Of a stretch of DNA of 55,633 nucleotides, positions 1 through 55,633 are shown in pieces. This DNA is from Natrinema versiforme JCM 10478. Its GTDB lineage: Archaea > Halobacteriota > Halobacteria > Halobacteriales > Natrialbaceae. The position numbers and the translations under genes are program-made. Within the stretch, counting starts at the first letter, position 1. Every line of letters begins with the position of its first letter. The notes below the pieces were generated by a model. The model worked only from the letters and a program-made list of their open reading frames with translations. It did not search any database and was not told the origin of the DNA. The stretch is from assembly GCF_000337195.1 (NCBI RefSeq), contig NZ_AOID01000026.1, positions 172,923 through 228,555 of the forward strand. The letters are read 5' to 3'.

Positions 1-930
1 GACGAGGTTCTTGTCGATCCCGTACTCGTCGAGTTCGAGTTGCCACGCGTCTTCCTCGTAGATCGATTCGTCGAGCTCTTGCAGCCGATCGACGAGGTCG
101 TCGGTGTCGCCGTTGCGCATGAACCGCGTCTCCTTGACGAACTCGTCGAACTCGGCGGGCAGGCGCTCGAGACACTCCGTCATCCCGCCCAGCACCTGGT
201 CGACGACCTCGCTGACCCGCTCGTAGGCCTCGTCGTCGCCCGCCTCGAGCCCCTGCATGATCGACTCGATCTCGGCTTCGGCGGCCTCGACCTCGGCTTC
301 CGGCGCGTTCTCGAGGTAGGCGTTGCCCTTGCGGTAGTAGCGCACGAGGTCGTACTCCTTGCGGTCGCGCTCGGGTTCGCTCTCGAGGTCCGCCTCGTCG
401 AAGGTCTCGTAGGCCCACGTGAAGACGGCCATCTGCCGGCCGGCGTCGTTGACGTAGTAGTGGCGGTCGACGTCGTAGCCGGCGAAATCGAGCAGGGTGG
501 CGACGGCGTCGCCGATGATCGGGTTCCGGGCGCGGCCGACGTGGACTGGCCCCGTCGGGTTCGCGCTCGTGTGCTCGACGACGACGCTGGTGTCGCGGTC
601 GGCCAGGTGGCCGTGGCCCTCGTCGGTCGCGTCGCCCAGCGTCTCGGCGAAGTACGCGTCGCTCGGCAGGAAGTTCAGATAGGGGCCCTGCGTCCGAATC
701 TCGGACACGTACGTCAGTTCGCCGGCGTCGAGCTCCTCGGCGAGCTGTCCGGCGACTTGCGGCGGCGGTGCGCCGGCCTCACTGGCGAGTCGGAAGGCGA
801 CGCTCGAGGCGAGGACGCTCTCGACGCCCTCCGGTGGTTCTTCGATTCCGAGATCGTCGGTCGGGAAGTCACGCGCCGAGAGCGCCCCCTCGAGGGCGTC
901 CTCGACCTCTGCGCGCAGGGAGAGGAACAT
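1..930 (-). CDS. argS: Arginyl-tRNA synthetase, N-terminal part (cut by window edge)
   Basis: Charges tRNA-Arg with arginine in the cytoplasm. The first 310 codons are present and the reading frame runs off the left edge without a stop, so the C-terminal catalytic and anticodon-binding parts are missing. The ATG (complement of 928-930) begins [13 protein letters not shown], matching the usual N-terminal additional domain. The class I signature appears near residue 130 as [16 protein letters not shown], the HIGH-equivalent of ArgRS, followed by VNDAGRQM, which contacts the amino acid in this family. No partner gene is evident; udk follows independently on the same strand 54 bases upstream. Identification is secure. 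Confidence 0.95.
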
Positions 931-984
931 ACCCGCCCGTATTCAGGGCTCGAGTAAAGGAATGTCGGGTTTCGGTTGCGGCGG

Positions 985-1662
985 TCAGTTGATCGCCTGT
1001 CCGTCGAACGACAGTTCGCGGTCCGAGCCGTCGGACCCCTCCGGGTCGGCCGGCAATTCGGCCTGGACCTTCTCGATCAGGAGATCGAGTGCCATCCGAT
1101 TTGCACCCTCTGGAATGATCACGTCGGCCTGTTTCTTTGTCGGGGCGACGAACTGCTCGTGCATCGGTTTGACCGTCCCGAGGTACTGATCCATGACGCC
1201 CTCGAGGTCGCGACCGCGCTCGATGACGTCGCGTTCGATCCGGCGCAGGATGCGGACGTCCGCGTCGGTCATCACGTACACCCGCAGGTCGAGCATCTCG
1301 CGGATTTCCTCGTCATAGAGGGAGAGAATCCCCTCGAGGACGATGATCTCCGAGGGTTCGACGGTGACGCGGTCGTCGGTGCGGTTGTGCAGTTCGAAGT
1401 CGTACTGGGGCATCTCGATCGATTGGCCGGTCAACAGCGCGTCGAGTTGCTCCCGGAGCAGGTCCCACTCGAAGGCGTCGGGGTGGTCGTAGTTGATCTG
1501 CTCGCGCTCCTCGAAGGCCAGATACGAGAGGTCCTCGTAGTAGTTGTCGAGCGGGATCCGCGTGACGGCCTCGCCGACGGTCTCCGCGACCGTGCGTGCG
1601 ACCGTCGTCTTCCCGGCACCCGTGCCGCCGGCGATCCCGATGGCGAACGACGGTATACTCAT
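985..1662 (-). CDS. udk: Uridine kinase
   Basis: 225 aa, normal length for the Udk/PRK-type P-loop kinases that phosphorylate uridine or cytidine to the monophosphate for pyrimidine salvage. A Walker A motif (GGTGAGKT) sits at residues 12-19, followed by the expected nucleoside-site region (DNYYEDLS near 40, YDHPDAFEWD near 60) and VLEGIL near 110. The ATG at 1662 is preceded by an AT-rich element around 1685-1692 at leaderless spacing. The product stands alone, though a pyrE gene lies elsewhere in the window at 25.3 kb. Phosphoribulokinase-like activity is the only serious alternative and is less likely at this length. Confidence 0.9.
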   Translation of the reverse strand: MSIPSFAIGIAGGTGAGKTTVARTVAETVGEAVTRIPLDNYYEDLSYLAFEEREQINYDHPDAFEWDLLREQLDALLTGQSIEMPQYDFELHNRTDDRVTVEPSEIIVLEGILSLYDEEIREMLDLRVYVMTDADVRILRRIERDVIERGRDLEGVMDQYLGTVKPMHEQFVAPTKKQADVIIPEGANRMALDLLIEKVQAELPADPEGSDGSDRELSFDGQAIN

Positions 1663-1742
1663 TGTCCGGACCTGGGCCGGGCCGCTAATGAATTCCCTGA
1701 TTCCGCCGTGTCCCGTTGTCCGGGAGCCGTCGGCGGCGGGGC

Positions 1743-2279
1743 CTACTCGAACAGCGCGGCGGCCTCGCGGAACCGTTCCTCGTGAATCGGCCGGAACGTC
1801 TCCTCGGAGGCGTCGAACTCGCGCGGCGTCCAGAAACGGGTGTCCGTCGCGTCGCTCCCCGCGACCGGGTCGCCCTCGGCGTCGGCGCGGGCGGCCACGT
1901 AGTGGACCGTCACGACGTGTTTGCCCTCTCGAGGCGGCATCGCCGACGCGCTCAGGATCTCGAGGTCGGCGGGATCGACGGCGACGCCGGTCTCCTCTCG
2001 GAGTTCGCGGGCGGCCGCCGTCGCCGGCTCCTCACCGGTCTCGATGTGGCCGCCGGGGATCGTCCACTCGCCGACGCCCGGCGGGACGCCGCGTTCGACA
2101 CAGAGCACGGCGGGCTCGGGGCCGCTGGCGTCGACCACCGCGACGCCGGCACAGGGGACCGGGTTGTGCCAGACGACCGCCTCGCAGTTCGGACAGCGCA
2201 TTCGCTCGCGGGCATCGATCGGTGTCGACTCGAGGCGGGTGCCACAGTCGGGACAGAACGTCGGTGGTCGGCTGACCAT
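1743..2279 (-). CDS. Nudix hydrolase with zinc ribbon
   Basis: 178 aa. The N-terminus has a zinc ribbon (CPDCG near residue 9, CPNCE near 29), followed by a Nudix fold with the full box GGHIETGEEPATAAARELRE plus ETGV around residues 70-95. Such proteins resemble NADH pyrophosphatase-like or ADP-ribose-type Nudix enzymes, but the substrate cannot be read from sequence. The ATG at 2279 was chosen because it begins MVSRPPTFCPDCG and lies 2 bases after the stop of the upstream gene; the frame is open further upstream but that extension overlaps the threonine-synthase-like gene. It is the last gene of a three-gene operon (4397 to 1743). Confidence 0.85.
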   Translation of the reverse strand: MVSRPPTFCPDCGTRLESTPIDARERMRCPNCEAVVWHNPVPCAGVAVVDASGPEPAVLCVERGVPPGVGEWTIPGGHIETGEEPATAAARELREETGVAVDPADLEILSASAMPPREGKHVVTVHYVAARADAEGDPVAGSDATDTRFWTPREFDASEETFRPIHEERFREAAALFE

Positions 2280-2281
2280 GG

Positions 2282-3436
2282 TTAGAGGGTTTTCAGTCCG
2301 CTGCCGGTCAGCGGGACGACGACATCGTCGTCGTCGGCGATGACGCCGTCCTCGCGGTACTGATCGAGGGCCGCCGGCGCGACCGCACAGGTGGGCTCGA
2401 CGTAGAACCCGCCGCGGTGGAGTCGGTCTAACGCGGTCTCGATCGGGTCCGAGCCGAGCGCGATCGCGTCGCCGTCGGTTTCTGCGATCGCCTCGAGAAT
2501 CTCGGTGCCGCGGGCGGGTTCGGTGATCTGGATGCCGTCGGCGATGTCGGTGCGCTCGCCCTCGGCGTCGGTGGTGTCGCCGCCGAGCGCGGCGACGATG
2601 GGGGCGTAGCCGGCCGCCTGCGCCCCGAGGAGGCGGGGCATTCCGTCGACGATCCCAGCCTCGTTCAGCAGCGAGAAGCCCCGATACGCGCCCAAAAAGA
2701 GCGTTCCGTGGCCGATCGGGAGGACGACGGCATCGGGCACGGTCCACCCCTGTTGGGCGGCCACCTCGAAGGCGAACGTCATCGTCCCGGCGTAGAACGC
2801 GGGGTTCCACGCGTGGCTGGCGTACCAGCCCTCGCCCGCTTGCGACGGCGCGCCGCCGTCGGCCGCCGTCCCGTCGCCAGTCGCGTCGCCTTCGACGGCC
2901 TCGAGACAGGCCGCGGTCACGTCTTCTCGCGTTCCCTCGACGCGGACCGGCCGGGCGTCGGCCCGCTGGATCGCCATCAGCTTCGACTGTTTGACGTCCG
3001 CCGGGACGTAGATGTCCGCGTCCAGCCCCGCTCGAGCCGCGTAGGTCGCGATGGATGCGCCCGCGTTGCCCGAGGAGTCCTCGACGACTTTCTCGACGCC
3101 GAGTTCGACGGCCCGCGAGAGGGTCGTCGTCGCGCCGCGGTCCTTGAACGACCCCGTCGGGAAGACGTACTCGAGTTTGAACTCGGCGTCCCAGTCGGGG
3201 GCGTCGACCATCGGCGTAAAGCCCTCGTGGAAGGTGACGTGCTGTTCGATCGGGAGGAACTCGAAGAACGTCCAGAGCCCCTCGCTGGTGTCGAGGCTGT
3301 GCAGCGGGAGCGGATCGCCCTGCGGATGCGGCCGTTCGGTGAACTCCAACGCGTGCCCGCAGGTACAGCGCCACGGTTCGTCCGGGCCGGCCTCGTAGAC
3401 GGCCCCGCAGTCGGGACAGGTGAGGTCGGCAGCCAT
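2282..3436 (-). CDS. Threonine-synthase-like PLP enzyme
   Basis: 384 aa fold-type II PLP enzyme. A zinc ribbon (CPDCG...CTCG, residues 7-26) precedes the catalytic domain; the PLP lysine is in FPTGSFKDRGA near residue 97, followed by EDSSGNAGAS, which binds the substrate carboxylate. The C-terminal PLTGSGLKTL tail is typical of threonine synthases, which convert O-phosphohomoserine to threonine. It starts 1 base after the stop of the desuccinylase-like gene and ends 2 bases before the Nudix gene, so co-transcription is near certain. The operon context is not a thr biosynthesis operon, so another beta-replacement or elimination reaction is possible; I give no symbol for that reason. Confidence 0.85.
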   Translation of the reverse strand: MAADLTCPDCGAVYEAGPDEPWRCTCGHALEFTERPHPQGDPLPLHSLDTSEGLWTFFEFLPIEQHVTFHEGFTPMVDAPDWDAEFKLEYVFPTGSFKDRGATTTLSRAVELGVEKVVEDSSGNAGASIATYAARAGLDADIYVPADVKQSKLMAIQRADARPVRVEGTREDVTAACLEAVEGDATGDGTAADGGAPSQAGEGWYASHAWNPAFYAGTMTFAFEVAAQQGWTVPDAVVLPIGHGTLFLGAYRGFSLLNEAGIVDGMPRLLGAQAAGYAPIVAALGGDTTDAEGERTDIADGIQITEPARGTEILEAIAETDGDAIALGSDPIETALDRLHRGGFYVEPTCAVAPAALDQYREDGVIADDDDVVVPLTGSGLKTL

Positions 3437-3437
3437 C

Positions 3438-4397
3438 TCAGTACTCTCCGATGTCGGTCCCGACCGAACAGATGTACTCGCCGGTCGCGACCTGCGGGAG
3501 CCGCCGCGCTCGCCAGAAAATGCCGTCGTTGTCCGCGGTCACCTCGGCTTTCGGTTCGCCAAATGGTGTCGTCACCTCGAACAGCGTCTCGCCCGGTCGA
3601 ACGCGGTCGCCGAGCTCTTTCCGGAGCGTGACGAGTCCGCCGGCGGGAGCGCCGTACTGCTCGAACCCTCTGGCACGAGTCTGGGTCTCGAGGGGCTGGG
3701 CTCCCTCGAGGAAGTTGTAGTACCGGAGCACGTTGAACACGCCCTCGACGCCCTTGCGGATGCTCTCCTCGTCCCAGCCGACGGCCCCGCCGAGTTCGGG
3801 ATCGACGGTCGGAATGCCGTCGTCGGGGGCCGCGCGGGCCAGTTGGCCGTCGGGTCCCTTCTGGTCGAGCACGTAGCCACAACCGAAGGCCTTCGCCAGC
3901 TCGAGACACTGGTCGTGGTGCCGGTGGCGTTTGCCACAGCGGACCCGGACCTCATCGAGCATCCGGCTGGTCGATCCCTGGTGGAGGTCGAGGATCAGGT
4001 CCGCCCGGGTCGCGGCATCGAACGTCGCGGCTGCGATCCGCTCGGTCGAGGTGCCGCCCTCGTTGCCCGGATAGGCCCTGTTCATCTTCGTGTCGTCGAT
4101 CGGATTGCGGTGTTCGGCGACCTGAAACGCGTGGTAGTTGACGATCCCGACGATGAGAATCGTCCCCGAAATCTCCGCGGGATCGAGTCGCGGCACGACG
4201 CGCTGGATGACGCCGACACCGTTGAGTTCGTCGCCGTCACTGGCCGCCTGCATGTAAAGCGTTTTGCCGGAATCTGCCCCGTTCACTACGGCGACTGGCA
4301 GTCCGAACGGGCTGCCATCTCGCGTCTCACCGACCTCGAGACGCCCCGTCTCGATCTCGCCGGGAGACGCGCTCGCCGTTCCGAGCGTCGTCGTCAT
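3438..4397 (-). CDS. Succinylglutamate desuccinylase/aspartoacylase-family metalloenzyme
   Basis: 319 aa member of the M14-like family that includes AstE, aspartoacylase and DoeB/EutE (N-acetyl-diaminobutyrate deacetylase). The metal-site region reads ASDGDELNG near residues 52-60 and LDLHQGS near 138. In the first motif the His of the usual HGDE/HGNE is Asp, so one zinc ligand appears replaced. The C-terminal part (EYICSVGTDIGEY) resembles the barrel-like domain of the family. It is the first gene of the operon 4397-1743, with a TATA-like GTATAAAG around 4424-4432. Because an ectoine hydrolase lies 18 kb away, it is one candidate for the deacetylase step, but it lacks the shared operator of that gene set. 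Confidence 0.75.
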   Translation of the reverse strand: MTTTLGTASASPGEIETGRLEVGETRDGSPFGLPVAVVNGADSGKTLYMQAASDGDELNGVGVIQRVVPRLDPAEISGTILIVGIVNYHAFQVAEHRNPIDDTKMNRAYPGNEGGTSTERIAAATFDAATRADLILDLHQGSTSRMLDEVRVRCGKRHRHHDQCLELAKAFGCGYVLDQKGPDGQLARAAPDDGIPTVDPELGGAVGWDEESIRKGVEGVFNVLRYYNFLEGAQPLETQTRARGFEQYGAPAGGLVTLRKELGDRVRPGETLFEVTTPFGEPKAEVTADNDGIFWRARRLPQVATGEYICSVGTDIGEY

Positions 4398-4542
4398 ATG
4401 TCCACCACGATGGAGCCGTCTGCCTTTATACTATCCTTTGATCCCTCGCGGCGGGCACTGGATCCGAGCCCGAGGGGGCGATCCGACCCGCTTCCGTCGC
4501 CGCGGATTTCGCCCGTCTCGAGACGTACTCGAGGCCGCGTTC

Positions 4543-5391
4543 TCAACTGCTCAACACGGCCCGAAGCGCGAACCGGAGGTTCTCCCGCCGTTCCATGACT
4601 CGCCGGTAGAAGTAGGACATCCAGCGGTCGCCGTAGGGGACGTACTGCCAGACCTCGTACTCTTCGGCCAACTCGTATTGAGTCTCCTCGCGCACGCCCA
4701 TGAGCATCTGAATCTCGAAGTCGGTCCCGTATCGCTCGTGGAGCGCCGTCGCGCGCTCGATCATCGCCGGATCGTGGCTCCCCACCGCGATGCCGCCCTC
4801 GTAGTGGTCGAACGCGTACTCGAGCAGGTCTCGATACTCCTGATCGATCCGCGCCCCATCGGTGTAGGCCACGTCGGCCGGCGGATCGTAGGCTCCCTTG
4901 ACGAAGCGGACCTTGCCGGGAACGTCGGCGAGCCGTTTCGCGTCCGCTCGAGTCCGTCTGAGATTGGCCTGCAGGCAGAGACCGACGCCGCCTCCGTGTT
5001 CGCGGGCCATCTCCTCGAACGCATCGAGGGTCGCGTCGGTCGTCGTGTGGTCTTCCATATCGATCCAGACGAAGACGCCGTGGTCGGCCGCAGCGTCGAC
5101 GATGTCGGCCAGTTCGCTCCGAAACACGTCCTCGCCGAGGTCCAGTCCCAGTTGCGAGGGTTTCACCGAGATGCAGGCCTCGAGCCTCGAGCCCGCGATG
5201 TCGTCCACGAGCCGCCGGTATTCGGCGGCGTCAGATTCGACAGGCTCGCGGTCATCGTAGTGCTCTCCGAGCAGGTTGACGATGGCCTTTACGTCGCGCT
5301 CGTTCAACCCGCGGACGTGCTCGAGCGCTGTGGCAGGAGAGTCCCCCGCGACGAACCGGTTCGCGATGGGCGGGATCATATCAGGGAACAT
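4543..5391 (-). CDS. Proline dehydrogenase (FAD-dependent)
   Basis: 282 aa, the usual size of single-domain ProDH, which oxidises proline to pyrroline-5-carboxylate with FAD at the membrane. The start MFPDMIPPIANRFVAG matches haloarchaeal ProDH N-termini; ATG at 5379 is an alternative. The barrel shows KPSQLGLDL near residue 80, WIDMEDH near 115, LQANLRRT near 148, RFVKGAYDPP near 168, and the signature QMLMGVRE then YVPYGDRWMSYFYRRVMER at the C-terminus, where two arginines bind the substrate carboxylate. No P5C dehydrogenase is adjacent. The neighbouring permease on the same strand and the glutamate dehydrogenase at 21 kb suggest amino-acid catabolism. Confidence 0.92.
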   Translation of the reverse strand: MFPDMIPPIANRFVAGDSPATALEHVRGLNERDVKAIVNLLGEHYDDREPVESDAAEYRRLVDDIAGSRLEACISVKPSQLGLDLGEDVFRSELADIVDAAADHGVFVWIDMEDHTTTDATLDAFEEMAREHGGGVGLCLQANLRRTRADAKRLADVPGKVRFVKGAYDPPADVAYTDGARIDQEYRDLLEYAFDHYEGGIAVGSHDPAMIERATALHERYGTDFEIQMLMGVREETQYELAEEYEVWQYVPYGDRWMSYFYRRVMERRENLRFALRAVLSS

Positions 5392-5461
5392 GACCGCCAC
5401 GCGTAAGGCTGTTCCTCCGTTTCTCGAGCGGTCCGGCTCTCTCCCGAAAACGCAGCGGGAG

Positions 5462-7759
5462 CTACTCTTCTTCGGTTCCCAGCAGCCGTTCGCGCATGCT
5501 CCGTTCGCGGGCCCGTTCGGCAAGCAACACCGAACACTCGATGTCCTCGAGCACGTCTAAGACCAGCGAGCCGCGGACGACCCGCGAGAGCAGCCCTTCC
5601 CCGGTCGCGCCGATGACGACCAGCGACGCGTCCGTGGCGGCCTCGGCGATGGCCGGCTCGACGTCGCCGTCCTCGAGTCGGAGTTCGGCGTCGGCGAGGT
5701 CGTTCTCGGCTGCCCACTCCTCGAGGAACTGCTCGCCCTCCTCGGCGGACTCGCCGTCGGTGAGGACGTGCAACAGCGTCACCTGCGAGTCGAACTCGTC
5801 GCGGAGCAACCCGGCGATCTCGGCGCTGAGCTCCGAGTCAGGGCCGCCCGCGGTCGGGACGAGGATGCGGTCGGGCTCGAACCCTCGCTCGTTCAACACG
5901 AGGAAGTCACAGGGCAGGTCGTGGGTCAGCTCGTCGATGCGGGACTCGGCGCGGCCGTGTGCGGTCGGCCCCCAGCCCATGACGACCTGATCGGCCTCGA
6001 ACGAGCGGGCGGCGTCGAAGATCTCCTCGAACGAGCGATGCGAGAGGACGGTGTGGGTCTCGACCGGCGCGCCGAACGTCTCGGCGTCGGTCCGGGCCTG
6101 CTCGAGCAGCTTCTGGGACTCGGCGTCGAGACGGCCGTTTTCCTCTGCCCGCCCGAGCGGCGTCTGGTCGGGCACTTGCACGATGTGGACGGCGTGGACC
6201 GTGCCGCCGCGTTGTTTCGCGATGGCTCCGGCGAGCGTGATGAGGTCCCGCTCGGTTCGGGGGTTCGAGAGGGGGACCATCACGCGGAAGTCGCCGCCGT
6301 TCGCGCTCGCGGCGGGTTCTCTGGCGGCGTCGGGGCGGACCGAATCGGCCGCAGCCACCGCGGCGTCGGGCATCTCTTCGGAGCGGTCGAGGATCCAGCC
6401 GACGAACACGCCGGCGCTCTCGACGCGCTGGCGGGCGTACAGCAGGTACCACATCGCCGCAAAGACGACGAGTCCCGCCGAGAGCGCGATGACGAGCGGT
6501 TCGATGTACGCGATCAGCGCGAACGACGAGATCGTCCCGATGATCGGGACGAACGGGTACAGCGGCACCTCGAAATCGGGATCGTAGTCGGCGGGCTCGG
6601 CCTCTCGCATGACGATCAGCGCGATATTCAACAGGCCGTAGACGATCAGGTGCAACACGGAGCCGGCCGTCGACAGGATCTCGAGGTTGCCAAAGAGGAG
6701 GAAGGCGACGATGAGCCCCCCGGTGATCAGAATCGATTTGTACGGCGTGCCAAAGCGGGGGTGGATCTCGTTGACCGACGGCGAGATAATCTTCTCCCGG
6801 CCCATCGCGAAGTTGATCCGGGACGACGAAAGGATCGACGCGTTCGCGCTCGAGGCTGTCGCCAGCAGCCCGCCGAGCAGTAACAGTCCCCAGCCGAGCG
6901 CGCCGAGACTGAACCCGAAGACGCTGTACTGGCCGAAGAGCAACTCGGCGGCCTCGACGACCGCCGTGTCGTTGTTCGCTACCAACTCGTTGGGCACCGC
7001 CGCCAACAGGACGAGGAGGAACAAGGCGTAGACGACCGTGACGATGACGACCGAGCCGATGACCGCCAGCGGGAGGTTCCGGCCGGGGTTCTTGATCTCC
7101 TCGGCGACGGAGGTGATCTGGACGAAGCCGAGGTAGGAGACGAAGACGATGGCAGTGACCGGCAGCACCTCGCCGGTCGTCCCCTCGGGTGCAAGCGGTC
7201 GCAGCGACTCGAGGTCGGCGTTCAAGAGCCCGACGATGGTGAACACGCCGAGGATCGCGAGCAGCGTGAGCACGATCCCGATCTGGAGGCCGCCGGTCTC
7301 CTTGGCACCCATGTAGTTGATCGCGATAAAGAGCGCCGCGCCGACGAGGCCGATTGTCTGGGCGGCCGAGATCGTGACGGGTCCCAACCCGATCGCCGGC
7401 GCGCCCACGAGCTGGTTGACGTACTCGCCGAAGCCGTACATGTAGAACGCGGAGGCAAAGGCCAGCCCGAGCCAGTTCGCCCAGCCGCTGATCGACCCGA
7501 ACAGCGGGCCGAGCGCGCGGTTAATGTAGAAATATGCCCCACCGGATTTCGGCATCGCCGTCCCCAGTTCGGAGGCCGACAGCGCCGTGAACAGGGCGGT
7601 GACGCCGCCGATGACGAAGGTAAGCGCCGCGAGCGGCCCCGCTCGAGCAACCGCGGTGCCCGGCAGCACGAAGATGCCGGCCCCGATCATGGTCCCGATA
7701 CCGATCGCGATCGCCGAGAGGAGTCCGAGGTCCTTCGCGAGTTCCTCGTCGGCGCTCAT
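5462..7759 (-). CDS. APC-family amino-acid permease fused to two universal-stress-protein domains
   Basis: 765 aa. Residues about 1-450 form an APC permease with around 12 hydrophobic segments; the first contains GIGTMIGAGIFVLPG, the family's substrate-binding GxG helix break. After a short linker (RSEEMPDAAVAAADS) two UspA-like domains follow (about 500-620 and 630-755), the second with the nucleotide-binding style VIGATGEGLLSR. Such permease-Usp fusions occur repeatedly in haloarchaea and are thought to sense nucleotides. The ATG at 7759 begins MSADEELAKDLGLLSA, the usual N-terminus; an open frame continues upstream but lacks conserved features. The substrate is unknown; proximity to ProDH suggests a neutral amino acid, which is inference. 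Confidence 0.88.
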   Translation of the reverse strand: MSADEELAKDLGLLSAIAIGIGTMIGAGIFVLPGTAVARAGPLAALTFVIGGVTALFTALSASELGTAMPKSGGAYFYINRALGPLFGSISGWANWLGLAFASAFYMYGFGEYVNQLVGAPAIGLGPVTISAAQTIGLVGAALFIAINYMGAKETGGLQIGIVLTLLAILGVFTIVGLLNADLESLRPLAPEGTTGEVLPVTAIVFVSYLGFVQITSVAEEIKNPGRNLPLAVIGSVVIVTVVYALFLLVLLAAVPNELVANNDTAVVEAAELLFGQYSVFGFSLGALGWGLLLLGGLLATASSANASILSSSRINFAMGREKIISPSVNEIHPRFGTPYKSILITGGLIVAFLLFGNLEILSTAGSVLHLIVYGLLNIALIVMREAEPADYDPDFEVPLYPFVPIIGTISSFALIAYIEPLVIALSAGLVVFAAMWYLLYARQRVESAGVFVGWILDRSEEMPDAAVAAADSVRPDAAREPAASANGGDFRVMVPLSNPRTERDLITLAGAIAKQRGGTVHAVHIVQVPDQTPLGRAEENGRLDAESQKLLEQARTDAETFGAPVETHTVLSHRSFEEIFDAARSFEADQVVMGWGPTAHGRAESRIDELTHDLPCDFLVLNERGFEPDRILVPTAGGPDSELSAEIAGLLRDEFDSQVTLLHVLTDGESAEEGEQFLEEWAAENDLADAELRLEDGDVEPAIAEAATDASLVVIGATGEGLLSRVVRGSLVLDVLEDIECSVLLAERARERSMRERLLGTEEE

Positions 7760-8143
7760 ACGGATACACCCCACCCGCCCGTCCCGCGCCGTCTGGTTTT
7801 CGGACCCCGTCGGCTCGCCGCGTTCGACCGCGACCGTCGTGGCGGACCGCACGCGTTATTTCGGGCGTTCATTGAGTCCGACTTGTGTCGGTGACGGTGA
7901 TAAACTCCCTGATTAGACTGCTGGATCCGTATTCACATGGCATGCTATTGACGATCACTGAGAATGGGTCCCCTTCTCGTTCGGATCCGGAATCGGAACC
8001 GGACCCCGGGCAACGGGTACAGTCCCGCGAGCGAGCCCTCGTTCGGCCTGTCGTTCGCGGCGCACTCTGTACCCAATAACTGTATACAGCCTGCATGATT
8101 ACTGTGGACAAGTTATTTATGAGTGTTCCGCCTTCCCATACGT
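7760..8143. promoter_or_regulatory. Divergent intergenic region between permease and transaminase 1
   Basis: 384 bases without a convincing gene. The right part carries the transaminase promoter: the 19-bp shared palindrome at 8069-8087, a second partial copy at 8091-8109, and a TATA element TTATTTAT at 8113-8120. That TATA position predicts transcription starting at or near the ATG at 8144. The left part holds the permease promoter, which I cannot place exactly. Short open frames within 7869-8189 show no haloarchaeal codon or residue pattern. Confidence 0.6.
8069..8087 (+). promoter_or_regulatory. Candidate operator, site A (transaminase 1-ridA)
   Basis: GTACCCAATAACTGTATAC, an imperfect palindrome with half-sites separated by 7 bases. 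It matches the consensus RTACACANWAACTGTRTAY shared with four other promoters in the window. It lies about 25 bases upstream of the TATA element, and a weaker copy with a good right half (CTGTGGAC) follows 22 bases later at 8091-8109, next to the TATA box. Confidence 0.7.
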
Positions 8144-9526
8144 ATGACGGCAGGACCGCCGATAGACGAACTCCACTTCGCGGACGCACCGACCGTCGAC
8201 GACGTGCCCGGCCCGAACACGCGGGCCCTGCTCGAGAAACAGCGCGAGATCGACAGCAGCGCGGTCGCCTACCCCGACGACATCCCGATCGCCTTCGAGG
8301 AGGGCAAGGGCGCGACGGTCCGGGACGCCGACGGCAACACCTACATCGACCTCTTTGCGGGCATCGGCGTGCTCAATGTCGGCCACTCGAACCCCTACGT
8401 GCTCGAGGCGGTCCACGAGCAGGCCGACAAGTTCGTTCACACGGTCGACTTCCCGACCGAAGCGCGCCTCGAGTTGATCGAGAAACTCGACGAGATCGCC
8501 CCCGACGGCCTGCAGGGCCAGAACAAGGTCGTCTTCGGCGGCCCGACCGGCAGCGACGCCATCGAGGCGTCGATCAAACTCTCCAAGTACAACACGGGCG
8601 GCGACGGCCTGATCGCGTTCCGGGGCGGCTACCACGGCGCGACCTCCGGCGCGATGAGCGTCACGTCGAACAAGAAGTTCAAGGGGGAGTACACGCCGCT
8701 GCTCTCCGATGTCGTCCACGCGCCGTATCCGCACCCGTTCCGACAGGACAAGACCCCCGAGGAAGCGGTCGATCACGCGCTCGAGGAGGTCCAGGCCATC
8801 GTCGAAGATCCCTACGGTGGGCTGGCGAACCCGGCCGGCATCATCGTCGAACCAATTCAGGGCGAAGGCGGCATCGTCACGCCGCCGAAAGGGTTCCTGC
8901 AGGGACTGCGAGACATCGCCGACGACAACGACGTGACGCTCGTCTTCGACGAGATTCAGAGCGGCCTCGGCCGCACCGGCCAGTGGTGGGCCAGCGACTG
9001 GGACGGGGTCGCCCCCGACGCGATGACGAGCGCGAAGGCGCTGGGCGGCGTCGGCTTCCCGCTCTCGGCCACGATGTATCACGAGGACCTCGACACGTGG
9101 GGGCCGGGCGACCACGCCGGCACCTACCGCGGCCACGTCGTCGGCATGCGAGCCGGCACCCGCGCCATCGAGTACATTCAGGACCACGACCTACTCGCCC
9201 ACGCCCGCGACCTCGGCGAGTACATCCAGGGGCGGCTCCGCGAAGCCGCCGACGGCAACGATCGTCTGGCCGATATCCGCGGCAAGGGTCTCTTCATCGG
9301 TGCGGAGTTCGTCGACGCCGACGGCAAGCCCGACGGCGACCTCGTCGACGCCGTCCAGCAGTACTGCTTCGAGCGCGGCGTCCTCGTCTGGACGGCCGGC
9401 CGCCACGGCAACGTGCTCCGGTTCCTGCCGCCGCTGGTGTTGACCCACGAACTGGCCGAGACGGCGCTCGACGTCGTCGTCGAAGCGATCGAAAGTGTGA
9501 CCGCCGAAGCGAAACGAGCCGCCTGA
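8144..9526 (+). CDS. Class III aminotransferase (candidate diaminobutyrate/GABA-type transaminase)
   Basis: 460 aa PLP enzyme of the omega-transaminase class. It shows [19 protein letters not shown] near residue 60, the PLP-contact motif [12 protein letters not shown] near 270, and the Schiff-base lysine in TSAKALGG near 300. Family members move an omega- or alpha-amino group to 2-oxoglutarate; DoeD of ectoine breakdown (diaminobutyrate to aspartate semialdehyde) belongs here. The ATG at 8144 is preferred over a GTG at 8123 because the TATA element at 8113-8120 predicts a leaderless transcript starting there. ridA follows 18 bases downstream, so both are co-transcribed and probably controlled by operator site A. 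Confidence 0.88.
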
Positions 9527-9544
9527 GACTCGAGCCGAGAGTCC

Positions 9545-9946
9545 ATGTCCGATATCGACTCGATTGCAACCGACGACGCACCGAGCACCGACAACCCCTA
9601 CTCGCAGGGCGTCCGCGCCGGTGACACGCTGTACGTCTCCGGCTACGGCCCCGTCGATCCCGAAACGGGCGCGGTCGTCGAGGGCGACATCGAGGCCCAG
9701 ACCGACCGGGTACTCGACAACATCGCCGCCGTCGTCGAGGAAGCCGGCGGCGACGGCCTCGAGGACGTGGTCAAAGTCACCGTTTACCTGACCGATCTCG
9801 AGGACTACGAACAGGTCAACGAGGCCTACGGCGCGCGGTTCGGCGCGGACCCGCCGGCTCGAGTCTGCGTGGAAGTCTCGCGGCTCCCCGAAGACGTCCG
9901 CGTGGAACTCGACGCGACGGCGTCTCTGGGCTATAGTAGCTCTTGA
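9545..9946 (+). CDS. ridA: RidA family enamine/imine deaminase
   Basis: 133 aa. RidA proteins hydrolyse reactive 2-aminoacrylate-type enamines released by PLP enzymes. Family features are NPYSQGVRAGDTLYVSG near residues 17-33, IEAQTDRVLDNIAAVVEEAG, VVKVTVYLTDLEDY near 76-90 and the catalytic-site RVCVEVSRLP with its conserved Arg near 107. The gene follows transaminase 1 by 18 bases, which fits a protective role. The last residues (YSSS) and the stop codon are not family sequence: they are encoded by the left arm of the palindromic element at 9932-10015, so an insertion appears to have replaced the original C-terminus. The fold should survive because only the extreme tail is affected. Confidence 0.92.
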   Translation: MSDIDSIATDDAPSTDNPYSQGVRAGDTLYVSGYGPVDPETGAVVEGDIEAQTDRVLDNIAAVVEEAGGDGLEDVVKVTVYLTDLEDYEQVNEAYGARFGADPPARVCVEVSRLPEDVRVELDATASLGYSSS

Positions 9947-10015
9947 AAGTCAATGCACACCCAATCGCTGGACAGCGTTGCGATCGGTGTGTAAATCGTT
10001 TCAAGAGCTACTATA
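9932..10015. mobile_element. MITE-like 84-bp palindromic element
   Basis: Perfect 17-bp terminal inverted repeats, TATAGTAGCTCTTGAAA at 9932-9948 and its complement at 9999-10015. The interior is also nearly self-complementary (CACACCCAATCGC against GCGATCGGTGTG), so the whole element can fold into one long hairpin. There is no coding capacity. The left arm overlaps the end of ridA and supplies its final codons and TGA. This architecture is that of a miniature inverted-repeat element mobilised in trans; I could not find a second copy or a parent insertion sequence in the window. As RNA it could also act as a terminator or 3' end-stabilising hairpin. Confidence 0.7.
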
Positions 10016-10176
10016 ACCGAACCACCGCCGGCCGCAGCGAGTCCAACGATTGCGGTCTGGGGCACGGAAACTGTGACCAATCCGACTCGATCCGTGACGA
10101 TCGCTATCGATACTGCGTAATCGGTGTACGATTATTGACTACGATTAAGTAGCTCCCGCGCGTAGAACCGGCAAGA

Positions 10177-11457
10177 ATGTCCTCTGACGTGCGAAACAGA
10201 CTGAGCGATCTCCGGCGTGCGTTCCACCGCCACCCCGAACCCGGCTGGCGCGAGTTCCGGACGACGGCCCGGGTGGTCGAGGAACTCGAGCGGATCGGCG
10301 TCGACGAGATCGCCGTCGGCCGCGAGGCCTTGGCGACCGACGAGCGCATGGCCGTTCCGCCCGAGTCGGAACTCGAGCCGTGGCTCGAGCGCGCCCGCGA
10401 GGCTGGAGTCAGATCGGATATCCTCGAGCGCACCGCCGACGGCCACACTGGGGTTATCGCGGTGCTCGAGCAGGGGGAGGGCCCCTGTCTCGGACTGCGC
10501 GTCGACCTCGACGCGATCTCGATGCGCGAGTCCGACGAGCGCGACCACCGGCCGGCCGCGGAGGGCTTTCGCTCCGAACACGACGGCTACATGCACGCCT
10601 GCGGCCACGACGCCCACGTCGCGATGGCCCTCGGCACGCTCGAGCGGATCAAGGAGAGCGACTTCGACGGGACGGTAACGGTCTTCTTCCAGCCCGCCGA
10701 GGAGATCTCCGGCGGCGGGAAGGCGATGGCCGAGAGCGGCTACCTCGACACCGTCGACTACCTCCTCGCGCTCCACATCGGGCTGGACCATCCCACGGGC
10801 GAGATCGTCGCCGGCATCGAGAAACCGCTGGCGATGGCCCACCTGACCGCGACGTTCGAGGGCGCGAGCGCCCACGCGGGCAAGGCCCCGAACGAGGGGG
10901 CAAACGCCATGCAGGCGGCGGCGACCGCGATCCAGAACGCCTACGGCATCCCCCGGCACAGCGACGGGATGACCCGCATCAACGTCGGCCGCATCGAGGG
11001 CGGCACCGCGAGCAACGTCATCGCCGAGGAGGTTTCCATCGAGGCAGAGGTCCGCGGCGAGACCACCTCGCTGATGGAATACACGCGCACGGAACTCGAG
11101 CGAGTGCTGTACGCCGCCGCCGAGATGCACGACTGCGACGTGACGCCGCGGGTGATCAGCGAATCGCCCCGGGTCGACAGCCATCCCGCCCTGCGGGACC
11201 TCGTGGGGAACGTCGCGTGGGAGGTCGAGGGGGTCGACCGCGTCGTTCCGAGCGAGGAGTTCGGCGTGAGCGAGGACGTGACCTACCTGATGGAGCGGGT
11301 CCAAGCGGACGGCGGCCTCGCCTCGTACGTCCTCATCGGCACCGATCATCCGACGAGTCACCACACCCCGACGTTCGATATCGACGAATCGAGTCTCGAG
11401 ATCGGCGTGGGGCTGCTGACCGAGACGGCCGTCGAACTCTCCCGCCGTCGACCGTAG
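10177..11457 (+). CDS. M20 amidohydrolase, AbgA-like (copy 1)
   Basis: 426 aa metallopeptidase of the M20D group. It follows the layout of AbgA, the p-aminobenzoyl-glutamate hydrolase subunit: RRAFHRHPEPGWREFRTTA near residue 12, an inserted region ending WLERAREAG, metal motif MHACGHDAH near 137-145, FFQPAEE near 172, HIGLDHPTG near 202, the dimerisation domain, and TDHPTSHHTPTF at the C-terminus with a metal-binding His. A TATA-like GATTAAG at 10143-10149 sets leaderless initiation at ATG 10177. It is clearly paralogous to the gene at 17448-18782. The substrate is probably an N-acyl amino acid; N-acetyl-diaminobutyrate is a hypothesis. No good copy of the shared operator is seen before it. 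Confidence 0.88.
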   Translation: MSSDVRNRLSDLRRAFHRHPEPGWREFRTTARVVEELERIGVDEIAVGREALATDERMAVPPESELEPWLERAREAGVRSDILERTADGHTGVIAVLEQGEGPCLGLRVDLDAISMRESDERDHRPAAEGFRSEHDGYMHACGHDAHVAMALGTLERIKESDFDGTVTVFFQPAEEISGGGKAMAESGYLDTVDYLLALHIGLDHPTGEIVAGIEKPLAMAHLTATFEGASAHAGKAPNEGANAMQAAATAIQNAYGIPRHSDGMTRINVGRIEGGTASNVIAEEVSIEAEVRGETTSLMEYTRTELERVLYAAAEMHDCDVTPRVISESPRVDSHPALRDLVGNVAWEVEGVDRVVPSEEFGVSEDVTYLMERVQADGGLASYVLIGTDHPTSHHTPTFDIDESSLEIGVGLLTETAVELSRRRP

Positions 11458-11545
11458 CGGAACGGTCCGGTTCGTCGAACTGTTCGTCTGTGATCACGTT
11501 CGACGGATGGGAAACGTTAATTCGCGAGCTATCCGTGTATCCGAT

Positions 11546-12196
11546 ATGAGTCAGGACGACGTGCCGGAGTCACTGCAACCGGCGGCGGACTCGGATCGAC
11601 CCCGCGGAATTCTTACGCCCTCCGACCGTGACTTCCTGCTCGGCCGGAAGACGGACTACACCGACCACTCGAAAAAACAGAAGCGAAACCGGATCCGACG
11701 CCGGGTCCGGAACGCGATTCTCGATTTCAGCATTCTCTTCGAGTACATGGAGGAACGCGACCGGGAGACGGTCTTCGATCCCGACGACGAGGACCGCGAC
11801 GCCTACACGCAGGGGATCACCGACATGCTCGCCTTCCTCCACCTCGGCACGATGGGGTATCACACCCCGTTCAAAGAGATGCTCTCGGAGGGCGTCGGCA
11901 AGGCCGAACAGCGACTCGCCGGCTCGAACTACCGCATGGTCAACGTCGAGTTCAACGTCGACCCGGTCGGCCAGATCGATGTCGACGAGGTCGTCGAAAA
12001 ACTGGAAAACGAGGAGTTCGCCAAACTCACCGACGAGGAACTCCGCGCGTTCGTCCGATTGCTGACGATGTCCGACGACTTCTCGCCGGAAGACACCGGC
12101 GAGGAGATCAAAGACCGCGTCGACGAGTTCGCCGAACGGGTGACCGAGAGCGCCGAGGCCCGCGAGGCGACGTTCCAAGAACTGACGAATCGATAG
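11546..12196 (+). CDS. Conserved haloarchaeal protein of unknown function
   Basis: 216 aa, soluble and acidic. I recognise the conserved N-terminal pattern RGILTPSDRDFLLGRK followed by a basic helix (KKQKRNRIRRRVRNAILDF), widespread in haloarchaeal hypothetical proteins, but no assigned function. The basic segment could contact nucleic acid; the C-terminal half is helical and acidic. ATG at 11546 is chosen because a TATA-like GTTAATT at 11515-11521 lies at leaderless distance; an earlier ATG at 11507 would overlap that promoter. It sits between amidohydrolase 1 and the BCCT gene but has its own promoter and no shared operator. Confidence 0.7.
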   Translation: MSQDDVPESLQPAADSDRPRGILTPSDRDFLLGRKTDYTDHSKKQKRNRIRRRVRNAILDFSILFEYMEERDRETVFDPDDEDRDAYTQGITDMLAFLHLGTMGYHTPFKEMLSEGVGKAEQRLAGSNYRMVNVEFNVDPVGQIDVDEVVEKLENEEFAKLTDEELRAFVRLLTMSDDFSPEDTGEEIKDRVDEFAERVTESAEAREATFQELTNR

Positions 12197-12589
12197 CCCG
12201 GACACGCCAGCTATCGAATTTCGTTTTCGGTCCGCCGACGCCGGCTGCCGAGCGTGGCTCTCATCGTCCGTTGTCCGTACCGCTCGAGCCGCCGCTGCTC
12301 AGTTACCGTTTATCCTACTAGTTACTGAAAACGCTATCCGAACACAACTATTGACAGTGTGTTCGATACTACTCCGTTCTCCGAAACAAATGAACACAAC
12401 GGATGGAAATACGGCTGTCTTCTGCATATCCGTCTGATACACGGAAACTGTGGATATTTTCGCGAGGTGAGAAACACTTATTGTATACGCCGTCAATGGT
12501 AGCGGTATGCCATCACGCAGCATGGCGAACGGTAGGTGGAGCCACGCACAACCAGCCCGCTGTCGTGCGCTTTCCGGAGGTGAGACGGG
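12197..12589. promoter_or_regulatory. Upstream region of the BCCT transporter
   Basis: 393 bases without a gene. The right half is AT-rich and contains the shared operator (12437-12455), a second partial copy over the probable TATA element (12470-12488), and a leader of roughly 85 bases ending in a strong Shine-Dalgarno GGAGGTGA at 12576-12583, six bases before the ATG. A leader with Shine-Dalgarno is unusual in this otherwise leaderless neighbourhood. The left half shows nothing recognisable. Confidence 0.6.
12437..12455 (+). promoter_or_regulatory. Candidate operator, site B (BCCT transporter)
   Basis: ATACACGGAAACTGTGGAT, matching RTACACANWAACTGTRTAY. A second weaker copy, AGAAACACTTATTGTATAC at 12470-12488, starts 33 bases later (about three helical turns) and covers the likely TATA element, so binding could block TBP/TFB. 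Confidence 0.7.
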
Positions 12590-14236
12590 ATGAGCGACGC
12601 CGAGAAGGGAATGGTCGACGAGTTCCTCGAGGAACTCGATCTGGTCGTCTTCGCGTTCGGTGCGTTGCTGACCGTCGGCGTGATCGCGGCGTTCTTCATC
12701 AACGAGACGCTCGTCACTGAGACAATCGGGACCGTCTACGACTGGGTTGTCACGTACCTGAACTGGGCGCTGCTGGTGATCGTCTTCCTGATCGTCCTCT
12801 TCCTGTTGTTCCTGATCGTCGGGCCGTGGGGGAAGATCAAGATGGGGGACTCGGATCCGGAGTACAGTTTCCTGTCGTACTTCGCGATGTTGTACTCGGC
12901 CGGCTTCGCGGCGGGCGTCGTCTTCTGGGGTCCGACCGAGGCGCTGTTCTACTACGATTCCCCGTCGCCGCTGTTCGGCGTCGAGGGCGGAACGGCCGAG
13001 GCGATCCCGATCGCGATCCAGCAGACCTTGTTCCACTGGGCGCTGCCGCAACTGGCCGTGTTCACGATCATGGGGCTCGCGATCAGCTACTTCGCGTACA
13101 ACTACGACGACGTCCCGCTGCGGGTCTCCTCGGCCCTGACGCCGATTCTCGGCAAGGAGAACCTCGACGGTCCGGCCGCGAAGGTCGTCGACATCCTCGC
13201 CGTCTTCGCGACGATCGGCGGCGTGGCCACGTCGCTCGGCTTCATCGGGAGCCAGTTCATCGCCGGTCTCAACTACCAGTGGGATATCGCTCTGGGGAAC
13301 GTCGGCATCCTCATCGTCGTGACCACGATGACGCTCCTGTTTACGATCTCGATGGTGCTTGGCGTCGACAGGGGGATCCGCCGGCTGTCGAACTTCAACA
13401 TGATCCTGTTCGTCGTGCTCATGCTCGCGACGTTCATTCTGGGACCGACGCTGTTCTTGCTCCTGCTGGGTTCGCAGGCGATGGGCGGCATGATCGCCGA
13501 CTTCACGTCCATGAGCCTCTACACCGGAGCCGGCTCCGACGGCGGCACGGGATGGATGAACTCCTGGACCGTCTTCTACTGGGCGTGGGCGCTCTCGTGG
13601 TCCCCGTTCGCCGGCCTGTTCATCGCCCGGATCTCCAAGGGCCGGACCGTTCGCGAAGTCGCCTTCACCGGGATTGGCGCGACTTCGGCCGCGACCATCC
13701 CGTGGTTCACGTTCGTCGGCGGCACCGCGCTGCGATACCACCACAACGGAACGGCCGACTTCAGCAGCGTGATCGCCAACAGCACGCCGGAGGTCTCGGG
13801 CTTCATCCTCTTCGAAGCCTTCCCCTTCGGAACCGTGTTCATGGTCGCCTTTATGATCCTCGTGACGACGTTCTTCATCACGTCGGCGGACTCGTCGACG
13901 CTCGCCGTCTCCATGATGACGACCGGCGGGAAGGCGAGTCCCTCGACCATTAATCGGGTCTTCTGGGGCGTCGTCCTCGGGATGACCGCGGCGATCCTCA
14001 TGATCATCGGCGGCGAAGGCGGCACGAGCGCGCTCCAGAACGCTGTCATCATCACCGGCGCACCCTTCGCCTTCGTCTGTTTCGCGGCGATGCTCTCGCT
14101 GATCACGGACTTCAGCTCGAGCTACGGCCGGGTGCTACTACAGGACGAAACCGTCCTCGTCGGCTCGAGTGCGAAAACCGAACCCGAACCGGAATCGCCC
14201 GGTCCCGGCGGCCCCGTCGAATCGGACGACGACTGA
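12590..14236 (+). CDS. BCCT-family betaine/ectoine-type transporter
   Basis: 548 aa with about 12 membrane segments. The BCCT signature is present near residue 325: a Trp-rich helix (FYWAWALSWSPFAGLFIARIS) then KGRTVRE. The helix equivalent to the BetP glycine stretch reads SAGFAAGVVFWGPTEALFYY near residue 100, so the GMGIG of sodium-coupled members is GFAAG here; coupling cannot be decided. The C-terminal tail is short and acidic-proline rich (EPEPESPGPGG), without the basic osmosensing tail of BetP. Family substrates are quaternary or zwitterionic solutes such as glycine betaine, carnitine and ectoine. Its promoter carries the operator shared with the ectoine-hydrolase gene, which suggests import for catabolism. 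Confidence 0.92.
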   Translation: MSDAEKGMVDEFLEELDLVVFAFGALLTVGVIAAFFINETLVTETIGTVYDWVVTYLNWALLVIVFLIVLFLLFLIVGPWGKIKMGDSDPEYSFLSYFAMLYSAGFAAGVVFWGPTEALFYYDSPSPLFGVEGGTAEAIPIAIQQTLFHWALPQLAVFTIMGLAISYFAYNYDDVPLRVSSALTPILGKENLDGPAAKVVDILAVFATIGGVATSLGFIGSQFIAGLNYQWDIALGNVGILIVVTTMTLLFTISMVLGVDRGIRRLSNFNMILFVVLMLATFILGPTLFLLLLGSQAMGGMIADFTSMSLYTGAGSDGGTGWMNSWTVFYWAWALSWSPFAGLFIARISKGRTVREVAFTGIGATSAATIPWFTFVGGTALRYHHNGTADFSSVIANSTPEVSGFILFEAFPFGTVFMVAFMILVTTFFITSADSSTLAVSMMTTGGKASPSTINRVFWGVVLGMTAAILMIIGGEGGTSALQNAVIITGAPFAFVCFAAMLSLITDFSSSYGRVLLQDETVLVGSSAKTEPEPESPGPGGPVESDDD

Positions 14237-14370
14237 GACGGGTTCTTGTACCGATTTCCCAGCCAAGCCACCACCCCGGCCGACGAGCCGCGTCGGCCGT
14301 CATGCTGTCTGCGTTCTGCGAACGACCGATCGTCCCCCTCGCCAATCTATAACAAGTTTTAATGTACGAG

Positions 14371-14389
14371 GTACACATAAACTGTGTAT
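14371..14389 (+). promoter_or_regulatory. Candidate operator, site C (transaminase 2)
   Basis: GTACACATAAACTGTGTAT, the best match to the shared palindrome. It overlaps the predicted transcription start and the ATG at 14388 downstream of a TATA-like GTTTTAA (14356-14362). This position would favour repression, whereas sites A, B and E lie upstream of the TATA element. Confidence 0.72.
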
Positions 14390-15749
14390 GGATAGGGACA
14401 CGGCGGAGCCCGACGCGGACGCGCTTCCGGGGCCGAACGCCCAGCAGTGGGTCGACTTCCACCAAGAGTACTCCGCGCCCAGCGAGTACTCCCACGAGTT
14501 CGTCTGGGACGTGACCCGCGAGGCCGACGGCCCCTTCGTCACCGACGTCGACGGGAACGTTCTCCTCGATTTCACCTGTCACATCGGCGCGGCACCGCTC
14601 GGCTACAACAACGCGAAGGTCCTCGACAAGGTCCGCGAGTTCGACCTCGTCGAACCGATGAAGATTGCGGGCCAAGACATGTACTTCGGTGCCGGCCCCA
14701 CCCCCGAGGAGTCCGACGTGCCCGGCTCGAGTCACCTGATGAAGAAACTGACCGAGGTCTCGAGTCAGTACGGGATGGACACCGTCTTCCTCTCGAACTC
14801 CGGCGCGGAGGCCATGGAGAACGCGATGAAGATCACCCACGACTACCGCGCACCGTCGAAGTACGGCGTCGCCTTCGGCGGCAGCTTCCACGGCCGCACC
14901 CTCGGAACCCTCTCCCTGACGAAATCCAAGGAGGTCTACACGCGCCACTACCCCGAGATTAGCGGGATCGAGACGGTCCCGTTCTGCGCCGACCGGGGCT
15001 GTGACGCCGGTAGTTGCGACTGCGGCTTCTTTGCGGGCGGCGGCTCGCAGCTCCGGAACATGCTCTCGCCGGAGGGCGGCCACGTCAACCCCGACGAGAT
15101 CGCCTTCCTCACGCTCGAGCCGATTCAGGGCGTCGGCGGCTACCGGTTCCCTAGCGAGACGTTCATGGGGGAGGTCGCGGCCGTCACCGACGAGTACGAC
15201 ATCCCGCTGGTCGTCGACGAGATCCAGTCCGGGGTCGGCCGCACCGGCGAGGTCTGGGCGTCCGATCACTACCCGATCGAACCCGATGTCATCGCCAGCG
15301 CGAAGGCCCTGCGGGTCGGCGCGACCATCTCCCGCTCCGAAGTCTTCCCCAGCGAGAAGAACCGGCTGGGGTCAACCTTCGGCGGCGGCGATCTGCTCGG
15401 TTCGATGATGGGTGCGTTCACGCTCGAGGCGATTCAGGAACACGACCTGCTCGACAACGCGACCCGCCGCGGCGAGCAGGCAAAGGAACTCCTGCGCGAC
15501 GACGCGCCCGACCACGTCGAGGATATCCGCGGGAAGGGACTGATGCTCGCCGTCGAATTCGACACCCCCGAACGGCGGAGCGCCGTCGTCGAGGCGGCTC
15601 TCGAGCGCGGCCTGCTCACCCTCGGCTGCGGGAAGCAGACCATCCGGCTGCTCCCGCCGCTCGACTCGACCGAACGCGAGATCGAACTCGGGATCGGAAT
15701 CTTCCTCGAGGCGATCGAGGCCGTCGGCCCGAGCGCGAAAGTCGCCTGA
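14388..15749 (+). CDS. Class III aminotransferase (second copy, divergent)
   Basis: 453 aa PLP transaminase. Features are DGNVLLDFTCHIGAAPLGY near residue 60, NSGAEAMENAMK near 130, FHGRTLGTLSL near 165, VDEIQSGVGRTG near 270 and lysine in SAKALR near 300. A Cys-rich insertion (CADRGCDAGSCDCG) near residue 205 is a likely metal or structural loop and is absent from transaminase 1. The fold resembles lysine-6-aminotransferase and 4-aminobutyrate transaminases. The start at 14388 is leaderless (TATA-like element at 14356-14362) and overlaps operator site C. It is probably monocistronic. A role in transferring an amino group from diaminobutyrate or a related diamine is inference from the gene neighbourhood. 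Confidence 0.88.
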   Translation: MDRDTAEPDADALPGPNAQQWVDFHQEYSAPSEYSHEFVWDVTREADGPFVTDVDGNVLLDFTCHIGAAPLGYNNAKVLDKVREFDLVEPMKIAGQDMYFGAGPTPEESDVPGSSHLMKKLTEVSSQYGMDTVFLSNSGAEAMENAMKITHDYRAPSKYGVAFGGSFHGRTLGTLSLTKSKEVYTRHYPEISGIETVPFCADRGCDAGSCDCGFFAGGGSQLRNMLSPEGGHVNPDEIAFLTLEPIQGVGGYRFPSETFMGEVAAVTDEYDIPLVVDEIQSGVGRTGEVWASDHYPIEPDVIASAKALRVGATISRSEVFPSEKNRLGSTFGGGDLLGSMMGAFTLEAIQEHDLLDNATRRGEQAKELLRDDAPDHVEDIRGKGLMLAVEFDTPERRSAVVEAALERGLLTLGCGKQTIRLLPPLDSTEREIELGIGIFLEAIEAVGPSAKVA

Positions 15750-15839
15750 CGACCGGCGTCGAACGATCGGCTTTCGGCTCCGCCCTCGCGGGGCTGACGG
15801 CTGGTACCGGGCCAGCCGAAAAGCGAAGGCCGACCCGTC

Positions 15840-16121
15840 TCAGATCGCGAGCGACACGACTCCTGCGAGCAGGATGAGTACCGCGCCGACTATCGAGAGC
15901 CAGAAGCTCACGGGACCGATATCGATGCGGTCGGTGTCCCCGTTGAGAACGTGATAGCCGTTCCCGAGAAGGATCCCGATACCGCCGACGATCATCAACG
16001 CCGAACTTATCGAGAGCACGAATCCGTCGGAATCACCGGAGACGATGTTCGAAACCGCGATCAGGGCCAGGCCGCAACCGACGATCATCTGTGAGACGTA
16101 ATAGATGCGTGTCCGATTCAC
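15840..16121 (-). CDS. Small membrane protein of unknown function
   Basis: 93 aa with three or four hydrophobic segments (starting IVGCGLALIAVSNIV, LMIVGGIGILLGNGY and FWLSIVGAVLILLAGVV). GTG start at 16121, with a T-rich TATA-like element (complement of 16143-16150) at leaderless distance. I recognise no family. It lies between transaminase 2 and the threonine dehydratase but is not in their operons. The 90 bases downstream contain a possible hairpin (GGCTTTCGGCT with AGCCGAAAAGC, 15770-15822) that may end the converging transcripts. Confidence 0.6.
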   Translation of the reverse strand: MNRTRIYYVSQMIVGCGLALIAVSNIVSGDSDGFVLSISSALMIVGGIGILLGNGYHVLNGDTDRIDIGPVSFWLSIVGAVLILLAGVVSLAI

Positions 16122-16218
16122 ACCCGAAATTGTCTGTGTGATGTAAAAAACGCTTCGCTGACATCCATTTGATCGCCGGCCGGTTCCGTTCGCCTGACGA
16201 CCGGAATACGGCCGTCAG

Positions 16219-17451
16219 TTACTCGAGCGACCGTTCCACGACCGCAATCCCCTCGAGCGCATCCAGTGCCTCGAGCACGCCCGCGAGGTGCTCGGGGCCG
16301 CTTCCCTCGAGCCCGATCGTCACGGGGACTCGGTTCGGGTGATCGACCGCGGCCCGACGAGCGCGCTCGAGCACGTCGAGTTCAGCCCCTTCGGCTTCGA
16401 CGGTTTCGACCACGTCGCCGACCGTCGTCGGCCAGCCCTCGACGGCGAGTCTGGCGTCGGCGTAGCGCTCGAGTTCGTGGAGGCCGGTTCGGGCGAGTTC
16501 GGCGTGGTCGGTGAGGTTGACGTTGCCGCCGGAGATCACGACGCCGACGTGGTCGCCCGCGAGGTCGATCTCGTCCGACAGCGCCGCGGCCAGCGGCGCG
16601 GCCCCAGCCCCCTCGGCAACCGTCTTCGCGCGTTCTGCGAGCAGGGTCACCGCGGCGGCGATCTCGCGATCGCTCACGCTCACCACGTCGTCGACAACCT
16701 CGCGGGCGATTTCGAAGGTCGTCTCGAGCATCCGGGTGTCCGCGATCCCCTCCGCGACGGTGTCGACGTCGGCGAACTCCCTGATCTCGCCGGCCTCGAG
16801 CGAGGGTTTCGCGTGGGCCGCGCCCTCGGGCTGGACGCCGACCACGCGAACGTCGCGCTCGGCGGCTTTGCACACCGTGCCGATCCCCGAGATGAGCCCG
16901 CCGCCGCCGATCGCCACGAGGACGGTCTCGATCTCGGGGTACTGCTCGAGCAGTTCGAGCCCGATCGTGCCCTGTCCCGCCACGATGGCCTCGTCGTCGA
17001 AGGGGTGGACGAACGTCTCGCCGGTTTCGGCGGCCCGCTCGAGGGCGTACTCGTAGGAGCGCTCGTAGATGTCGCCCTCGACGACCACCTCGGCCCCGTA
17101 GCCCCGGGTGGCCTCGATCTTCGCGGCCGGGGTTACCTCCGGCACCACGATCGTCGTCTCGATGTCGAGCAGGTCGCCGGCCAGCGCCACGCCTTGGGCG
17201 TGGTTGCCCGCACTCGAGGAGATGACCCCCGCCTCGCGTTCGGCGTCGGAAAGCTGTGCCATCTCGTTGTACGCGCCGCGGATCTTGAACGAGCCCGTCC
17301 GCTGGACGTTCTCGAGTTTGAGTCCGACCGAAGCCGCGCCGCTCATGTCGGCGAACGTCCGCGAGGTGTCGAGCGGCGTGCGGTGGACGACGTCCGCGAT
17401 GCGCTCTCGTGCCGCCTCGATGTCAGCGAGCGTGACGCGAGCCTCGCTCAT
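16219..17451 (-). CDS. Threonine dehydratase (ammonia-lyase)-type PLP enzyme with ACT-like domain
   Basis: 410 aa, fold-type II. The PLP lysine is in TGSFKIRGAYN near residue 55, SSSAGNHAQG near 80 binds the carboxylate, and IGGGGLISG near 180 holds the phosphate. The C-terminal 80 residues (from about 330) form an ACT-like regulatory region. It is known chemistry for threonine or serine deamination to 2-oxoacids; the homologue EutB occurs in proteobacterial ectoine/hydroxyectoine clusters. Its ATG overlaps the stop of the M20 gene by 4 bases (17448-17451), so both are translationally coupled and controlled by site D. That coupling, plus RidA nearby, supports a catabolic rather than isoleucine-biosynthetic role. 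Confidence 0.9.
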   Translation of the reverse strand: MSEARVTLADIEAARERIADVVHRTPLDTSRTFADMSGAASVGLKLENVQRTGSFKIRGAYNEMAQLSDAEREAGVISSSAGNHAQGVALAGDLLDIETTIVVPEVTPAAKIEATRGYGAEVVVEGDIYERSYEYALERAAETGETFVHPFDDEAIVAGQGTIGLELLEQYPEIETVLVAIGGGGLISGIGTVCKAAERDVRVVGVQPEGAAHAKPSLEAGEIREFADVDTVAEGIADTRMLETTFEIAREVVDDVVSVSDREIAAAVTLLAERAKTVAEGAGAAPLAAALSDEIDLAGDHVGVVISGGNVNLTDHAELARTGLHELERYADARLAVEGWPTTVGDVVETVEAEGAELDVLERARRAAVDHPNRVPVTIGLEGSGPEHLAGVLEALDALEGIAVVERSLE

Positions 17452-18782
17452 TCCCCGCCCTCCGCAACCTCTGCCGTGTCCCCATCGGAGTCCGCGACGT
17501 GGGGTACTGGGTGGCGCGCCTCGAGTTCCCGGATCGTCTCGACCAGTACGTCGACGCCGTGCTCGAGACTGCGCTCGTCCACGTCGAAGGTGGGCGTGTG
17601 GTGGCTCGTCGGGTGGTCGGTGCCGACGATCAGGTAGGTCGCCAGCCCGCCCTCGTTCTGGACTCGCTCCATCAGGAACGTCGCGTCCTCGCTCGCGCCG
17701 AAGTCGGCGGCCGGCAGCACGCGGTCGATCCCGTCGACCTCGCCCGCGACCTCGCCCACCAGCGCCTGCAGTTCGGGGTCGCTGTCGGCTCGGGGCGACT
17801 CGCTGACCACGTCGACGTCGGCCCGACAGCCGTGCATCTTCGCCGCCGATCGCATCGTGCGCTCGAGGCGGCGCTTCACGTACTCCATCAGCTCGGTGGT
17901 CTCGCCGCGGGCCTCGGCCTCCATGTGGGCACGCTCGGCGATGACGTTGCTCGCGGTGCCGGCCTCGGCTTTCCCGACGTTGACGCGGGTCATCCCGTCG
18001 CTGTGCCGGGGGATGCCGTAGGCGTTGACGATCCCGGCACCCATCGCGTGCATGGCGTTTGCCCCCTCGTTCGGGGCCTTGCCCGCGTGCGCAGAGGTTC
18101 CCTCGATGGTCACGTCGACGTGACACATGGCGAGCGGCTTCTCGATCCCGGCTACGACCTCGCCGGTCGGGTGATCGAGACCGACGTGGATCGCGAGCAG
18201 GTAGTCCAGTCCGTCCGCGAACTCGCTTTTCGCCATCGGACACCCGCCGCCGCCGGTCTCCTCGGCGGGTTGGAAGAAGACCACGAACCGACCCGCGAAG
18301 TCGCTCTCGGCGATGGCCTCGAGGACGGCCAGCCCCCACGTCATGTGGGCGTCGTGGCCGCAGGCGTGCATCGTGCCGTCGATCTCGGAGCGAAATCCCT
18401 CGGCGGCGGGGTCGTGGTCCGCGTCGGTCGATTCCTCGATGAACAGCCCGTCGATGTCCACGCGCAGCCCGATCGACGGCCCCTCGCCGCGCTCGAGGAC
18501 CGCGACGGCACCCGTATTGCCGCCGGTCATCCGCTCGAGTACCTCCTCGTCCGCGCCGCGCTCGCGGGCCCGCTCGAGCCACGGCTCGAGGTCCGCGTCG
18601 GGGACGGCCATCCGATCCGCGGGGTCGTAGGCGTCCGGACCGACGGCGAGTTCGTCGACGCCGATGGCCCGGATCTCCTCGACGAGCTGGGCCGTCGTGA
18701 GGAACTCGCGCCACGCCGGCTCGGGGTGGCGGTGAAAGCTGCGACGAACCGTCACGAGTCGGTCCTGAATCGGCTCGGTCAT
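17448..18782 (-). CDS. M20 amidohydrolase, AbgA-like (copy 2)
   Basis: 444 aa, paralogous to 10177-11457 over its whole length. It keeps RRSFHRHPEPAWREF near residue 14, metal motif MHACGHDAHM near 137, FFQPAEETGGGG near 172, HVGLDHPTG near 203 and TDHPTSHHTPTF near 400. The extra C-terminal tail (about 20 residues, acidic) is absent from copy 1. ATG at 18782 is preferred to GTG at 18791 because the TATA-like GTATAATTAA (complement of 18807-18816) predicts transcription starting there. It is the first gene of a two-gene operon with the dehydratase. The operator site D partly overlaps its TATA element. The substrate is unknown; an N-acyl diamino acid is the working hypothesis. Confidence 0.88.
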   Translation of the reverse strand: MTEPIQDRLVTVRRSFHRHPEPAWREFLTTAQLVEEIRAIGVDELAVGPDAYDPADRMAVPDADLEPWLERARERGADEEVLERMTGGNTGAVAVLERGEGPSIGLRVDIDGLFIEESTDADHDPAAEGFRSEIDGTMHACGHDAHMTWGLAVLEAIAESDFAGRFVVFFQPAEETGGGGCPMAKSEFADGLDYLLAIHVGLDHPTGEVVAGIEKPLAMCHVDVTIEGTSAHAGKAPNEGANAMHAMGAGIVNAYGIPRHSDGMTRVNVGKAEAGTASNVIAERAHMEAEARGETTELMEYVKRRLERTMRSAAKMHGCRADVDVVSESPRADSDPELQALVGEVAGEVDGIDRVLPAADFGASEDATFLMERVQNEGGLATYLIVGTDHPTSHHTPTFDVDERSLEHGVDVLVETIRELEARHPVPHVADSDGDTAEVAEGGE

Positions 18783-18814
18783 GCGAGTCACTGTCGCGCC
18801 CCAGGGCCTTAATT

Positions 18815-18833
18815 ATACACAATCTATGTTTAC
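18815..18833 (+). promoter_or_regulatory. Candidate operator, site D (divergent promoter)
   Basis: ATACACAATCTATGTTTAC between the divergently transcribed amidohydrolase-dehydratase operon and the hydroxyacid dehydrogenase gene. It touches the TATA element of the leftward operon. A perfect half-site ATACAC recurs 24 bases later at 18839-18844, toward the rightward gene. One site can serve both directions. Confidence 0.68.
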
Positions 18834-18892
18834 GACGGATACACAAAAGGATAAGTTAGCGGCTGACAATCGTCCGGTAACGCATCACCGAC

Positions 18893-19870
18893 ATGAGCAC
18901 GAATCCAGACGTCGTCGTTCTGAGAGAGGGGACGGAGGGGTTATCGATGGAATCGTACGCCGAACGGCTCCGCGAGCGACTGCCCGACCACACCGTCGCG
19001 CTCGCGCGGACGCCGAAGGAAGAACGCGAACTGGTCCCGCAGGCGCGGGTCGTGACCGGGATCTCGATCGACGAGAGCCTCCTCGAGCGGGCCGATCGGC
19101 TCGAGCTGTTCGCGTGTACCTTCGCCGGCACCGACCACGTGCCGATGGACGCCCTCGCGGACCACGGGGTCGCAGTGACGAACGCGGGCGGCATCCACGC
19201 GCCCGGCATCGCCGAGCAGACGATCGCCAACATGCTCGTCTTCGCGCGCCGGCTCCACGAGGGCTGGCGGCGCAAGGAAAACGGCGAGTGGCGACACTTC
19301 CAGTCGTTCGAGTTCACCGACAGCACCGTCACGGTCGTCGGCCTCGGCTCGATCGGACAGGCGGTCATCCAGCGACTCGAGGGGTTCGAGGTCGAGACGA
19401 TCGGGATCCGGTACACCCCTGAGAAGGGCGGCCCGACCGACGAGGTGCTCGGCTTCGGCGAGGACGATGTCCACGAGGCCTTCTCCCGGAGCGACTACGT
19501 CGTGCTCGCGTGCCCGCTCAACGATCTGACTCGCGGGCTGGTCGGCGAGGAGGAACTGGCGACGCTCCCGCCGAACGCGGTCGTCGTCAACGCGGCCCGC
19601 GGCGGGATTATCGACACCGACGCGCTCGTCTCGGCGCTGCAGTTCGAGGGCATCCGCGGGGCCGCCCTCGACGTTACCGATCCCGAACCCCTGCCCGCCG
19701 ACCATCCCCTGTGGGACCTCGAGAACTGTCTGCTAACGCCCCACACCGGCGGTCACACGCCGAAACACTGGGACCGACTGGCCGACATCGTCGCGGGCAA
19801 CGTCGACGCCCTCGAGACCGGCGGCGACCTCGAGAACGCCGTCTATCGGCCCGACTCGACTCGAGAGTGA
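18893..19870 (+). CDS. D-2-hydroxyacid dehydrogenase, NAD(P)-dependent
   Basis: 325 aa. The Rossmann motif VVGLGSIGQ is near residue 145, and the catalytic triad is visible: Arg in NAARGGIIDT near 235, Glu in DVTDPEPLP near 263 and His in LTPHTGGHT near 285. The family interconverts 2-oxoacids and D-2-hydroxyacids. It is divergent from the M20-dehydratase operon and shares operator site D. A 2-oxoacid made by the dehydratase or a transaminase is a plausible substrate, which is inference. The ATG at 18893 lies about 40 bases after an AT-rich element near 18846-18856. Confidence 0.9.
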   Translation: MSTNPDVVVLREGTEGLSMESYAERLRERLPDHTVALARTPKEERELVPQARVVTGISIDESLLERADRLELFACTFAGTDHVPMDALADHGVAVTNAGGIHAPGIAEQTIANMLVFARRLHEGWRRKENGEWRHFQSFEFTDSTVTVVGLGSIGQAVIQRLEGFEVETIGIRYTPEKGGPTDEVLGFGEDDVHEAFSRSDYVVLACPLNDLTRGLVGEEELATLPPNAVVVNAARGGIIDTDALVSALQFEGIRGAALDVTDPEPLPADHPLWDLENCLLTPHTGGHTPKHWDRLADIVAGNVDALETGGDLENAVYRPDSTRE

Positions 19871-19943
19871 GGCGGCAGGCGGGCCGTAATGTGTCCCACG
19901 CGGGGCTCTCGAGCGGCCCTGTTTTCCTCCTGTGACGGGACTG

Positions 19944-20639
19944 TCACCCAGTCTCTTCCGATCGGTCGTCAGACGTGTCGAAGGGCACGGTCGGGCTCGT
20001 TCCGTCCGGGCGTTTGGTATCGCCGAACCCGCCGCTTAGCATCCGTGCGAGCGCTTCCTCGACGGAATCATCGGTTTCGGTGACGCGGCTCGCCTCGGCC
20101 TCGACGACGAAGCCGGAGGTGACGTTCGGTGCCGTCGGAATGAAGAGCACGACCCGGCCGTCGGTGGTCGTCTGGCCGGTCTTGAACGCCGTCATCTCGA
20201 CGCCGTCCCAGCTTTCGACCCTGACCGGTTCCTGCAGCGCCTGCTCCTCGCCGAGCGTGGTTTCGGCGGCGACCTTCGACGCGTTGTAGACGACGCGCAG
20301 CCCCGGGACGCGGTTCGCGAACCCGTCGACGCTCCGCGCGAAGAGATCCCCGATCGTCGTTCGGGTCAAGACGCCAATCGCGACGGTCACGAGGAAAAAG
20401 AAGCTCAGAGAGGCGATCAGCCGGAGGACGCTGACGACGCGAATGCGGGTCGGTTCGTGGGCGATCAGGCCGCTCAACGCCGTTTCGTCGAGCACGAGCG
20501 TCGGCGTGACGCCGGTCACGATCGCGTAGGCCCGGTAGACGACGTACAGCGTAACGAGTATCGGCCCGATGAGGATGAGCCCGCTCGCGAACACCCGCTT
20601 CCACGACGCCATACTCGAAGCATGCGACCGGTGGGACAT
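19944..20639 (-). CDS. DUF502-family membrane protein
   Basis: 231 aa. Two hydrophobic segments (about residues 18-40 and 70-95) are followed by a soluble domain with the family hallmarks RVPGLRVVYNASKV near 120 and LFIPTAPNVTSGFVVEAE near 168. DUF502 proteins are conserved in bacteria and archaea, with no established reaction. The C-terminal 30 residues are acidic and low-complexity. ATG at 20612 (MASWKRV) is an alternative start. It lies between the hydroxyacid dehydrogenase and the glutamate dehydrogenase but shows no sign of joint control with them. Confidence 0.85.
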   Translation of the reverse strand: MSHRSHASSMASWKRVFASGLILIGPILVTLYVVYRAYAIVTGVTPTLVLDETALSGLIAHEPTRIRVVSVLRLIASLSFFFLVTVAIGVLTRTTIGDLFARSVDGFANRVPGLRVVYNASKVAAETTLGEEQALQEPVRVESWDGVEMTAFKTGQTTTDGRVVLFIPTAPNVTSGFVVEAEASRVTETDDSVEEALARMLSGGFGDTKRPDGTSPTVPFDTSDDRSEETG

Positions 20640-20756
20640 GAGCCCTTCCCTTCTCCCGGTCGCGATCGACGTCGATCGCCCACGTCGACTCGAGTCGAAT
20701 CCCCAGCGACGATCAGCCGTGTCGACGCCGTCCGAATCGCCGGCGGTCGGGTTCGA

Positions 20757-22064
20757 TCAGGGCCAGAGCCCGCGCGTCTCCTTGGCCTCCGCGATCCGGG
20801 ACAGCGCCACCACGTAGGCGGCGTCGCGCCACGTCAGCCCCTCGGCGTCGACCTGCGCTTGAACGGCGTCCCACGCTTCGAGCATGTGCTCCTCGAGTTC
20901 CTCGTTGACCCGCTCGAGGGACCACTGACGGCGGTTGATGTCCTGCAGCCACTCGAAGTAGGAGACGGTGACCCCGCCCGCGTTCGCGAGGATGTCCGGA
21001 ATCACCTGCACGTCCCGCTCCTCGAGGATGGTGTCGGCGGCGAAGGTGGTCGGGCCGTTCGCGCCTTCGACGACGATATCGGCCGCGATCGCGTCGGCGT
21101 TGTCCGCCGTGATGACGTTGCCGACCGCGGCCGGAATGAGCACGTCGATGTCTAACTCGAGGAGGTCCTCGTTCGAGAGCTGTTCGACGCTGTCCGCGTC
21201 GGCGATCTCGGACGCAAAGCGGGTGACCGCTTCGGGCTCCTCGTCGTGGGCGGGAATCTCCTCGACATCGATTCCCTCGGAGTCGTAGATCGCGCCGTTA
21301 ACGTCCGAGACAGCAACGACGGTTGCGCCCCACTCCTCGAGCAGGCGAGCGGCGTTCGCGCCGACGCTGCCGAACCCTTGGACGGCGACGGTCGTCTCGG
21401 AGAGTTCGCGGTCGTAGTACTTGACGGCCTCCCGCGTGACGATGGCGGTCGACCGGCCGGGAGCTTCCTCGCGGCCGTAGGAGCCGCCGATGACCGGCGG
21501 TTTCCCGGTGACGACGCCGGGAATCGTCTCGCCCTGTTGCATCGAGTAGGCGTCCATGAACCACGCCATCGTCTGGGCGTCGGTCCCCATGTCCGGTGCG
21601 GGAACGTCTTTTTTCGGCCCGACCGCGTCGCGCAGTTCCTCGGCGAACCGGCGGGTGAGCCGCTCGGTCTCGTCGTCGGTCAGCGACTTGGGATCGACGG
21701 CGATGCCGCCTTTCCCGCCGCCGAAGGGCAAATCCATCACGGCGCACTTCCAGGTCATCCACATCGAGAGCCCGGTACATTCCTCGGCGCTGACCTCGGG
21801 GTGGTAGCGCAGGCCGCCCTTGTAGGGGCCGCGCACGTCGTCGTGTTGGGCCCGATAGCCGGTGAAGACCTCGACCGCACCGTCGTCGCGCTCGAGGGGG
21901 ACCGACACCTGCTGGACCCGCGTCGGGTGTTTCAGGCGCTCGACGACGCCGGGGTCGACGTCGACGTGGGTCGCGGCTCGTTCCAACTGGCGGCGGGCGG
22001 TGACCAGCGCGGAGTCGGGCTCGTCCGCCGGTTCGCTCTCCGTTGTGGATGGTGGTGTGGTCAT
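20757..22064 (-). CDS. gdhB: Glutamate dehydrogenase
   Basis: 435 aa, hexameric Glu/Leu/Phe/Val dehydrogenase family: reversible oxidation of glutamate to 2-oxoglutarate and ammonia. The glutamate site reads [11 protein letters not shown] near residue 78, the catalytic lysine lies in PFGGGKGGI near 113, DMGTD is near 160 and the Rossmann motif QGFGSVG near 230. The N-terminus with [16 protein letters not shown] is typical of one haloarchaeal paralogue commonly called GdhB; the symbol is from memory. It is separated from doeA by 62 bases on the same strand, and read-through is possible. It would regenerate the 2-oxoglutarate consumed by the two transaminases. Confidence 0.93.
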
Positions 22065-22126
22065 CGTGTGATAGTCGGGTTCCAGACGCTAGTATCTGAG
22101 CCATACCATGGTCGGGGTAGGCCGCG

Positions 22127-23308
22127 TTACGTCGTGAACAGCTCCCGCGGGAAGTCGGCCAGCGTCTCCGCGCCGCTACCGGTGACGTGGAACGTCTCGC
22201 TGATCTCCATGCCGATCTCGTCCGTCCAGATGCCCGGAATCATGTGGAACGTCATGTCCTCCTCGAGGACCGTCTGGTCGCCGGGCCGGATGCTCGCGGT
22301 GTGCTCGCCCCAGTCCGGCGGGTAGCCCAGTCCCATCGAGTAGCCGATTCGGTCCTCCTTCTCGAGGCCGTACTGGGCGATGGTCTCGCGCCACGCTTCC
22401 TCGACCGACTCGCAGGTAACGCCGGGTTCGGCGGCGTCGAGCGCCGCCTCGAGCCCCTCGACGACGATATCGGCGGTCTCCTGGAGTTCCGCGGGCGGGT
22501 CGCCGACGAACGTCGTGCGAGCGAGCGGGGAGTGATACCGATGGCGACAGCCCGAGAGTTCGATGATGACCGGATCGCCGTCCTCGAACTCGCGGTCGGT
22601 CCACGTGAGATGCGGCGTGCCGGTGTGGTCGCCCGAGGGCATCAGCGGAACGATCGAGGGGTAGTCGCCGCCGTACTCCTCGGTGCCCGTGATCAGTTGC
22701 TCGTAGATCGCGGCCGCGGCCTCGTACTCCGGAACGCCTTCCTCGATGACGTCGAGGCCCGCCCGCATCGCGTTCTCCGAGATCCGAGCGGCCTCGCGCA
22801 TGTACTCGAGTTCCTGCTCGGACTTCTTGATCCGGACCCAGCCGACCAGCAGCGTCGCGTCCTCGAACTCGGCCTCGGGAAGGTTCTCCTGCAGGCGCGT
22901 GTAGGACTTCGCGGTGAAGTAGGCGGCGTCCATCTCGAGGCCGATCCGGCCGTCTTCGACCTCGAGTTCCTCGAGGACGCCCGCGACGTAGTCCATCGGG
23001 TGGAGGTCGTGGGGCGAGTGGACGTGGTCGTCGCTGTAGGCGCGAATGCTGTCGTCGCCGAGGTGGGTCGTCGCCCGCGCGCCGCCGCCGTCCATGTCGC
23101 GGCCGATCCAGACGGGTTCGTCCCGGTCTGGCGTGACGACCACGGCCTGATGGACGTAGAACGACCAGCCGTCGTACCCTGTGAGGTAGTTCATGTTCGC
23201 CGGATCGGCGACGACGATCGCGTCGAGGTCCTCCTCGCGCAACCGCTCTTTCGTCCGAGCGACCCGCCGCTCGTACTCGGCCTCGTCGAAGATATGCTCT
23301 CGTGGCAT
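22127..23308 (-). CDS. doeA: Ectoine hydrolase-like M24 enzyme (DoeA/EutD)
   Basis: 393 aa, creatinase/aminopeptidase P fold. It matches the ectoine hydrolase subfamily in diagnostic places: NMNYLTGYDGWSFYVHQ near residue 40, MDGGGAR near 75, HPMDYVA near 105, RIGLEMDAAYF, then GGDYPSIVPLMPSGDHTGTPHLTW near 220, CRHRYHSPLARTTF near 265, YPPDWGEHT near 330 and PRELF at the end. The enzyme opens the ectoine ring to N-acetyl-diaminobutyrate. ATG at 23308 begins MPREHIFDEAEYERR; the T-rich TATA element is near 23346-23354. Site E lies upstream of it. Ectoine specificity is strongly suggested but not proven; hydroxyectoine or another cyclic amidine is possible. Confidence 0.85.
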   Translation of the reverse strand: MPREHIFDEAEYERRVARTKERLREEDLDAIVVADPANMNYLTGYDGWSFYVHQAVVVTPDRDEPVWIGRDMDGGGARATTHLGDDSIRAYSDDHVHSPHDLHPMDYVAGVLEELEVEDGRIGLEMDAAYFTAKSYTRLQENLPEAEFEDATLLVGWVRIKKSEQELEYMREAARISENAMRAGLDVIEEGVPEYEAAAAIYEQLITGTEEYGGDYPSIVPLMPSGDHTGTPHLTWTDREFEDGDPVIIELSGCRHRYHSPLARTTFVGDPPAELQETADIVVEGLEAALDAAEPGVTCESVEEAWRETIAQYGLEKEDRIGYSMGLGYPPDWGEHTASIRPGDQTVLEEDMTFHMIPGIWTDEIGMEISETFHVTGSGAETLADFPRELFTT

Positions 23309-23368
23309 GGTAACAGGGTGTCTACGACGAGCATCGACCAGGAGTGCTAAAAACTTTTCGTGTATATT

Positions 23369-23387
23369 GGATACAGATACTGTGTAT
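23369..23387 (-). promoter_or_regulatory. Candidate operator, site E (ectoine hydrolase)
   Basis: Read on the minus strand: ATACACAGTATCTGTATCC. It lies about 15 bases upstream of the doeA TATA-like element. A perfect half-site ATACAC follows 22 bases downstream (complement of 23360-23365), as at site D. Confidence 0.7.
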
Positions 23388-23518
23388 GATGGTACCATCA
23401 GCCTCGAGAACGGCCGGCAGCGTCCCTCTGCCCGGTCAGTGGCGATCCGACTCGAGTACCGCGAAACTGCTCGACCGAACCACCGCCGGTTAAGACACGC
23501 GGGTTCGTCCCGGCGAAT

Positions 23519-24064
23519 ATGGCAGTACTCGAGACTATCGTGATCGCGTTCTGGGCGATGTTGCCTGCCTACGTCCCGAACAACGCCGCGGTGCTGGCCG
23601 GCGGCGGCCGGCCGATCGACGGCGGGCGGACGTGGGGCGCGAAGCGCGTTCTCGGCGACGGTAAGACGTGGCGCGGCACGGCGATGGGTATCACGGCGGG
23701 CCTTGCACTCGCGGCCGTGTTGACGGTCCTCGCCGACGGCGTCGGCAGCGCGCTCGGATTCGCCGTTCCGGAGTTCACCCCGCTCGCCGCGCTCGGACTC
23801 GCCGGCGGCGCAATGCTCGGCGACATCCTCGCGTCCTTCCTCAAGCGACGCACCGGCCGCCAGCGCGGCGCGATGTTCCCCGGCCTCGATCAGTTGGACT
23901 TCGTCGTCGTCTCGCTCCCGCTGGTCGCCCTGCTCGACTTCGAGTGGTTCCGCGAGTGGTTCACGCTCGAGGTCATCCTCGTCGTCGTGGTTCTCACGCC
24001 GATCCTCCACGTGACGACGAACATGATCGCATACAAGCTCGGACTGAAAAACGAGCCGTGGTAG
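23519..24064 (+). CDS. carS: CDP-archaeol synthase
   Basis: 181 aa integral membrane enzyme that transfers CMP from CTP to digeranylgeranylglyceryl phosphate in archaeal lipid synthesis. It has about five hydrophobic helices, with the family motifs AYVPNNAAVL near residue 18, RVLGDGKTWRGT near 43, GDILASFLKRRTGR near 102 and PGLDQLDF near 122, which form the cytoplasmic active site. ATG at 23519 follows a TATA-like GGTTAAG at 23488-23494, leaderless. It is divergent from doeA and unrelated in function. Confidence 0.95.
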   Translation: MAVLETIVIAFWAMLPAYVPNNAAVLAGGGRPIDGGRTWGAKRVLGDGKTWRGTAMGITAGLALAAVLTVLADGVGSALGFAVPEFTPLAALGLAGGAMLGDILASFLKRRTGRQRGAMFPGLDQLDFVVVSLPLVALLDFEWFREWFTLEVILVVVVLTPILHVTTNMIAYKLGLKNEPW

Positions 24065-24141
24065 CCCGCCGCTCGAGCCGACCGCTCCCGTTCTGAACCT
24101 TCGCGGGGACCGGCGCGTGGTGATATCGTCTTGTCTCGTCG

Positions 24142-25101
24142 CTACTCGAGCGCCGCGTGCAGATCCGAAACGGCGGCGTCGTGGGCTTCGTGGGCCCGAT
24201 CCAGATTCACGGGATCGGAAATCATGCTGAAGAAGCCGTGGATCATGTCATCGTAGTTGTGGTACTCGACGGGAACGCCCGCGTCCGCAAGCCGGTCGGC
24301 GTAGTCCGCGCCGACGTCGCGCAGCGGGTCGAAGCCGGCGGTGATGACCGTCGCAGGCGGCAGCCCCGAGAGGTCGTCCGCGAGCAGGGGGAAGGCGTAG
24401 ACGTTGCCCATGTCGATCTCGCTCTCGAAGTAGTGGCTGCGGAACCACGCCATGTCGTCCGCCGTGAGGAAGTACCCCTCCTTGTTCCGTTCGTAGGCCT
24501 CGGTCACGGTCGCATCGCCGGCGCTAGGGTAGATCAGCAACTGATACGCGATGTCCGGACCGCCCCGATCCCGAACGAGCAGCGACAGCCCCGCCGCGAG
24601 ACTGCCGCCCGCGCTGTCGCCGGCCACGACGATCTCGTCCGGAGACGCGCGTCGCTCGTCGGCGCTCTCCGCGACCCACTCGAGGGCGGCATAACAGTCC
24701 TCGAGTCCCTCCGGGAAGGGGTGCTCCGGCGCGAGCCCGTAGTCGACGCTGACGACGGGATAACCCGACTCGGCCGCCAACTTCCGACAGACGCCGTCGT
24801 GGGTGTCGACGCTCCCGATGACCCAACCGCCGCCGTGGACGTACAAGATCACGGGCCGGTCCGCGCCCTCGGTGCCGGGGTCGTAGCGCCGGATCGCGAG
24901 GTCGCCGTGTGGCCCGTCGATGGTGTGGTCCTCGACGCTCGCGAGTTCGATGTCGGGATCGTCGGTCGCGCGCATCTCCTCGAGATTCCGCCGCGCCTCT
25001 TCGGGCGTGCTTTCGCTGAACGCCGGCGCGTCGAGCGAGTCGTAGAGCTCGAGAAACGCCTGTACGTCGGGGTGGGGCTCCGCCGCGCGCTTCGATGTCA
25101 T
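24142..25101 (-). CDS. Alpha/beta hydrolase, hormone-sensitive-lipase-type esterase
   Basis: 319 aa. The oxyanion-hole motif HGGGWVIGS is near residue 95, the nucleophile serine in AGDSAGGS near 165, the acid in AGFDPLRD near 265 and the His in DMIHGFFSM near 295: a complete HSL-family (class IV) carboxylesterase. There is no signal peptide, so it is cytoplasmic. ATG at 25101 begins MTSKRAAEPHPDVQAFLELYD, the usual N-terminal cap; the longer open frame upstream overlaps the pyrE promoter. The physiological ester is unknown. Confidence 0.9.
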   Translation of the reverse strand: MTSKRAAEPHPDVQAFLELYDSLDAPAFSESTPEEARRNLEEMRATDDPDIELASVEDHTIDGPHGDLAIRRYDPGTEGADRPVILYVHGGGWVIGSVDTHDGVCRKLAAESGYPVVSVDYGLAPEHPFPEGLEDCYAALEWVAESADERRASPDEIVVAGDSAGGSLAAGLSLLVRDRGGPDIAYQLLIYPSAGDATVTEAYERNKEGYFLTADDMAWFRSHYFESEIDMGNVYAFPLLADDLSGLPPATVITAGFDPLRDVGADYADRLADAGVPVEYHNYDDMIHGFFSMISDPVNLDRAHEAHDAAVSDLHAALE

Positions 25102-25295
25102 TGTGACACAGACTCGTCGTCCGGACAAAAAAGGTACCCGTACCGGCACGCTTCCGGCGCGCCGCAGTCGGGCGATCCCCTCCGAGTCGCTGTCAGGTGC
25201 AGGCGGATCCGCTCCCGCGGATATGATTTGAGCGCGCCGTTTTCGTCGGTCCCGTTCCACACCGCTTATTTCGGTTCGGTGCGCTCTCTCGAGCA

Positions 25296-25820
25296 ATGAC
25301 GAATCAGGCACTCATCGACGCCCTCCGCGACGCCGACGCCGTCCAGTTCGGCGAGTTCGAACTCTCCCACGGCGGCACCAGCGAGTACTACGTCGACAAG
25401 TACCTCTTCGAGACCGATCCGGACTGCCTCGAGGCCATCTCGGCGGCCTTCGCCGACCGCCTCGCAGGCGACGACAAACTCGGCGGCGTCGCGCTGGGTG
25501 GGGTGCCACTGGCCGCCGCGACGAGCGTCGCGGCCGGCGTCCCCTACGTCATCGCGCGCAAACAGCGCAAGGAGTACGGCACCGGCAACCTGATCGAGGG
25601 CCGACTCGAGGACGGCGAGGAGGTCGTCGTCGTCGAGGACATCGTGACGACGGGGACGAGTCTGGTCGAGGCCGTCGAGGCCCTCCGGGAGGCGGGCGCG
25701 ACCGTCGAGCGCGCGCTGGTCGTCGTCGACCGCGAGGAGGGCGGCCGCGAGAACGTCGAGGACGTGGGTATCGAGATGGAGTCGCTGGTGACCGCGAGCG
25801 ACCTGCTCAAGAACAAGTGA
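25296..25820 (+). CDS. pyrE: Orotate phosphoribosyltransferase
   Basis: 174 aa. Converts orotate and PRPP to OMP in pyrimidine synthesis. The family features are [17 protein letters not shown] near residue 21, [11 protein letters not shown] near 90, and the PRPP-binding motif [12 protein letters not shown] near 110-122. The length matches the haloarchaeal PyrE2 type used as a uracil-selection marker. TATA-like element CTTATTTC at 25264-25271 places initiation at or near ATG 25296. Confidence 0.95.
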
Positions 25821-25917
25821 GACACTGTCACTCGCTTCCTCAAAACAGCAGTGAGCCGTGAAAATGTCGCTGGTTTAAGGAGAGCGGCGACGTATCTCGG
25901 TGGAGAGGGGTTCTCCC

Positions 25918-26331
25918 ATGAGCAATACCGTCGACCCGATCGAAACCAGTGAGACGACCGTCGACGACGCGTTCGACGCGCTCGCGGACGGCTACCGACG
26001 GCGGTTGCTGGTCGAGTTGCTCGACCGCGACCGCAAACGCGTGCCGGCGCTGACCCGGCCCGACAGCGAGATCGCCGACGCCAACGAGGGCCTGCTCGCC
26101 GAGCGACTCTCGGGTTCCCACCCGATCCCGGGGACGGACGAGGCGCTGCTCCGGCAACGCCACGTTCACCTCCCGGAACTCGACGACTACGGCTTCGTCG
26201 AGTGGCGGCCCGCGGACGACCTCGTGACCACCGGCCCGCGGTTCGACGAACTCCGTCCCCTGCTCGAGTTCATCGCCGGTCGTCGGGACCTCGGCCCGCC
26301 GGCGAAGATCAGTGTGCCGGCCCGTCGCTGA
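25918..26331 (+). CDS. Small winged-helix protein (DUF7344-type)
   Basis: 137 aa. The pattern DDAFDALADGYRRRLLVELL near residue 15, then LRQRHVHLPELDDYGFVEW near 83, is that of the numerous haloarchaeal winged-helix proteins that resemble ArsR-like regulators. A 30-residue insertion (RPDSEIADANEGLLAERLSG) is unusual within the domain. ATG at 25918 is chosen, with GGAGAGG ten bases upstream; GTG at 25900 in frame is also possible and would be leaderless from TATA GTTTAAG at 25873-25879. The target genes are unknown. Confidence 0.75.
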   Translation: MSNTVDPIETSETTVDDAFDALADGYRRRLLVELLDRDRKRVPALTRPDSEIADANEGLLAERLSGSHPIPGTDEALLRQRHVHLPELDDYGFVEWRPADDLVTTGPRFDELRPLLEFIAGRRDLGPPAKISVPARR

Positions 26332-26431
26332 CGGCGTCGCTACCGGTCGGTCCCGCGAGACCCGCCCGACGGTGACATCTCCTGGTGTTCGAGTCGCAAT
26401 CTTTATTCGCCACCCACGGGTAGCGGGTCCT

Positions 26432-26524
26432 ATGGCGGTAGGTAACGCCGAAATCGATGAAGCGGATCGCAAACCCACGTCGGGATCGCCACTCCGCTTT
26501 ACACGGGCGTTTGCCCGCTTCTAA
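26432..26524 (+). CDS. Possible leaderless 30-aa ORF in the thrS leader
   Basis: Begins ATG GCG GTA GGT and encodes 30 residues ending FTRAFARF, stopping at TAA 26522-26524. A TATA-like CTTTATTC at 26401-26408 sits at exact leaderless distance. The ORF lies within the folded region upstream of thrS, so it could be a regulatory leader peptide or simply a fortuitous frame over a structured RNA. It has only two Thr codons, which argues against classical attenuation. Confidence 0.35.
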   Translation: MAVGNAEIDEADRKPTSGSPLRFTRAFARF

Positions 26525-26532
26525 CACCTACC
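26437..26532 (+). ncRNA. Structured 5' leader of thrS (candidate cis-regulatory RNA)
   Basis: Can fold into a closed multibranch structure: outer stem GGTAGGT (26437-26443) with ACCTACC (26526-26532), an inner stem AAGCGGA (26460-26466) with TCCGCTT (26493-26499), and a hairpin CGGGC-GTTT-GCCCG (26504-26517). Inside the second stem a CCC-ACGTC-GGG hairpin exposes CGU, the complement of a Thr codon. The promoter at 26401-26408 would give thrS a leader of about 170 bases, and no TATA element is seen closer to thrS. It is not a tRNA: there is no T-loop or D-loop consensus. Confidence 0.5.
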
Positions 26533-26602
26533 TACCCCCGTCTCGTCGCAGACACCGATCAGCGGCGTCTCCAGCACCACCCACGTCACACCTACACAAC
26601 CA

Positions 26603-28552
26603 ATGTCAGAATCAGACTCACAGGACGGAATAGCGGTCGTACTGCCCGACGGTTCGGAACTCGCGGTCGATGCCGACGCCACCGTCGAGGACTGCGCCTA
26701 CGAGATCGGGCCCGGCCTCGGAAGCGACACCGTCGCCGGCAAACTCGACGGCGACCTCGTCGCCAAGGAGGAGCCGGTCTACGACGGTGCCGAACTCGAG
26801 ATCATCACCGACGGCAGCGAGGAGTACCTCGAGGTCATGCGCCACTCGGCGGCGCACTGTCTCGCACAGGCGGTCGAACGGCTGTTCGACGAGGACGCGG
26901 TCAAACTCGCGATCGGCCCGCCGACGGACGAGGGCTTCTACTACGACTTCGACGACCTCGACGTCGACGAGGAGGACCTCGCCGACCTCGAGGACGAGAT
27001 GGAGGCGATCATCGAGGCGGACTACGACATCGAGCGCGAAGTCGTCTCGATCGACGAGGCCGAGGAGCGCCTCGCCGATGAGCCGTACAAACTCGAACTG
27101 CTCGAGGAGTTCGCCGAGGACAACGACACCGTCACGTTCTACACGCAAGGCGAGTGGGAGGACCTCTGTGCCGGCCCGCACGTCGACTCGACGGGCGAAA
27201 TCGGCGCGATCGAACTGCTCGAGATCGCGGGGGCCTACTGGCGCGGCGACGAGGAGAACACGATGCAGACCCGGATCTACGGGACCGCCTTCGAAGACGA
27301 GAGCGACCTCGAGGCGTTCTTAGAGCGCAAGCAGGAGGCCGAGAAGCGCGATCACCGCCGGATCGGCAACGAGATGGACCTCTTCTCGATTCAGGACGTG
27401 ACCGGGCCCGGACTGCCGCTGTATCACCCCTCCGGGAAGACCGTCCTCTCGGAACTCGAGGACTTCGTCAAAGACCTCAACGAGGACGCGGGCTACGACT
27501 ACGTCGAGACGCCCCACGTCTTCAAGACGGACCTCTGGCACCGGTCGGGCCACTACGAGAACTATCAGGACGACATGTTCATCTTCGACGTCGGCGACGA
27601 CGAGTTCGGCCTGAAGCCAATGAACTGTCCCGGCCACGCCGCCATCTTCCAGGACCACTCGTGGAGCTATCGGGACCTCCCGATCCGCTACGCCGAGAAC
27701 GGCAAGGTCTACCGCAAAGAGCAACGCGGCGAACTCTCCGGGCTCTCGCGAGTCTGGGCCTTCACGATCGACGACGGCCACCTGTTCATCCGGCCCGACC
27801 AGATCCGACAGGAGGTCGAGGAGATCATGGACATGATCACCGACGTCCTCGAGACGTTCGACCTCGAGTACGAGATGGCGCTTGCCACCCGGCCCGAGAA
27901 GTCGGTCGGCTCCGACGAGATCTGGGACCGCGCCGAGGAGCAACTCGAGAACGTCCTCGAGAACCGCGCCCACGACTACGAGGTCGAGGAAGGTGACGGC
28001 GCGTTCTACGGCCCGAAGATCGACTTCGCGTTCGAGGACGCCATCGGCCGCTCGTGGGACGGCCCCACCGTACAGCTGGACTTCAACATGCCCGAGCGGT
28101 TCGACCTGAACTACGTCGGCGAGGACAACGAGGAACACCGCCCGGTCATGATCCACCGCGCGCTCTACGGCAGCTACGAGCGGTTCTTCATGATGCTCAT
28201 CGAGCACTACGAGGGCCGGTTCCCGCTCTGGCTCGCGCCCGAACAGGTCCGCGTGCTGCCGATCTCCGACGATAACCTCGGCTACGCCCACCGCGTAGCA
28301 AACGAGTTCGACGACTTCCGTGTCGAGGTCGACGGTCGCGACTCCACCCTCGAGCGGAAGATCCGCGCGGCCCACGACGACCGCGTGCCGTACCAGATCA
28401 TCGTCGGCGACAACGAGGAGGACGACGGCAACATCTCCGTCCGGGACCGCTTCGAAGATCAGGAGTACGACGTCGAAATCGACGAGTTCCGCGCGCACCT
28501 CGAGAGCGAAATCGAGGAACAGCGGACCCAGCCGGACTTCCTGCAGGACTGA
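26603..28552 (+). CDS. thrS: Threonyl-tRNA synthetase, bacterial-type
   Basis: 649 aa. Domain order is TGS (about 8-70), the editing domain with HSAAHCLAQ near 84 and [10 protein letters not shown] near 190, then the class II catalytic core (motif 2 near [18 protein letters not shown] at 370, motif 3 around 510-535 ending [13 protein letters not shown]) and an anticodon-binding domain from about 550. The presence of TGS and the N2 editing domain makes this the bacterial form rather than the DTD-like archaeal form. The start ATG at 26603 begins MSESDSQDG. It lies 70 bases after the folded leader, whose structure could control it. Confidence 0.96.
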
Positions 28553-28561
28553 CGTCGCCCC

Positions 28562-29176
28562 TCAGTCGCCGGCGACCGACCGATTTTCTGGTTCGGCGAC
28601 GATTGCACGAATCGTTCGTACCCCGACGAACCGCGGGACCCGTTCGACGTAGCGCTCGTACTCCTCGCCGTACCGCTCGCGCAACCACGGCTCCTCGGCG
28701 AACGGTAACGAGAGCCACCAGCCGAGGTAGATCGCGCAGACGACGGCCACGGGCGCGGAGTTCGCCACCAGCGCGAACCCCACCGTCGCGACGATGTAGC
28801 CGACGTACTGGGGATTCCGCGAGTAGCGGTACCAGCCGCCGGTTCGCAGGTCGCCCGCGAGCCCCTTCGTCTCCTCGACGCCGAGGTCCAGCCCGGCCGC
28901 GATGGCGACGGCGTAGCCGGCCACGAACAGCACGGCACCCGCAGCCAGCGACGGGCCCCGCGGCAGGCCGAGGCCGTTCCAACTGAGATAGGTGAGCGCG
29001 AGAACGACGGCGTTGAGCGAGTGCGAGATCCCCCAGTGGGCGTAGTAGGTCCAGTCCCGTTCGCCCGGTGGCCAGTACTCGAGCAGGCCCAGCGCGCTGG
29101 CGACGATTCCCGTGAGGTTCGCGAGTGCGAGGCCGACGCCCGCGGCGAACACGGCACTCGTCAGCACAGCGGTCAT
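28562..29176 (-). CDS. Isoprenylcysteine methyltransferase/PEMT-like membrane protein
   Basis: 204 aa with five or six hydrophobic helices. The C-terminal half shows the ICMT/PEMT signature: GGWYRYSRNPQYVGY near residue 115, EEPWLRERYGEEYERYVERVPRFV near 160-184. In the family these residues bind S-adenosylmethionine and the lipid or isoprenyl substrate at the membrane. The substrate in haloarchaea is unknown. Convergent with thrS, whose stop is 10 bases away. Confidence 0.8.
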   Translation of the reverse strand: MTAVLTSAVFAAGVGLALANLTGIVASALGLLEYWPPGERDWTYYAHWGISHSLNAVVLALTYLSWNGLGLPRGPSLAAGAVLFVAGYAVAIAAGLDLGVEETKGLAGDLRTGGWYRYSRNPQYVGYIVATVGFALVANSAPVAVVCAIYLGWWLSLPFAEEPWLRERYGEEYERYVERVPRFVGVRTIRAIVAEPENRSVAGD

Positions 29177-29359
29177 CGGTGCATCACCGCCGTCTGCGAC
29201 GGTGACTCGAGCAGTCGCAGGTGTCGTGGACCGACCATCGGCGGACGGAACGGATCGAGCGTCGTCATACGTCTCTCTCAGCCGGCGATTGATCTGTCGC
29301 TTCTCACGGACACACTAGGGTATTTATATGCGATCGGCTTAGTCTTCGACTCACCGCCG

Positions 29360-30067
29360 ATGAAGTACCTCGATGTCCGGCTCCGCCAGCCCGACTGGAT
29401 GCTCCATCCCATGCAGCGGTTCATCCGCGACGGAGATGCGGTCCGCTACGAGGAACTGCGTGCGTGGAATATCCTCGGGCCCGTCGGCGACTGCGAGTAC
29501 GAACTGTTCTACGCCGAGGCCGACCGGGAGGCGTACATCGACGCCATCGAGGCCGTCGATTCGGTCCGCTGGTACGACCTGACGCCGATCGACAACGACT
29601 CGTTCTACGTCTACATCTGTCAGGAGACCCGCGAGGAGGACGTCCGCTGGCGGGACTCGTTCGCCGCGCTCGATCTCGTCATCGTGCCGCCCGTGATCTA
29701 CGATTCCGAGGCCGCGTTCTACATGACGATCGTCGGCGCCGGCGACGACCTGCGGGCGATGCTCGCGGGGCTCCCCGACGAGATCGACGTTACCGTTCGC
29801 GCGATCGGGGAGTACGACCGCCGGCACGCGCCGCTGACTGGCGACCTGACCGACCGCCAACTCGAGGCGGTCGAAGCCGCCGTCGCCGCCGGCTACTACG
29901 AGGTCCCCCGCGAGGCGGGCGTCGAGGCCGTTGCCGAACGGCTGGGTTGTGCCTCGAGTACGGCCGCGACGCTCCTCCAGAAGGCACAGGCGCGGGTCAT
30001 GCGTCGATTGGTCCGTCGCTACGGGCGGGAAGGGACGACCGGCGAGCGCGACGCACCCACCGGCTAA
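29360..30067 (+). CDS. Bacterio-opsin-activator-type HTH-10 regulator
   Basis: 235 aa. The N-terminal 150 residues form the Bat-type sensor-like domain of haloarchaeal regulators; the C-terminus has the HTH_10 pattern LTDRQLEAVEAAVAAGYYEVPR followed by GVEAVAERLGCASSTAATLLQKAQARVM. A strong TATA element TATTTATA at 29319-29326 makes transcription start near 29350, ten bases before ATG 29360. The signal and targets are unknown. Confidence 0.85.
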   Translation: MKYLDVRLRQPDWMLHPMQRFIRDGDAVRYEELRAWNILGPVGDCEYELFYAEADREAYIDAIEAVDSVRWYDLTPIDNDSFYVYICQETREEDVRWRDSFAALDLVIVPPVIYDSEAAFYMTIVGAGDDLRAMLAGLPDEIDVTVRAIGEYDRRHAPLTGDLTDRQLEAVEAAVAAGYYEVPREAGVEAVAERLGCASSTAATLLQKAQARVMRRLVRRYGREGTTGERDAPTG

Positions 30068-30169
30068 CGAGGCGCGTACCGCTGGCTCGCTCGAGCGAGC
30101 CACGTTCGTGCTGATTCCGGATTCGAATCCGATCGTAATACCCATAGTTGCGGAATCGTGCATACTAGT

Positions 30170-30880
30170 ATGAACAGAGCCGAGAAGGCGGCCCTCCAGC
30201 TACGGGCCGTCGACGTGTTGCGGATGTTAAAGGAGACGCGGACCTACGACGAACTCGCCGAAACGACGGGGCTTCCGGCGGGCGATCTCAACCGGTATGT
30301 CAACGGGCACGTCCTGCCCGGAACCGAGCGCGCCCGCGAGGTCGTCGACGACCTCGGCCGGGCGGCGTTGAGCGAGGAACTCGAGGCGCGGATCCGCGTC
30401 GACGACGAGGGCTATGTCGACAACAGCGCGACGGTCTTCGACCAGCCCTTCCTCGACCTGGCCGCGCCGGTGGTAGCGAACGGGTTCGACTTCGACCGGC
30501 CGGACGTCGTCCTCACCGCCGCGACGGACGGAATCACGCTCGCGGCCGCGCTCGCGAGCTACTACGGCGTCCGCTGTGCCTACGCGAAAAAGAGCAAGGA
30601 GACCGCCGTCGAGGAGTTCATCGAGGCCCGCCAGCGCCTGCAGTCGGGGATCGAACTCACCTACTATCTGCCTGCCTCCGCGATCGATCCCGGCGAATCG
30701 GTCCTCGTCGTCGACGACCTCATCCGTTCGGGCGAGACCCAGGAACTCCTCCTCGACATCGCTCACACCGCCGAGGCCGACGTCGCCGGGGTCTTCGCCC
30801 TCATCGCGGCCGGCGAGGACGGCATCCGACGCGCCCGCGACCACACCGACGCACCGGTCGGCGCACTCACGAGCGTCTGA
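30170..30880 (+). CDS. gfcR: GfcR-type transcription regulator with phosphoribosyltransferase-like domain
   Basis: 236 aa. An N-terminal helix-turn-helix (TYDELAETTGLPAGDLNRYVNGHVLPG, residues about 24-50) is joined to a PRTase-like fold with VVLTAATDGITLA near 108 and VLVVDDLIRSGETQE near 182, the PRPP-loop equivalent. GfcR activates sugar-degradation genes in Haloferax. The gene is often mis-annotated as orotate phosphoribosyltransferase, but the HTH distinguishes it from pyrE at 25.3 kb. ATG at 30170 is leaderless by a TATA-like CGTAATACC at 30134-30142. Confidence 0.88.
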   Translation: MNRAEKAALQLRAVDVLRMLKETRTYDELAETTGLPAGDLNRYVNGHVLPGTERAREVVDDLGRAALSEELEARIRVDDEGYVDNSATVFDQPFLDLAAPVVANGFDFDRPDVVLTAATDGITLAAALASYYGVRCAYAKKSKETAVEEFIEARQRLQSGIELTYYLPASAIDPGESVLVVDDLIRSGETQELLLDIAHTAEADVAGVFALIAAGEDGIRRARDHTDAPVGALTSV

Positions 30881-31080
30881 TCGGCTGCCCGTTCGACTCG
30901 AGCCATCTCCTCCGACGAAACGTCCGACTGACGATTCTCACCGAGAGTAAACAGGTGTTTATCGACCGCCGTAGACGCCAAAATTCGTCATATATTCGCA
31001 GGACGGAAACCGTGTGAACCATTACCAAATTATTAATCATTAGGTTTATGGTGCTCCCCGCGGTTTGTGGTGGTACGCAC

Positions 31081-31527
31081 ATGACTGAGACAGTCATCCT
31101 CGGCGTGATCGGGTCCGACGCACACGTCGTCGGGATCACCATCCTCGAACAGGCGCTGGAGGCAGCCGGATTCGACGTCGTCAACCTGGGGGTCCAGAGC
31201 TCCCAGGAGGAGTTCGTCGAAGCCGCGTCCGCCAACGACGCCGAGGCTGTACTCGTCTCATCGCTCTACGGACACGCCAAACAGGACTGCGAGGGCTTCC
31301 ACCAGCGGATCGCCGACTCCGACCTCGAGGTCACGACCTATATCGGCGGCAACCTCGCCGTCGGACAGGACGACTTCGAGCAGACCCGGAAGACGTTCCG
31401 GGAGATGGGATTCGATCGGGTCTTCGACTCCGAGACCGATCCCGAGGAGGCGATCGAGGCCCTGAAAGCCGACCTCGACGTCCGCCCGCCCGAGAGCGAA
31501 CGGGAAGGCCGGACCGTCTCGGTCTGA
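31081..31527 (+). CDS. mamA: Methylaspartate (glutamate) mutase small subunit
   Basis: 148 aa B12-binding subunit. The signature GSDAHVVGITILEQALEAAGFDVVNLG near residues 10-36 contains the DxHxxG cobalamin ligand, and SSLYGHAKQD near 60 and GGNLAVG near 92 complete the site. With the large subunit MamB it converts glutamate to methylaspartate in the methylaspartate cycle for acetate assimilation. In haloarchaea mamA is usually followed by mamB and methylaspartate ammonia-lyase; here the next gene is a convergent usp, so the subunit is orphaned. ATG 31081 is preferred over ATG 31048 on homology; the TATA element is near 31025-31034. Confidence 0.9.
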   Translation: MTETVILGVIGSDAHVVGITILEQALEAAGFDVVNLGVQSSQEEFVEAASANDAEAVLVSSLYGHAKQDCEGFHQRIADSDLEVTTYIGGNLAVGQDDFEQTRKTFREMGFDRVFDSETDPEEAIEALKADLDVRPPESEREGRTVSV

Positions 31528-31539
31528 TCGATTTCGGCT

Positions 31540-31612
31540 CCGTTTTTCCGCGGCGCGTCACTCGACCGCCCAGCGACTGCTGTTCTGTTTTTCCGTCTCC
31601 AAAAAACGCGAG
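31540..31612. terminator. Convergent T-rich terminators between mamA and usp
   Basis: Rightward transcripts meet CGTTTTTCC (31546-31554) and CTGTTTTTCC (31584-31593); leftward transcripts meet the complement of CAAAAAACG at 31603-31611. Haloarchaeal termination uses such T-runs without requiring a hairpin. Confidence 0.45.
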
Positions 31613-31664
31613 CGTATAATCGAACTGGGCCACGGCGATTGCGTCGCCGCCGGCGACCGGCCGT

Positions 31665-32099
31665 CTACCGAACGATCGTCACCGGAACCGGCGAGCGGCG
31701 GGCGATCGTCTCCGCGACGCTGCCCAGCAGGATCCGGCTCGCGCCCGTCCGCCCGTGGCTGCCGACGACGATGTGGTCGACGCCGTTCTCGGCGGCATAA
31801 TCGACGATCGACCGCGAGACGCCGCCGACGACGTGTTCCGTCTCGAGGTCGACGCCGTGTTCGGCCGCCTGTTCGCGCGCCGTCTCGAGGATCTCCTCGG
31901 CCCGCTCCTCGTGGCGGCCCTGTATCTCGTCGTAGTTGGCCATCGCGGTTCCCTCGACGCCGCTGACCGCGTAGAACTCGCCCGGATCGAGGGCGTAGAT
32001 CGCGGTGATCGTCGCCTCCGGATACTCCGTACATGCGAACTCGAGCGCCTCGGTCGACTGTTTCGAGTCGTCGACCGCGACGAGAACGTGTCGTGCCAT
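31665..32099 (-). CDS. Universal stress protein
   Basis: 144 aa single UspA domain: MARHVLVAVDDSKQSTEAL at the N-terminus and the ATP-binding motif IVVGSHGRTGASRILLGSVAE near residue 112. TATA-like ACTTATTTC (complement of 32121-32129) sets a leaderless ATG at 32099. It lies 58 bases after the dehydrogenase gene start region, with an independent promoter. Its role is probably stress or energy-state binding of ATP. Confidence 0.9.
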   Translation of the reverse strand: MARHVLVAVDDSKQSTEALEFACTEYPEATITAIYALDPGEFYAVSGVEGTAMANYDEIQGRHEERAEEILETAREQAAEHGVDLETEHVVGGVSRSIVDYAAENGVDHIVVGSHGRTGASRILLGSVAETIARRSPVPVTIVR

Positions 32100-32157
32100 A
32101 CACACCACTTCACTGGCCGATGAAATAAGTCCACCTCCGACTCCGAGCCGGCGGGAG

Positions 32158-34314
32158 CTACGCGGCGAGCACCCGCTCGATCGCCGCCCGAATCCGGTTC
32201 CGGTCCGGCCGATAGGCGTCCTCGCGGGCCGGGAGGGGAACGGGAACGTCGTACCCAGTCACCCGCTCGATGGGTGCTTCGATGTACCAGACCGCCTCGT
32301 CCGAGATGCGAGCCGCGATTTCGCCGGCGAACCCGCCCGTTCGCGGGGCCTCGTGGACGACGACACACCGGCCGGTCTTCCGGACCGACTCGAGGACGGT
32401 CTCGGTGTCCATCGGGCTGATCGTCCGCAGGTCGATCACCTCGATATCGGCCGCGAGATCGTCGACCGCGTCCTCGACCTCGGGGACCATCGCGCCCCAC
32501 GCGACGACGGTGGCGTCGGTCCCCGAGTCAACCACGCGCGCCTCGCCTAGTGGGACGACCGTCTCCTCGGGGACCGGTCGGCGGGCCGCCCGGTAGAGCA
32601 TCATCGGCTCGAGGAAGAGGACCGGATCGGGGCTCCGCACGGCCGATCGGAGCAGCCCGGCCGCATCTCGGGCGGTCGAGGGAATTGCGACTTTCAGCCC
32701 GGGAATGTGGGCGTAGCCCGCCTCGTAGCTCTCGGAGTGGTGCTCGAGGGCCGAGACACCGAGCCCGTAGGGGGCGCGGATCACCATCGGGCAGGTAATT
32801 TCGCCGCGCGATCGAGCGCGCATCCGCGAGAGGTGCTGGTGGATCTGGTCGAACGCCTGAAAGGTGAACCCGGCGAACTGGATCTCGGCGACCGGCCGAT
32901 ACCCCGCCGCCGAGAGTCCGACGCCGAGGCCGACGATGCCCGCCTCCGCGACTGGCGCGTCGTGGACCCGTCCCGGGAAGGCGTCGAGGAGTCCCTGTGT
33001 CGCCCGGAAGACGCCGCCGTCGACGCCGACGTCCTGCCCGTAGACGAGCACATCGTCGTCCCGCTCGAGTTCGGCGTGCAGGGTCTCCCGGATCGCCTCG
33101 ACCATGTTCAGCCGGTCGGCACTCTCGAGGTCCGCGTCGGTGAGGTCGTCGGCACTGCCGGACCCGTCCGCGTCGCCGGCATCCACGTCGGCCGTCGAGG
33201 ACCCGCCGTCGCTGCGCTGACTCCCCGTCGCGGGTGCGACCGTATACCCCTCGTCCGCGACGAACGCCTCGCGCTGGCGCTCGAGATAGGGCGGTCGCTC
33301 CGCGTACGCGGTATCGAACATGTCGACTGGGTCGGCGTTCGCCTCGGTCTCCCGGGCGCGCTCGAGGGCCGCCTCGAGATCGGTTTCGATCCCGGCCTCG
33401 ATCGAGTCGATCGTCTCGTCGTCGAGCACGCCGCGCTCGCGGAGGTAGCGCTCGAACCGCAAGATCGGGTCCAGCGGCTCCCACTCTTCTTCTTCCTCGG
33501 TCGTGCGGTAGACGGAGGGATCGTCCGCGGTGGTGTGCATCTCCCGCCGGTACGTGGTCGCCTCGATCAGCGTCGGAACGCCGCGGCGAGCGCGCTCTTT
33601 GGCCTCCTTCGTGACCGCGTAGACGCCGAGAATATCGTTGCCGTCGACCTGAATCGGCTCGATGCCCGCGGCGACGGCCTTCTGGGCGAGCGTCGCCGCC
33701 CGGGTCTGTTTCTCGAGCGGCGTCGAGATCGCGTACTGGTTGTTCTGGCAGAAAAAGACCGTCTGGGCCTCGTAGACGCCGGCCAGATTCATCGCCTCGT
33801 ACACCTCGCCCTCGCTGGTCGCGCCGTCCCCGAAGTAGGTAAGCGCGACGGATTCGGTGTCGTTCATCGACTCCGCCCAGCCGATCCCCGCAGCGTGGAG
33901 CGGCTGGGTTCCGACGGCGATCGACGGCGGCATGATCGGCACGTCCGCGGGCGGCTCACCGCCCTCCTCGAGGCCCATCGCGTACTCGATGATCGGCTGT
34001 GCGGAACCGCCGCGGGCCAGCGCCGAGGGATGCTCGCGGAACGCGGGGACCGTCCAGTCGGTCTCGCTCAGGGCCGCGGTGCTGCCGACCTGTGCGGCCT
34101 CCTGTCCAGTTGCGGGCGCGAACGTCCCCAGTTCACCCCGCCGCTGGAGCGCGATGATCCGTCGGTCGAGTCGCCGCGACCGCTTCATCGTCCGATACCA
34201 CTCGAGCAGCCGCTCGTCGTCGATATCGGGCTCGAGGGACTCGTCGACGCGGCCGTCTTCGTCGAGTATCTCGACGCGATCGACCGAGAACGTGGCGACC
34301 TCGGAGCGTGGCAT
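32158..34314 (-). CDS. 2-oxoacid dehydrogenase E1, alpha and beta subunits fused
   Basis: 718 aa. Residues about 20-345 are the E1 alpha subunit with the TDP motif FGDGATSEGEVYEAMNLAG...CQNNQYAIS near 170-205. A 45-residue Gly/Ser/Asp-rich linker (about 350-395) joins a complete E1 beta subunit, which starts at the normal RLNMVEAIRETLHAELERD and runs to the end with EAPRTGGFAGEIAARI near 650. E1 decarboxylates pyruvate, a branched-chain oxoacid or acetoin and reduces lipoyl-E2. In most haloarchaea alpha and beta are separate adjacent genes. No E2 or E3 gene is adjacent; a lipoate ligase homologue lies at 41.6 kb. The ATG at 34314 is leaderless. Confidence 0.87.
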   Translation of the reverse strand: MPRSEVATFSVDRVEILDEDGRVDESLEPDIDDERLLEWYRTMKRSRRLDRRIIALQRRGELGTFAPATGQEAAQVGSTAALSETDWTVPAFREHPSALARGGSAQPIIEYAMGLEEGGEPPADVPIMPPSIAVGTQPLHAAGIGWAESMNDTESVALTYFGDGATSEGEVYEAMNLAGVYEAQTVFFCQNNQYAISTPLEKQTRAATLAQKAVAAGIEPIQVDGNDILGVYAVTKEAKERARRGVPTLIEATTYRREMHTTADDPSVYRTTEEEEEWEPLDPILRFERYLRERGVLDDETIDSIEAGIETDLEAALERARETEANADPVDMFDTAYAERPPYLERQREAFVADEGYTVAPATGSQRSDGGSSTADVDAGDADGSGSADDLTDADLESADRLNMVEAIRETLHAELERDDDVLVYGQDVGVDGGVFRATQGLLDAFPGRVHDAPVAEAGIVGLGVGLSAAGYRPVAEIQFAGFTFQAFDQIHQHLSRMRARSRGEITCPMVIRAPYGLGVSALEHHSESYEAGYAHIPGLKVAIPSTARDAAGLLRSAVRSPDPVLFLEPMMLYRAARRPVPEETVVPLGEARVVDSGTDATVVAWGAMVPEVEDAVDDLAADIEVIDLRTISPMDTETVLESVRKTGRCVVVHEAPRTGGFAGEIAARISDEAVWYIEAPIERVTGYDVPVPLPAREDAYRPDRNRIRAAIERVLAA

Positions 34315-34475
34315 ACGGACGGTACCACGCTCGCACACTTAGTGCCCGTCTCGGCGATAGCGCGTCGGGGGCGGGTCGACGTCGGCCGCGGCGCTTCGGT
34401 AACTCGCGGCGCAGTCGCTCTGCCTCGAGTCGGCCCGCAGAAAATCGGCGTGAAATCCGGTCGCGGTGACCCGCG

Positions 34476-35066
34476 TTACTTCGCGCGGCCCTGGCCGCCG
34501 TTGTTGGACGGTCGGACCTTCTCCGCGCCCTTGCCGCGGTTGTTCAGACCGCGGTTTGCCTTGCCGGCGTTGGTGAGACCACGGAACGCACGGTTCGTGT
34601 GGTCGTCGTCGCAGATCCAGTTGAGGTCGTCGTCGTTCTCGATCGCGGGGTGGTTCGGGTCGACGAGGATCGCTTCGAACCACTTCTGCGAGCCGTCTTC
34701 TCCGACCCAGTAACTGTTGAGCACCCGCATGTTGGGGTACTTTCGGGAGACGCGCTCCTCACCGATGCGCTGGATGTTCTTGCGCCGCCCGATGCGGTTG
34801 ACACCCTGGCGCTTCGAGCGCCGACCGGCTTTGTGTCGCTGCTTCCGGGCGGTCCCTTTCCGGACCGAGACCCGGGTCACGACGATGCCCTGCTTGGCCT
34901 TGTAGCCGAGTTCGCGTGCCTTGTCGAGACGCGTCGGGCGATCGATCCGCACGATCGCACCCTGGTCGCGCCACTCCTGCTTTCGCTGCCACTGCAGTTC
35001 CCCGAGCTTGCCGTCGTCGGGGTCCTTCCATGCGTCCTTGATGTGGGAATAGAAGCTTTCTGCCAT
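34476..35066 (-). CDS. rpl15e: 50S ribosomal protein L15e
   Basis: 196 aa, typical archaeal L15e: MAESFYSHIKDAWKDP start, central basic block RVSVRKGTARKQRHKAGRR and the closing FRGLTNAGKANRGLNNRGKG. It binds 23S rRNA on the large subunit. ATG at 35066 is fixed by homology; a longer open frame upstream has no conserved sequence. The 220 bases upstream to 35287 contain a promoter but nothing else I recognise. Confidence 0.97.
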   Translation of the reverse strand: MAESFYSHIKDAWKDPDDGKLGELQWQRKQEWRDQGAIVRIDRPTRLDKARELGYKAKQGIVVTRVSVRKGTARKQRHKAGRRSKRQGVNRIGRRKNIQRIGEERVSRKYPNMRVLNSYWVGEDGSQKWFEAILVDPNHPAIENDDDLNWICDDDHTNRAFRGLTNAGKANRGLNNRGKGAEKVRPSNNGGQGRAK

Positions 35067-35287
35067 TGTATTCTCCGCGGGCGTTTGCTGGTTCAATCCC
35101 GACCGGGGCCGAGCCCCGCGGATCACATCCCGACCTGTGGCGGCGGTGCCGTACAGGTGCCCGCTGATGCCCGCGAACCAGCGAGTCTACTCACCCTTCC
35201 CAACTCTCGAGTATAAGGGCTTCGAACTCCGTGAGACGCCGTGCTAGCTGTTCCCGATGGGGTCGCTCGACCGCGGCTGACTGCTGG

Positions 35288-35857
35288 TCACCGCACCGCG
35301 ACAAAATCGCGCACGCTGCCGGGCGTCACTCCGTTGATCGTCGCGAAGACGGACCCCAGGACCAGCCCGTAGACGAGGTGGCCGAGACCGAACAAGAGCG
35401 CGCTGACCAGTTCCGCCGCGGGTCCCGCGATCGGGAGGAACGGCAGCGGTAACGCCGCCACGCCGGCCCCCTCCATCGCCAGCGGGAACAGGACGCCGCC
35501 GGCGAAGAGCCCGAGGACCGCACCGAAGACGAGCCCCAGGACGACGTAGTCGCTGAACTCGCCCACCAGTTGCTGGACCGCCCGCCGCGAGGCCAGGGCG
35601 GCGAACAGCAGTCCGAACGCGATACTGATCAGCAGGTGGATCGCCCAGCCGACGCCGACCGCCGTCCCGGGCTCCGCTGCGAGTCCGCCCAACAACTCGA
35701 TCTGGTTGCCGCCGAGGTGGAGGACTAGTCCCATGGCGATTCCGGCGATCAGTCCACCGGTGATACCACCGCCCCAGACGCCGACGCCGTCGAGTCTATG
35801 TGTGGCATTCCCAACCATGTTTGTGGCTACGGGAACGATCGTGTTCAAGGCGACCAT
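35288..35857 (-). CDS. Multispan membrane protein of unknown function
   Basis: 189 aa with four or five hydrophobic segments and Gly-rich helices (GGGITGGLIAGIAMGLVL, GLLFAALASRRA, YVVLGLVFGAVLGLFAGGVLF, SALLFGLGHLVYGLVLG). The pattern resembles haloarchaeal membrane proteins of unknown function. ATG at 35857 gives the full frame; ATG at 35818 (MVGNATHRLDG) is an alternative start. The iron-box palindrome lies 41 bases upstream and could affect this gene as well as the divergent regulator. Confidence 0.65.
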   Translation of the reverse strand: MVALNTIVPVATNMVGNATHRLDGVGVWGGGITGGLIAGIAMGLVLHLGGNQIELLGGLAAEPGTAVGVGWAIHLLISIAFGLLFAALASRRAVQQLVGEFSDYVVLGLVFGAVLGLFAGGVLFPLAMEGAGVAALPLPFLPIAGPAAELVSALLFGLGHLVYGLVLGSVFATINGVTPGSVRDFVAVR

Positions 35858-35897
35858 CCCTCGAGAGCCCTGACCGTCTCCGAAGCAAACGACACAC

Positions 35898-35913
35898 TTT
35901 AGGCCAGCCTAAA
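35898..35913. promoter_or_regulatory. Iron-box palindrome (DtxR-family operator), site 1
   Basis: TTTAGGCCAGCCTAAA, a perfect 16-bp palindrome of the TTAGG-N4-CCTAA type recognised by DtxR/Idr regulators in haloarchaea. It covers the TATA-like CTTTAGG of the rightward regulator, so iron-loaded repressor should block it. Confidence 0.7.
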
Positions 35914-35929
35914 CAAGGGCCGATACCAA

Positions 35930-36817
35930 GTGACGATGACGAGCGAGAACGCAAGTGCGGGAGCACTACAGCAGGTGGGGGACGAGCCGATGGCCGATGC
36001 CATCGAGGGAGCGGCGTTTCTCGCGCGATCAGCGCACAGAGTTCGCGTGTTGGAACTCCTCTCGAGCGGACCGCGGACACGTGAGACTCTGCTATCGGGG
36101 ACCGACGTGACGCGTGTCACGCTCAGCCGGATCCTCGGCGACCTGACCGACCGCGGCTGGATCGAACGCGATCACGCCGACGACCGGTACGCGATCACGG
36201 ACACGGGCGCAGCCGTGTACGACGACTTCGAGCGACTGCTCGAGACGATCACCGTCGGACAGCGCTGTCCCGAGGTGCTCGACGCGCTCCCGACCGAGTG
36301 GTTCGGCTTCGAACTCCGCTGTCTGGCCGACTGCGATACCGTCGCGACCGACAGCGCCGATCCCCTGTCCGGAATGCGGGTCATCGCGAACGCCGTCGGC
36401 CGCGCCACAACCGTCCGAGCGGCCGTCAGTTCCTTTGCGAGTCTGCCGATGTACACCCACGCCGAGTCGGTCCGCGCCGGGGACGCCGCCGAGGCCGAGG
36501 TCGTCTTCGACAGGGACGCGACCGCGGTCAACGTGGAGGACCCGGACCTCGTCGACCGGTGGCGGGCGATCGAGGCCGAGAGCGCGCGGCCGGTGTACTA
36601 CAGCGCCGACGAGCGATTCCCCTGTAACGTCGACATCATCGACGGCGAGCGAGTCTTCCTCTCGGTCACCGACGAGAACGGCGGGTTCCGCGTCGTCGAG
36701 AGCACGCATCCCGCCGTCGTCGACTGGGCCGAGGCCCTGTTCCGCGAGAAACGAACCGCGGCAGTGCCGCTCGAGCAGTATCGCTCCGGTGTCGAACCGG
36801 TCGATTCCCACGCCTGA
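35930..36817 (+). CDS. Winged-helix regulator (TrmB/HTH DUF-type), probably iron-linked
   Basis: 295 aa. An N-terminal winged helix (RVRVLELLSSGPRTRETLL...TLSRILGDLTDRGWIERD, residues about 35-80) is followed by a 200-residue effector-like domain of a type common in haloarchaeal two-domain regulators. GTG at 35930 fits leaderless spacing; ATG at 35936 is equally acceptable. The iron box over its promoter and the iron-transport genes downstream suggest control within iron homeostasis, as regulator or as local controller of the next operon through the GTTACGCGTAAC palindrome. Confidence 0.75.
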   Translation: MTMTSENASAGALQQVGDEPMADAIEGAAFLARSAHRVRVLELLSSGPRTRETLLSGTDVTRVTLSRILGDLTDRGWIERDHADDRYAITDTGAAVYDDFERLLETITVGQRCPEVLDALPTEWFGFELRCLADCDTVATDSADPLSGMRVIANAVGRATTVRAAVSSFASLPMYTHAESVRAGDAAEAEVVFDRDATAVNVEDPDLVDRWRAIEAESARPVYYSADERFPCNVDIIDGERVFLSVTDENGGFRVVESTHPAVVDWAEALFREKRTAAVPLEQYRSGVEPVDSHA

Positions 36818-36972
36818 GACGCGTCGGTGTCGTCGCTCCGGCCGCTGTACGCCATCTCACCGTCTCGTCGTCTCGCTTCTCGTTCTCGCCGCCGTTGTCG
36901 TTCTTTCGCTGATCGAATTACACCAGTGGACGCGTCCGTCTCGCGTCTTTTCGTTCCCGTGGTACACACTAC

Positions 36973-36984
36973 GTTACGCGTAAC
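36973..36984. promoter_or_regulatory. 12-bp palindrome upstream of the iron-transport operon
   Basis: GTTACGCGTAAC, perfect, with a further half-site GTGTAAC at 36990-36996. It is located 60 bases before the binding-protein start, upstream of the TATA region. It may be the site of the neighbouring winged-helix regulator; that is inference. Confidence 0.4.
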
Positions 36985-37025
36985 ACGGCGTGTAACATCG
37001 AACGCGGGAAATCACTAAGGTATTC

Positions 37026-37039
37026 TTAGGCATGCCTAA
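37026..37039. promoter_or_regulatory. Iron-box palindrome, site 2
   Basis: TTAGGCATGCCTAA, perfect, between the probable TATA element (37015-37022) and the predicted start of transcription at ATG 37044. Occupation would block initiation, so the transporter should be repressed when iron is sufficient. Confidence 0.75.
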
Positions 37040-37043
37040 AAAC

Positions 37044-38189
37044 ATGCCACAGAGACGGACGGTGCTCGCGAGCGGCGCGAGCCTCGTCGCGGCGACGGTT
37101 GCAGGGTGTACTGGGGATCCGACTACCGATGCAGACGAGTCCGAGAACGCGGCCGTCGATCCATACACCGTGACAGTCGAACCGAACGGCAGCTACACGT
37201 TCGAGTCGATACCGGAGACCTATGCGGCCATTCCGAGCGTCTGGCTCGACATCGGGATGGCGTTCGGAATCGAACCCGACGCGGTCGCGAGTTTCGACCG
37301 CGCGCCGCTGAAGTACTACGACCTGCTGCCCGATGTCTCCCTCGATCAGGACGCGGTCACGCTGCTCGCGGGCGACGCCGAGGAGGGCTACGACAAGGAG
37401 AACTTCTACACCGCGGACGTCGACGTTCACCTCATCGATCCGCAGGCACTGAAGTTCTACGCCAACTGGAGCGACGACGATATCGCGGAGATCGAGGACG
37501 CCGCCGGACCGTTCCTCGGGACGACGATCCGCTTCCAGTCGGATTCGCTCACTGGCGGCGAGGAACCGGCCTACGACCTCTACGGCGCGTTTGAGAAAGC
37601 CGCGGCGATTTTCCAGCGCCAAGCGCAGTTCGAGGCGTGGCAGTCCTTTTACGACGACTTCATCGAAGGCATTCAGCAGAACCTGCCGCCCGAGGACGAG
37701 CGGCCGTCGGTCGCCGCAATTTGGCGCGGGGTCAACCCCGACTCCGGGGAGTTCCGCATCGCCGAGATCAATGCGGCCGCGAACAACACCAGAACCTACC
37801 GGGAACTCGGGCTCCGAGACGACTTCGAGGGCCGCGTCCCCGACGGGCCGATCGGCTACGAGGAACTCCTCGACGTCGATCCCGACTACATCGGCGCTGT
37901 CGGCGGCCTCACGTCGCTCACCCACGAGGAGTTCGTCTCGACGGTCGTCGAACCGTTCGAGAACGATACGAACGGACAGAAGCTGAGCGCGGTCCAGAAC
38001 GGGAACGTCGTCCGAACCGGCGGCCAGTACATGGGACCGATCGTCGACCTCTATTCGACGGAGGCGCTCGCAAAGCAGGTCTTCCCGGACCGGTTCGGCG
38101 AGTGGCCGGGCGCGGTCAGCGACGTGCCCGAGGACGAACGGCTCTTCGACCGAGAGGAGCTTGCGGATCTCATCAACGGGGAGTTCTAG
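37044..38189 (+). CDS. Iron-siderophore ABC transporter substrate-binding lipoprotein
   Basis: 381 aa. The N-terminus PQRRTVLASGASLVAATVAGC carries a twin-arginine motif and a lipobox (AGC), so it is exported by Tat and anchored by lipid. The mature part is a class III (BtuF/FhuD-like) binding fold with an elongated middle helix. ATG 37044 is chosen because the in-frame ATG at 37032 lies inside the iron box. The FecCD permease gene follows after 7 bases. Binding of a ferric siderophore or heme-like complex is inferred from the iron box and permease family. Confidence 0.85.
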   Translation: MPQRRTVLASGASLVAATVAGCTGDPTTDADESENAAVDPYTVTVEPNGSYTFESIPETYAAIPSVWLDIGMAFGIEPDAVASFDRAPLKYYDLLPDVSLDQDAVTLLAGDAEEGYDKENFYTADVDVHLIDPQALKFYANWSDDDIAEIEDAAGPFLGTTIRFQSDSLTGGEEPAYDLYGAFEKAAAIFQRQAQFEAWQSFYDDFIEGIQQNLPPEDERPSVAAIWRGVNPDSGEFRIAEINAAANNTRTYRELGLRDDFEGRVPDGPIGYEELLDVDPDYIGAVGGLTSLTHEEFVSTVVEPFENDTNGQKLSAVQNGNVVRTGGQYMGPIVDLYSTEALAKQVFPDRFGEWPGAVSDVPEDERLFDREELADLINGEF

Positions 38190-38196
38190 CCGGGCG

Positions 38197-39315
38197 ATGG
38201 CGGGCTCCTCGGCGACTCGAGAGAAGGGGGCAGAGACGGACGACTGGGCCGTCTCGTGGGTCGATTCGAGACTGGTCTCGTTGATCCTCGGTAGCCTCGG
38301 CGTGCTCCTCGCTGCGACGCTCCTGCAGGTGAGCTTCGGCGCGTACCCGCTGACGCTGAGCGAGGCGTGGCGGACCGTGTTCGATCCGCAGGTGATCTTT
38401 CACGTCGGAGTCTGGCGGGCGTTCCTCCTCGGCGGTGAGATCCCGGACTGGCTCACGGCCCAGCAACTCATCGTCTGGAATATCCGTCTGCCACGGATCC
38501 TCGTGGGGATCCTGGTCGGTGCGAACCTCGCGATTTCGGGTGCGATATTCCAGATTGTCACTCGAAACGAACTCGCCAGTCCCTACATCCTCGGCATCAG
38601 CGACGGCGCTGGACTCGTCGTCTTGCTGACCCTGACGATGTTCTCGGGGCTGGTGTCGTGGCTCCCGGTGCTCGCGGCCGCCGGTGGGGCCTTCGCTTTC
38701 CTCCTCGTCTACGCTATCGCGTGGAAGAACGGGACCAGCCCGATCCGGCTCGTCCTCGCCGGCGTCATCGTCGGCTCCGTGTTCGGCTCCGTCCAGCGCG
38801 CCCTGTTCTTCTTCATCGACGATCTGGGGATCGCGATGGCGGCCCAGACGTGGCTGTCGGGGTCGCTGCTGGGAACCGACTGGGAACAGGTCCGCATCGC
38901 GCTTCCGTTTACGATCCTCGCGCTCGTGTTGGCGCTTGCCGTCACGCGACAGCTCGATATCCTCCTGCTGGGGGAGAAGACCGCCCGATCGCTTGGGATG
39001 TCCGTCGAGCGAGTCCGGTTTCTCGTCGCCGGCATCGCGATCCTGTCGACGGCCGCCGCGATCGCCGTCGCCGGCCTCGTCAGCTTCGTCGGGCTGATCG
39101 TGCCCCACATGGTTCGGAACATCGTCGGCGGAGACACGAAGCGGCTCCTCGTCGGCTGTCTGTTCGTCGGCCCCGCGTTGCTGGTCGGCGCTGACGTGGG
39201 CGCGCGCCTCGCGCTGAACCCCGTCCAGCTCCCCGTCGGAATCATCACCGGTCTCATCGGCGGCCCGTACTTCCTCTACCTGATGCGAAAACAGGAGAAC
39301 ATGGGCGAGATCTAG
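38197..39315 (+). CDS. FecCD-family iron ABC transporter permease
   Basis: 372 aa with about nine to ten membrane helices. FecCD signatures are WNIRLPRILVGILVGANLAISGAIFQ near residue 100, NELASPYILGISDGA near 128, and GLIVPHMVRNIVGGDTKRL near 305, the coupling region to the ATPase. It follows the binding-protein gene by 7 bases, in one operon. No ATP-binding subunit follows; the next gene is an unrelated DUF2071 protein, so the ATPase must come from elsewhere. Confidence 0.92.
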   Translation: MAGSSATREKGAETDDWAVSWVDSRLVSLILGSLGVLLAATLLQVSFGAYPLTLSEAWRTVFDPQVIFHVGVWRAFLLGGEIPDWLTAQQLIVWNIRLPRILVGILVGANLAISGAIFQIVTRNELASPYILGISDGAGLVVLLTLTMFSGLVSWLPVLAAAGGAFAFLLVYAIAWKNGTSPIRLVLAGVIVGSVFGSVQRALFFFIDDLGIAMAAQTWLSGSLLGTDWEQVRIALPFTILALVLALAVTRQLDILLLGEKTARSLGMSVERVRFLVAGIAILSTAAAIAVAGLVSFVGLIVPHMVRNIVGGDTKRLLVGCLFVGPALLVGADVGARLALNPVQLPVGIITGLIGGPYFLYLMRKQENMGEI

Positions 39316-39487
39316 GTTTCCGGCCTCGAGCGACCCCTGATCTCGCGGTCCGCTCGCAGTCCTTTCCGCCCAATCTGTCATCCGGTGACTGACCACTGTG
39401 AAAGCACTCGAGCCCCACCGAGGAGTCTTACCAGTTCACGAACCGCGGAACGGAAACGGGTATCAGCCGAGTGAACAATAGGGCCGT

Positions 39488-40186
39488 ATGGTACTCCCGC
39501 TGGAAATGGGGTGGCGGAACTTGCTGTTCGAGAACTGGCCGGTCGATGCGGACCTGCTCGATGCACACCTCCCCGACCGACTCGCCGTCGACGAACACGA
39601 CGGCTTCGGGTGGCTCTCGGTCGTCCCCTTTACCAACGTCGCGCTTCGCCCGCGAGGGTTCCCCTCGCGGCTGGGCGTCCCGCTGCCCGAACTCAACCTC
39701 CGGACGTACGTCACCTGCGACGGCGAGCCGGGGGTCTACTTCTTCAGCCTCGATGCGGCGGGAGTAGCGAGCGTGATCGGCGCGCGTTGCTTCCAGCACC
39801 TCCCGTACTACTACGCGCGGATTTCGCTCGCCCGAACCGAGGACGGCTGCGTGGACTTCTCGAGTCGGCGACGCCATCCCGGCGCGCGACCCGCGGCCTA
39901 CGACGCCACGTACGGCCCTGCGGGGGAGCCGTTCACGGCGACGGACGACCCGCTGGCTCGGTTCCTCCTCGAGCGATATCGATTCTACACCGAGGCACCC
40001 GACGGTTCGCTGCGATACACCGAGGTCGACCACGAGCCGTGGACGCTCTACCCGGCAACCGCCGACGTCGAAACGAACACGCTACTTACCGCGAACGGAT
40101 TTCGACTACCCGACACGGACCCGATCTACTACTACAGCCCGGGCGTGGACATCGTTGCCGGACGGAGTAAGCGCTGGAAGCGCTGA
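39488..40186 (+). CDS. DUF2071 (YqjF-family) protein
   Basis: 232 aa. The sequence shows the family pattern WRNLLFENWPVD near residue 9, LDAHLPDRLAVDEHDGFGWLSVVPF near 25, LPELNLRTYV near 68 and GVYFFSLDA near 83. The family resembles acetoacetate-decarboxylase-like barrels, but its reaction is not established. It is monocistronic and not clearly linked to the iron genes upstream. Confidence 0.85.
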   Translation: MVLPLEMGWRNLLFENWPVDADLLDAHLPDRLAVDEHDGFGWLSVVPFTNVALRPRGFPSRLGVPLPELNLRTYVTCDGEPGVYFFSLDAAGVASVIGARCFQHLPYYYARISLARTEDGCVDFSSRRRHPGARPAAYDATYGPAGEPFTATDDPLARFLLERYRFYTEAPDGSLRYTEVDHEPWTLYPATADVETNTLLTANGFRLPDTDPIYYYSPGVDIVAGRSKRWKR

Positions 40187-40431
40187 CGTGGGAGACGGAT
40201 CGGTTGCTGTGCCACGGTGAGTCAGTTCTCGAGCGTGCAGCGCTCCCTCTGATTTGATATCGCGATATTTGATTTATGTTGGCGCAGACGGCGCGTTGAC
40301 CGAATCAGCGAACGAGTCGCGAGCGCGTCGCTCTCGAGCGATCACAAGCGGTACTCGAGCCGGGAAACCGAGAAACAGAGAGAATCGAGGCCGTTCGAAC
40401 GTCACCCGTTGTCTCCGATCCGCAAAGAGGC
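40187..40431. other. Gene-free stretch with an isolated palindrome
   Basis: Convergent gap between the DUF2071 and rio2 genes. Its AT-rich core holds a perfect ATATCGCGATAT palindrome (40257-40268) with TTTATG just after, which looks promoter-like, but no credible gene starts there. Confidence 0.3.
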
Positions 40432-41340
40432 CTACAGGTGGGTCTCGATCGATTCGAAGGATTCGTCCTCGATGGCGTCGGCAATATCGTCGCTTGCGAG
40501 TTCGTCGGGCACGTGCTGGGGGTACTTTCGGCGGAAATAGCCCACGATATTCGTCAGATCGCGCCGCAGGAACTCCGCTGCGTTCTCGTGGTCCGTCGGC
40601 ACGGCTTGGGGCCAGTCGAAGACTTTGACACCGTCTTCGTTGACGAAAACGTTGTACTCGCTCATGTCGGCGTGGACGTACCCCTTCGCGTACGCGCGCG
40701 ACATTTCATTCAGCAGCAACTCGAGGACGCCGAGTACCTGCTCGTCCTCGAGTCGGGTTTGGGACAGCTCGACGCCGTCCATCTTCTCCATGACGATGGC
40801 GTGGCGGTTCTGGCCGATCGGCTGGGGGACCGCCACGTCGGGGTAGAGCTCCTCCAAGATATCGTGTTCGCGCTCGGCGGCCTTCCGGGCGGTGTACATC
40901 CACGACACGTGATCGTTCTCGGATGTGTAATCCCGCTCTTTGTGGATCTTCCGGAAGTTCGTATACCCCTCGCGGTGATATTTCAGCGCGAGCGGTTTGT
41001 ACGACTTGACCTCGTAGACGTCGCTTTCCTTGCCGACGCCCAGCGGCGAGCCGAACTCGGAGATCGTATCCTGTTCGACGAGCGCCCGCAACGCGAGGAC
41101 GTCGTAGCCCTCGAACTGCAGCGTATAGCCCTCGTACTGGATCGTCTTCTTCTCGACTAACCCGCGCTTGAGACAGCGCTCGAGCCGATAGTCGACTTCC
41201 TCCTCGGTCAGATTGGCGAACTTCGGGAGCTTCTCCCGCTGGACCCACTCGGAGAACCGCATCCCCTGTTCGACCCCCGAGAGGAGATAGAAGTCCTCGT
41301 CCTCGAGTTCCGGGAGCAACCCGGCGACGTTTCGCACCAT
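40432..41340 (-). CDS. rio2: RIO2-type serine/threonine kinase
   Basis: 302 aa. An N-terminal winged helix (about 1-90) precedes the RIO kinase domain: nucleotide loop LGVGKESDVYEVKS near 100, Lys in LALKYHREG near 118, catalytic HADMSEYNVFV near 215 and metal-binding KVFDWPQAV near 232. RIO2 acts in maturation of the small ribosomal subunit. ATG 41340 begins MVRNVAGLLPELEDEDF. Confidence 0.93.
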   Translation of the reverse strand: MVRNVAGLLPELEDEDFYLLSGVEQGMRFSEWVQREKLPKFANLTEEEVDYRLERCLKRGLVEKKTIQYEGYTLQFEGYDVLALRALVEQDTISEFGSPLGVGKESDVYEVKSYKPLALKYHREGYTNFRKIHKERDYTSENDHVSWMYTARKAAEREHDILEELYPDVAVPQPIGQNRHAIVMEKMDGVELSQTRLEDEQVLGVLELLLNEMSRAYAKGYVHADMSEYNVFVNEDGVKVFDWPQAVPTDHENAAEFLRRDLTNIVGYFRRKYPQHVPDELASDDIADAIEDESFESIETHL

Positions 41341-41565
41341 AGGAGGGGGTAGCCGGCGGGTACGTAAAAACGGCGTGACGAGCGGCCACCGGTAGTGTCG
41401 GTGCCGTTCGGCGGGCTGGATTCCGAATTCACGACCAGCACATGGTAGTGGGGCCGGCTCGAGTCGAGTTTCGTGGGTATTTGGTCGTCCGTAAATCTGA
41501 TAGTGCTATACGAAACGTCCCCCATCGTCGGAATCACTTTCCACCTCGTCCGCGTGGCGTCTCGT

Positions 41566-42402
41566 ATGACGGCACTGGCCGAACGGGACTGGCGGCTGAT
41601 CCGGGACGAGCCCCGCGACGGAGCGACGCAGATGGCCCTCGAGGAGATCGCGGCGCGGACGGCCCTCGAGAACGGGATTCGAACGGTTCGAACCTACTCG
41701 TGGGAGCCGAGTACGCTCTCGCTGGGGTATCGACAGGACGCCGAGACCGTCGACTGGGGGTTCTGCGAGCGGGAGGGGATCGACGTCACCCGCCGACAGA
41801 CCGGCGGCGGTGGCATCTATCACGACCGGTTCGCCGACATCTCCTATACGATCGTGGCTCCCGCCGGCGAGGTCCCGGGGAACCTGATGGACTGTTACGA
41901 ACTGTTCTGCGAGCCGATTCTCGAGGCCTTCGACCGAATGGGCGTCGACGCCGCCTTCGCGTCGGCCGAACAGGACGCCATCTACCAGCCCTCGTGCTAT
42001 CTGCGGGATATCAACCCGGCACACGACATCGTCGCACCGGTGGACGCGGATGACGAGGCGAAAAAGATCAGCGGGAACGCCCAATACCGCCAGCGCGACG
42101 TGGTCATCCAGCACGGCTCGATCAGTTACGCCCTCGAGCCCCGGAAACACGTCGGCGTGTTCGACACTGAACTCGAGGAATCGACCTTCACCGACCGAGT
42201 GACGAGCATCCGCGACGAGGCGGGTATCGATCGGGACGACGCGGTCGCGGCGATCGGGAATTCATTACGGGACTGGTGTGACGCCGCGGAATCGACGTGG
42301 GAGGACGACGAACTCGAGGCCGCACGGGACCTCGCCGACCGAAAGTTCGGTGCCGACGGGTGGGTTCGGAATCGGGAGGTGATCGAAACCGAGACGCAGT
42401 GA
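41566..42402 (+). CDS. Lipoate-protein ligase A family protein
   Basis: 278 aa. The BPL/LPL catalytic core appears as TYSWEPSTLSLGYRQ near residue 44, RRQTGGGGIYHD near 75 (the RRxxGGGxVxHD motif) and KKISGNAQYRQRD near 165 with the catalytic lysine. It would attach lipoate or octanoate to an E2 or glycine-cleavage H protein. The catalytic R-R-x-x-G-G-G pattern is intact. Because 2-oxoacid dehydrogenase E1 is encoded at 32-34 kb, a supporting role is plausible but unproven. Confidence 0.85.
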   Translation: MTALAERDWRLIRDEPRDGATQMALEEIAARTALENGIRTVRTYSWEPSTLSLGYRQDAETVDWGFCEREGIDVTRRQTGGGGIYHDRFADISYTIVAPAGEVPGNLMDCYELFCEPILEAFDRMGVDAAFASAEQDAIYQPSCYLRDINPAHDIVAPVDADDEAKKISGNAQYRQRDVVIQHGSISYALEPRKHVGVFDTELEESTFTDRVTSIRDEAGIDRDDAVAAIGNSLRDWCDAAESTWEDDELEAARDLADRKFGADGWVRNREVIETETQ

Positions 42403-42502
42403 CTTTCTGCGATCGGTCGCCGTCTCGTGCTCGCTCGAAAACCACCCTCTCCAGCCGATTCGCTCCGAAGTACCTATCACGAACCGGTACTGACGAGTGG
42501 CC

Positions 42503-43372
42503 ATGAAGGTCGGTGCACACGTTTCGATCTCCGGTTCGCGCGTCTCGTCCGACGAGGAAACCCCGCCGTACGACGATCTCCGCAACGCGGTCCACCGCCA
42601 ACTCGCCTTCGGCGGCAACTGCGGGCAGATCTTCACCACTTCGCCGCAGGTCTGGCAACAGCCCGAAATCGGCGACGAGGCCGCCGCGGGCTTCCGAGAG
42701 GAGACCGACGAAGAGCTTGAGGGTCCGTGGGTCATCCACTCGTCGTATCTCGTCAATCTCTGTACGCCGAAAGACGACCTCCGCCGGAAGTCCATGGAGA
42801 GCATGCAGGCGGAACTCGACGCCGCCGACCGACTCGGGATTCCGTACGTCAACGTCCACCTCGGGGCCCACACCGGCGCGGGCGTCGAGGGCGGCCTCGA
42901 CAACGCCGCGAGCGTCATCGATGACCTCGAGGTCCCCGAGGACGTGACGATTCTCATCGAGTCCGACGCGGGTAGCGGAACGAAACTCGGCGGCGAGTTC
43001 GAACACCTCGCGGGGATCATCGACCGCACCGAGACGGATATCGGCATCTGTATCGACACCGCCCATACGCTCGTCGCGGGCAACGACCTCACGACGCCCG
43101 AGGCGGTCGACGAGACCGTCGGCCGGTTCGACGACGAGGTCGGACTGGAGTACCTCGAGTACATCCACCTCAACGACTCGAAACACGACGTGGGTACCCA
43201 CAAGGACGAACACGCCCACGTCGGCGAGGGCTACATCGGCGAGGACGGCATGCAAGCGATCGTGAACCACCCCGATCTGCGTGAGCTGCCCTTCGCCCTC
43301 GAGACGCCGACCGAGGACGGCCGCGGCTTCGCGTGGAACATCGAGAAGGTCCGAGAACTGCGGGACGAGTAA
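42503..43372 (+). CDS. nfo: Endonuclease IV (AP endonuclease)
   Basis: 289 aa TIM-barrel DNA repair enzyme cutting at abasic sites. Family features are [11 protein letters not shown] at the start, [10 protein letters not shown] near 78, [12 protein letters not shown] near 112, the metal-site [12 protein letters not shown] near 155, [11 protein letters not shown] near 182 and [25 protein letters not shown] near 218. ATG 42503 is chosen over a GTG at 42497 by homology. The gene is oriented like the preceding ligase gene but has its own promoter. Confidence 0.95.
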
Positions 43373-43432
43373 CCCGTCTCGAGCGCTCGAGAAACCGACC
43401 CGTTTTTACTCGACATCGCCGTAGGACGGCCC

Positions 43433-44227
43433 GTGCGCGAGTTCTCCGAATCCTACCTGAGCCGGACCCGAGAGGGAATGTGGGCCGATTCCCGGGTGGC
43501 CCTCGAGCCGCTCGCCCTCGAGTCCCGCGACCGGACTCTCGACGTGGGCTGTGGCACCGGCGAGCTGAGTCGCGTCCTCGCGGCGGAGTCGCCGGGCGAG
43601 GTGATCGGCTGCGACGCCGATGCCGACCTGCTCGCGGCCGCGAGCGAGCACGTGCCGGTCGTCGCCGGCGACGCCGTTCAGTTGCCGTTCCCCGACGACG
43701 CGTTCGACCTCGTCGTCTGTCAGGCTCTATTGATCAATCTGCCCGAGCCCGCAGCGGCGCTGGCCGAGTTCGCACGTGTCTCGAGCGATCTCGTCGCGGC
43801 CGTCGAACCCGACAACGCCGCCGTCGAGGTCGATTCGAGCGTCGACACTGAAGACGACCTCGAGCGGCGGGCGCGGCGGGCCTACCTCGACGGCGTGCAG
43901 ACGGACGTGTCACTCGGGGCCGACGCCCGCGAGGCGTTCGAGGAAGCGGGACTCGAAGTGTGTGACACGCGCCGGTACGACCACGTTCGGACGGTCGAGC
44001 CGCCCTACGGCGAGCCGGCGCTGGTCGCGGCCCGCCGCAAGGCAACCGGGGCGGGGTTGGCCGACGACCGCGAGACGATGCTCTCGGGGGCGTTGACCGA
44101 GGCGGAGTACGACGACCTCCGCGGGTCGTGGCGGGAGATGGGGCGGACCGTCATCGACCAGATGGAATCGGGGGAGTACCGCCGCGAGGAGGCGGTTCCG
44201 TTCTTCGTGACCGTCGGGCAAGCGTGA
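43433..44227 (+). CDS. Class I SAM-dependent methyltransferase
   Basis: 264 aa. Motif I is LDVGCGTGELSRVLA near residue 38, the acidic residue in GCDADADLL near 61 binds the ribose of SAM, VVAGDAVQLPFPDDAFDLVVC near 78-98 is motif II/post-II. The leaderless GTG at 43433 follows a TATA-like TTTTTACT at 43402-43409. The target is unknown; a small-molecule methyltransferase (UbiE/COQ5-like) is the closest general class. Confidence 0.85.
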   Translation: MREFSESYLSRTREGMWADSRVALEPLALESRDRTLDVGCGTGELSRVLAAESPGEVIGCDADADLLAAASEHVPVVAGDAVQLPFPDDAFDLVVCQALLINLPEPAAALAEFARVSSDLVAAVEPDNAAVEVDSSVDTEDDLERRARRAYLDGVQTDVSLGADAREAFEEAGLEVCDTRRYDHVRTVEPPYGEPALVAARRKATGAGLADDRETMLSGALTEAEYDDLRGSWREMGRTVIDQMESGEYRREEAVPFFVTVGQA

Positions 44228-44254
44228 CGGTCCACGCTCGCCCGCCGCACGCGT

Positions 44255-44503
44255 TCACTCGGCGGCCTGAACGACGATTTGATCGTTTACGGCCTCGACG
44301 CGGCTGACGGGGATCTGGAGCCGGCCATCGTCGCCGCCTCGAGGGACGTCCGCTGCCGAAGTCTGTCCGCGAGCATCGACGACGAGGTCACGGAGCGCAC
44401 CGGAGTCGGGGTCCATCGTGACTGTAGAGAGCGTGCCGAAGTCAGTGCCGTCGATTCCGACGACGGGCTTTCCGCCGAGGGTTCGTGCCAGTATCTCGCT
44501 CAT
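44255..44503 (-). CDS. PRC-barrel domain protein
   Basis: 82 aa. MSEILARTLGGKPVVGIDGTDFGTL followed by a beta-rich core matches the PRC-barrel fold, which occurs in RNA-processing and photosynthetic proteins and alone in many archaea. TATA-like ATTTATTAC (complement of 44523-44531) sets a leaderless ATG at 44503. The exact role is unknown; stand-alone PRC proteins of this size are proposed partners of CdpB-type cell-division factors in haloarchaea, which I note as a possible link only. Confidence 0.85.
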   Translation of the reverse strand: MSEILARTLGGKPVVGIDGTDFGTLSTVTMDPDSGALRDLVVDARGQTSAADVPRGGDDGRLQIPVSRVEAVNDQIVVQAAE

Positions 44504-44615
44504 ACGTCCCCGGGCCACGTCCTGTAATAAATGATTTTGGTCATACGGGCTGTCAGGACCCCACTCTACCCCGTCGGACCCCCACAGCAATGATGTCACG
44601 TCTCCAATAGCACGT

Positions 44616-45596
44616 ATGGCCGCGATCGAACTCGAGGGGCTCACGAAGGACTACGGGGAGGGAGTCGCCAACGACGGCGTCACGTTCGACGTCGAGCGCG
44701 GCGAGATCTTCGGCTACCTCGGCCCGAACGGCGCTGGCAAGACGACGACGATCAGAACAGTGCTCGGGTTCATCTCGCCGACCGCCGGCTCGGCGCGGCT
44801 GCTGGGCCGCGACGTGACCGACGAGGAGCAACTACTCGAGGCCAAGCGCCGAATCGGCTACCTTCCGGACAGCCCGGCGTTCGACGAGACGGCGACCGGG
44901 CAGGAAATCCTCGACCTGCACGGCTCGATCAAGGGCGACGAGCGAAGCGCCGAACTGCTCGAGCTGTTCGATCCGCCGCTGGACCGCGAAATACGGGCGT
45001 ATTCGCGGGGGAACGTCCAGAAATTGGGGCTCGTGACGACGTTCATGCACGATCCCGAGCTGGTGATCCTCGACGAGCCCACCAGCGGACTGGATCCGTT
45101 GCTCCAGCAGCGATTCACGGAGTTTCTCCGGGCCGAACGGGAGCGCGGGCTGACCGTGTTTTTCTCCTCGCACATCCTGAGCGAGGTGCGAAAGCTGTGC
45201 GATCGCGTCGGCATCATCCGGAACGGACGGCTGGTCACGGTCGAACCGGTCGAATCCCTGCTGGACAGGAGCGGCAAACTCGTCCGGTTGCACGCCGCGG
45301 AGTCGATCCCGGTGCAGTCCCTCGAGATCGACGGCGTCCACGACCTCGAGACCGATTCCGAGAGCGCCTCGAGCGGCGGGACCGAGCACGTGTTCACGTT
45401 CACCGGCGACGTCAACGCGCTGCTCGAGGTGCTTCGGTCCTACCAACTGCTCGATCTCTCGATCGAGGAAGCCCCGCTCGAGGACGTGTTCATGCGCTTC
45501 TACGGCGGCGACGGCGCGGCCGATGGATCGGACGGAGGTGACCGCGTGGCCGCCGGTGCCACTGCGACGGACGACGGTGGTGACGACGATGTTTGA
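44616..45596 (+). CDS. ABC exporter ATP-binding protein
   Basis: 326 aa. Walker A GPNGAGKTTT near residue 40, signature YSRGNVQKLGL near 133 (variant of LSGGQ, with Arg-Gly-Asn), Walker B LVILDEPTSGLDP near 155 and the switch His in FFSSHILSEV near 190. The C-terminal 80 residues are a regulatory extension ending in an acidic low-complexity tail. It overlaps the permease gene by 8 bases, so the pair forms an ABC-2-type exporter of unknown cargo. Confidence 0.92.
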   Translation: MAAIELEGLTKDYGEGVANDGVTFDVERGEIFGYLGPNGAGKTTTIRTVLGFISPTAGSARLLGRDVTDEEQLLEAKRRIGYLPDSPAFDETATGQEILDLHGSIKGDERSAELLELFDPPLDREIRAYSRGNVQKLGLVTTFMHDPELVILDEPTSGLDPLLQQRFTEFLRAERERGLTVFFSSHILSEVRKLCDRVGIIRNGRLVTVEPVESLLDRSGKLVRLHAAESIPVQSLEIDGVHDLETDSESASSGGTEHVFTFTGDVNALLEVLRSYQLLDLSIEEAPLEDVFMRFYGGDGAADGSDGGDRVAAGATATDDGGDDDV

Positions 45597-46377
45597 ACTG
45601 ACGCGGTACGATGGCCGGCATCGGGTCCGTGGCAGTCTCTATCTCTCGATCGGGCTCTCACTGCTAGCCGCGATGGTCATCTGGGTCTATCCCTCGTTCG
45701 AGGCCGAGGTCGATCTGGAGCAACTGCTGGCGGCCTATCCCGAGCCGATTCTGCAGGTGATGGGTGTCCAGACGATGGCGAGTCTGGGCGGGTTCCTCTC
45801 GTTCGAACTCTACACGTTCGGGTGGATCATCCTGCTGGGGCTGTATCTGGCCTACGCTACGGCGGGAACGATCGCCGACGACGTCGACCGCCGACGGATG
45901 GACGTGCTGCTGGCGATGCCGATCTCCCGGAGGCGGCTGGTCGGCGAGCGATTCGCCGCGATGGCGGTCCCGATCGTCGGCGCGAACGTCCTGCCGCCGA
46001 TCGTCGTCTACGTCGGCGCGCGACTGATCGACCACCCCCTCGCCGCGACGGACGTGCTCGCGGTCCACCTCCTCTCGATTCCCTACCTCTTCGCCTGTGC
46101 GGGAATCGGCTTGCTCGCGTCCGTCGTTTTCGACCGCGCGGCGATCGCCCAGCGGGTCGCGCTCGGCGTCACGTTCGCGCTCTTTCTCTCCGAGTCGCTC
46201 CTGACCGGCACCGACGCCGAACCCGTCGGCGCGATCGCCCCGATGCGGTACTACGATCCGAACGCGGTCCTGCTCGAGGGGAGCTACGACCTCGTCGGTG
46301 CGGGCGTCCTCGTCGCCATGACTGTTGCCCTCCTGATCGCGGCCCAACTCTGGTTCCGCCGGCGCGACATTGCCTGA
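45589..46377 (+). CDS. ABC-2-type exporter permease
   Basis: 262 aa with six membrane helices and the ABC-2 layout: a cytoplasmic loop DDVDRRRMDVLLAMPISRRRLVGERF near residue 100 that couples to the ATPase. The ATG at 45589 begins MFELTRYDGRHRVRG and lies inside the end of the ATPase gene; upstream in-frame codons to 45523 would add 22 unconserved residues. Partner of the preceding gene. Confidence 0.85.
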   Translation: MFELTRYDGRHRVRGSLYLSIGLSLLAAMVIWVYPSFEAEVDLEQLLAAYPEPILQVMGVQTMASLGGFLSFELYTFGWIILLGLYLAYATAGTIADDVDRRRMDVLLAMPISRRRLVGERFAAMAVPIVGANVLPPIVVYVGARLIDHPLAATDVLAVHLLSIPYLFACAGIGLLASVVFDRAAIAQRVALGVTFALFLSESLLTGTDAEPVGAIAPMRYYDPNAVLLEGSYDLVGAGVLVAMTVALLIAAQLWFRRRDIA

Positions 46378-46456
46378 GGTCGCCGTTTCGACGCTCGCCC
46401 ACGGCTGGTGGTGCTGAGAGACCGCGCCCCATTTACGGGTCTCGCACCAACGTCCG

Positions 46457-47461
46457 ATGATGCCTTCTAAAGAGTGGGTCCAGCGCCATCAGATCGCCGT
46501 TTACGCGGTCTCGGTCCTGCTCGCCGTCGGTATCGGTCTGGCGCGGCCGGCGGCCGCGCCGGCCTTCGAGCGGCTCATCACCCCCGTTCTGGCGGTGCTC
46601 CTGTACGTGACCTTCCTCGAGATTCCCTTCGGTCGGTTCCGCGCGGCGTTTACGAACGGCCGGTTCATGGCCGGCGCACTCGGGCTGAACTTCCTCGTCG
46701 TTCCGATCGTCGTTTACGGGCTCACTCGGGTTCTCCCGCAGGAACCCGTTCTCCTCGTCGGCGCGTTCATGGTGTTGCTAACGCCCTGTATCGACTACGT
46801 CATCCCGTTTACCGACCTCGCCGACGGCGACGCCGAACAGCTCACCGCCGCGACGCCGGCGTTGTTGGTCCTCCAGTTGCTTCTCCTCCCGGGCTACCTC
46901 TGGCTGTTCATGGGGAGTCGGATCGCCGCCGCCGTCGATCCGGAACCGTTCCTCGAGGCGTTTCTCCTGCTCATCGCGCTGCCACTGACGCTCGCGTGGC
47001 TCACCGAACAGGGAGCGACGCGGTCGGCGACCGGACGCCGGTGGCAGGCGGCGATGGGGTGGCTTCCCGTCCCGATGATGGGCGCGACCCTGCTGGTCGT
47101 GATCGCCTCGCAATTGCCTCGCGTTCAGGACTCGATCGGGCGGATCGCGGCGGTCGTCCCGGTCTACGTCGCGTTTCTGGTCGTCATGCCCTTAGTGGGT
47201 CGGGTGGCGGCCGGCCTTCTCCGACTGAATACCGGCGAGAGCCGCGCGCTCGTCTTTACGTCCGTGACGCGGAACTCGCTGGTCGTGCTCCCGCTAGCGC
47301 TGGCGCTCCCGGCGGGTTACGAGCTGGCACCGGCGGTCGTCGTCACGCAGACGCTGGTGGAACTGACCGGGATGGTCATTCTCACGCGAGTCGTCCCCGC
47401 GTGGCTGGTCCCAGACACTCCGCAGCCAATCTCGACCGTCGACATCGCCGAGAACGAGTAA
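46457..47461 (+). CDS. Acr3/bile-acid-symporter-type carrier
   Basis: 334 aa with about ten hydrophobic helices. The key helix reads MVLLTPCIDYVIPFTDLADGD near residue 112, with a conserved Cys in the position of the arsenite-binding Cys of Acr3, and the late VTQTLVELTGMVIL near 300 is also typical. Acr3 exports arsenite. No arsR or arsenate reductase gene is adjacent, so specificity is uncertain. ATG 46457 or 46460 are both possible starts. Confidence 0.8.
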   Translation: MMPSKEWVQRHQIAVYAVSVLLAVGIGLARPAAAPAFERLITPVLAVLLYVTFLEIPFGRFRAAFTNGRFMAGALGLNFLVVPIVVYGLTRVLPQEPVLLVGAFMVLLTPCIDYVIPFTDLADGDAEQLTAATPALLVLQLLLLPGYLWLFMGSRIAAAVDPEPFLEAFLLLIALPLTLAWLTEQGATRSATGRRWQAAMGWLPVPMMGATLLVVIASQLPRVQDSIGRIAAVVPVYVAFLVVMPLVGRVAAGLLRLNTGESRALVFTSVTRNSLVVLPLALALPAGYELAPAVVVTQTLVELTGMVILTRVVPAWLVPDTPQPISTVDIAENE

Positions 47462-47541
47462 CCGGAGCCCGCGTCACCGCGGCCGGTCAGCCAGCGGCGA
47501 TACGCGGCGAGCCGACCGTACCGCAGTCACTCGCGGCCAGT

Positions 47542-48210
47542 CTACGGCGACTGATCGGCGGGATAGACCGTGCTCTCGATGAGTGTTTTCACGCCGCGGC
47601 GAAACCGTTCCGAGGTCGCGTTCGGCGAGATCTCGAGCCGGTCGCCGAGTTCCGCGAGCGAGCACGACCGTGGAATGTCGAGGTAGCCGGCGTCGACGGC
47701 GGCGACGAGCGCTTCGCGCTGGTACTCCGTCACGCCGAACTCCGAACGCGCCCCCGGCTCGTCGACGCTCCGTCCTTTCTCGTACAGCTTCCGCAGTTCG
47801 ACCTCCAGATCGTGGTCCGTGAAGAAGGCGTAAAACCGCTCGAGGGCCTCGTCGTCGGGAAAGGCGACGCGAAAGCGCCACCCCTCGCTCGTCGCGGTCA
47901 CCTCCTGTAAGACGCCGCCCTCTTCGACCACGAGCGGGTACACGCTCGCTCGGTGCCCGTCAGGCGTCAACTCGAGTTGGTAGAGGCGGCGGTCGCCGAA
48001 CTCGACCACGCGGACGGGAGCGGTAACGGTCGGATCGACCTCGAGGCCGGCGTCGAACGCCGCGAACTCGTCGCCGTCGACCCAGACGAGCAGTTGGTGG
48101 TCGCCGTCTTCCGTCAGATCGGACTGCTCCCACGTGACCGTCACGTCTGGTGCGCGAGACAGCGTTTCGCGGAGAATAGGATATTCGATCAGCAGCGTAG
48201 CGAGTAGCAT
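47542..48210 (-). CDS. Bacterio-opsin-activator-type HTH-10 regulator (second)
   Basis: 222 aa. The N-terminal sensor-like domain lacks the full-size form of family members; the C-terminus has VTEYQREALVAAVDAGYLDIPR near residue 160 and SLAELGDRLEISPNATSERFRRGVKTLI near 185, the HTH_10 region. The start at 48210 (MLLATLLIEYPIL) is the first ATG with family-like sequence; the promoter was not identified. It is not closely similar to the regulator at 29.4 kb. Confidence 0.8.
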   Translation of the reverse strand: MLLATLLIEYPILRETLSRAPDVTVTWEQSDLTEDGDHQLLVWVDGDEFAAFDAGLEVDPTVTAPVRVVEFGDRRLYQLELTPDGHRASVYPLVVEEGGVLQEVTATSEGWRFRVAFPDDEALERFYAFFTDHDLEVELRKLYEKGRSVDEPGARSEFGVTEYQREALVAAVDAGYLDIPRSCSLAELGDRLEISPNATSERFRRGVKTLIESTVYPADQSP

Positions 48211-48346
48211 AGTGGCGAGTACCGCCGGTTGGCTTCGGCGTGATTTCTCGGTTTCGGCTCCGACAGGCACGGCGGGCCAGTGACGGATAAAGGGCGTGAA
48301 TACTTCCGCCCCGGACCTTTCCGATCGATCCGTGCATTGAGTAGTA

Positions 48347-48721
48347 ATGACCGATCGGCACGCGGACAGGGGCGGGGACGGAGAGCGACAGTCAATAGAT
48401 CTGTGGTTTGCCGCGTTGAGCGACCCGCGTCGGCGGTCCGTCTGTCGATACGCGATGCGGACGGACGGCGACCGCGTCGCACACGAGGACCTCGTCGACC
48501 ACGTCGTCACACGAGCGCCGGAGGCGGATTCGACCGGCCCCGATCGGGAACGCGTCGAGACGGAACTGCGCCACGTCCACCTGCCGAAACTGGACGACGC
48601 GGGGTTGGTCGACTACGACCGACAGAGCGGCGTCGTCCACATCGACCGCGAGACGACCGTGGAGCGCCTCGAGCGCGTTCGTGCGATAGTCGCGGATCTA
48701 CAGGACGCCGGGAACCCGTGA
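48347..48721 (+). CDS. Small winged-helix protein (DUF7344-type, second copy)
   Basis: 124 aa. WFAALSDPRRRSVCRYAM near residue 20, ELRHVHLPKLDDAGLVDYD near 72 and a C-terminal coiled segment (TTVERLERVRAIVADLQ) match the same winged-helix family as 25918-26331. A divergent promoter region separates it from the HTH-10 gene to the left. Targets unknown. Confidence 0.8.
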   Translation: MTDRHADRGGDGERQSIDLWFAALSDPRRRSVCRYAMRTDGDRVAHEDLVDHVVTRAPEADSTGPDRERVETELRHVHLPKLDDAGLVDYDRQSGVVHIDRETTVERLERVRAIVADLQDAGNP

Positions 48722-48734
48722 GCCGGTCGACCGC

Positions 48735-49433
48735 TCAGACGACGTCGCCGCGAACCGTCACGCCGTCCTGTCGCTCGCGCCACGAGTGGAGTTCTCGAGC
48801 CGCCGCGTCGGCCTCGTCGTCGTCCATGCCGAGCATCTCGAGGGCGGCCGACAGCGTCGGCAGCGCTAGGTCACTCTCCCGGAGCTTCCGGAACGCGTCG
48901 TCGCTTCTGGTGCCGTCGGCCCACAGACAGACCCCGCGCGGATCGAGCAACTGGGTGTAATCCTCGCGGAGTTGCGCGCCGCGCAGTCGCTGCGTGACGT
49001 TATCCTCGAAGGAGGCGTTACAGACCTCGAGGTGGATCGGTTCGTCGTCCCCGAGGAGGTGTGCGGCGAGACACTGCTCGGGCGCGGCGTGGCCGTTCGC
49101 GTTGGCGCGAAGGTAGTCCGGGTGTTCGCGGGCCCAGTCGTCCCGCACCGATTTCCCGACGCCCTCGATGCCGTGGGACTCCCGGAACCGGGCGTTCGGG
49201 TCCCGTGTATCCGACTCGGTTCCGTCGGTGCTCGCGGCCGCCGGCTCGCTGTCGTCGCGCAGTAGCACGTCCTTGGTCACGTAGATGTCCAGTCGCTCGA
49301 CGGGGTCGAGGCCGAGCGCGATGTCGCCGAGGGCCCAGACTTCGCGGACGGGCACCGGCATCCGATCGTCCTCGACGGTGTCGACGAATCGCTCGAGGCG
49401 ATCGACCGCGTCACTGCGGTCAAAGCCAGTCAT
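48735..49433 (-). CDS. Conserved haloarchaeal protein, function unknown
   Basis: 232 aa soluble acidic protein. MPVPVREVWALGDIALGLDPVERLDIYVTKDVLL near residue 25 suggests an NTase-like or binding fold but I cannot assign it. A Ser/Thr/Asp-rich insertion (about 65-85) interrupts the N-terminal domain. Convergent with the winged-helix gene, 13 bases apart. I recognise it only as conserved in haloarchaea. Confidence 0.65.
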   Translation of the reverse strand: MTGFDRSDAVDRLERFVDTVEDDRMPVPVREVWALGDIALGLDPVERLDIYVTKDVLLRDDSEPAAASTDGTESDTRDPNARFRESHGIEGVGKSVRDDWAREHPDYLRANANGHAAPEQCLAAHLLGDDEPIHLEVCNASFEDNVTQRLRGAQLREDYTQLLDPRGVCLWADGTRSDDAFRKLRESDLALPTLSAALEMLGMDDDEADAAARELHSWRERQDGVTVRGDVV

Positions 49434-49548
49434 GGATCGTCCTTAGGTGTCGACGCGCAAAGCCGTTTCTCAGTGCCGGCCCGGACGGAGTCTCGATCGG
49501 GTTGTCGAGAGATCAGGTTTTTTACCCGTTCCCGGTGAACGCAAGCCT

Positions 49549-50265
49549 ATGCGACATCGGATCTTCAACGAGGACGGCGACGCGGAACTCGTCTTCGTCA
49601 TGGGCTGGGGCAACCGCTGGACCCACGAGAATGTCAGCTGGCTCATCGGGCAGTTGACCGAGGCCGACTACCGGGTCCATGCCTTCGAGCTCCCCACGAA
49701 CATCGACGATTTCAAAGCCGACTGGCTTGAGCCGGTCGCCGAGTACGTCCGCGACCTCGAGGGCTACCAACTGCTGGGCCACAGCGCGGGCGCGCTCGTG
49801 GCACAGGCCCTCGACGGCGCGGACAACCACGTCTACCTGAGTCCGTGGTGGGGGTACGGCGAGGGGTTCCCGGAGCCGGTGTTAGCCGCAGTGTCGAAGC
49901 TCCCGACGACGTTCCCGTGTCTGCCGATCGACATCGATCGGGAGGCGCTGGGCGAAAGAGCGACCGACCATCAGATCGAGACGACCCCGTCGTGGGTCTC
50001 GCCGGCCTTCGTCCGGGAAACCCGCCGCGCACAGGACGAACTGCTGACGATCGACCACGACGCCGTCGTCTTCTGCTCGCTGCGCGATCCCGTTGTCGGC
50101 CTCCGCCCGATCGGCGAACGGGTCCCCGCCGAACACGTCGTCCTCTACAACGGCGGCCACGAACTGTTCTCCTCCCGCAGTCGCGAGCGGTACGTCGACC
50201 TCCTGCTCGAGGCACTCGAGGACGGGTCCGACGCCGTCGAAGAGCGCTCGGCGGTGCCGGTCTGA
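49549..50265 (+). CDS. Alpha/beta hydrolase
   Basis: 238 aa. LVFVMGWGNRW near residue 15 occupies the oxyanion region, GHSAGALVAQAL near 80 holds the nucleophile Ser, and the C-terminal YNGGHELFSSRSR near 200 holds the His; the acid is likely in SLRDPVVG near 180. The lid is short. ATG 49549 is leaderless from the TATA-like TTTTTTAC at 49518-49525. The substrate is unknown. Confidence 0.85.
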   Translation: MRHRIFNEDGDAELVFVMGWGNRWTHENVSWLIGQLTEADYRVHAFELPTNIDDFKADWLEPVAEYVRDLEGYQLLGHSAGALVAQALDGADNHVYLSPWWGYGEGFPEPVLAAVSKLPTTFPCLPIDIDREALGERATDHQIETTPSWVSPAFVRETRRAQDELLTIDHDAVVFCSLRDPVVGLRPIGERVPAEHVVLYNGGHELFSSRSRERYVDLLLEALEDGSDAVEERSAVPV

Positions 50266-50331
50266 GTCAGATCGGTCCGTCGTCTCCGCCAGACGAAACC
50301 GTGATTGGCGGCGACCGACAACGGACCCCTA

Positions 50332-51291
50332 ATGGACTGTAACCGCTGCGATCAGGAGGCGGTCATGCACGCCGCCTACTCCGGGGCACACCTTTGTGAG
50401 GACCACTTCCGCGAGTCGGTCGAAAAGCGGGTGCGCCGTCGGGTCCGACGGGACGATCTCGTCCCCCACGACGCGACCCCCGAGAACCCCCAGACGTGGG
50501 TGATCGGGCTCTCCGGCGGCAAGGACAGCGTCGTCCTCACGCAGGTCCTCCACGACACGTTCGCCGAGGACCCCCGCATCGAACTCGTCGGGCTGACGAT
50601 TCACGAGGGGATCGAGGGCTACCGCGACAAATCGGTCGACGCCTGCGTCGAACTCAGCGAGGACCTTGATATCCGCCACGAACTCGTCAGTTACGAAGAC
50701 GAATTCGGCGTTCGAATGGACGACGTGGTCGAGGACGACCCCGAAAACATGGCTCCCTGTGCGTACTGTGGCGTCTTCCGCCGGGACCTGCTCTCGGAGT
50801 ATGCCGACGAACTCGAGGCCGATCTCCTGCTTACGGGCCACAACTTAGACGACGAGGCCCAGACCGCGCTCATGAACATCCTCGAGGGCGATGTCGAACA
50901 GATGGCGAAACACTTCGACGCCAGCCTCGGCTCGCTGTCGGACCGCGAGGAACAGGACGAGTTCGTCCCGCGCGCGAAGCCGCTGCGGGACGTTCCGGAA
51001 AAAGAGATCGCGCTATATGCCCACATCAACGACCTCCCCGCACACATCACCGAGTGTCCCCACGCCAGCGAGGCCTACCGCGGCGAGATCCAGCAGCTCC
51101 TCTACGACCTCGAGGAGAACCACCCCGGCACTCGCCACTCGATCCTCTCGGGCTACGAGGAACTGGCCGATATCGCGGCCGAAAAGTACGCCGGCGACGA
51201 CGGTGCCGACCTGCAGGAGTGCGTCGAGTGCGGTTCGACGACCACTCGAGAGGTCTGTCGGAAGTGCTCGCTGCTCGAGTCGCTGGCCTGA
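50332..51291 (+). CDS. ncsA: tRNA 2-thiolation protein NcsA
   Basis: 319 aa. An N-terminal zinc knuckle (CNRC...CEDHF) is followed by the PP-loop SGGKDSVVL near residue 64, the catalytic PCAYCGVFRRD near 140 with two conserved Cys, TGHNLDDEAQT near 170, and a C-terminal ribbon CVECG...CRKC near 300. The enzyme adenylates and thiolates U34 of tRNA-Lys/Glu/Gln, using SAMP2 in haloarchaea. ATG 50332 begins MDCNRCDQEAVM. Confidence 0.93.
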   Translation: MDCNRCDQEAVMHAAYSGAHLCEDHFRESVEKRVRRRVRRDDLVPHDATPENPQTWVIGLSGGKDSVVLTQVLHDTFAEDPRIELVGLTIHEGIEGYRDKSVDACVELSEDLDIRHELVSYEDEFGVRMDDVVEDDPENMAPCAYCGVFRRDLLSEYADELEADLLLTGHNLDDEAQTALMNILEGDVEQMAKHFDASLGSLSDREEQDEFVPRAKPLRDVPEKEIALYAHINDLPAHITECPHASEAYRGEIQQLLYDLEENHPGTRHSILSGYEELADIAAEKYAGDDGADLQECVECGSTTTREVCRKCSLLESLA

Positions 51292-51297
51292 CGACCG

Positions 51298-51714
51298 TCA
51301 CGAGAGCGCCGCGTCGCAGTGTTTGCACGTCGTTCGGTCCGGCTCGTTCGGCGCACCGCAGGCAGCACAGTTCGTCGTGCCGGTCTGACCAGGGGCGCTC
51401 GAGTCGGCAGCGTTCTCAGTGTCTCCCTCGGAGTCGATCGACTCGCCGCAGTTCGGACAGTACCGAACCGATGGGACCACACGGTCTCCGCCCTCGCCGT
51501 CACCGCTGGCACTCTCGAGTTCGATCGTCGCGCCGCAGTCGGGACAGTACCCAGTCTCGGTGTGCGTTCGGTCGGTCTCCCTCGCTCGTTTGCGGTGGAC
51601 CTGTATGACACCGACGGCGAGCAACGTTCCGACCACCAGCCAGCCGATCGGTCCCATCGCGATGAACCCCAGAAGCAGCAGACACGCGCCGACGAGAAGC
51701 GCGACGGGCTTCAA
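51298..51714 (-). CDS. Membrane-anchored triple zinc-ribbon protein
   Basis: 138 aa. Two N-terminal hydrophobic segments (VALLVGACLLLLGFIAM and GWLVVGTLLAVGVIQV) are followed by three CxxC ribbons: CPDCG near 60, CPNCG near 87, CAACG...CKHCD near 118-135. No function known; such proteins occur frequently in haloarchaea. The start at 51714 is a TTG, with a TATA-like GTATATCG (complement of 51728-51735); no in-frame ATG gives the first helix. Confidence 0.7.
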   Translation of the reverse strand: MKPVALLVGACLLLLGFIAMGPIGWLVVGTLLAVGVIQVHRKRARETDRTHTETGYCPDCGATIELESASGDGEGGDRVVPSVRYCPNCGESIDSEGDTENAADSSAPGQTGTTNCAACGAPNEPDRTTCKHCDAALS

Positions 51715-52016
51715 GACGGGTTCGAGCGATATACTGTCTCCTCAATGAATAGGTCGATGAAACCCTTTCTCTCGGGTTCGCTGTGTCCGACACACATCTC
51801 GTCACACGGTTGTATACGGCTGTAAACGACTGTCTCAGACGTAGCGACGCCACCCAGTCAGGCCGGTAGATTGGCGGTCGCTCGAGACGGACCGCGCTGT
51901 GACGAGTGATTGGTCTCGGAAGAATTGAACTGCGAGAAACCGCGACCGACGAAACCGAGCGGGCACGAAGGTGGTGTGTCGGTGGTGTGTCCGTGCCGCG
52001 GTCGGTCGATCGTCGA
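51715..52016. promoter_or_regulatory. Gap between zinc-ribbon gene and ftsZ2
   Basis: 302 bases holding the zinc-ribbon promoter on the left and the 3' region of ftsZ2 on the right. GTATAC at 51811 is an isolated half palindrome. Nothing else is recognisable. Confidence 0.4.
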
Positions 52017-53204
52017 TTACCGGATGACGTCGACGCCGTTCTGTTGTTCGACTTCCTCGCGGCCGCCGTCGCTCTGTGCGCCGAAGCCGGAGCCGCCGGT
52101 TTCGACGTTCTTGCTCGCGTCGAAGTCGGCCTCGCTCACGCCCTCGATGCTCTGACGGGACTTGTCGGCCTGCTTCTGGGTCGTCGGGCCGAGCACCTGC
52201 GCGCTCTGGACGCCGGTCATGATCGCCATGACCCGCACCTTGCCCTTGTAGCTCTCCTGGATCCGCGCGCCCCAGATGACGTTCGCCGAGGCCTCGAGGC
52301 GCTCGGTGATGTTGTCGGCGATGCCCTCGGCCTCTTTGAGCGTGAGGTCGGGGCCGCCGGTGATGTGGACGAGTCCGCCGCTCGCGCCGCGATAGTCAAC
52401 ATCGAGCAGCGGGTGGTTCATTGCGTCCTTGACGACCTCGTCGGTCTTGTTCTTGTCTTGGGTCTCGCCGACGAGCATCACCGCGACGCCGCCCTGATTC
52501 ATGATCGTGGACATGTCCGCGTAGTCCAGATTGATCAGGGACGGTTGGGTGATCGTCTCCGAGATCCCCTTGACGGTCTCGGCGATGATCTGGTCCATCA
52601 CCGAGAACGCCTTCCCGATCGGCAGATTCGGGACGTAATCGAGCAGTCGGTTGTTGTCCAACACGATGATCGAGTCGGCCTGCTCGCGCAGCTTCTCGAG
52701 GCCCTCCTCGGCTTTCACCGTACGGGCGCGCTCGACGTTAAACGGCGTCGAGACCATCCCGACGACGATCGCACCCTGCTCCTTGGCGATCTTCGAGACG
52801 ATGGGGGCGGCACCCGTGCCGGTGCCACCGCCCATCCCTGCGGTCACGAAGACGAGGTCCGCGTCGCCGAGGACCTCCTTGATCGTGCCCTGGGCCATCT
52901 CGGTCGCGCGCTCGCCCATCGACGGGTCGCCGCCGGCACCGAGCCCGTTCGTGAGCGACTTGCCGACCAAGATCTTCGTGTCGGCCTCGATCATCTTGAG
53001 GTGTTGCTTGTCGGTGTTGATCGCGACGGTGTCGGCACCGTCGACGCCGATGTTATACAGCCGGTTGATGGTGTTGTTGCCGGCACCGCCACAACCGACG
53101 ATGACGATTCGAGGTTCCCCGAACTCGTCGTCGTCCATCGAGGCGTCCATCTCCCGGGCCTCTTCCTCCGCGTTCTCTAAGGCGTCTTGAACGATATCCT
53201 GCAT
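52017..53204 (-). CDS. ftsZ2: Cell division GTPase FtsZ2
   Basis: 395 aa tubulin homologue. [20 protein letters not shown] start, then [17 protein letters not shown] near residue 33, the GTP tubulin signature [16 protein letters not shown] near 120, and the synergy-loop [17 protein letters not shown] near 225. FtsZ2 acts in mid-cell constriction in haloarchaea alongside FtsZ1. cdrS starts 2 bases upstream and the two form the known cdrS-ftsZ2 operon. The tail is short and lacks the usual C-terminal peptide of bacterial FtsZ. Confidence 0.95.
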
Positions 53205-53206
53205 CG

Positions 53207-53386
53207 TTACACCTTGGCCCAGTTGCGTTTGCCGGACTGTTCGCTGGGTCCGTCACCTTGTTCGTTGATCATCTCGCGGACGGCCGACCGGATCGCCTCG
53301 CTCCGGTTCGGGAACTCGCCCGAATCGACCAATTGCTCTACCTCTTCGATCTGCTGTTTCGGGATTCGCAGTGTCACACGCTCCAT
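53207..53386 (-). CDS. cdrS: Ribbon-helix-helix cell-division regulator CdrS
   Basis: 59 aa. [23 protein letters not shown] is the DNA-contacting strand and first helix of an RHH fold, followed by [16 protein letters not shown]. In Halobacterium, CdrS is encoded directly before ftsZ2 and regulates it. It ends 2 bases before ftsZ2. The promoter region contains five copies of GTCTTAC/GTAAGAC, probably bound by CdrS or CdrL. Confidence 0.93.
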
Positions 53387-53404
53387 GGTTGTATTCCCTG
53401 TTGG

Positions 53405-53575
53405 GTAAGACGGTGGCGCGCCCCTGTCAGACACGGCGTGTCTTACGTGGTAACCGCCCGACATCGGGCGATTTCCCGCCTTGTCGACGGGTGTAAGACA
53501 ATCCGTCTTACGCGAATAATTGGATGTCCGGCTTGAATAATAAAACTTTCGGCGAGGTGACTTTCCGTGTCTTAC
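53405..53575. promoter_or_regulatory. Five GTCTTAC repeats upstream of cdrS-ftsZ2
   Basis: Copies of GTAAGAC or its complement at 53405-53411, 53440-53446, 53493-53499, 53505-53511 and 53569-53575. The middle pair forms a perfect 7-5-7 palindrome, GTAAGACAATCCGTCTTAC, just downstream of a TATA-like CAATTATTC (complement of 53514-53522), on the likely start of transcription. A second TATA-like element lies at 53537-53547. The array is suited to binding of RHH dimers, with CdrL and CdrS as candidate ligands. Confidence 0.75.
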
Positions 53576-53580
53576 ACTGG

Positions 53581-54210
53581 TCAGTACTGATGAGTATCGG
53601 ACTCGAGGACGTCCGCCGCGGGCGTCCGACGGCCACAGCCCGGACAGAACGACCAGTCCGATCGAACCTCGTCACCACACTCACAGAACAGCCGTTGGGA
53701 GGCCTTTTCACCGCAGTTCGGACAGTAGACGTGGTCGCCCTCGAGGTGGTCACCACACTGGTTACAGGTCACGGCTGCCTCGTCGGATTGTGTGTCCGAC
53801 TGTGCCTGCGTCCGACTCGGTTGGTGAGTCCCGTCGGTCGTCTCACGTGTGCGCTCGCGTTCGATTTCCACTGCCTCGTCAGACGTAGCCGTCGCTCCCT
53901 CGAGTGCAATCGAGATAGAGATCTCCTGTGGATCGGACGGGTTTGAATCACGCGCACGCGTGCCGGCGCGCTCGAGGCCGAGCTCGCGCAACCGCGTCGC
54001 GAGTCGCTCGTCGACCCGTTCCCGAACCAGTTCGTCGATGGCACCCGCTCCGCCACGTTCCGTCTCCGACCGCCCGGTATCGCTCCGGGCCGACTCGTCG
54101 CCCTCGAGATACGAGCGCAGCGCTTCTCGCATCGCTTCGCTCTTGGAGGCCTCGAGCCCCTCGAGTTGCTCGACGAGGTCGTCGTCGGCGCGGAACGTGA
54201 TCTTGCTCAT
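53581..54210 (-). CDS. cdrL: Ribbon-helix-helix and zinc-ribbon regulator CdrL
   Basis: 209 aa. RHH domain at the N-terminus ([35 protein letters not shown] broken as strand, helix, helix, residues 3-35), a long acidic disordered middle (about 36-145), then two zinc ribbons with CNQCG...CPNCG near 148-165 and CECG...CPGCG near 175-195. It is the gene upstream of cdrS-ftsZ2 in haloarchaea and is reported as its regulator. Same direction as cdrS; the five-repeat region lies between them. Confidence 0.9.
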
Positions 54211-54338
54211 AGACGCGTTGTCCCTCTCTTCTCACGCCTCCCATATCAATCATGCTGCCGTTCGTGGCTCGTGACAGGTCCGCGCCCGTTCCGAATAATA
54301 ACCCTTATGTGCATTACGGCGGCTACGTTTGAGTGCGC

Positions 54339-54412
54339 CCGCCCTTAGCTCAGACTGGTAGAGCAGTCGACTGTAGATCGACTTGCCCCCCGTTCAAATC
54401 GGGGAGGGCGGA
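54339..54412 (+). tRNA. tRNA-Tyr (GTA)
   Basis: 74 nt with a 7-bp acceptor stem CCGCCCT (54339-54345) paired to AGGGCGG (54405-54411) and discriminator A. The D-arm has AGCTCAGACTGGTAGAGC, the anticodon arm is GTCGA-CTGTAGA-TCGAC with anticodon GTA at 54373-54375, and the T-arm is CCCCG-TTCAAAT-CGGGG. No intron or encoded CCA. A TATA-like AATAATAACC lies at 54293-54302. Confidence 0.96.
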
Positions 54413-54563
54413 CTCTCTTTCCCGTCGAAGTACAGCAGGCACCGAATAGCCCGCCGTCTTGCGATTTTACCCCTCTCGAGACGGCCGCAAATTCTGAGTG
54501 GAACAAGGATCTTGTTGGGGGTCCGCGCCTTCTGGCGAATCCCATAGCTGAGAGGTGGGTTGC
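54413..54563. other. Junction after tRNA-Tyr, possible integration site
   Basis: Lacks a gene. Codon-like GC skew of the host ends here and a run of tightly packed small genes begins. Haloarchaeal integrases often use tRNA 3' ends as attB, but the matching direct repeat would lie outside the window, so this is only a possibility. Confidence 0.35.
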
Positions 54564-54686
54564 GTGAGCCGGCACTGTCCGCACTGCGGCGGGCGTATGA
54601 TGACCGAGACTACGGCCGGTGGTCTCCCTCGTCGCGTTTGTGAGAACGGCCCACATGATCTGCAGGAGGTGTCCCACGGCCGATGA
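54564..54686 (+). CDS. 40-aa zinc-finger microprotein
   Basis: GTG start at 54564; the peptide begins MSRHCPHCGGRMM and has CPHCG, a further Cys in RRVCENG and a His after it, a single small zinc knuckle. It overlaps the next gene by 4 bases (ATGA at 54683-54686). Small CxxC proteins of this type are frequent in haloviruses and integrated elements. Function unknown. Confidence 0.6.
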   Translation: MSRHCPHCGGRMMTETTAGGLPRRVCENGPHDLQEVSHGR

Positions 54687-55114
54687 GCGCCTTCCCAGAG
54701 CCGACCGACGGCGAGTCGATCGACTTCCTCGAGGAATGCGATGCAGACACCGAATCGTGGACTCGAGCGGATCCACGCGAGGCGTTGATCGAATCGTTCG
54801 GTCGGTTTGGCTACAAGGTCACGCTCAGAGACGGCGAGAGCGTCCACTACTGTGCGCTCGGCCTCGAGGACGGCGAGTACATCGGTCGATGCGACTGCAA
54901 GGGTTGGGAGTACCACGAGGGCCCGTGCGCTCATCTCTGCACGCTCCGCAAAGCCGACTTCCTCGAGCTGATCGACGTGGCGTCGATCGACGGGAGTCCC
55001 GACGACGAACACGAGATGTGCCATGCGACCAACGAAGCACTCGAGGGCGAGCCACACGACGGGGCGATCGAGAAGACACGACGCCACGAGCGGGAAGCGG
55101 AGGTGCGGCCATGA
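54683..55114 (+). CDS. SWIM-type zinc-finger protein
   Basis: 143 aa. The SWIM motif is CDCKGWEYHEGPCAHLC near residues 73-89 (CxC...CxH), a nucleic-acid or protein-binding zinc finger. GGAGGTG upstream (54665-54671) is a clear Shine-Dalgarno. Overlaps its neighbours by 4 bases on both sides, so the genes are translationally coupled. A function in the element's replication or regulation is possible but not shown. Confidence 0.75.
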   Translation: MSAFPEPTDGESIDFLEECDADTESWTRADPREALIESFGRFGYKVTLRDGESVHYCALGLEDGEYIGRCDCKGWEYHEGPCAHLCTLRKADFLELIDVASIDGSPDDEHEMCHATNEALEGEPHDGAIEKTRRHEREAEVRP

Positions 55115-55236
55115 CGCGCACGCACACCCGCGCGACAGCCGCCTCCGTAGGCATCCCCACCCCCCATGCATACGAACTGCGAAGCCCGACGCCGTCCCCG
55201 TATTCACGGGATATGCAAATCGGGGTGACTCGCTGA
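55111..55236 (+). CDS. 41-aa protein of unknown function
   Basis: ATG overlaps the SWIM gene's stop (ATGA, 55111-55114) and is preceded by GGAGGTG at 55099-55105. Encodes a basic, Thr/Pro-rich 41-residue peptide without recognisable domains. It overlaps the next gene by 1 base (TGATG at 55234-55238). Coupling and Shine-Dalgarno support expression. Confidence 0.5.
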   Translation: MTRTHTRATAASVGIPTPHAYELRSPTPSPYSRDMQIGVTR

Positions 55237-55633
55237 TGGGTCGGATGGATCACGACCCCTCGAGCCGCGTCTCGTTCGGTTGTCCCGACAACCTGCTCGA
55301 GACGCTCGACGAGATCGCCGAGCGGGAGGACAAGAATCGGAGTGAGAAGCTTCGCGAGTTGGTCCAGAAGGAGGTCGAGGCGAAAGGGGATCTAAACGAA
55401 CCCCAGCCGGTCCTTCCCGACGACGAACGGCTCGCCGAGGCGTACCGCATGCTCCACGAGCGAGCGTCGGCTCGCCACAAGAGCAAGCGCCGCGTGAAAC
55501 TCGAGACCGCGAAGAACAAGCTCTACGACAACACCACACCGAAGAGTGCCGTCCTCGATGAGATCATCAAGCCCCTCGAGAGCGAGGGCTACGTCTCGGT
55601 GTGGGCGGGAAACCAACACGTCTGGGTGATCGT
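55236..55633 (+). CDS. Ribbon-helix-helix protein with C-terminal winged-helix region (partial)
   Basis: 132 complete codons to the window edge, no stop. Residues about 10-45 form a CopG-type RHH (VSFGCPDNLLETLDEIAERED then NRSEKLRELVQKEVE), followed by a linker and a C-terminal segment (TTPKSAVLDEIIKPLESEGYVSVWAGNQHVWV) that looks like a winged helix. Such regulators are characteristic of haloarchaeal proviruses and plasmids. It ends the four-gene operon beginning at 54564. Confidence 0.75.
   Translation, partial: MGRMDHDPSSRVSFGCPDNLLETLDEIAEREDKNRSEKLRELVQKEVEAKGDLNEPQPVLPDDERLAEAYRMLHERASARHKSKRRVKLETAKNKLYDNTTPKSAVLDEIIKPLESEGYVSVWAGNQHVWVI

Follow-up and report, generated by a model that had tools for sequence, protein, structure and literature searches.

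The 19-bp palindromes that stand before catabolic and transport genes of the window (the whole stretch of DNA analysed, 55,633 nucleotides) are most probably the operators of a regulon, and the product of the gene at 11546-12196 would be their regulator, belonging to a haloarchaeal family of autoregulating DNA-binding proteins that seems not to have been described before. We put the probability of this overall reading, which was reached by comparing sequences, at roughly 0.82. The genes and sites concerned are as follows.

8069-8087, no strand: site A, putative operator 5' of transaminase 1-ridA, with a weak partial second site at 8091-8109
8144-9526, plus strand: class-III aminotransferase (transaminase 1), PF00202; ATG set by eye from the translation
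9545-9946, plus strand: RidA, PF01042; TIGR00004 above cut-off
10177-11457, plus strand: M20 amidohydrolase M20a, PF01546; NF038260 (DoeB2-like) far below cut-off, 117 of 550 bits
11529-11547, no strand: imperfect palindrome spanning the start codon of the regulator gene in the window's genome; it has 5 of 9 pairs, which 60 of 760 control starts reach as well
11546-12196, plus strand: proposed regulator, 216 residues, without known family; very basic N-terminal stretch SKKQKRNRIRRRVRNAIL
12437-12455, no strand: site B, putative operator of the BCCT transporter
12470-12488, no strand: sixth site, in the BCCT promoter, 33 bp from B; not given as a full site in the initial annotation
12590-14236, plus strand: BCCT transporter, PF02028
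14371-14389, no strand: site C, running into the start codon of transaminase 2, with the T of the ATG as its last base
14388-15749, plus strand: class-III aminotransferase (transaminase 2), PF00202; start set by eye
16219-17451, minus strand: PLP-dependent dehydratase, EutB-like below cut-off, above the threonine ammonia-lyase cut-off
17448-18782, minus strand: M20 amidohydrolase M20b, PF01546; start set by eye
18815-18833, no strand: site D, between the divergent M20b and 2-hydroxyacid dehydrogenase genes
18893-19870, plus strand: D-2-hydroxyacid dehydrogenase family protein, PF02826
20757-22064, minus strand: glutamate dehydrogenase GdhB, downstream of doeA; NF041398 above cut-off
22127-23308, minus strand: ectoine hydrolase DoeA/EutD-like M24 protein, PF00557; TIGR02993 below cut-off; start set by eye
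23347-23365, no strand: weaker second doeA site, overlapping a TATA-like sequence, 22 bp from E
23369-23387, minus strand in the alignment: site E, putative doeA operator, centred 70 bp before the ATG

The best NCBIfam match of the DoeA-like protein is TIGR02993, at 449.4 bits against a curated cut-off of 613, and the protein is 45-51% identical to the five bacterial relatives compared. Matches of M20a and M20b to DoeB2 lie far below cut-off, and those of both transaminases to DABA transaminase lie below it. Because DoeA scores under its curated cut-off, ectoine is a substrate that we infer, and the pathway quite probably degrades ectoine or hydroxyectoine. An aldehyde dehydrogenase-like gene also carries sites in two other loci (L067 and L219).

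The initial annotation had described sites A to E as sharing T-A-C at positions 2-4, C at 6 and T-G-T at 13-15, and both the coordinates and the identities proved correct in all five, with E read on the minus strand. A matrix built from the five sites placed these same sites at ranks 1-5 in the window (scores 24.5-30.5), followed by the sixth site, AGAAACACTTATTGTATAC, at 20.5; once the six were set aside, the highest score left was 12.3. With a later matrix the sixth site (25.6) exceeded both B (21.2) and A (20.4). Extra half or partial sites had been described beside A, B, D and E. The strong sixth site lies 33 bp from B, and the site 22 bp from E, at 23347, scores 11.8; the one 22 bp from A, at 8091, scores 7.9, not above some chance windows, and beside D only a half-site could be made out by eye. 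The 33-bp spacing recurs in L016, L018, L022, L025, L030 and L035, and the 22-bp spacing of the two doeA sites was found again in many haloarchaeal loci.

Within its own genome (G000, 4.19 Mb) the pattern TACACA-N5-TGTGTA occurs once without mismatch (site C), once with one mismatch (site D) and, as counted from the listing, at 25 places with two, including A, B and E. At up to three mismatches there are 306 places versus 396 for the reversed control, an absence of enrichment which means that only near-perfect matches carry meaning. For 5 of the 27 places to fall inside 15.3 kb the binomial probability is 5e-8, but this value is optimistic since the pattern was drawn from these very sites; conservation in other genomes is therefore the fair test. 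The pattern RTAHACRNWWWNYGTDTAY occurs at 11 places in the genome with at most one mismatch, six of them in this cluster, and at 33 places with at most two, versus 10 for its control. Elsewhere in the genome, contig C19 holds three sites within about 3.2 kb around a gene that is ParA-like by eye, in a mobile-element-like stretch with a similar arrangement in G044, and these were taken as unrelated to the regulon. A further palindrome, C22:77167, lies before a DUF7344-like gene (L091) and was also set aside: no comparable site was seen around 13 related genes, where the best score was 13.5 and lay away from the gene, a weak test as most of these genes are only 33-56% identical.

Conservation in other haloarchaea was assessed with a matrix built only on sites A to E. 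Of 54 haloarchaeal doeA promoters, 53 have a site scoring at least 12 and 48 one scoring at least 14, a set that includes many close relatives of the window and L062, a locus without the 216-residue protein that scored positive on a retained doeA half-site; the corresponding figures were 0 of 5 for bacterial doeA promoters and 22 of 1139 for random windows of the same loci. Across several haloarchaeal families, sites recur before the orthologous transaminase 2, doeA, BCCT, M20/hydroxyacid dehydrogenase and transaminase 1 genes, not all in each genome, and their position relative to the ATG is fixed at transaminase 2 and at doeA. Perfect matches were present in 34 of the 61 genomes of the family sample, versus 3 of 61 for the reversed control. 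Neither the check for equally good sites at random positions nor that for conservation before orthologous genes refuted the earlier proposal of one catabolic regulon with a shared operator, which is supported: the view that the palindromes would act as operators of one conserved haloarchaeal regulon for ectoine-type catabolism holds. The operator stands before orthologous genes and is gone where the candidate regulator is gone, with a single exception (G211).

This joint loss points to the regulator. In a class sample of 292 genomes, the candidate regulator (E≤1e-40) was found in 93 and DoeA (E≤1e-120) in 103, and all 93 genomes with the protein also have DoeA, the genome labels having been transferred by hand for this comparison. 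A perfect site occurs in 83 of the 93 genomes with both, in 1 of the 10 with DoeA only, where it lies 1.86 Mb from the cluster, and in 22 of the 189 with neither. Ten genomes thus have the protein but no perfect site; five of them were inspected, and all five have sites of at least 15 before cluster genes, yet in one (G093) not before doeA. In the family sample, all 30 genomes with both proteins have a perfect site, although two of them show just a fragmentary DoeA match; G033, with DoeA but not the protein, lacks a site, and G045 has the protein without DoeA, its sites still visible. Cluster promoters reached a score of 15 in 0 of 37 cases (highest 14.9) in eight DoeA genomes without the protein and in 14 of 18 in three protein-positive genomes, counting divergent pairs twice. 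For this count gene starts were placed manually with the help of ORF listings, and G270 and G211 were excluded. The genomes are related by descent, and the protein-less cases amount to six genera of six families plus G211.

One genus offers a near-minimal pair: G005 has the protein, and each of the seven promoters examined there carries a site; G033 has the same enzymes and the BCCT gene but neither protein nor sites. The transaminase 2 promoters of G033, G268 and L062 keep the TATA-like sequence and the ATG, while the palindrome has decayed; in the drawing of 28 promoter rows used here, L020, L021, L041, L045, L053 and L064 were anchored on the wrong ATG, and only readable rows were used. The most divergent orthologue, in G015, is accompanied by strong sites only at transaminase 2 and at the regulator. 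In the exception, the draft genome G211, the gene is absent and three sites are present; because the contig breaks next to the expected gene position, this absence is likely an assembly gap.

The initial annotation had stated that no regulator is adjacent, which is probably wrong, as the gene at 11546-12196 lies inside the cluster and is, by its co-occurrence with DoeA and the sites, the best candidate. We consider it very probable that its product is the cognate factor of the palindromes. Profile searches, run from the longer start at 11507, gave no Pfam or NCBIfam match above cut-off for the 216-residue protein. Its basic N-terminal patch has a net charge of +9 in 18 residues, in a protein that is acidic as a whole (-21), and ranked second, behind ribosomal L15e, among 45 chosen window proteins of 54 predicted. 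The full-length AlphaFold model was unusable (pLDDT 45.6); a model of the N-terminal part showed an arrangement of long helices (pLDDT 77, pTM 0.57), for which Foldseek found no solved structure at E≤0.001, the best VIA-align Z being 5.6 to 7zol_A. Profile searches of PDB sequences reached only E 0.29. Of 148 genomes of the phylum searched with an alignment (A2), 12 had a match: 11 belong to the same order as the window, and the remaining one, a weak hit (E 3.3e-6), lies outside it. Four scans for viral relatives found none. The N-terminal module of a paralogue, the L196 protein, matches a viral family of uncharacterised function, phrog_26393 (E 4.7e-6, residues 6-58), but this 77-position profile has no counterpart of the C-terminal part and leaves the window protein unmatched at E≤1.

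The palindromes also recur at the starts of regulator genes. An intact motif is fused to the regulator's ATG in L052, L066, L067, G005, G021, G015 and G094, and in eleven further genomes a perfect site lies at most 50 bp upstream of the matched protein stretch (coordinates compared by eye). At the regulator start in Halorubrum and in the genus of the window, by contrast, just 1 to 5 of 9 pairs are present, so that the palindrome is imperfect or absent. Autoregulation is thus suggested for some subfamilies and lineages, but not for the window's own copy. Among paralogues, at least 6 of 9 palindromic pairs were found at that exact ATG offset in 25 of 43 distinct starts (identical 19-mers merged, loci without an N-terminal expression match dropped), versus 23 of 760 other ATG starts and 2.1% at other offsets; by eye, 22 of the 25 form one orthologous group. 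Putative paralogue operators fall into the groups RTAATC..GATTAT and RTAACC..GTTAT. The pattern RTAATCNNNWNNNGATTAY, derived partly from genomes later searched with it, occurred 35 times in 61 genomes versus one control match, and 28 of these occurrences coincide with the start of a gene of the family. Several paralogue subfamilies, such as MLTTEDRRWL, showed no palindrome at the start. We infer a putative, undescribed haloarchaeal family of autoregulating DNA-binding proteins. A fuller proposal, towards which we lean only modestly, given that one orthologous group supplies 22 of the 25 palindromic starts, is that the 11546-12196 protein founds a family of transcription factors outside known DNA-binding families, with a basic helical N-terminal module and 19-bp palindromes RTA-xy-C...G-y'x'-TAY, in which xy would tell subfamilies apart (CA, TA or AA ectoine; AT; AC) and the last two palindrome bases would be the A and T of the gene's own ATG; one member would run the first archaeal ectoine regulon described within the literature searched.

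A conventional regulator encoded elsewhere (Lrp/AsnC, IclR, TrmB or similar) might instead bind the palindrome, the 11546-12196 protein being a mere regulon member. We regard this as unlikely, even though that protein has no recognised DNA-binding fold and bacterial ectoine regulons use EnuR and AsnC/Lrp (accessible portion of PMC5924519): enzyme promoters lack sites where the protein is absent, which is unexpected for a mere target gene, and paralogues carry their own palindromes at their own starts. Genes that look IclR-like by eye do stand beside some clusters (L208, L209, L062/L215, L218-L220), but they occur at protein-less clusters without accompanying sites and were rejected as the palindrome's partner; possibly they are replacement regulators there. 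In G046 a perfect site precedes an Lrp-like gene (L161) by 8 bp; this candidate was dropped because, of 26 genomes close to that of the window, just one has a relative at E≤1e-40.

The fusion of the palindrome to the start codon of transaminase 2 and of some regulator genes would also suit a role in RNA, as hairpins or in ribosome-binding control at leaderless starts. However, the doeA palindrome precedes the TATA-like sequence and is not expected to be transcribed, and another copy sits between two divergent genes, which makes such a role very improbable. Chance AT-rich promoter sequence in a GC-rich genome could account for the perfect matches in genomes without cluster or protein and in the ParA-like region of C19, and for the lack of enrichment at up to three mismatches, but hardly for the doeA promoter counts against random windows, the fixed positions relative to the ATG and the scarcity of the reversed control; we give it almost no credence.

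If the 11546-12196 protein is the regulator, a dimer would bind the palindrome through the conserved basic N-terminal module, and phased second sites (22 or 33 bp) may add cooperative binding. The sign of control is, we think, mainly repression, a view held with some reserve. It would act by covering the start site at transaminase 2 and at the regulator's own gene, and by covering the BRE/TATA region at doeA, transaminase 1 and BCCT. Release would follow the appearance of ectoine or an intermediate (N-acetyl-diaminobutyrate, diaminobutyrate), with the C-terminal part as the likely sensor.

The Lrp/AsnC family typically shows palindromes with an AT-rich centre, several phased sites and autoregulation, which resemble the features described here, but no Lrp/AsnC profile (HTH_AsnC, AsnC_trans_reg) matches the 216-residue protein. 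The bacterial EnuR system, together with AsnC/DoeX, likewise governs uptake and breakdown of ectoines, EnuR being a MocR/GabR-type repressor released by N-alpha-ADABA and DABA (accessible portion of PMC5924519). In contrast, the proposed archaeal protein gave no match to a GntR winged helix or an aminotransferase-like domain (Pfam E≤5, NCBIfam E≤0.1), and the archaeal operators stand at several separate promoters, not one operon, in an archaeal promoter context. Ectoine uptake is widespread in haloarchaea, according to the part of PMC4230888 available, and putative Halobacteria clusters that combine EutD/DoeA with aminopeptidase, aminotransferase and BCCT genes, much as here, are described in the available part of PMC13188858 (Appl Environ Microbiol 2026). 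That part calls the archaeal clusters provisional, without direct biochemical confirmation, and discusses EnuR, AsnC and PucR for bacteria but names no archaeal regulator or operator. An Lrp/AsnC motility regulator described in PMC13286277 is unrelated. Among the matches listed, we found no open-access paper on the candidate regulator or its operator, and within the reach of that search the regulon would be the first reported for ectoine catabolism in archaea.

The analysis links a previously unassigned palindrome to a candidate regulator, which gives archaeal ectoine breakdown a regulator-operator pair open to testing. For a haloarchaeal protein family so far uncharacterised it proposes a function and operator sequences for three groups, and genomes in which the protein is missing provide natural cases of operator decay. 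If it is true that the module binds DNA without a helix-turn-helix, profile-based censuses of archaeal regulators would be missing a family.

The five 19-bp palindromes that the initial annotation had placed in promoters of an ectoine-type catabolic cluster match the coordinates it gave exactly, and they take ranks 1-5 in the window when it is scanned with a position matrix built from those same five sites. The scan added a sixth site in the promoter of the BCCT transporter gene. The features concerned are:

8069-8087, palindrome A
12437-12455, palindrome B
12470-12488, sixth site, BCCT promoter
14371-14389, palindrome C
18815-18833, palindrome D
23369-23387, minus strand, palindrome E
11546-12196, plus strand, candidate regulator (216 aa)
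14388-15749, plus strand, transaminase 2
17448-18782, minus strand, second M20 gene (M20b)
18893-19870, plus strand, hydroxyacid dehydrogenase
22127-23308, minus strand, doeA (DoeA/EutD-like hydrolase)

The claim that these palindromes define a regulon is supported and extended. Of 59 doeA loci fetched, 54 are haloarchaeal and 5 are bacterial. Scanned with a matrix restricted to the five window sites, 53 of the 54 haloarchaeal doeA promoters (counting L062, which has a half-site only) showed a site scoring at least 12, vs. 22 of 1139 random windows and none of the five bacterial doeA promoters. The doeA site lies about 60-70 bp upstream of the ATG in most loci and is often followed, after 20-22 bp, by another site of lower score. 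Where a transaminase 2 site is present, its centre is 8 bp before the ATG in most loci, and the promoter consists of a TATA-like box followed by the palindrome, whose final two bases coincide with the first two of the ATG. A site also recurs between the M20b and hydroxyacid dehydrogenase genes, and in six loci the BCCT site has a partner at 33-bp spacing. Two loci, L067 (1068-4912) and L219 (3826-10298), carry an operator at an aldehyde dehydrogenase-like gene; L067 has a weaker site (17) upstream of ABC-transporter-like genes. Neither locus was found to contain a BCCT gene.

In the 4.19 Mb genome containing the window, the strict core TACACA-N5-TGTGTA occurs once without mismatch (site C) and once with one mismatch (site D). 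Two mismatches are found at 25 places, A, B and E among them, and at three mismatches the core is not commoner than its reversed control (306 vs. 396). When up to one mismatch is allowed, the relaxed consensus RTAHACRNWWWNYGTDTAY, derived from the sites of relatives, has 11 matches, 6 of them inside the cluster. The others comprise three in an approximately 3.2-kb stretch of contig C19 surrounding a ParA-like gene, one upstream of a DUF7344-like gene on C22, and one, AT-rich, on C55. Repeated palindromes surround the ParA-like gene (recognized by eye) on C19 (L090; 8612-8630, 9933-9951 and 10429-10447), as they do a ParA-like gene in another genome, G044 (L159, 6964-9098). They resemble the ectoine operator and possibly form the partition site of a mobile element.

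The initial annotation also held that no regulator is adjacent, which probably has to be revised: gene 11546-12196, located inside the cluster and flanked by the first M20 gene and BCCT, probably encodes the regulator of the palindrome regulon, judging from comparative sequence data. Its protein belongs to no Pfam or NCBIfam family above cut-off. Among 292 genomes sampled from the class, 93 have an orthologue (E≤1e-40) and 103 have DoeA (E≤1e-120), and all 93 orthologue genomes have DoeA. A perfect site was found in 83 of the 93 genomes with both, compared with 1 of the 10 genomes that have DoeA alone and 22 of the 189 that lack both. Five of the 10 orthologue-positive genomes without a perfect site were read, and all five have sites scoring at least 15 at cluster genes; in G093 such sites are at cluster genes, not at doeA. 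In G045, from the family sample, the protein is present and the DoeA orthologue absent, and the sites are still there.

All ten DoeA-only genomes were read. Six had no site (G033 at a threshold of 15; G063, G136, G264, G268 and G270 at 13), G273 had none at 11, G271 has one pair of overlapping sites, located roughly 1.9 kb before BCCT, and G290 has a weak half-site at doeA (14.9) and a perfect match 1.86 Mb away. The exception, with three good sites, is G211, a 95%-complete draft in which a contig break inside transaminase 2 adjoins the usual place of the regulator gene. Counted promoter by promoter, with starts set by hand and divergent pairs entering twice, scores of at least 15 were reached at 0 of 37 promoters in eight DoeA-only genomes vs. 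14 of 18 in G005, G021 and G015. The DoeA-only genomes minus G211 represent six genera in six families, each of which also has orthologue-positive genomes, and therefore provide about six independent contrasts. Within one genus, G005 and G033 share the same enzymes and BCCT and differ in the orthologue and the sites. The transaminase 2 promoter of G033, G268 and L062 retains its TATA-like box and ATG around an eroded palindrome, which fits loss rather than primary absence. IclR-like genes, recognized by eye, lie beside clusters without the candidate regulator and sites (L208 6347-7141, L209 14497-15267, L215 3-494 and L062 20359-21126), a possible regulator replacement; they also occur near some clusters having the candidate regulator (L218-L220). 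In one genome, G046, a perfect operator-like site lies 8 bp upstream of an Lrp-like gene (L161 7373-7391).

The motif also occurs at the candidate regulator's own gene. It is intact and fused to the ATG in L052, L066, L067, G005, G021, G015 and G094; in Halorubrum and the genus of the window, the ATG has an imperfect motif or none. Coordinates compared by eye place a perfect site at most 50 bp upstream of the gene's matched stretch in eleven more genomes. Paralogues share an N-terminal module, RGIL(T/S)xxDRxYL...RIRxR. Fifty-five paralogue loci yielded 43 different 19-mers whose last base is the T of the ATG. In 25 of these 43, 6 or more of the 9 pairs are palindromic, vs. 23 of 760 other ATG starts; elsewhere in these paralogue genes, 2.1% of offsets reach that level. 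Three control starts had 7 or more pairs, two of them transaminase 2 operators. By eye, 22 of the 25 palindromic starts form one orthologous group (RTAATC..GATTAT); RTAACC..GTTAT, with another copy upstream, characterizes a second group, and some subfamilies have no palindrome at the start. The pattern RTAATCNNNWNNNGATTAY, which had been derived from some of the 61 genomes searched, was found at 35 places in 32 genomes (one control match): 28 at the start of a family gene itself (27 by rule, 1 by overlap), three at 3.3 kb from a family gene and four elsewhere. The simplest reading is that the family binds operators at its members' own start codons and that one member may also have taken over ectoine-type genes. 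One paralogue (L196, L198, L202, L204 and L206) has two palindromes upstream of or at the ATG and, by eye, a PCNA-like (L198, L202, L204) or S-adenosylmethionine-synthetase-like (L196, L206) neighbour. Another (L193-L195), its operator fused to the ATG and mostly single per genome, adjoins MMPL-like transporter and long tRNA-synthetase-like genes by eye.

By profile, the cluster encodes a class-III transaminase, RidA, an M20 amidohydrolase, a protein without family, a BCCT transporter and a second transaminase, together with a EutB-like dehydratase, a second M20, a D-2-hydroxyacid dehydrogenase, a DUF502 protein, glutamate dehydrogenase and the DoeA/EutD-like hydrolase. Because the matching ectoine-specific models all fall below their own curated cut-offs and the dehydratase exceeds that for threonine ammonia-lyase, ectoine is a substrate that we infer. 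Haloarchaeal clusters of this kind are described as putative, without biochemical confirmation, in PMC13188858. Adjoining the cluster, 2282-7852 holds genes for a threonine-synthase-like protein, an AstE/DoeB-like deacylase (101.9 bits vs. a cut-off of 402.7), proline dehydrogenase and an amino acid permease, among which the matrix found no strong site. A protein of about 1000 aa, by eye an FAD-linked dehydrogenase, clusters in 27 of the 54 haloarchaeal loci (L017-L069; e.g., L063 12506-15676), and in several of these its gene is next to that for the hydroxyacid dehydrogenase. In the cluster of the window no such protein was seen.

Leaderless transcripts are frequent in haloarchaea. Putative operators at transaminase 2 and the regulator gene would cover the transcription start, as placed by TATA spacing, which fits repression; putative sites adjoining or covering BRE/TATA at doeA and transaminase 1 would also fit it, although activation is possible. 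Spacings of 22 and 33 bp, close to whole helical turns, would suit cooperative binding on one DNA face. The candidate regulator's N-terminal module has a net charge of +9 within 18 residues, the rest of the protein being acidic; it is modelled as one long and two shorter helices (pLDDT 77), and the model had no significant match among solved folds. The inducer would likely be an early intermediate, by analogy with EnuR as described in PMC5924519.

A regulon with its own regulator is an already familiar kind of system. The candidate regulator and its paralogues likely constitute a new protein family, and the outcome is a concrete, cheaply testable candidate factor-operator pair.

Follow-up and report, generated by a model that had tools for sequence, protein, structure and literature searches.

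A candidate ribosome-operated attenuator upstream of threonyl-tRNA synthetase genes in haloarchaea

The threonyl-tRNA synthetase (ThrRS) gene thrS of Natrinema versiforme JCM 10478 is very likely preceded by a regulatory leader, because the cis element upstream of it is conserved, shows covariation, and is dedicated to thrS. From comparison with related genomes, we lean toward reading this leader as a translation-coupled attenuator of thrS that senses charged tRNA-Thr(UGU). We give roughly even chances to the wider view that it represents a haloarchaeal ribosome-operated attenuator, in which a leaderless mini-gene would sense the charging of rare tRNA-Thr and set ThrRS output, and which would have persisted in several families and stands, in one genome, in front of a ThrRS gene of archaeal type. 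The leader lies in a stretch of 55,633 nucleotides that is called the window here (contig NZ_AOID01000026.1, positions 172,923 to 228,555, forward strand).

Results

A preliminary description of this DNA had proposed three stems of 7, 7, and 5 bp upstream of thrS. All three are present (Table 1), and minimum-free-energy folding of the window leader yields each of them. The 109-nucleotide (nt) core at 26432-26540 folds with −41.4 kcal/mol, compared with −29.7 ± 3.7 kcal/mol for dinucleotide shuffles (z = −3.16; 3 of 200 shuffles as good), and the stems therefore stand above chance; the whole 202-nt leader folds less distinctly (z = −2.1). Overlooked in the preliminary description was an upstream open reading frame (uORF) that begins at the expected transcription start, 26432, and whose stop ends at 26524, just 5′ of the 3′ strand of the outer stem. 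The downstream gene product contains TGS, tRNA_SAD, tRNA-synt_2b, and HGTP_anticodon domains (Pfam). A scan for sigma-70 promoters, which is not relevant to an archaeon, found none.

Table 1 Features of the thrS leader in the window
Feature	Position	Strand	Basis or remark
TATA-like box TTTATT of the thrS transcript	26402-26407	+	Sequence; uORF AUG 30 nt downstream
Putative leaderless uORF, 30 codons, MAVGNAEIDEADRKPTSGSPLRFTRAFARF, then stop	26432-26524	+	Sequence; relatives carry homologues of 10-15 codons
Segment A, 5′ strand of outer stem P1, GGUAGGU	26437-26443	+	Fold, covariation
Middle stem and loop, GAAGCGGA (26459-26466) with UCCGCUUU (26493-26500)	26459-26500	+	Insertion, window genome and G062 (L178) only
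In-frame rare codon pair UUU-ACA, Phe23-Thr24 of the window uORF	26498-26503	+	Invariant among relatives
Inner hairpin P2, CGGGC (26504-26508), loop GUUU, GCCCG (26513-26517)	26504-26517	+	Loop varies among relatives
uORF stop codon UAA	26522-26524	+	Sequence
Segment B, 3′ strand of P1, ACCUACC, directly after the uORF stop	26526-26532	+	Fold; compensatory change in L178
Segment B, alternative register	26530-26536	+	
Possible segment C, CGGCGU, 6-bp alternative partner of ACGCCG (26445-26450)	26563-26568	+	Weak in window
thrS, bacterial-type ThrRS, 649 aa, presumed regulated gene	26603-28552	+	Pfam domains

The sampled genomes closest to the window form one genus, and several records of the same loci are named Natrinema. 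Relatives carry a compact homologue upstream of thrS, ACGATGGTAGGTGTCCGCTTTACAGGGGCGTTTGCCCGTTTCTAACTCCCACCTACCG, which encodes the typical short form MVGVRFTGAFARF; further short uORF peptides in relatives are MVGVRFTRRAHARF, MLGDCFTRRVLAR, MAGVHFTGRAFARF, and MAGDCFTGGPRAP, each followed by a stop codon like the typical form. A motif search that tolerated one mismatch found this homologue in 127 of 392 Halobacteriales genomes, spread over 38 of 95 genera and always with a single match per genome; the reversed control pattern had no match in the same search. The element is present in about a third of the sampled Halobacteriales. A covariance model built from 44 distinct leaders gave matches in 144 of the 392 genomes at E ≤ 0.1, a count that includes weak matches, nine of which (L279-L287) were inspected and judged false. 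These nine (E of 4e-5 to 0.03), together with L293 and L294, were set down to chance on account of apparent coding sequence or a missing motif. Strong matches number one per genome, and all of those whose surroundings were inspected precede a ThrRS gene. The variants in the window and in G062 score weakly with this model because of their insertion. In a draw from the whole phylum, the covariance model returned nothing credible outside Halobacteriales.

In one genome (G297), the leader precedes an archaeal-type ThrRS gene, which encodes the archaeal editing domain PF08915 (E = 1.5e-46) and is not of the bacterial type. The leader therefore appears to follow function and not one gene family. We also found genomes that hold two thrS genes (L112-L119 and L130-L131; genera g50 and g66). 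Of the two copies in g66 (family f5), one is leaderless, as thrS is in its relatives, and the other bears the leader, which suggests horizontal transfer of thrS together with its leader. The leader L147 (G109) carries, between P2 and segment B, an insertion containing a long inverted repeat, which sets the P1 strands about 90 nt farther apart than usual; a uORF is still open there and B is intact.

The loop on which the preliminary description had built its tRNA analogy fared differently from the stems. In the window, CGU sits in a small CCC-ACGUC-GGG loop within the middle stem, and it had been likened to the tRNA-Thr-like arm with a CGU loop that ThrRS binds in its own mRNA in Escherichia coli. 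About 51 nt of the window uORF, this loop included, are missing in all sampled relatives except G062 (L178), and L178 has no CGU; moreover, the loops of the conserved inner hairpin vary (UUUC, UCUC, UCAU, CCUU, UUGC, and GUUU). We rejected the CGU anticodon mimic because of its restriction to this lineage-specific insertion. What survives of the proposed autoregulatory RNA is a cis element that is conserved, covaries among relatives, and is dedicated to thrS; what is lost is the anticodon-arm mimic.

These observations also bear on an autogenous operator, in which free ThrRS would bind the folded leader as a tRNA-Thr mimic and block thrS translation. E. coli ThrRS offers a precedent (PMC6542539), the haloarchaeal leader is structured, covarying, and dedicated to ThrRS genes, and two ThrRS architectures that recognize the same tRNA are both preceded by it. 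However, the leaders have no conserved CGU or NGU loop, given the varying P2 loop and a CGU segment confined to two genomes, one of them without CGU. The invariant part is instead a single-stranded in-frame codon pair, and an operator would leave the uORF and its fixed start position unexplained; we consider this reading unlikely.

In 98 of the 107 leaders that have a recognized TATA box, this box precedes the uORF AUG by 30-33 nt. In leader-bearing genomes, the uORF AUG occupies the position of the thrS AUG in leader-free haloarchaea: in 22 relatives without the leader (families f4, f5, and f12), the thrS AUG follows the TATA box by 29-31 nt, and thrS itself looks leaderless. The codon pair TTT-ACA (Phe-Thr) is in frame and invariant in 122 leaders, an invariance that is partly built in since TTTACA was required when these leaders were collected. 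Genuine leaders added by the substitution-tolerant covariance model (L275-L278) also keep UUU-ACA in frame, and both divergent long forms (L001 and L178) retain it. ACA is the rarest threonine codon, accounting for 12 of 1140 Thr codons (1.05%) across 56 thrS genes, and TTT makes up 64 of 1569 Phe codons (4.1%) in the same genes. Of 122 leaders, 121 have a frame-0 stop no farther than 33 nt downstream of UUUACA, compared with 0 and 14 for the other two frames; the stop codons and their positions differ between families.

Between AUG and UUUACA, leaders differ in length only by multiples of three (+3 in L120, L276, L277, and L278; +51 in L001 and L178), and in L120 the AUG has become ACG with a replacement AUG one codon upstream. 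Indels in the linker beyond the stop tend toward multiples of three as well, which weakens this frame argument, and we gave less weight to frame preservation when taken by itself as proof of coding. Codon positions 1, 2, and 3 carry 51, 33, and 55 minor alleles. With so weak a third-position bias and a drifting sequence, we do not claim a functional peptide; the ORF and its codon pair look to be under selection, and the peptide sequence does not. As in leader-peptide attenuators, we find a short upstream ORF with its own start and stop and a conserved codon for the cognate amino acid (ACA, Thr), although only one such codon is fixed.

Could UUUACA be recognized as RNA? The window genome has a tRNA-Thr(UGU) gene whose anticodon loop reads CUUGUAA, and UUACA is complementary to UGUAA in this loop, so that five pairs are possible. 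In a T-box-like riboswitch, uncharged tRNA-Thr(UGU) would pair with UUACA and stabilize one fold with the uORF untranslated, which fits the invariance of UUUACA as RNA and not only as protein. Rfam 15 gives a best match in the window leader of E = 0.93, far below the gathering score, and no match at E ≤ 0.05 in ten relatives. (Elsewhere in the window, on the minus strand at 35085-35157, Rfam matches the eL15-Euryarchaeota ribosomal protein leader RF03144 with 38.6 bits.) A T-box-like reading is thus faced with the lack of an Rfam T-box match, with the lack of a conserved UGGN acceptor-binding bulge, the candidate nucleotides for which vary, and with a reading frame and start whose conservation it does not explain. 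We regard it as very improbable.

Much of the conservation is at the RNA level, comprising a YRY pattern before UUUACA as well as P1 and P2, and the peptide drifts. Both would suit a leader that binds a protein or metabolite and in which the ORF is incidental, such as a threonine riboswitch or the target of an RNA-binding protein at UUUACA and P1. Such a leader would hardly call for an AUG at the leaderless position, an in-frame stop in 121 of 122 cases, length changes in multiples of three, or a codon, ACA, for the very amino acid that the downstream enzyme uses, and we think it a poor candidate.

P1 pairs segment A, within nt 2-14 of the uORF, with segment B just past the stop. Its registers differ by lineage: GGUAGGUG/CACCUACC, GGUGACUG/CAGUCACC, GGUGGCU/AGCCACU, GGCAGGUGUCUG/CAGACAUCUGCC, and CAGUAGGUG/CACCUACUG. 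The preliminary description had made its leader depend on compensatory changes in the stems, and these were found among relatives for the combined P1 and P2 structure. In alignment A1, 77.7% of its cells pair, compared with at most 47.9% when slid; 25 cells are changed on both sides, compared with 12.6 in shuffles, and the covariation score lies above all 500 shuffles. Within P1, U-A is replaced by C-G at one pair (seven sequences), and another pair occurs as U-A, A-U, or G-C. P2 is retained among relatives with a variable loop. RNAalifold on A1 placed a small hairpin within A in place of P1, which we rejected (−1.9 kcal/mol; its pairs never change on both sides).

L178 is the sole relative that has the long form. 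Compared with the window, its outer stem reads GAGAGG/CCUCUC in place of GGUAGGU/ACCUACC and its middle stem GAAACGG/CCGUUUU in place of GAAGCGG/CCGCUUU, and both differences are compensatory. The minimum-energy fold of L178 contains an overlapping middle stem instead.

In most Natrialbaceae, segment A has a second complement, segment C, which mostly lies 17-80 nt upstream of the thrS AUG (GGUGUCCGC/GCGGACGCC). C changes along with A, as in GUGUCCGU/ACGGACAC, GGUGUCUGC/GCAGACACC, and, in family f10, GUGGCUAC/GUAGCCAC; covarying pairs include CCGC/GCGG, CCGU/ACGG, CUGC/GCAG, and GGCUAC/GUAGCC. A:C spans 8-9 bp in most Natrialbaceae, compared with 6 bp in the window. A leader's own A outscores other A variants as the partner of C in 71 of 96 leaders. 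Shuffle P values for A:C in single leaders range from 0.005 to nonsignificant, and P is ≤ 0.01 in each of eight Haloarchaeobius-type leaders. The energies of A:B and A:C lie within 5 kcal/mol of each other in 42 of the 65 leaders that have C. The two helices are candidates for mutually exclusive structures between which the position of a ribosome could select: A:B covaries throughout, whereas A:C covaries in Natrialbaceae, is absent in some families, and is weak in the window. At L241 (G145, genus g9), A:B is nearly lost and a 9-bp A:C is kept, a natural test of which helix matters; L304 (G199, same genus) has the same sequence at the uORF end.

We did not find A:C in families f7, f4, and f3. 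Most leaders in these families have, at their end just before thrS, a Shine-Dalgarno-like site with which B could pair, an arrangement that would predict the opposite direction of effect. Pairing of B with the Shine-Dalgarno site was rejected as a general switch, since it amounts to 4-5 bp and follows nearly automatically from CACC/GGUG. Across the collection, 105 of 122 leaders, Natrialbaceae leaders among them, have no Shine-Dalgarno-like site before thrS. In most leaders, C, at its distance of 17-80 nt, does not directly cover the AUG.

The lack of a Shine-Dalgarno-like site in most Natrialbaceae leaders would also suit a uORF that senses no threonine and hands ribosomes on to thrS, through either coupling or re-initiation, or that stabilizes the mRNA. 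Yet the distance from uORF stop to thrS ranges from 42 to over 300 nt, and neither the fixed rare Thr codon nor the covarying alternative helices would be explained; we give this reading scarcely any credence.

Discussion

The comparison of sequences gives good support to the architecture of the leader: the uORF, its fixed rare codon pair, the covarying P1, the complementarity of A and C in Natrialbaceae, and a leader dedicated to thrS. From it we infer translation of the uORF, stalling, an effect on thrS and its direction, and control that is translational rather than transcriptional. The order A, UUU-ACA, P2, stop, B, C, thrS would suit a switch set by ribosome position.

In the attenuator that we favor, transcription would begin at position 26432, where the uORF AUG lies, or a few nucleotides from it, and a ribosome would initiate on the leaderless uORF. 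Segment A could then enter either of two mutually exclusive helices, A:B (P1) or, in Natrialbaceae, A:C in the thrS 5′ untranslated region. In the short form, which is the common one, ACA (Thr; uORF nt 19-21) comes directly after A. When charged tRNA-Thr(UGU) is scarce, a ribosome stalled at UUU-ACA would cover A, neither helix would form, C and the thrS start would be accessible, and thrS would be expressed. When tRNA-Thr is charged, the ribosome would reach the stop at about nt 40-42, covering B and freeing A, and the A:C helix could then form and reduce thrS initiation. The model predicts more ThrRS when charged tRNA-Thr(UGU) is scarce, which is the sensible direction. The presence of a tRNA-Thr(UGU) gene in the window genome speaks for this model.

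Several features weigh against this attenuator, among them the missing A:C helix in families f7, f4, and f3, the distance of C from the thrS AUG, the drifting peptide, and the indels in threes beyond the stop. Only a single Thr codon is fixed, where bacterial leader peptides usually have several. In the window, A:C spans just 6 bp, and the 51-nt insertion puts A about 55 nt from ACA, out of reach of a single ribosome stalled there; the middle stem, moreover, has the UUU in its 3′ strand. This variant would need queued ribosomes or melting of the middle stem. The separation of A from ACA is the weakest point of the attenuator reading for the window itself.

No T tract of 6 or more lies between uORF stop and thrS in any of the 122 leaders (one has 5), which makes a T-tract terminator unlikely. 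We rejected a transcription terminator, having found neither long T tracts nor a terminator-like site.

Ribosome-mediated attenuation by leader peptides operates in E. coli at thrL, trpL, and hisL and, for a synthetase, at pheST. Among known systems, bacterial leader-peptide attenuation is what the haloarchaeal leader most resembles as a working likeness: both would combine a short upstream ORF, a rare cognate codon, exclusive helices, and a product tied to the amino acid. Unlike those attenuators, the present candidate is archaeal, its uORF sits at the expected transcription start and would be leaderless, it has one invariant codon pair and no run of codons, and, having no T-tract terminator, its output is probably translational. 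In translational attenuation of the ermC/ermB type, too, stalling on a uORF switches the helices that govern the next start. Here, however, the signal would be tRNA charging and not an antibiotic, and in most leaders with A:C there is no Shine-Dalgarno site that could be hidden.

The E. coli thrS operator is likewise a structured leader before thrS, and feedback on the same enzyme would be the shared purpose, but in haloarchaea a uORF stands in place of the conserved anticodon-like CGU/NGU loop and ThrRS binding is putative. A Gram-positive thrS T-box would share with our leader the sensing of tRNA-Thr charging before the same gene, and UUACA could pair with the anticodon loop of tRNA-Thr(UGU); the haloarchaeal leader differs in having no Rfam match, no acceptor-end-binding bulge, no terminator, and a codon in a conserved reading frame. 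Taken as explanations, a ThrRS operator and a T-box are both less likely than the attenuator.

A second synthetase gene has a leader of its own. In Natrialbaceae, valS is preceded, about 110 nt before its start, by a conserved leader with GGATGTATTGTCGCCGACCAGCATTCAC (loci L312-L317 and L373-L402, outside the window); GGATGTATTGTCGCCGACCAGCATTCAC matches in 57 of 382 Halobacteriales genomes from 15 genera. This leader holds a short ORF such as MYCRRPAFTEQRPLYGR, ending in a stop codon. In genomes with the valS leader, the genes for IleRS, ProRS, SerRS, TyrRS, and TrpRS look leaderless. A CCGACCAGC-like motif, often a GCUGG...CCAGC hairpin, occurs past segment B in the thrS leaders of several families (examples are window 26546-26566, L132, and L143) and also in the valS leader.

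A map of transcription start sites in Haloferax volcanii found 72% of protein-coding transcripts to be leaderless, and structured leaders are regarded as untypical of haloarchaea (PMC4983044). Our full-text literature search, with most subscription literature outside its scope, gave no archaeal counterpart among the matches listed. We know of no earlier archaeal case of a translation-coupled attenuator sensing charged tRNA-Thr. If the proposed reading is true, archaea use translation itself to sense amino-acid supply, and leader-peptide attenuation would exist without Shine-Dalgarno initiation on the leader.
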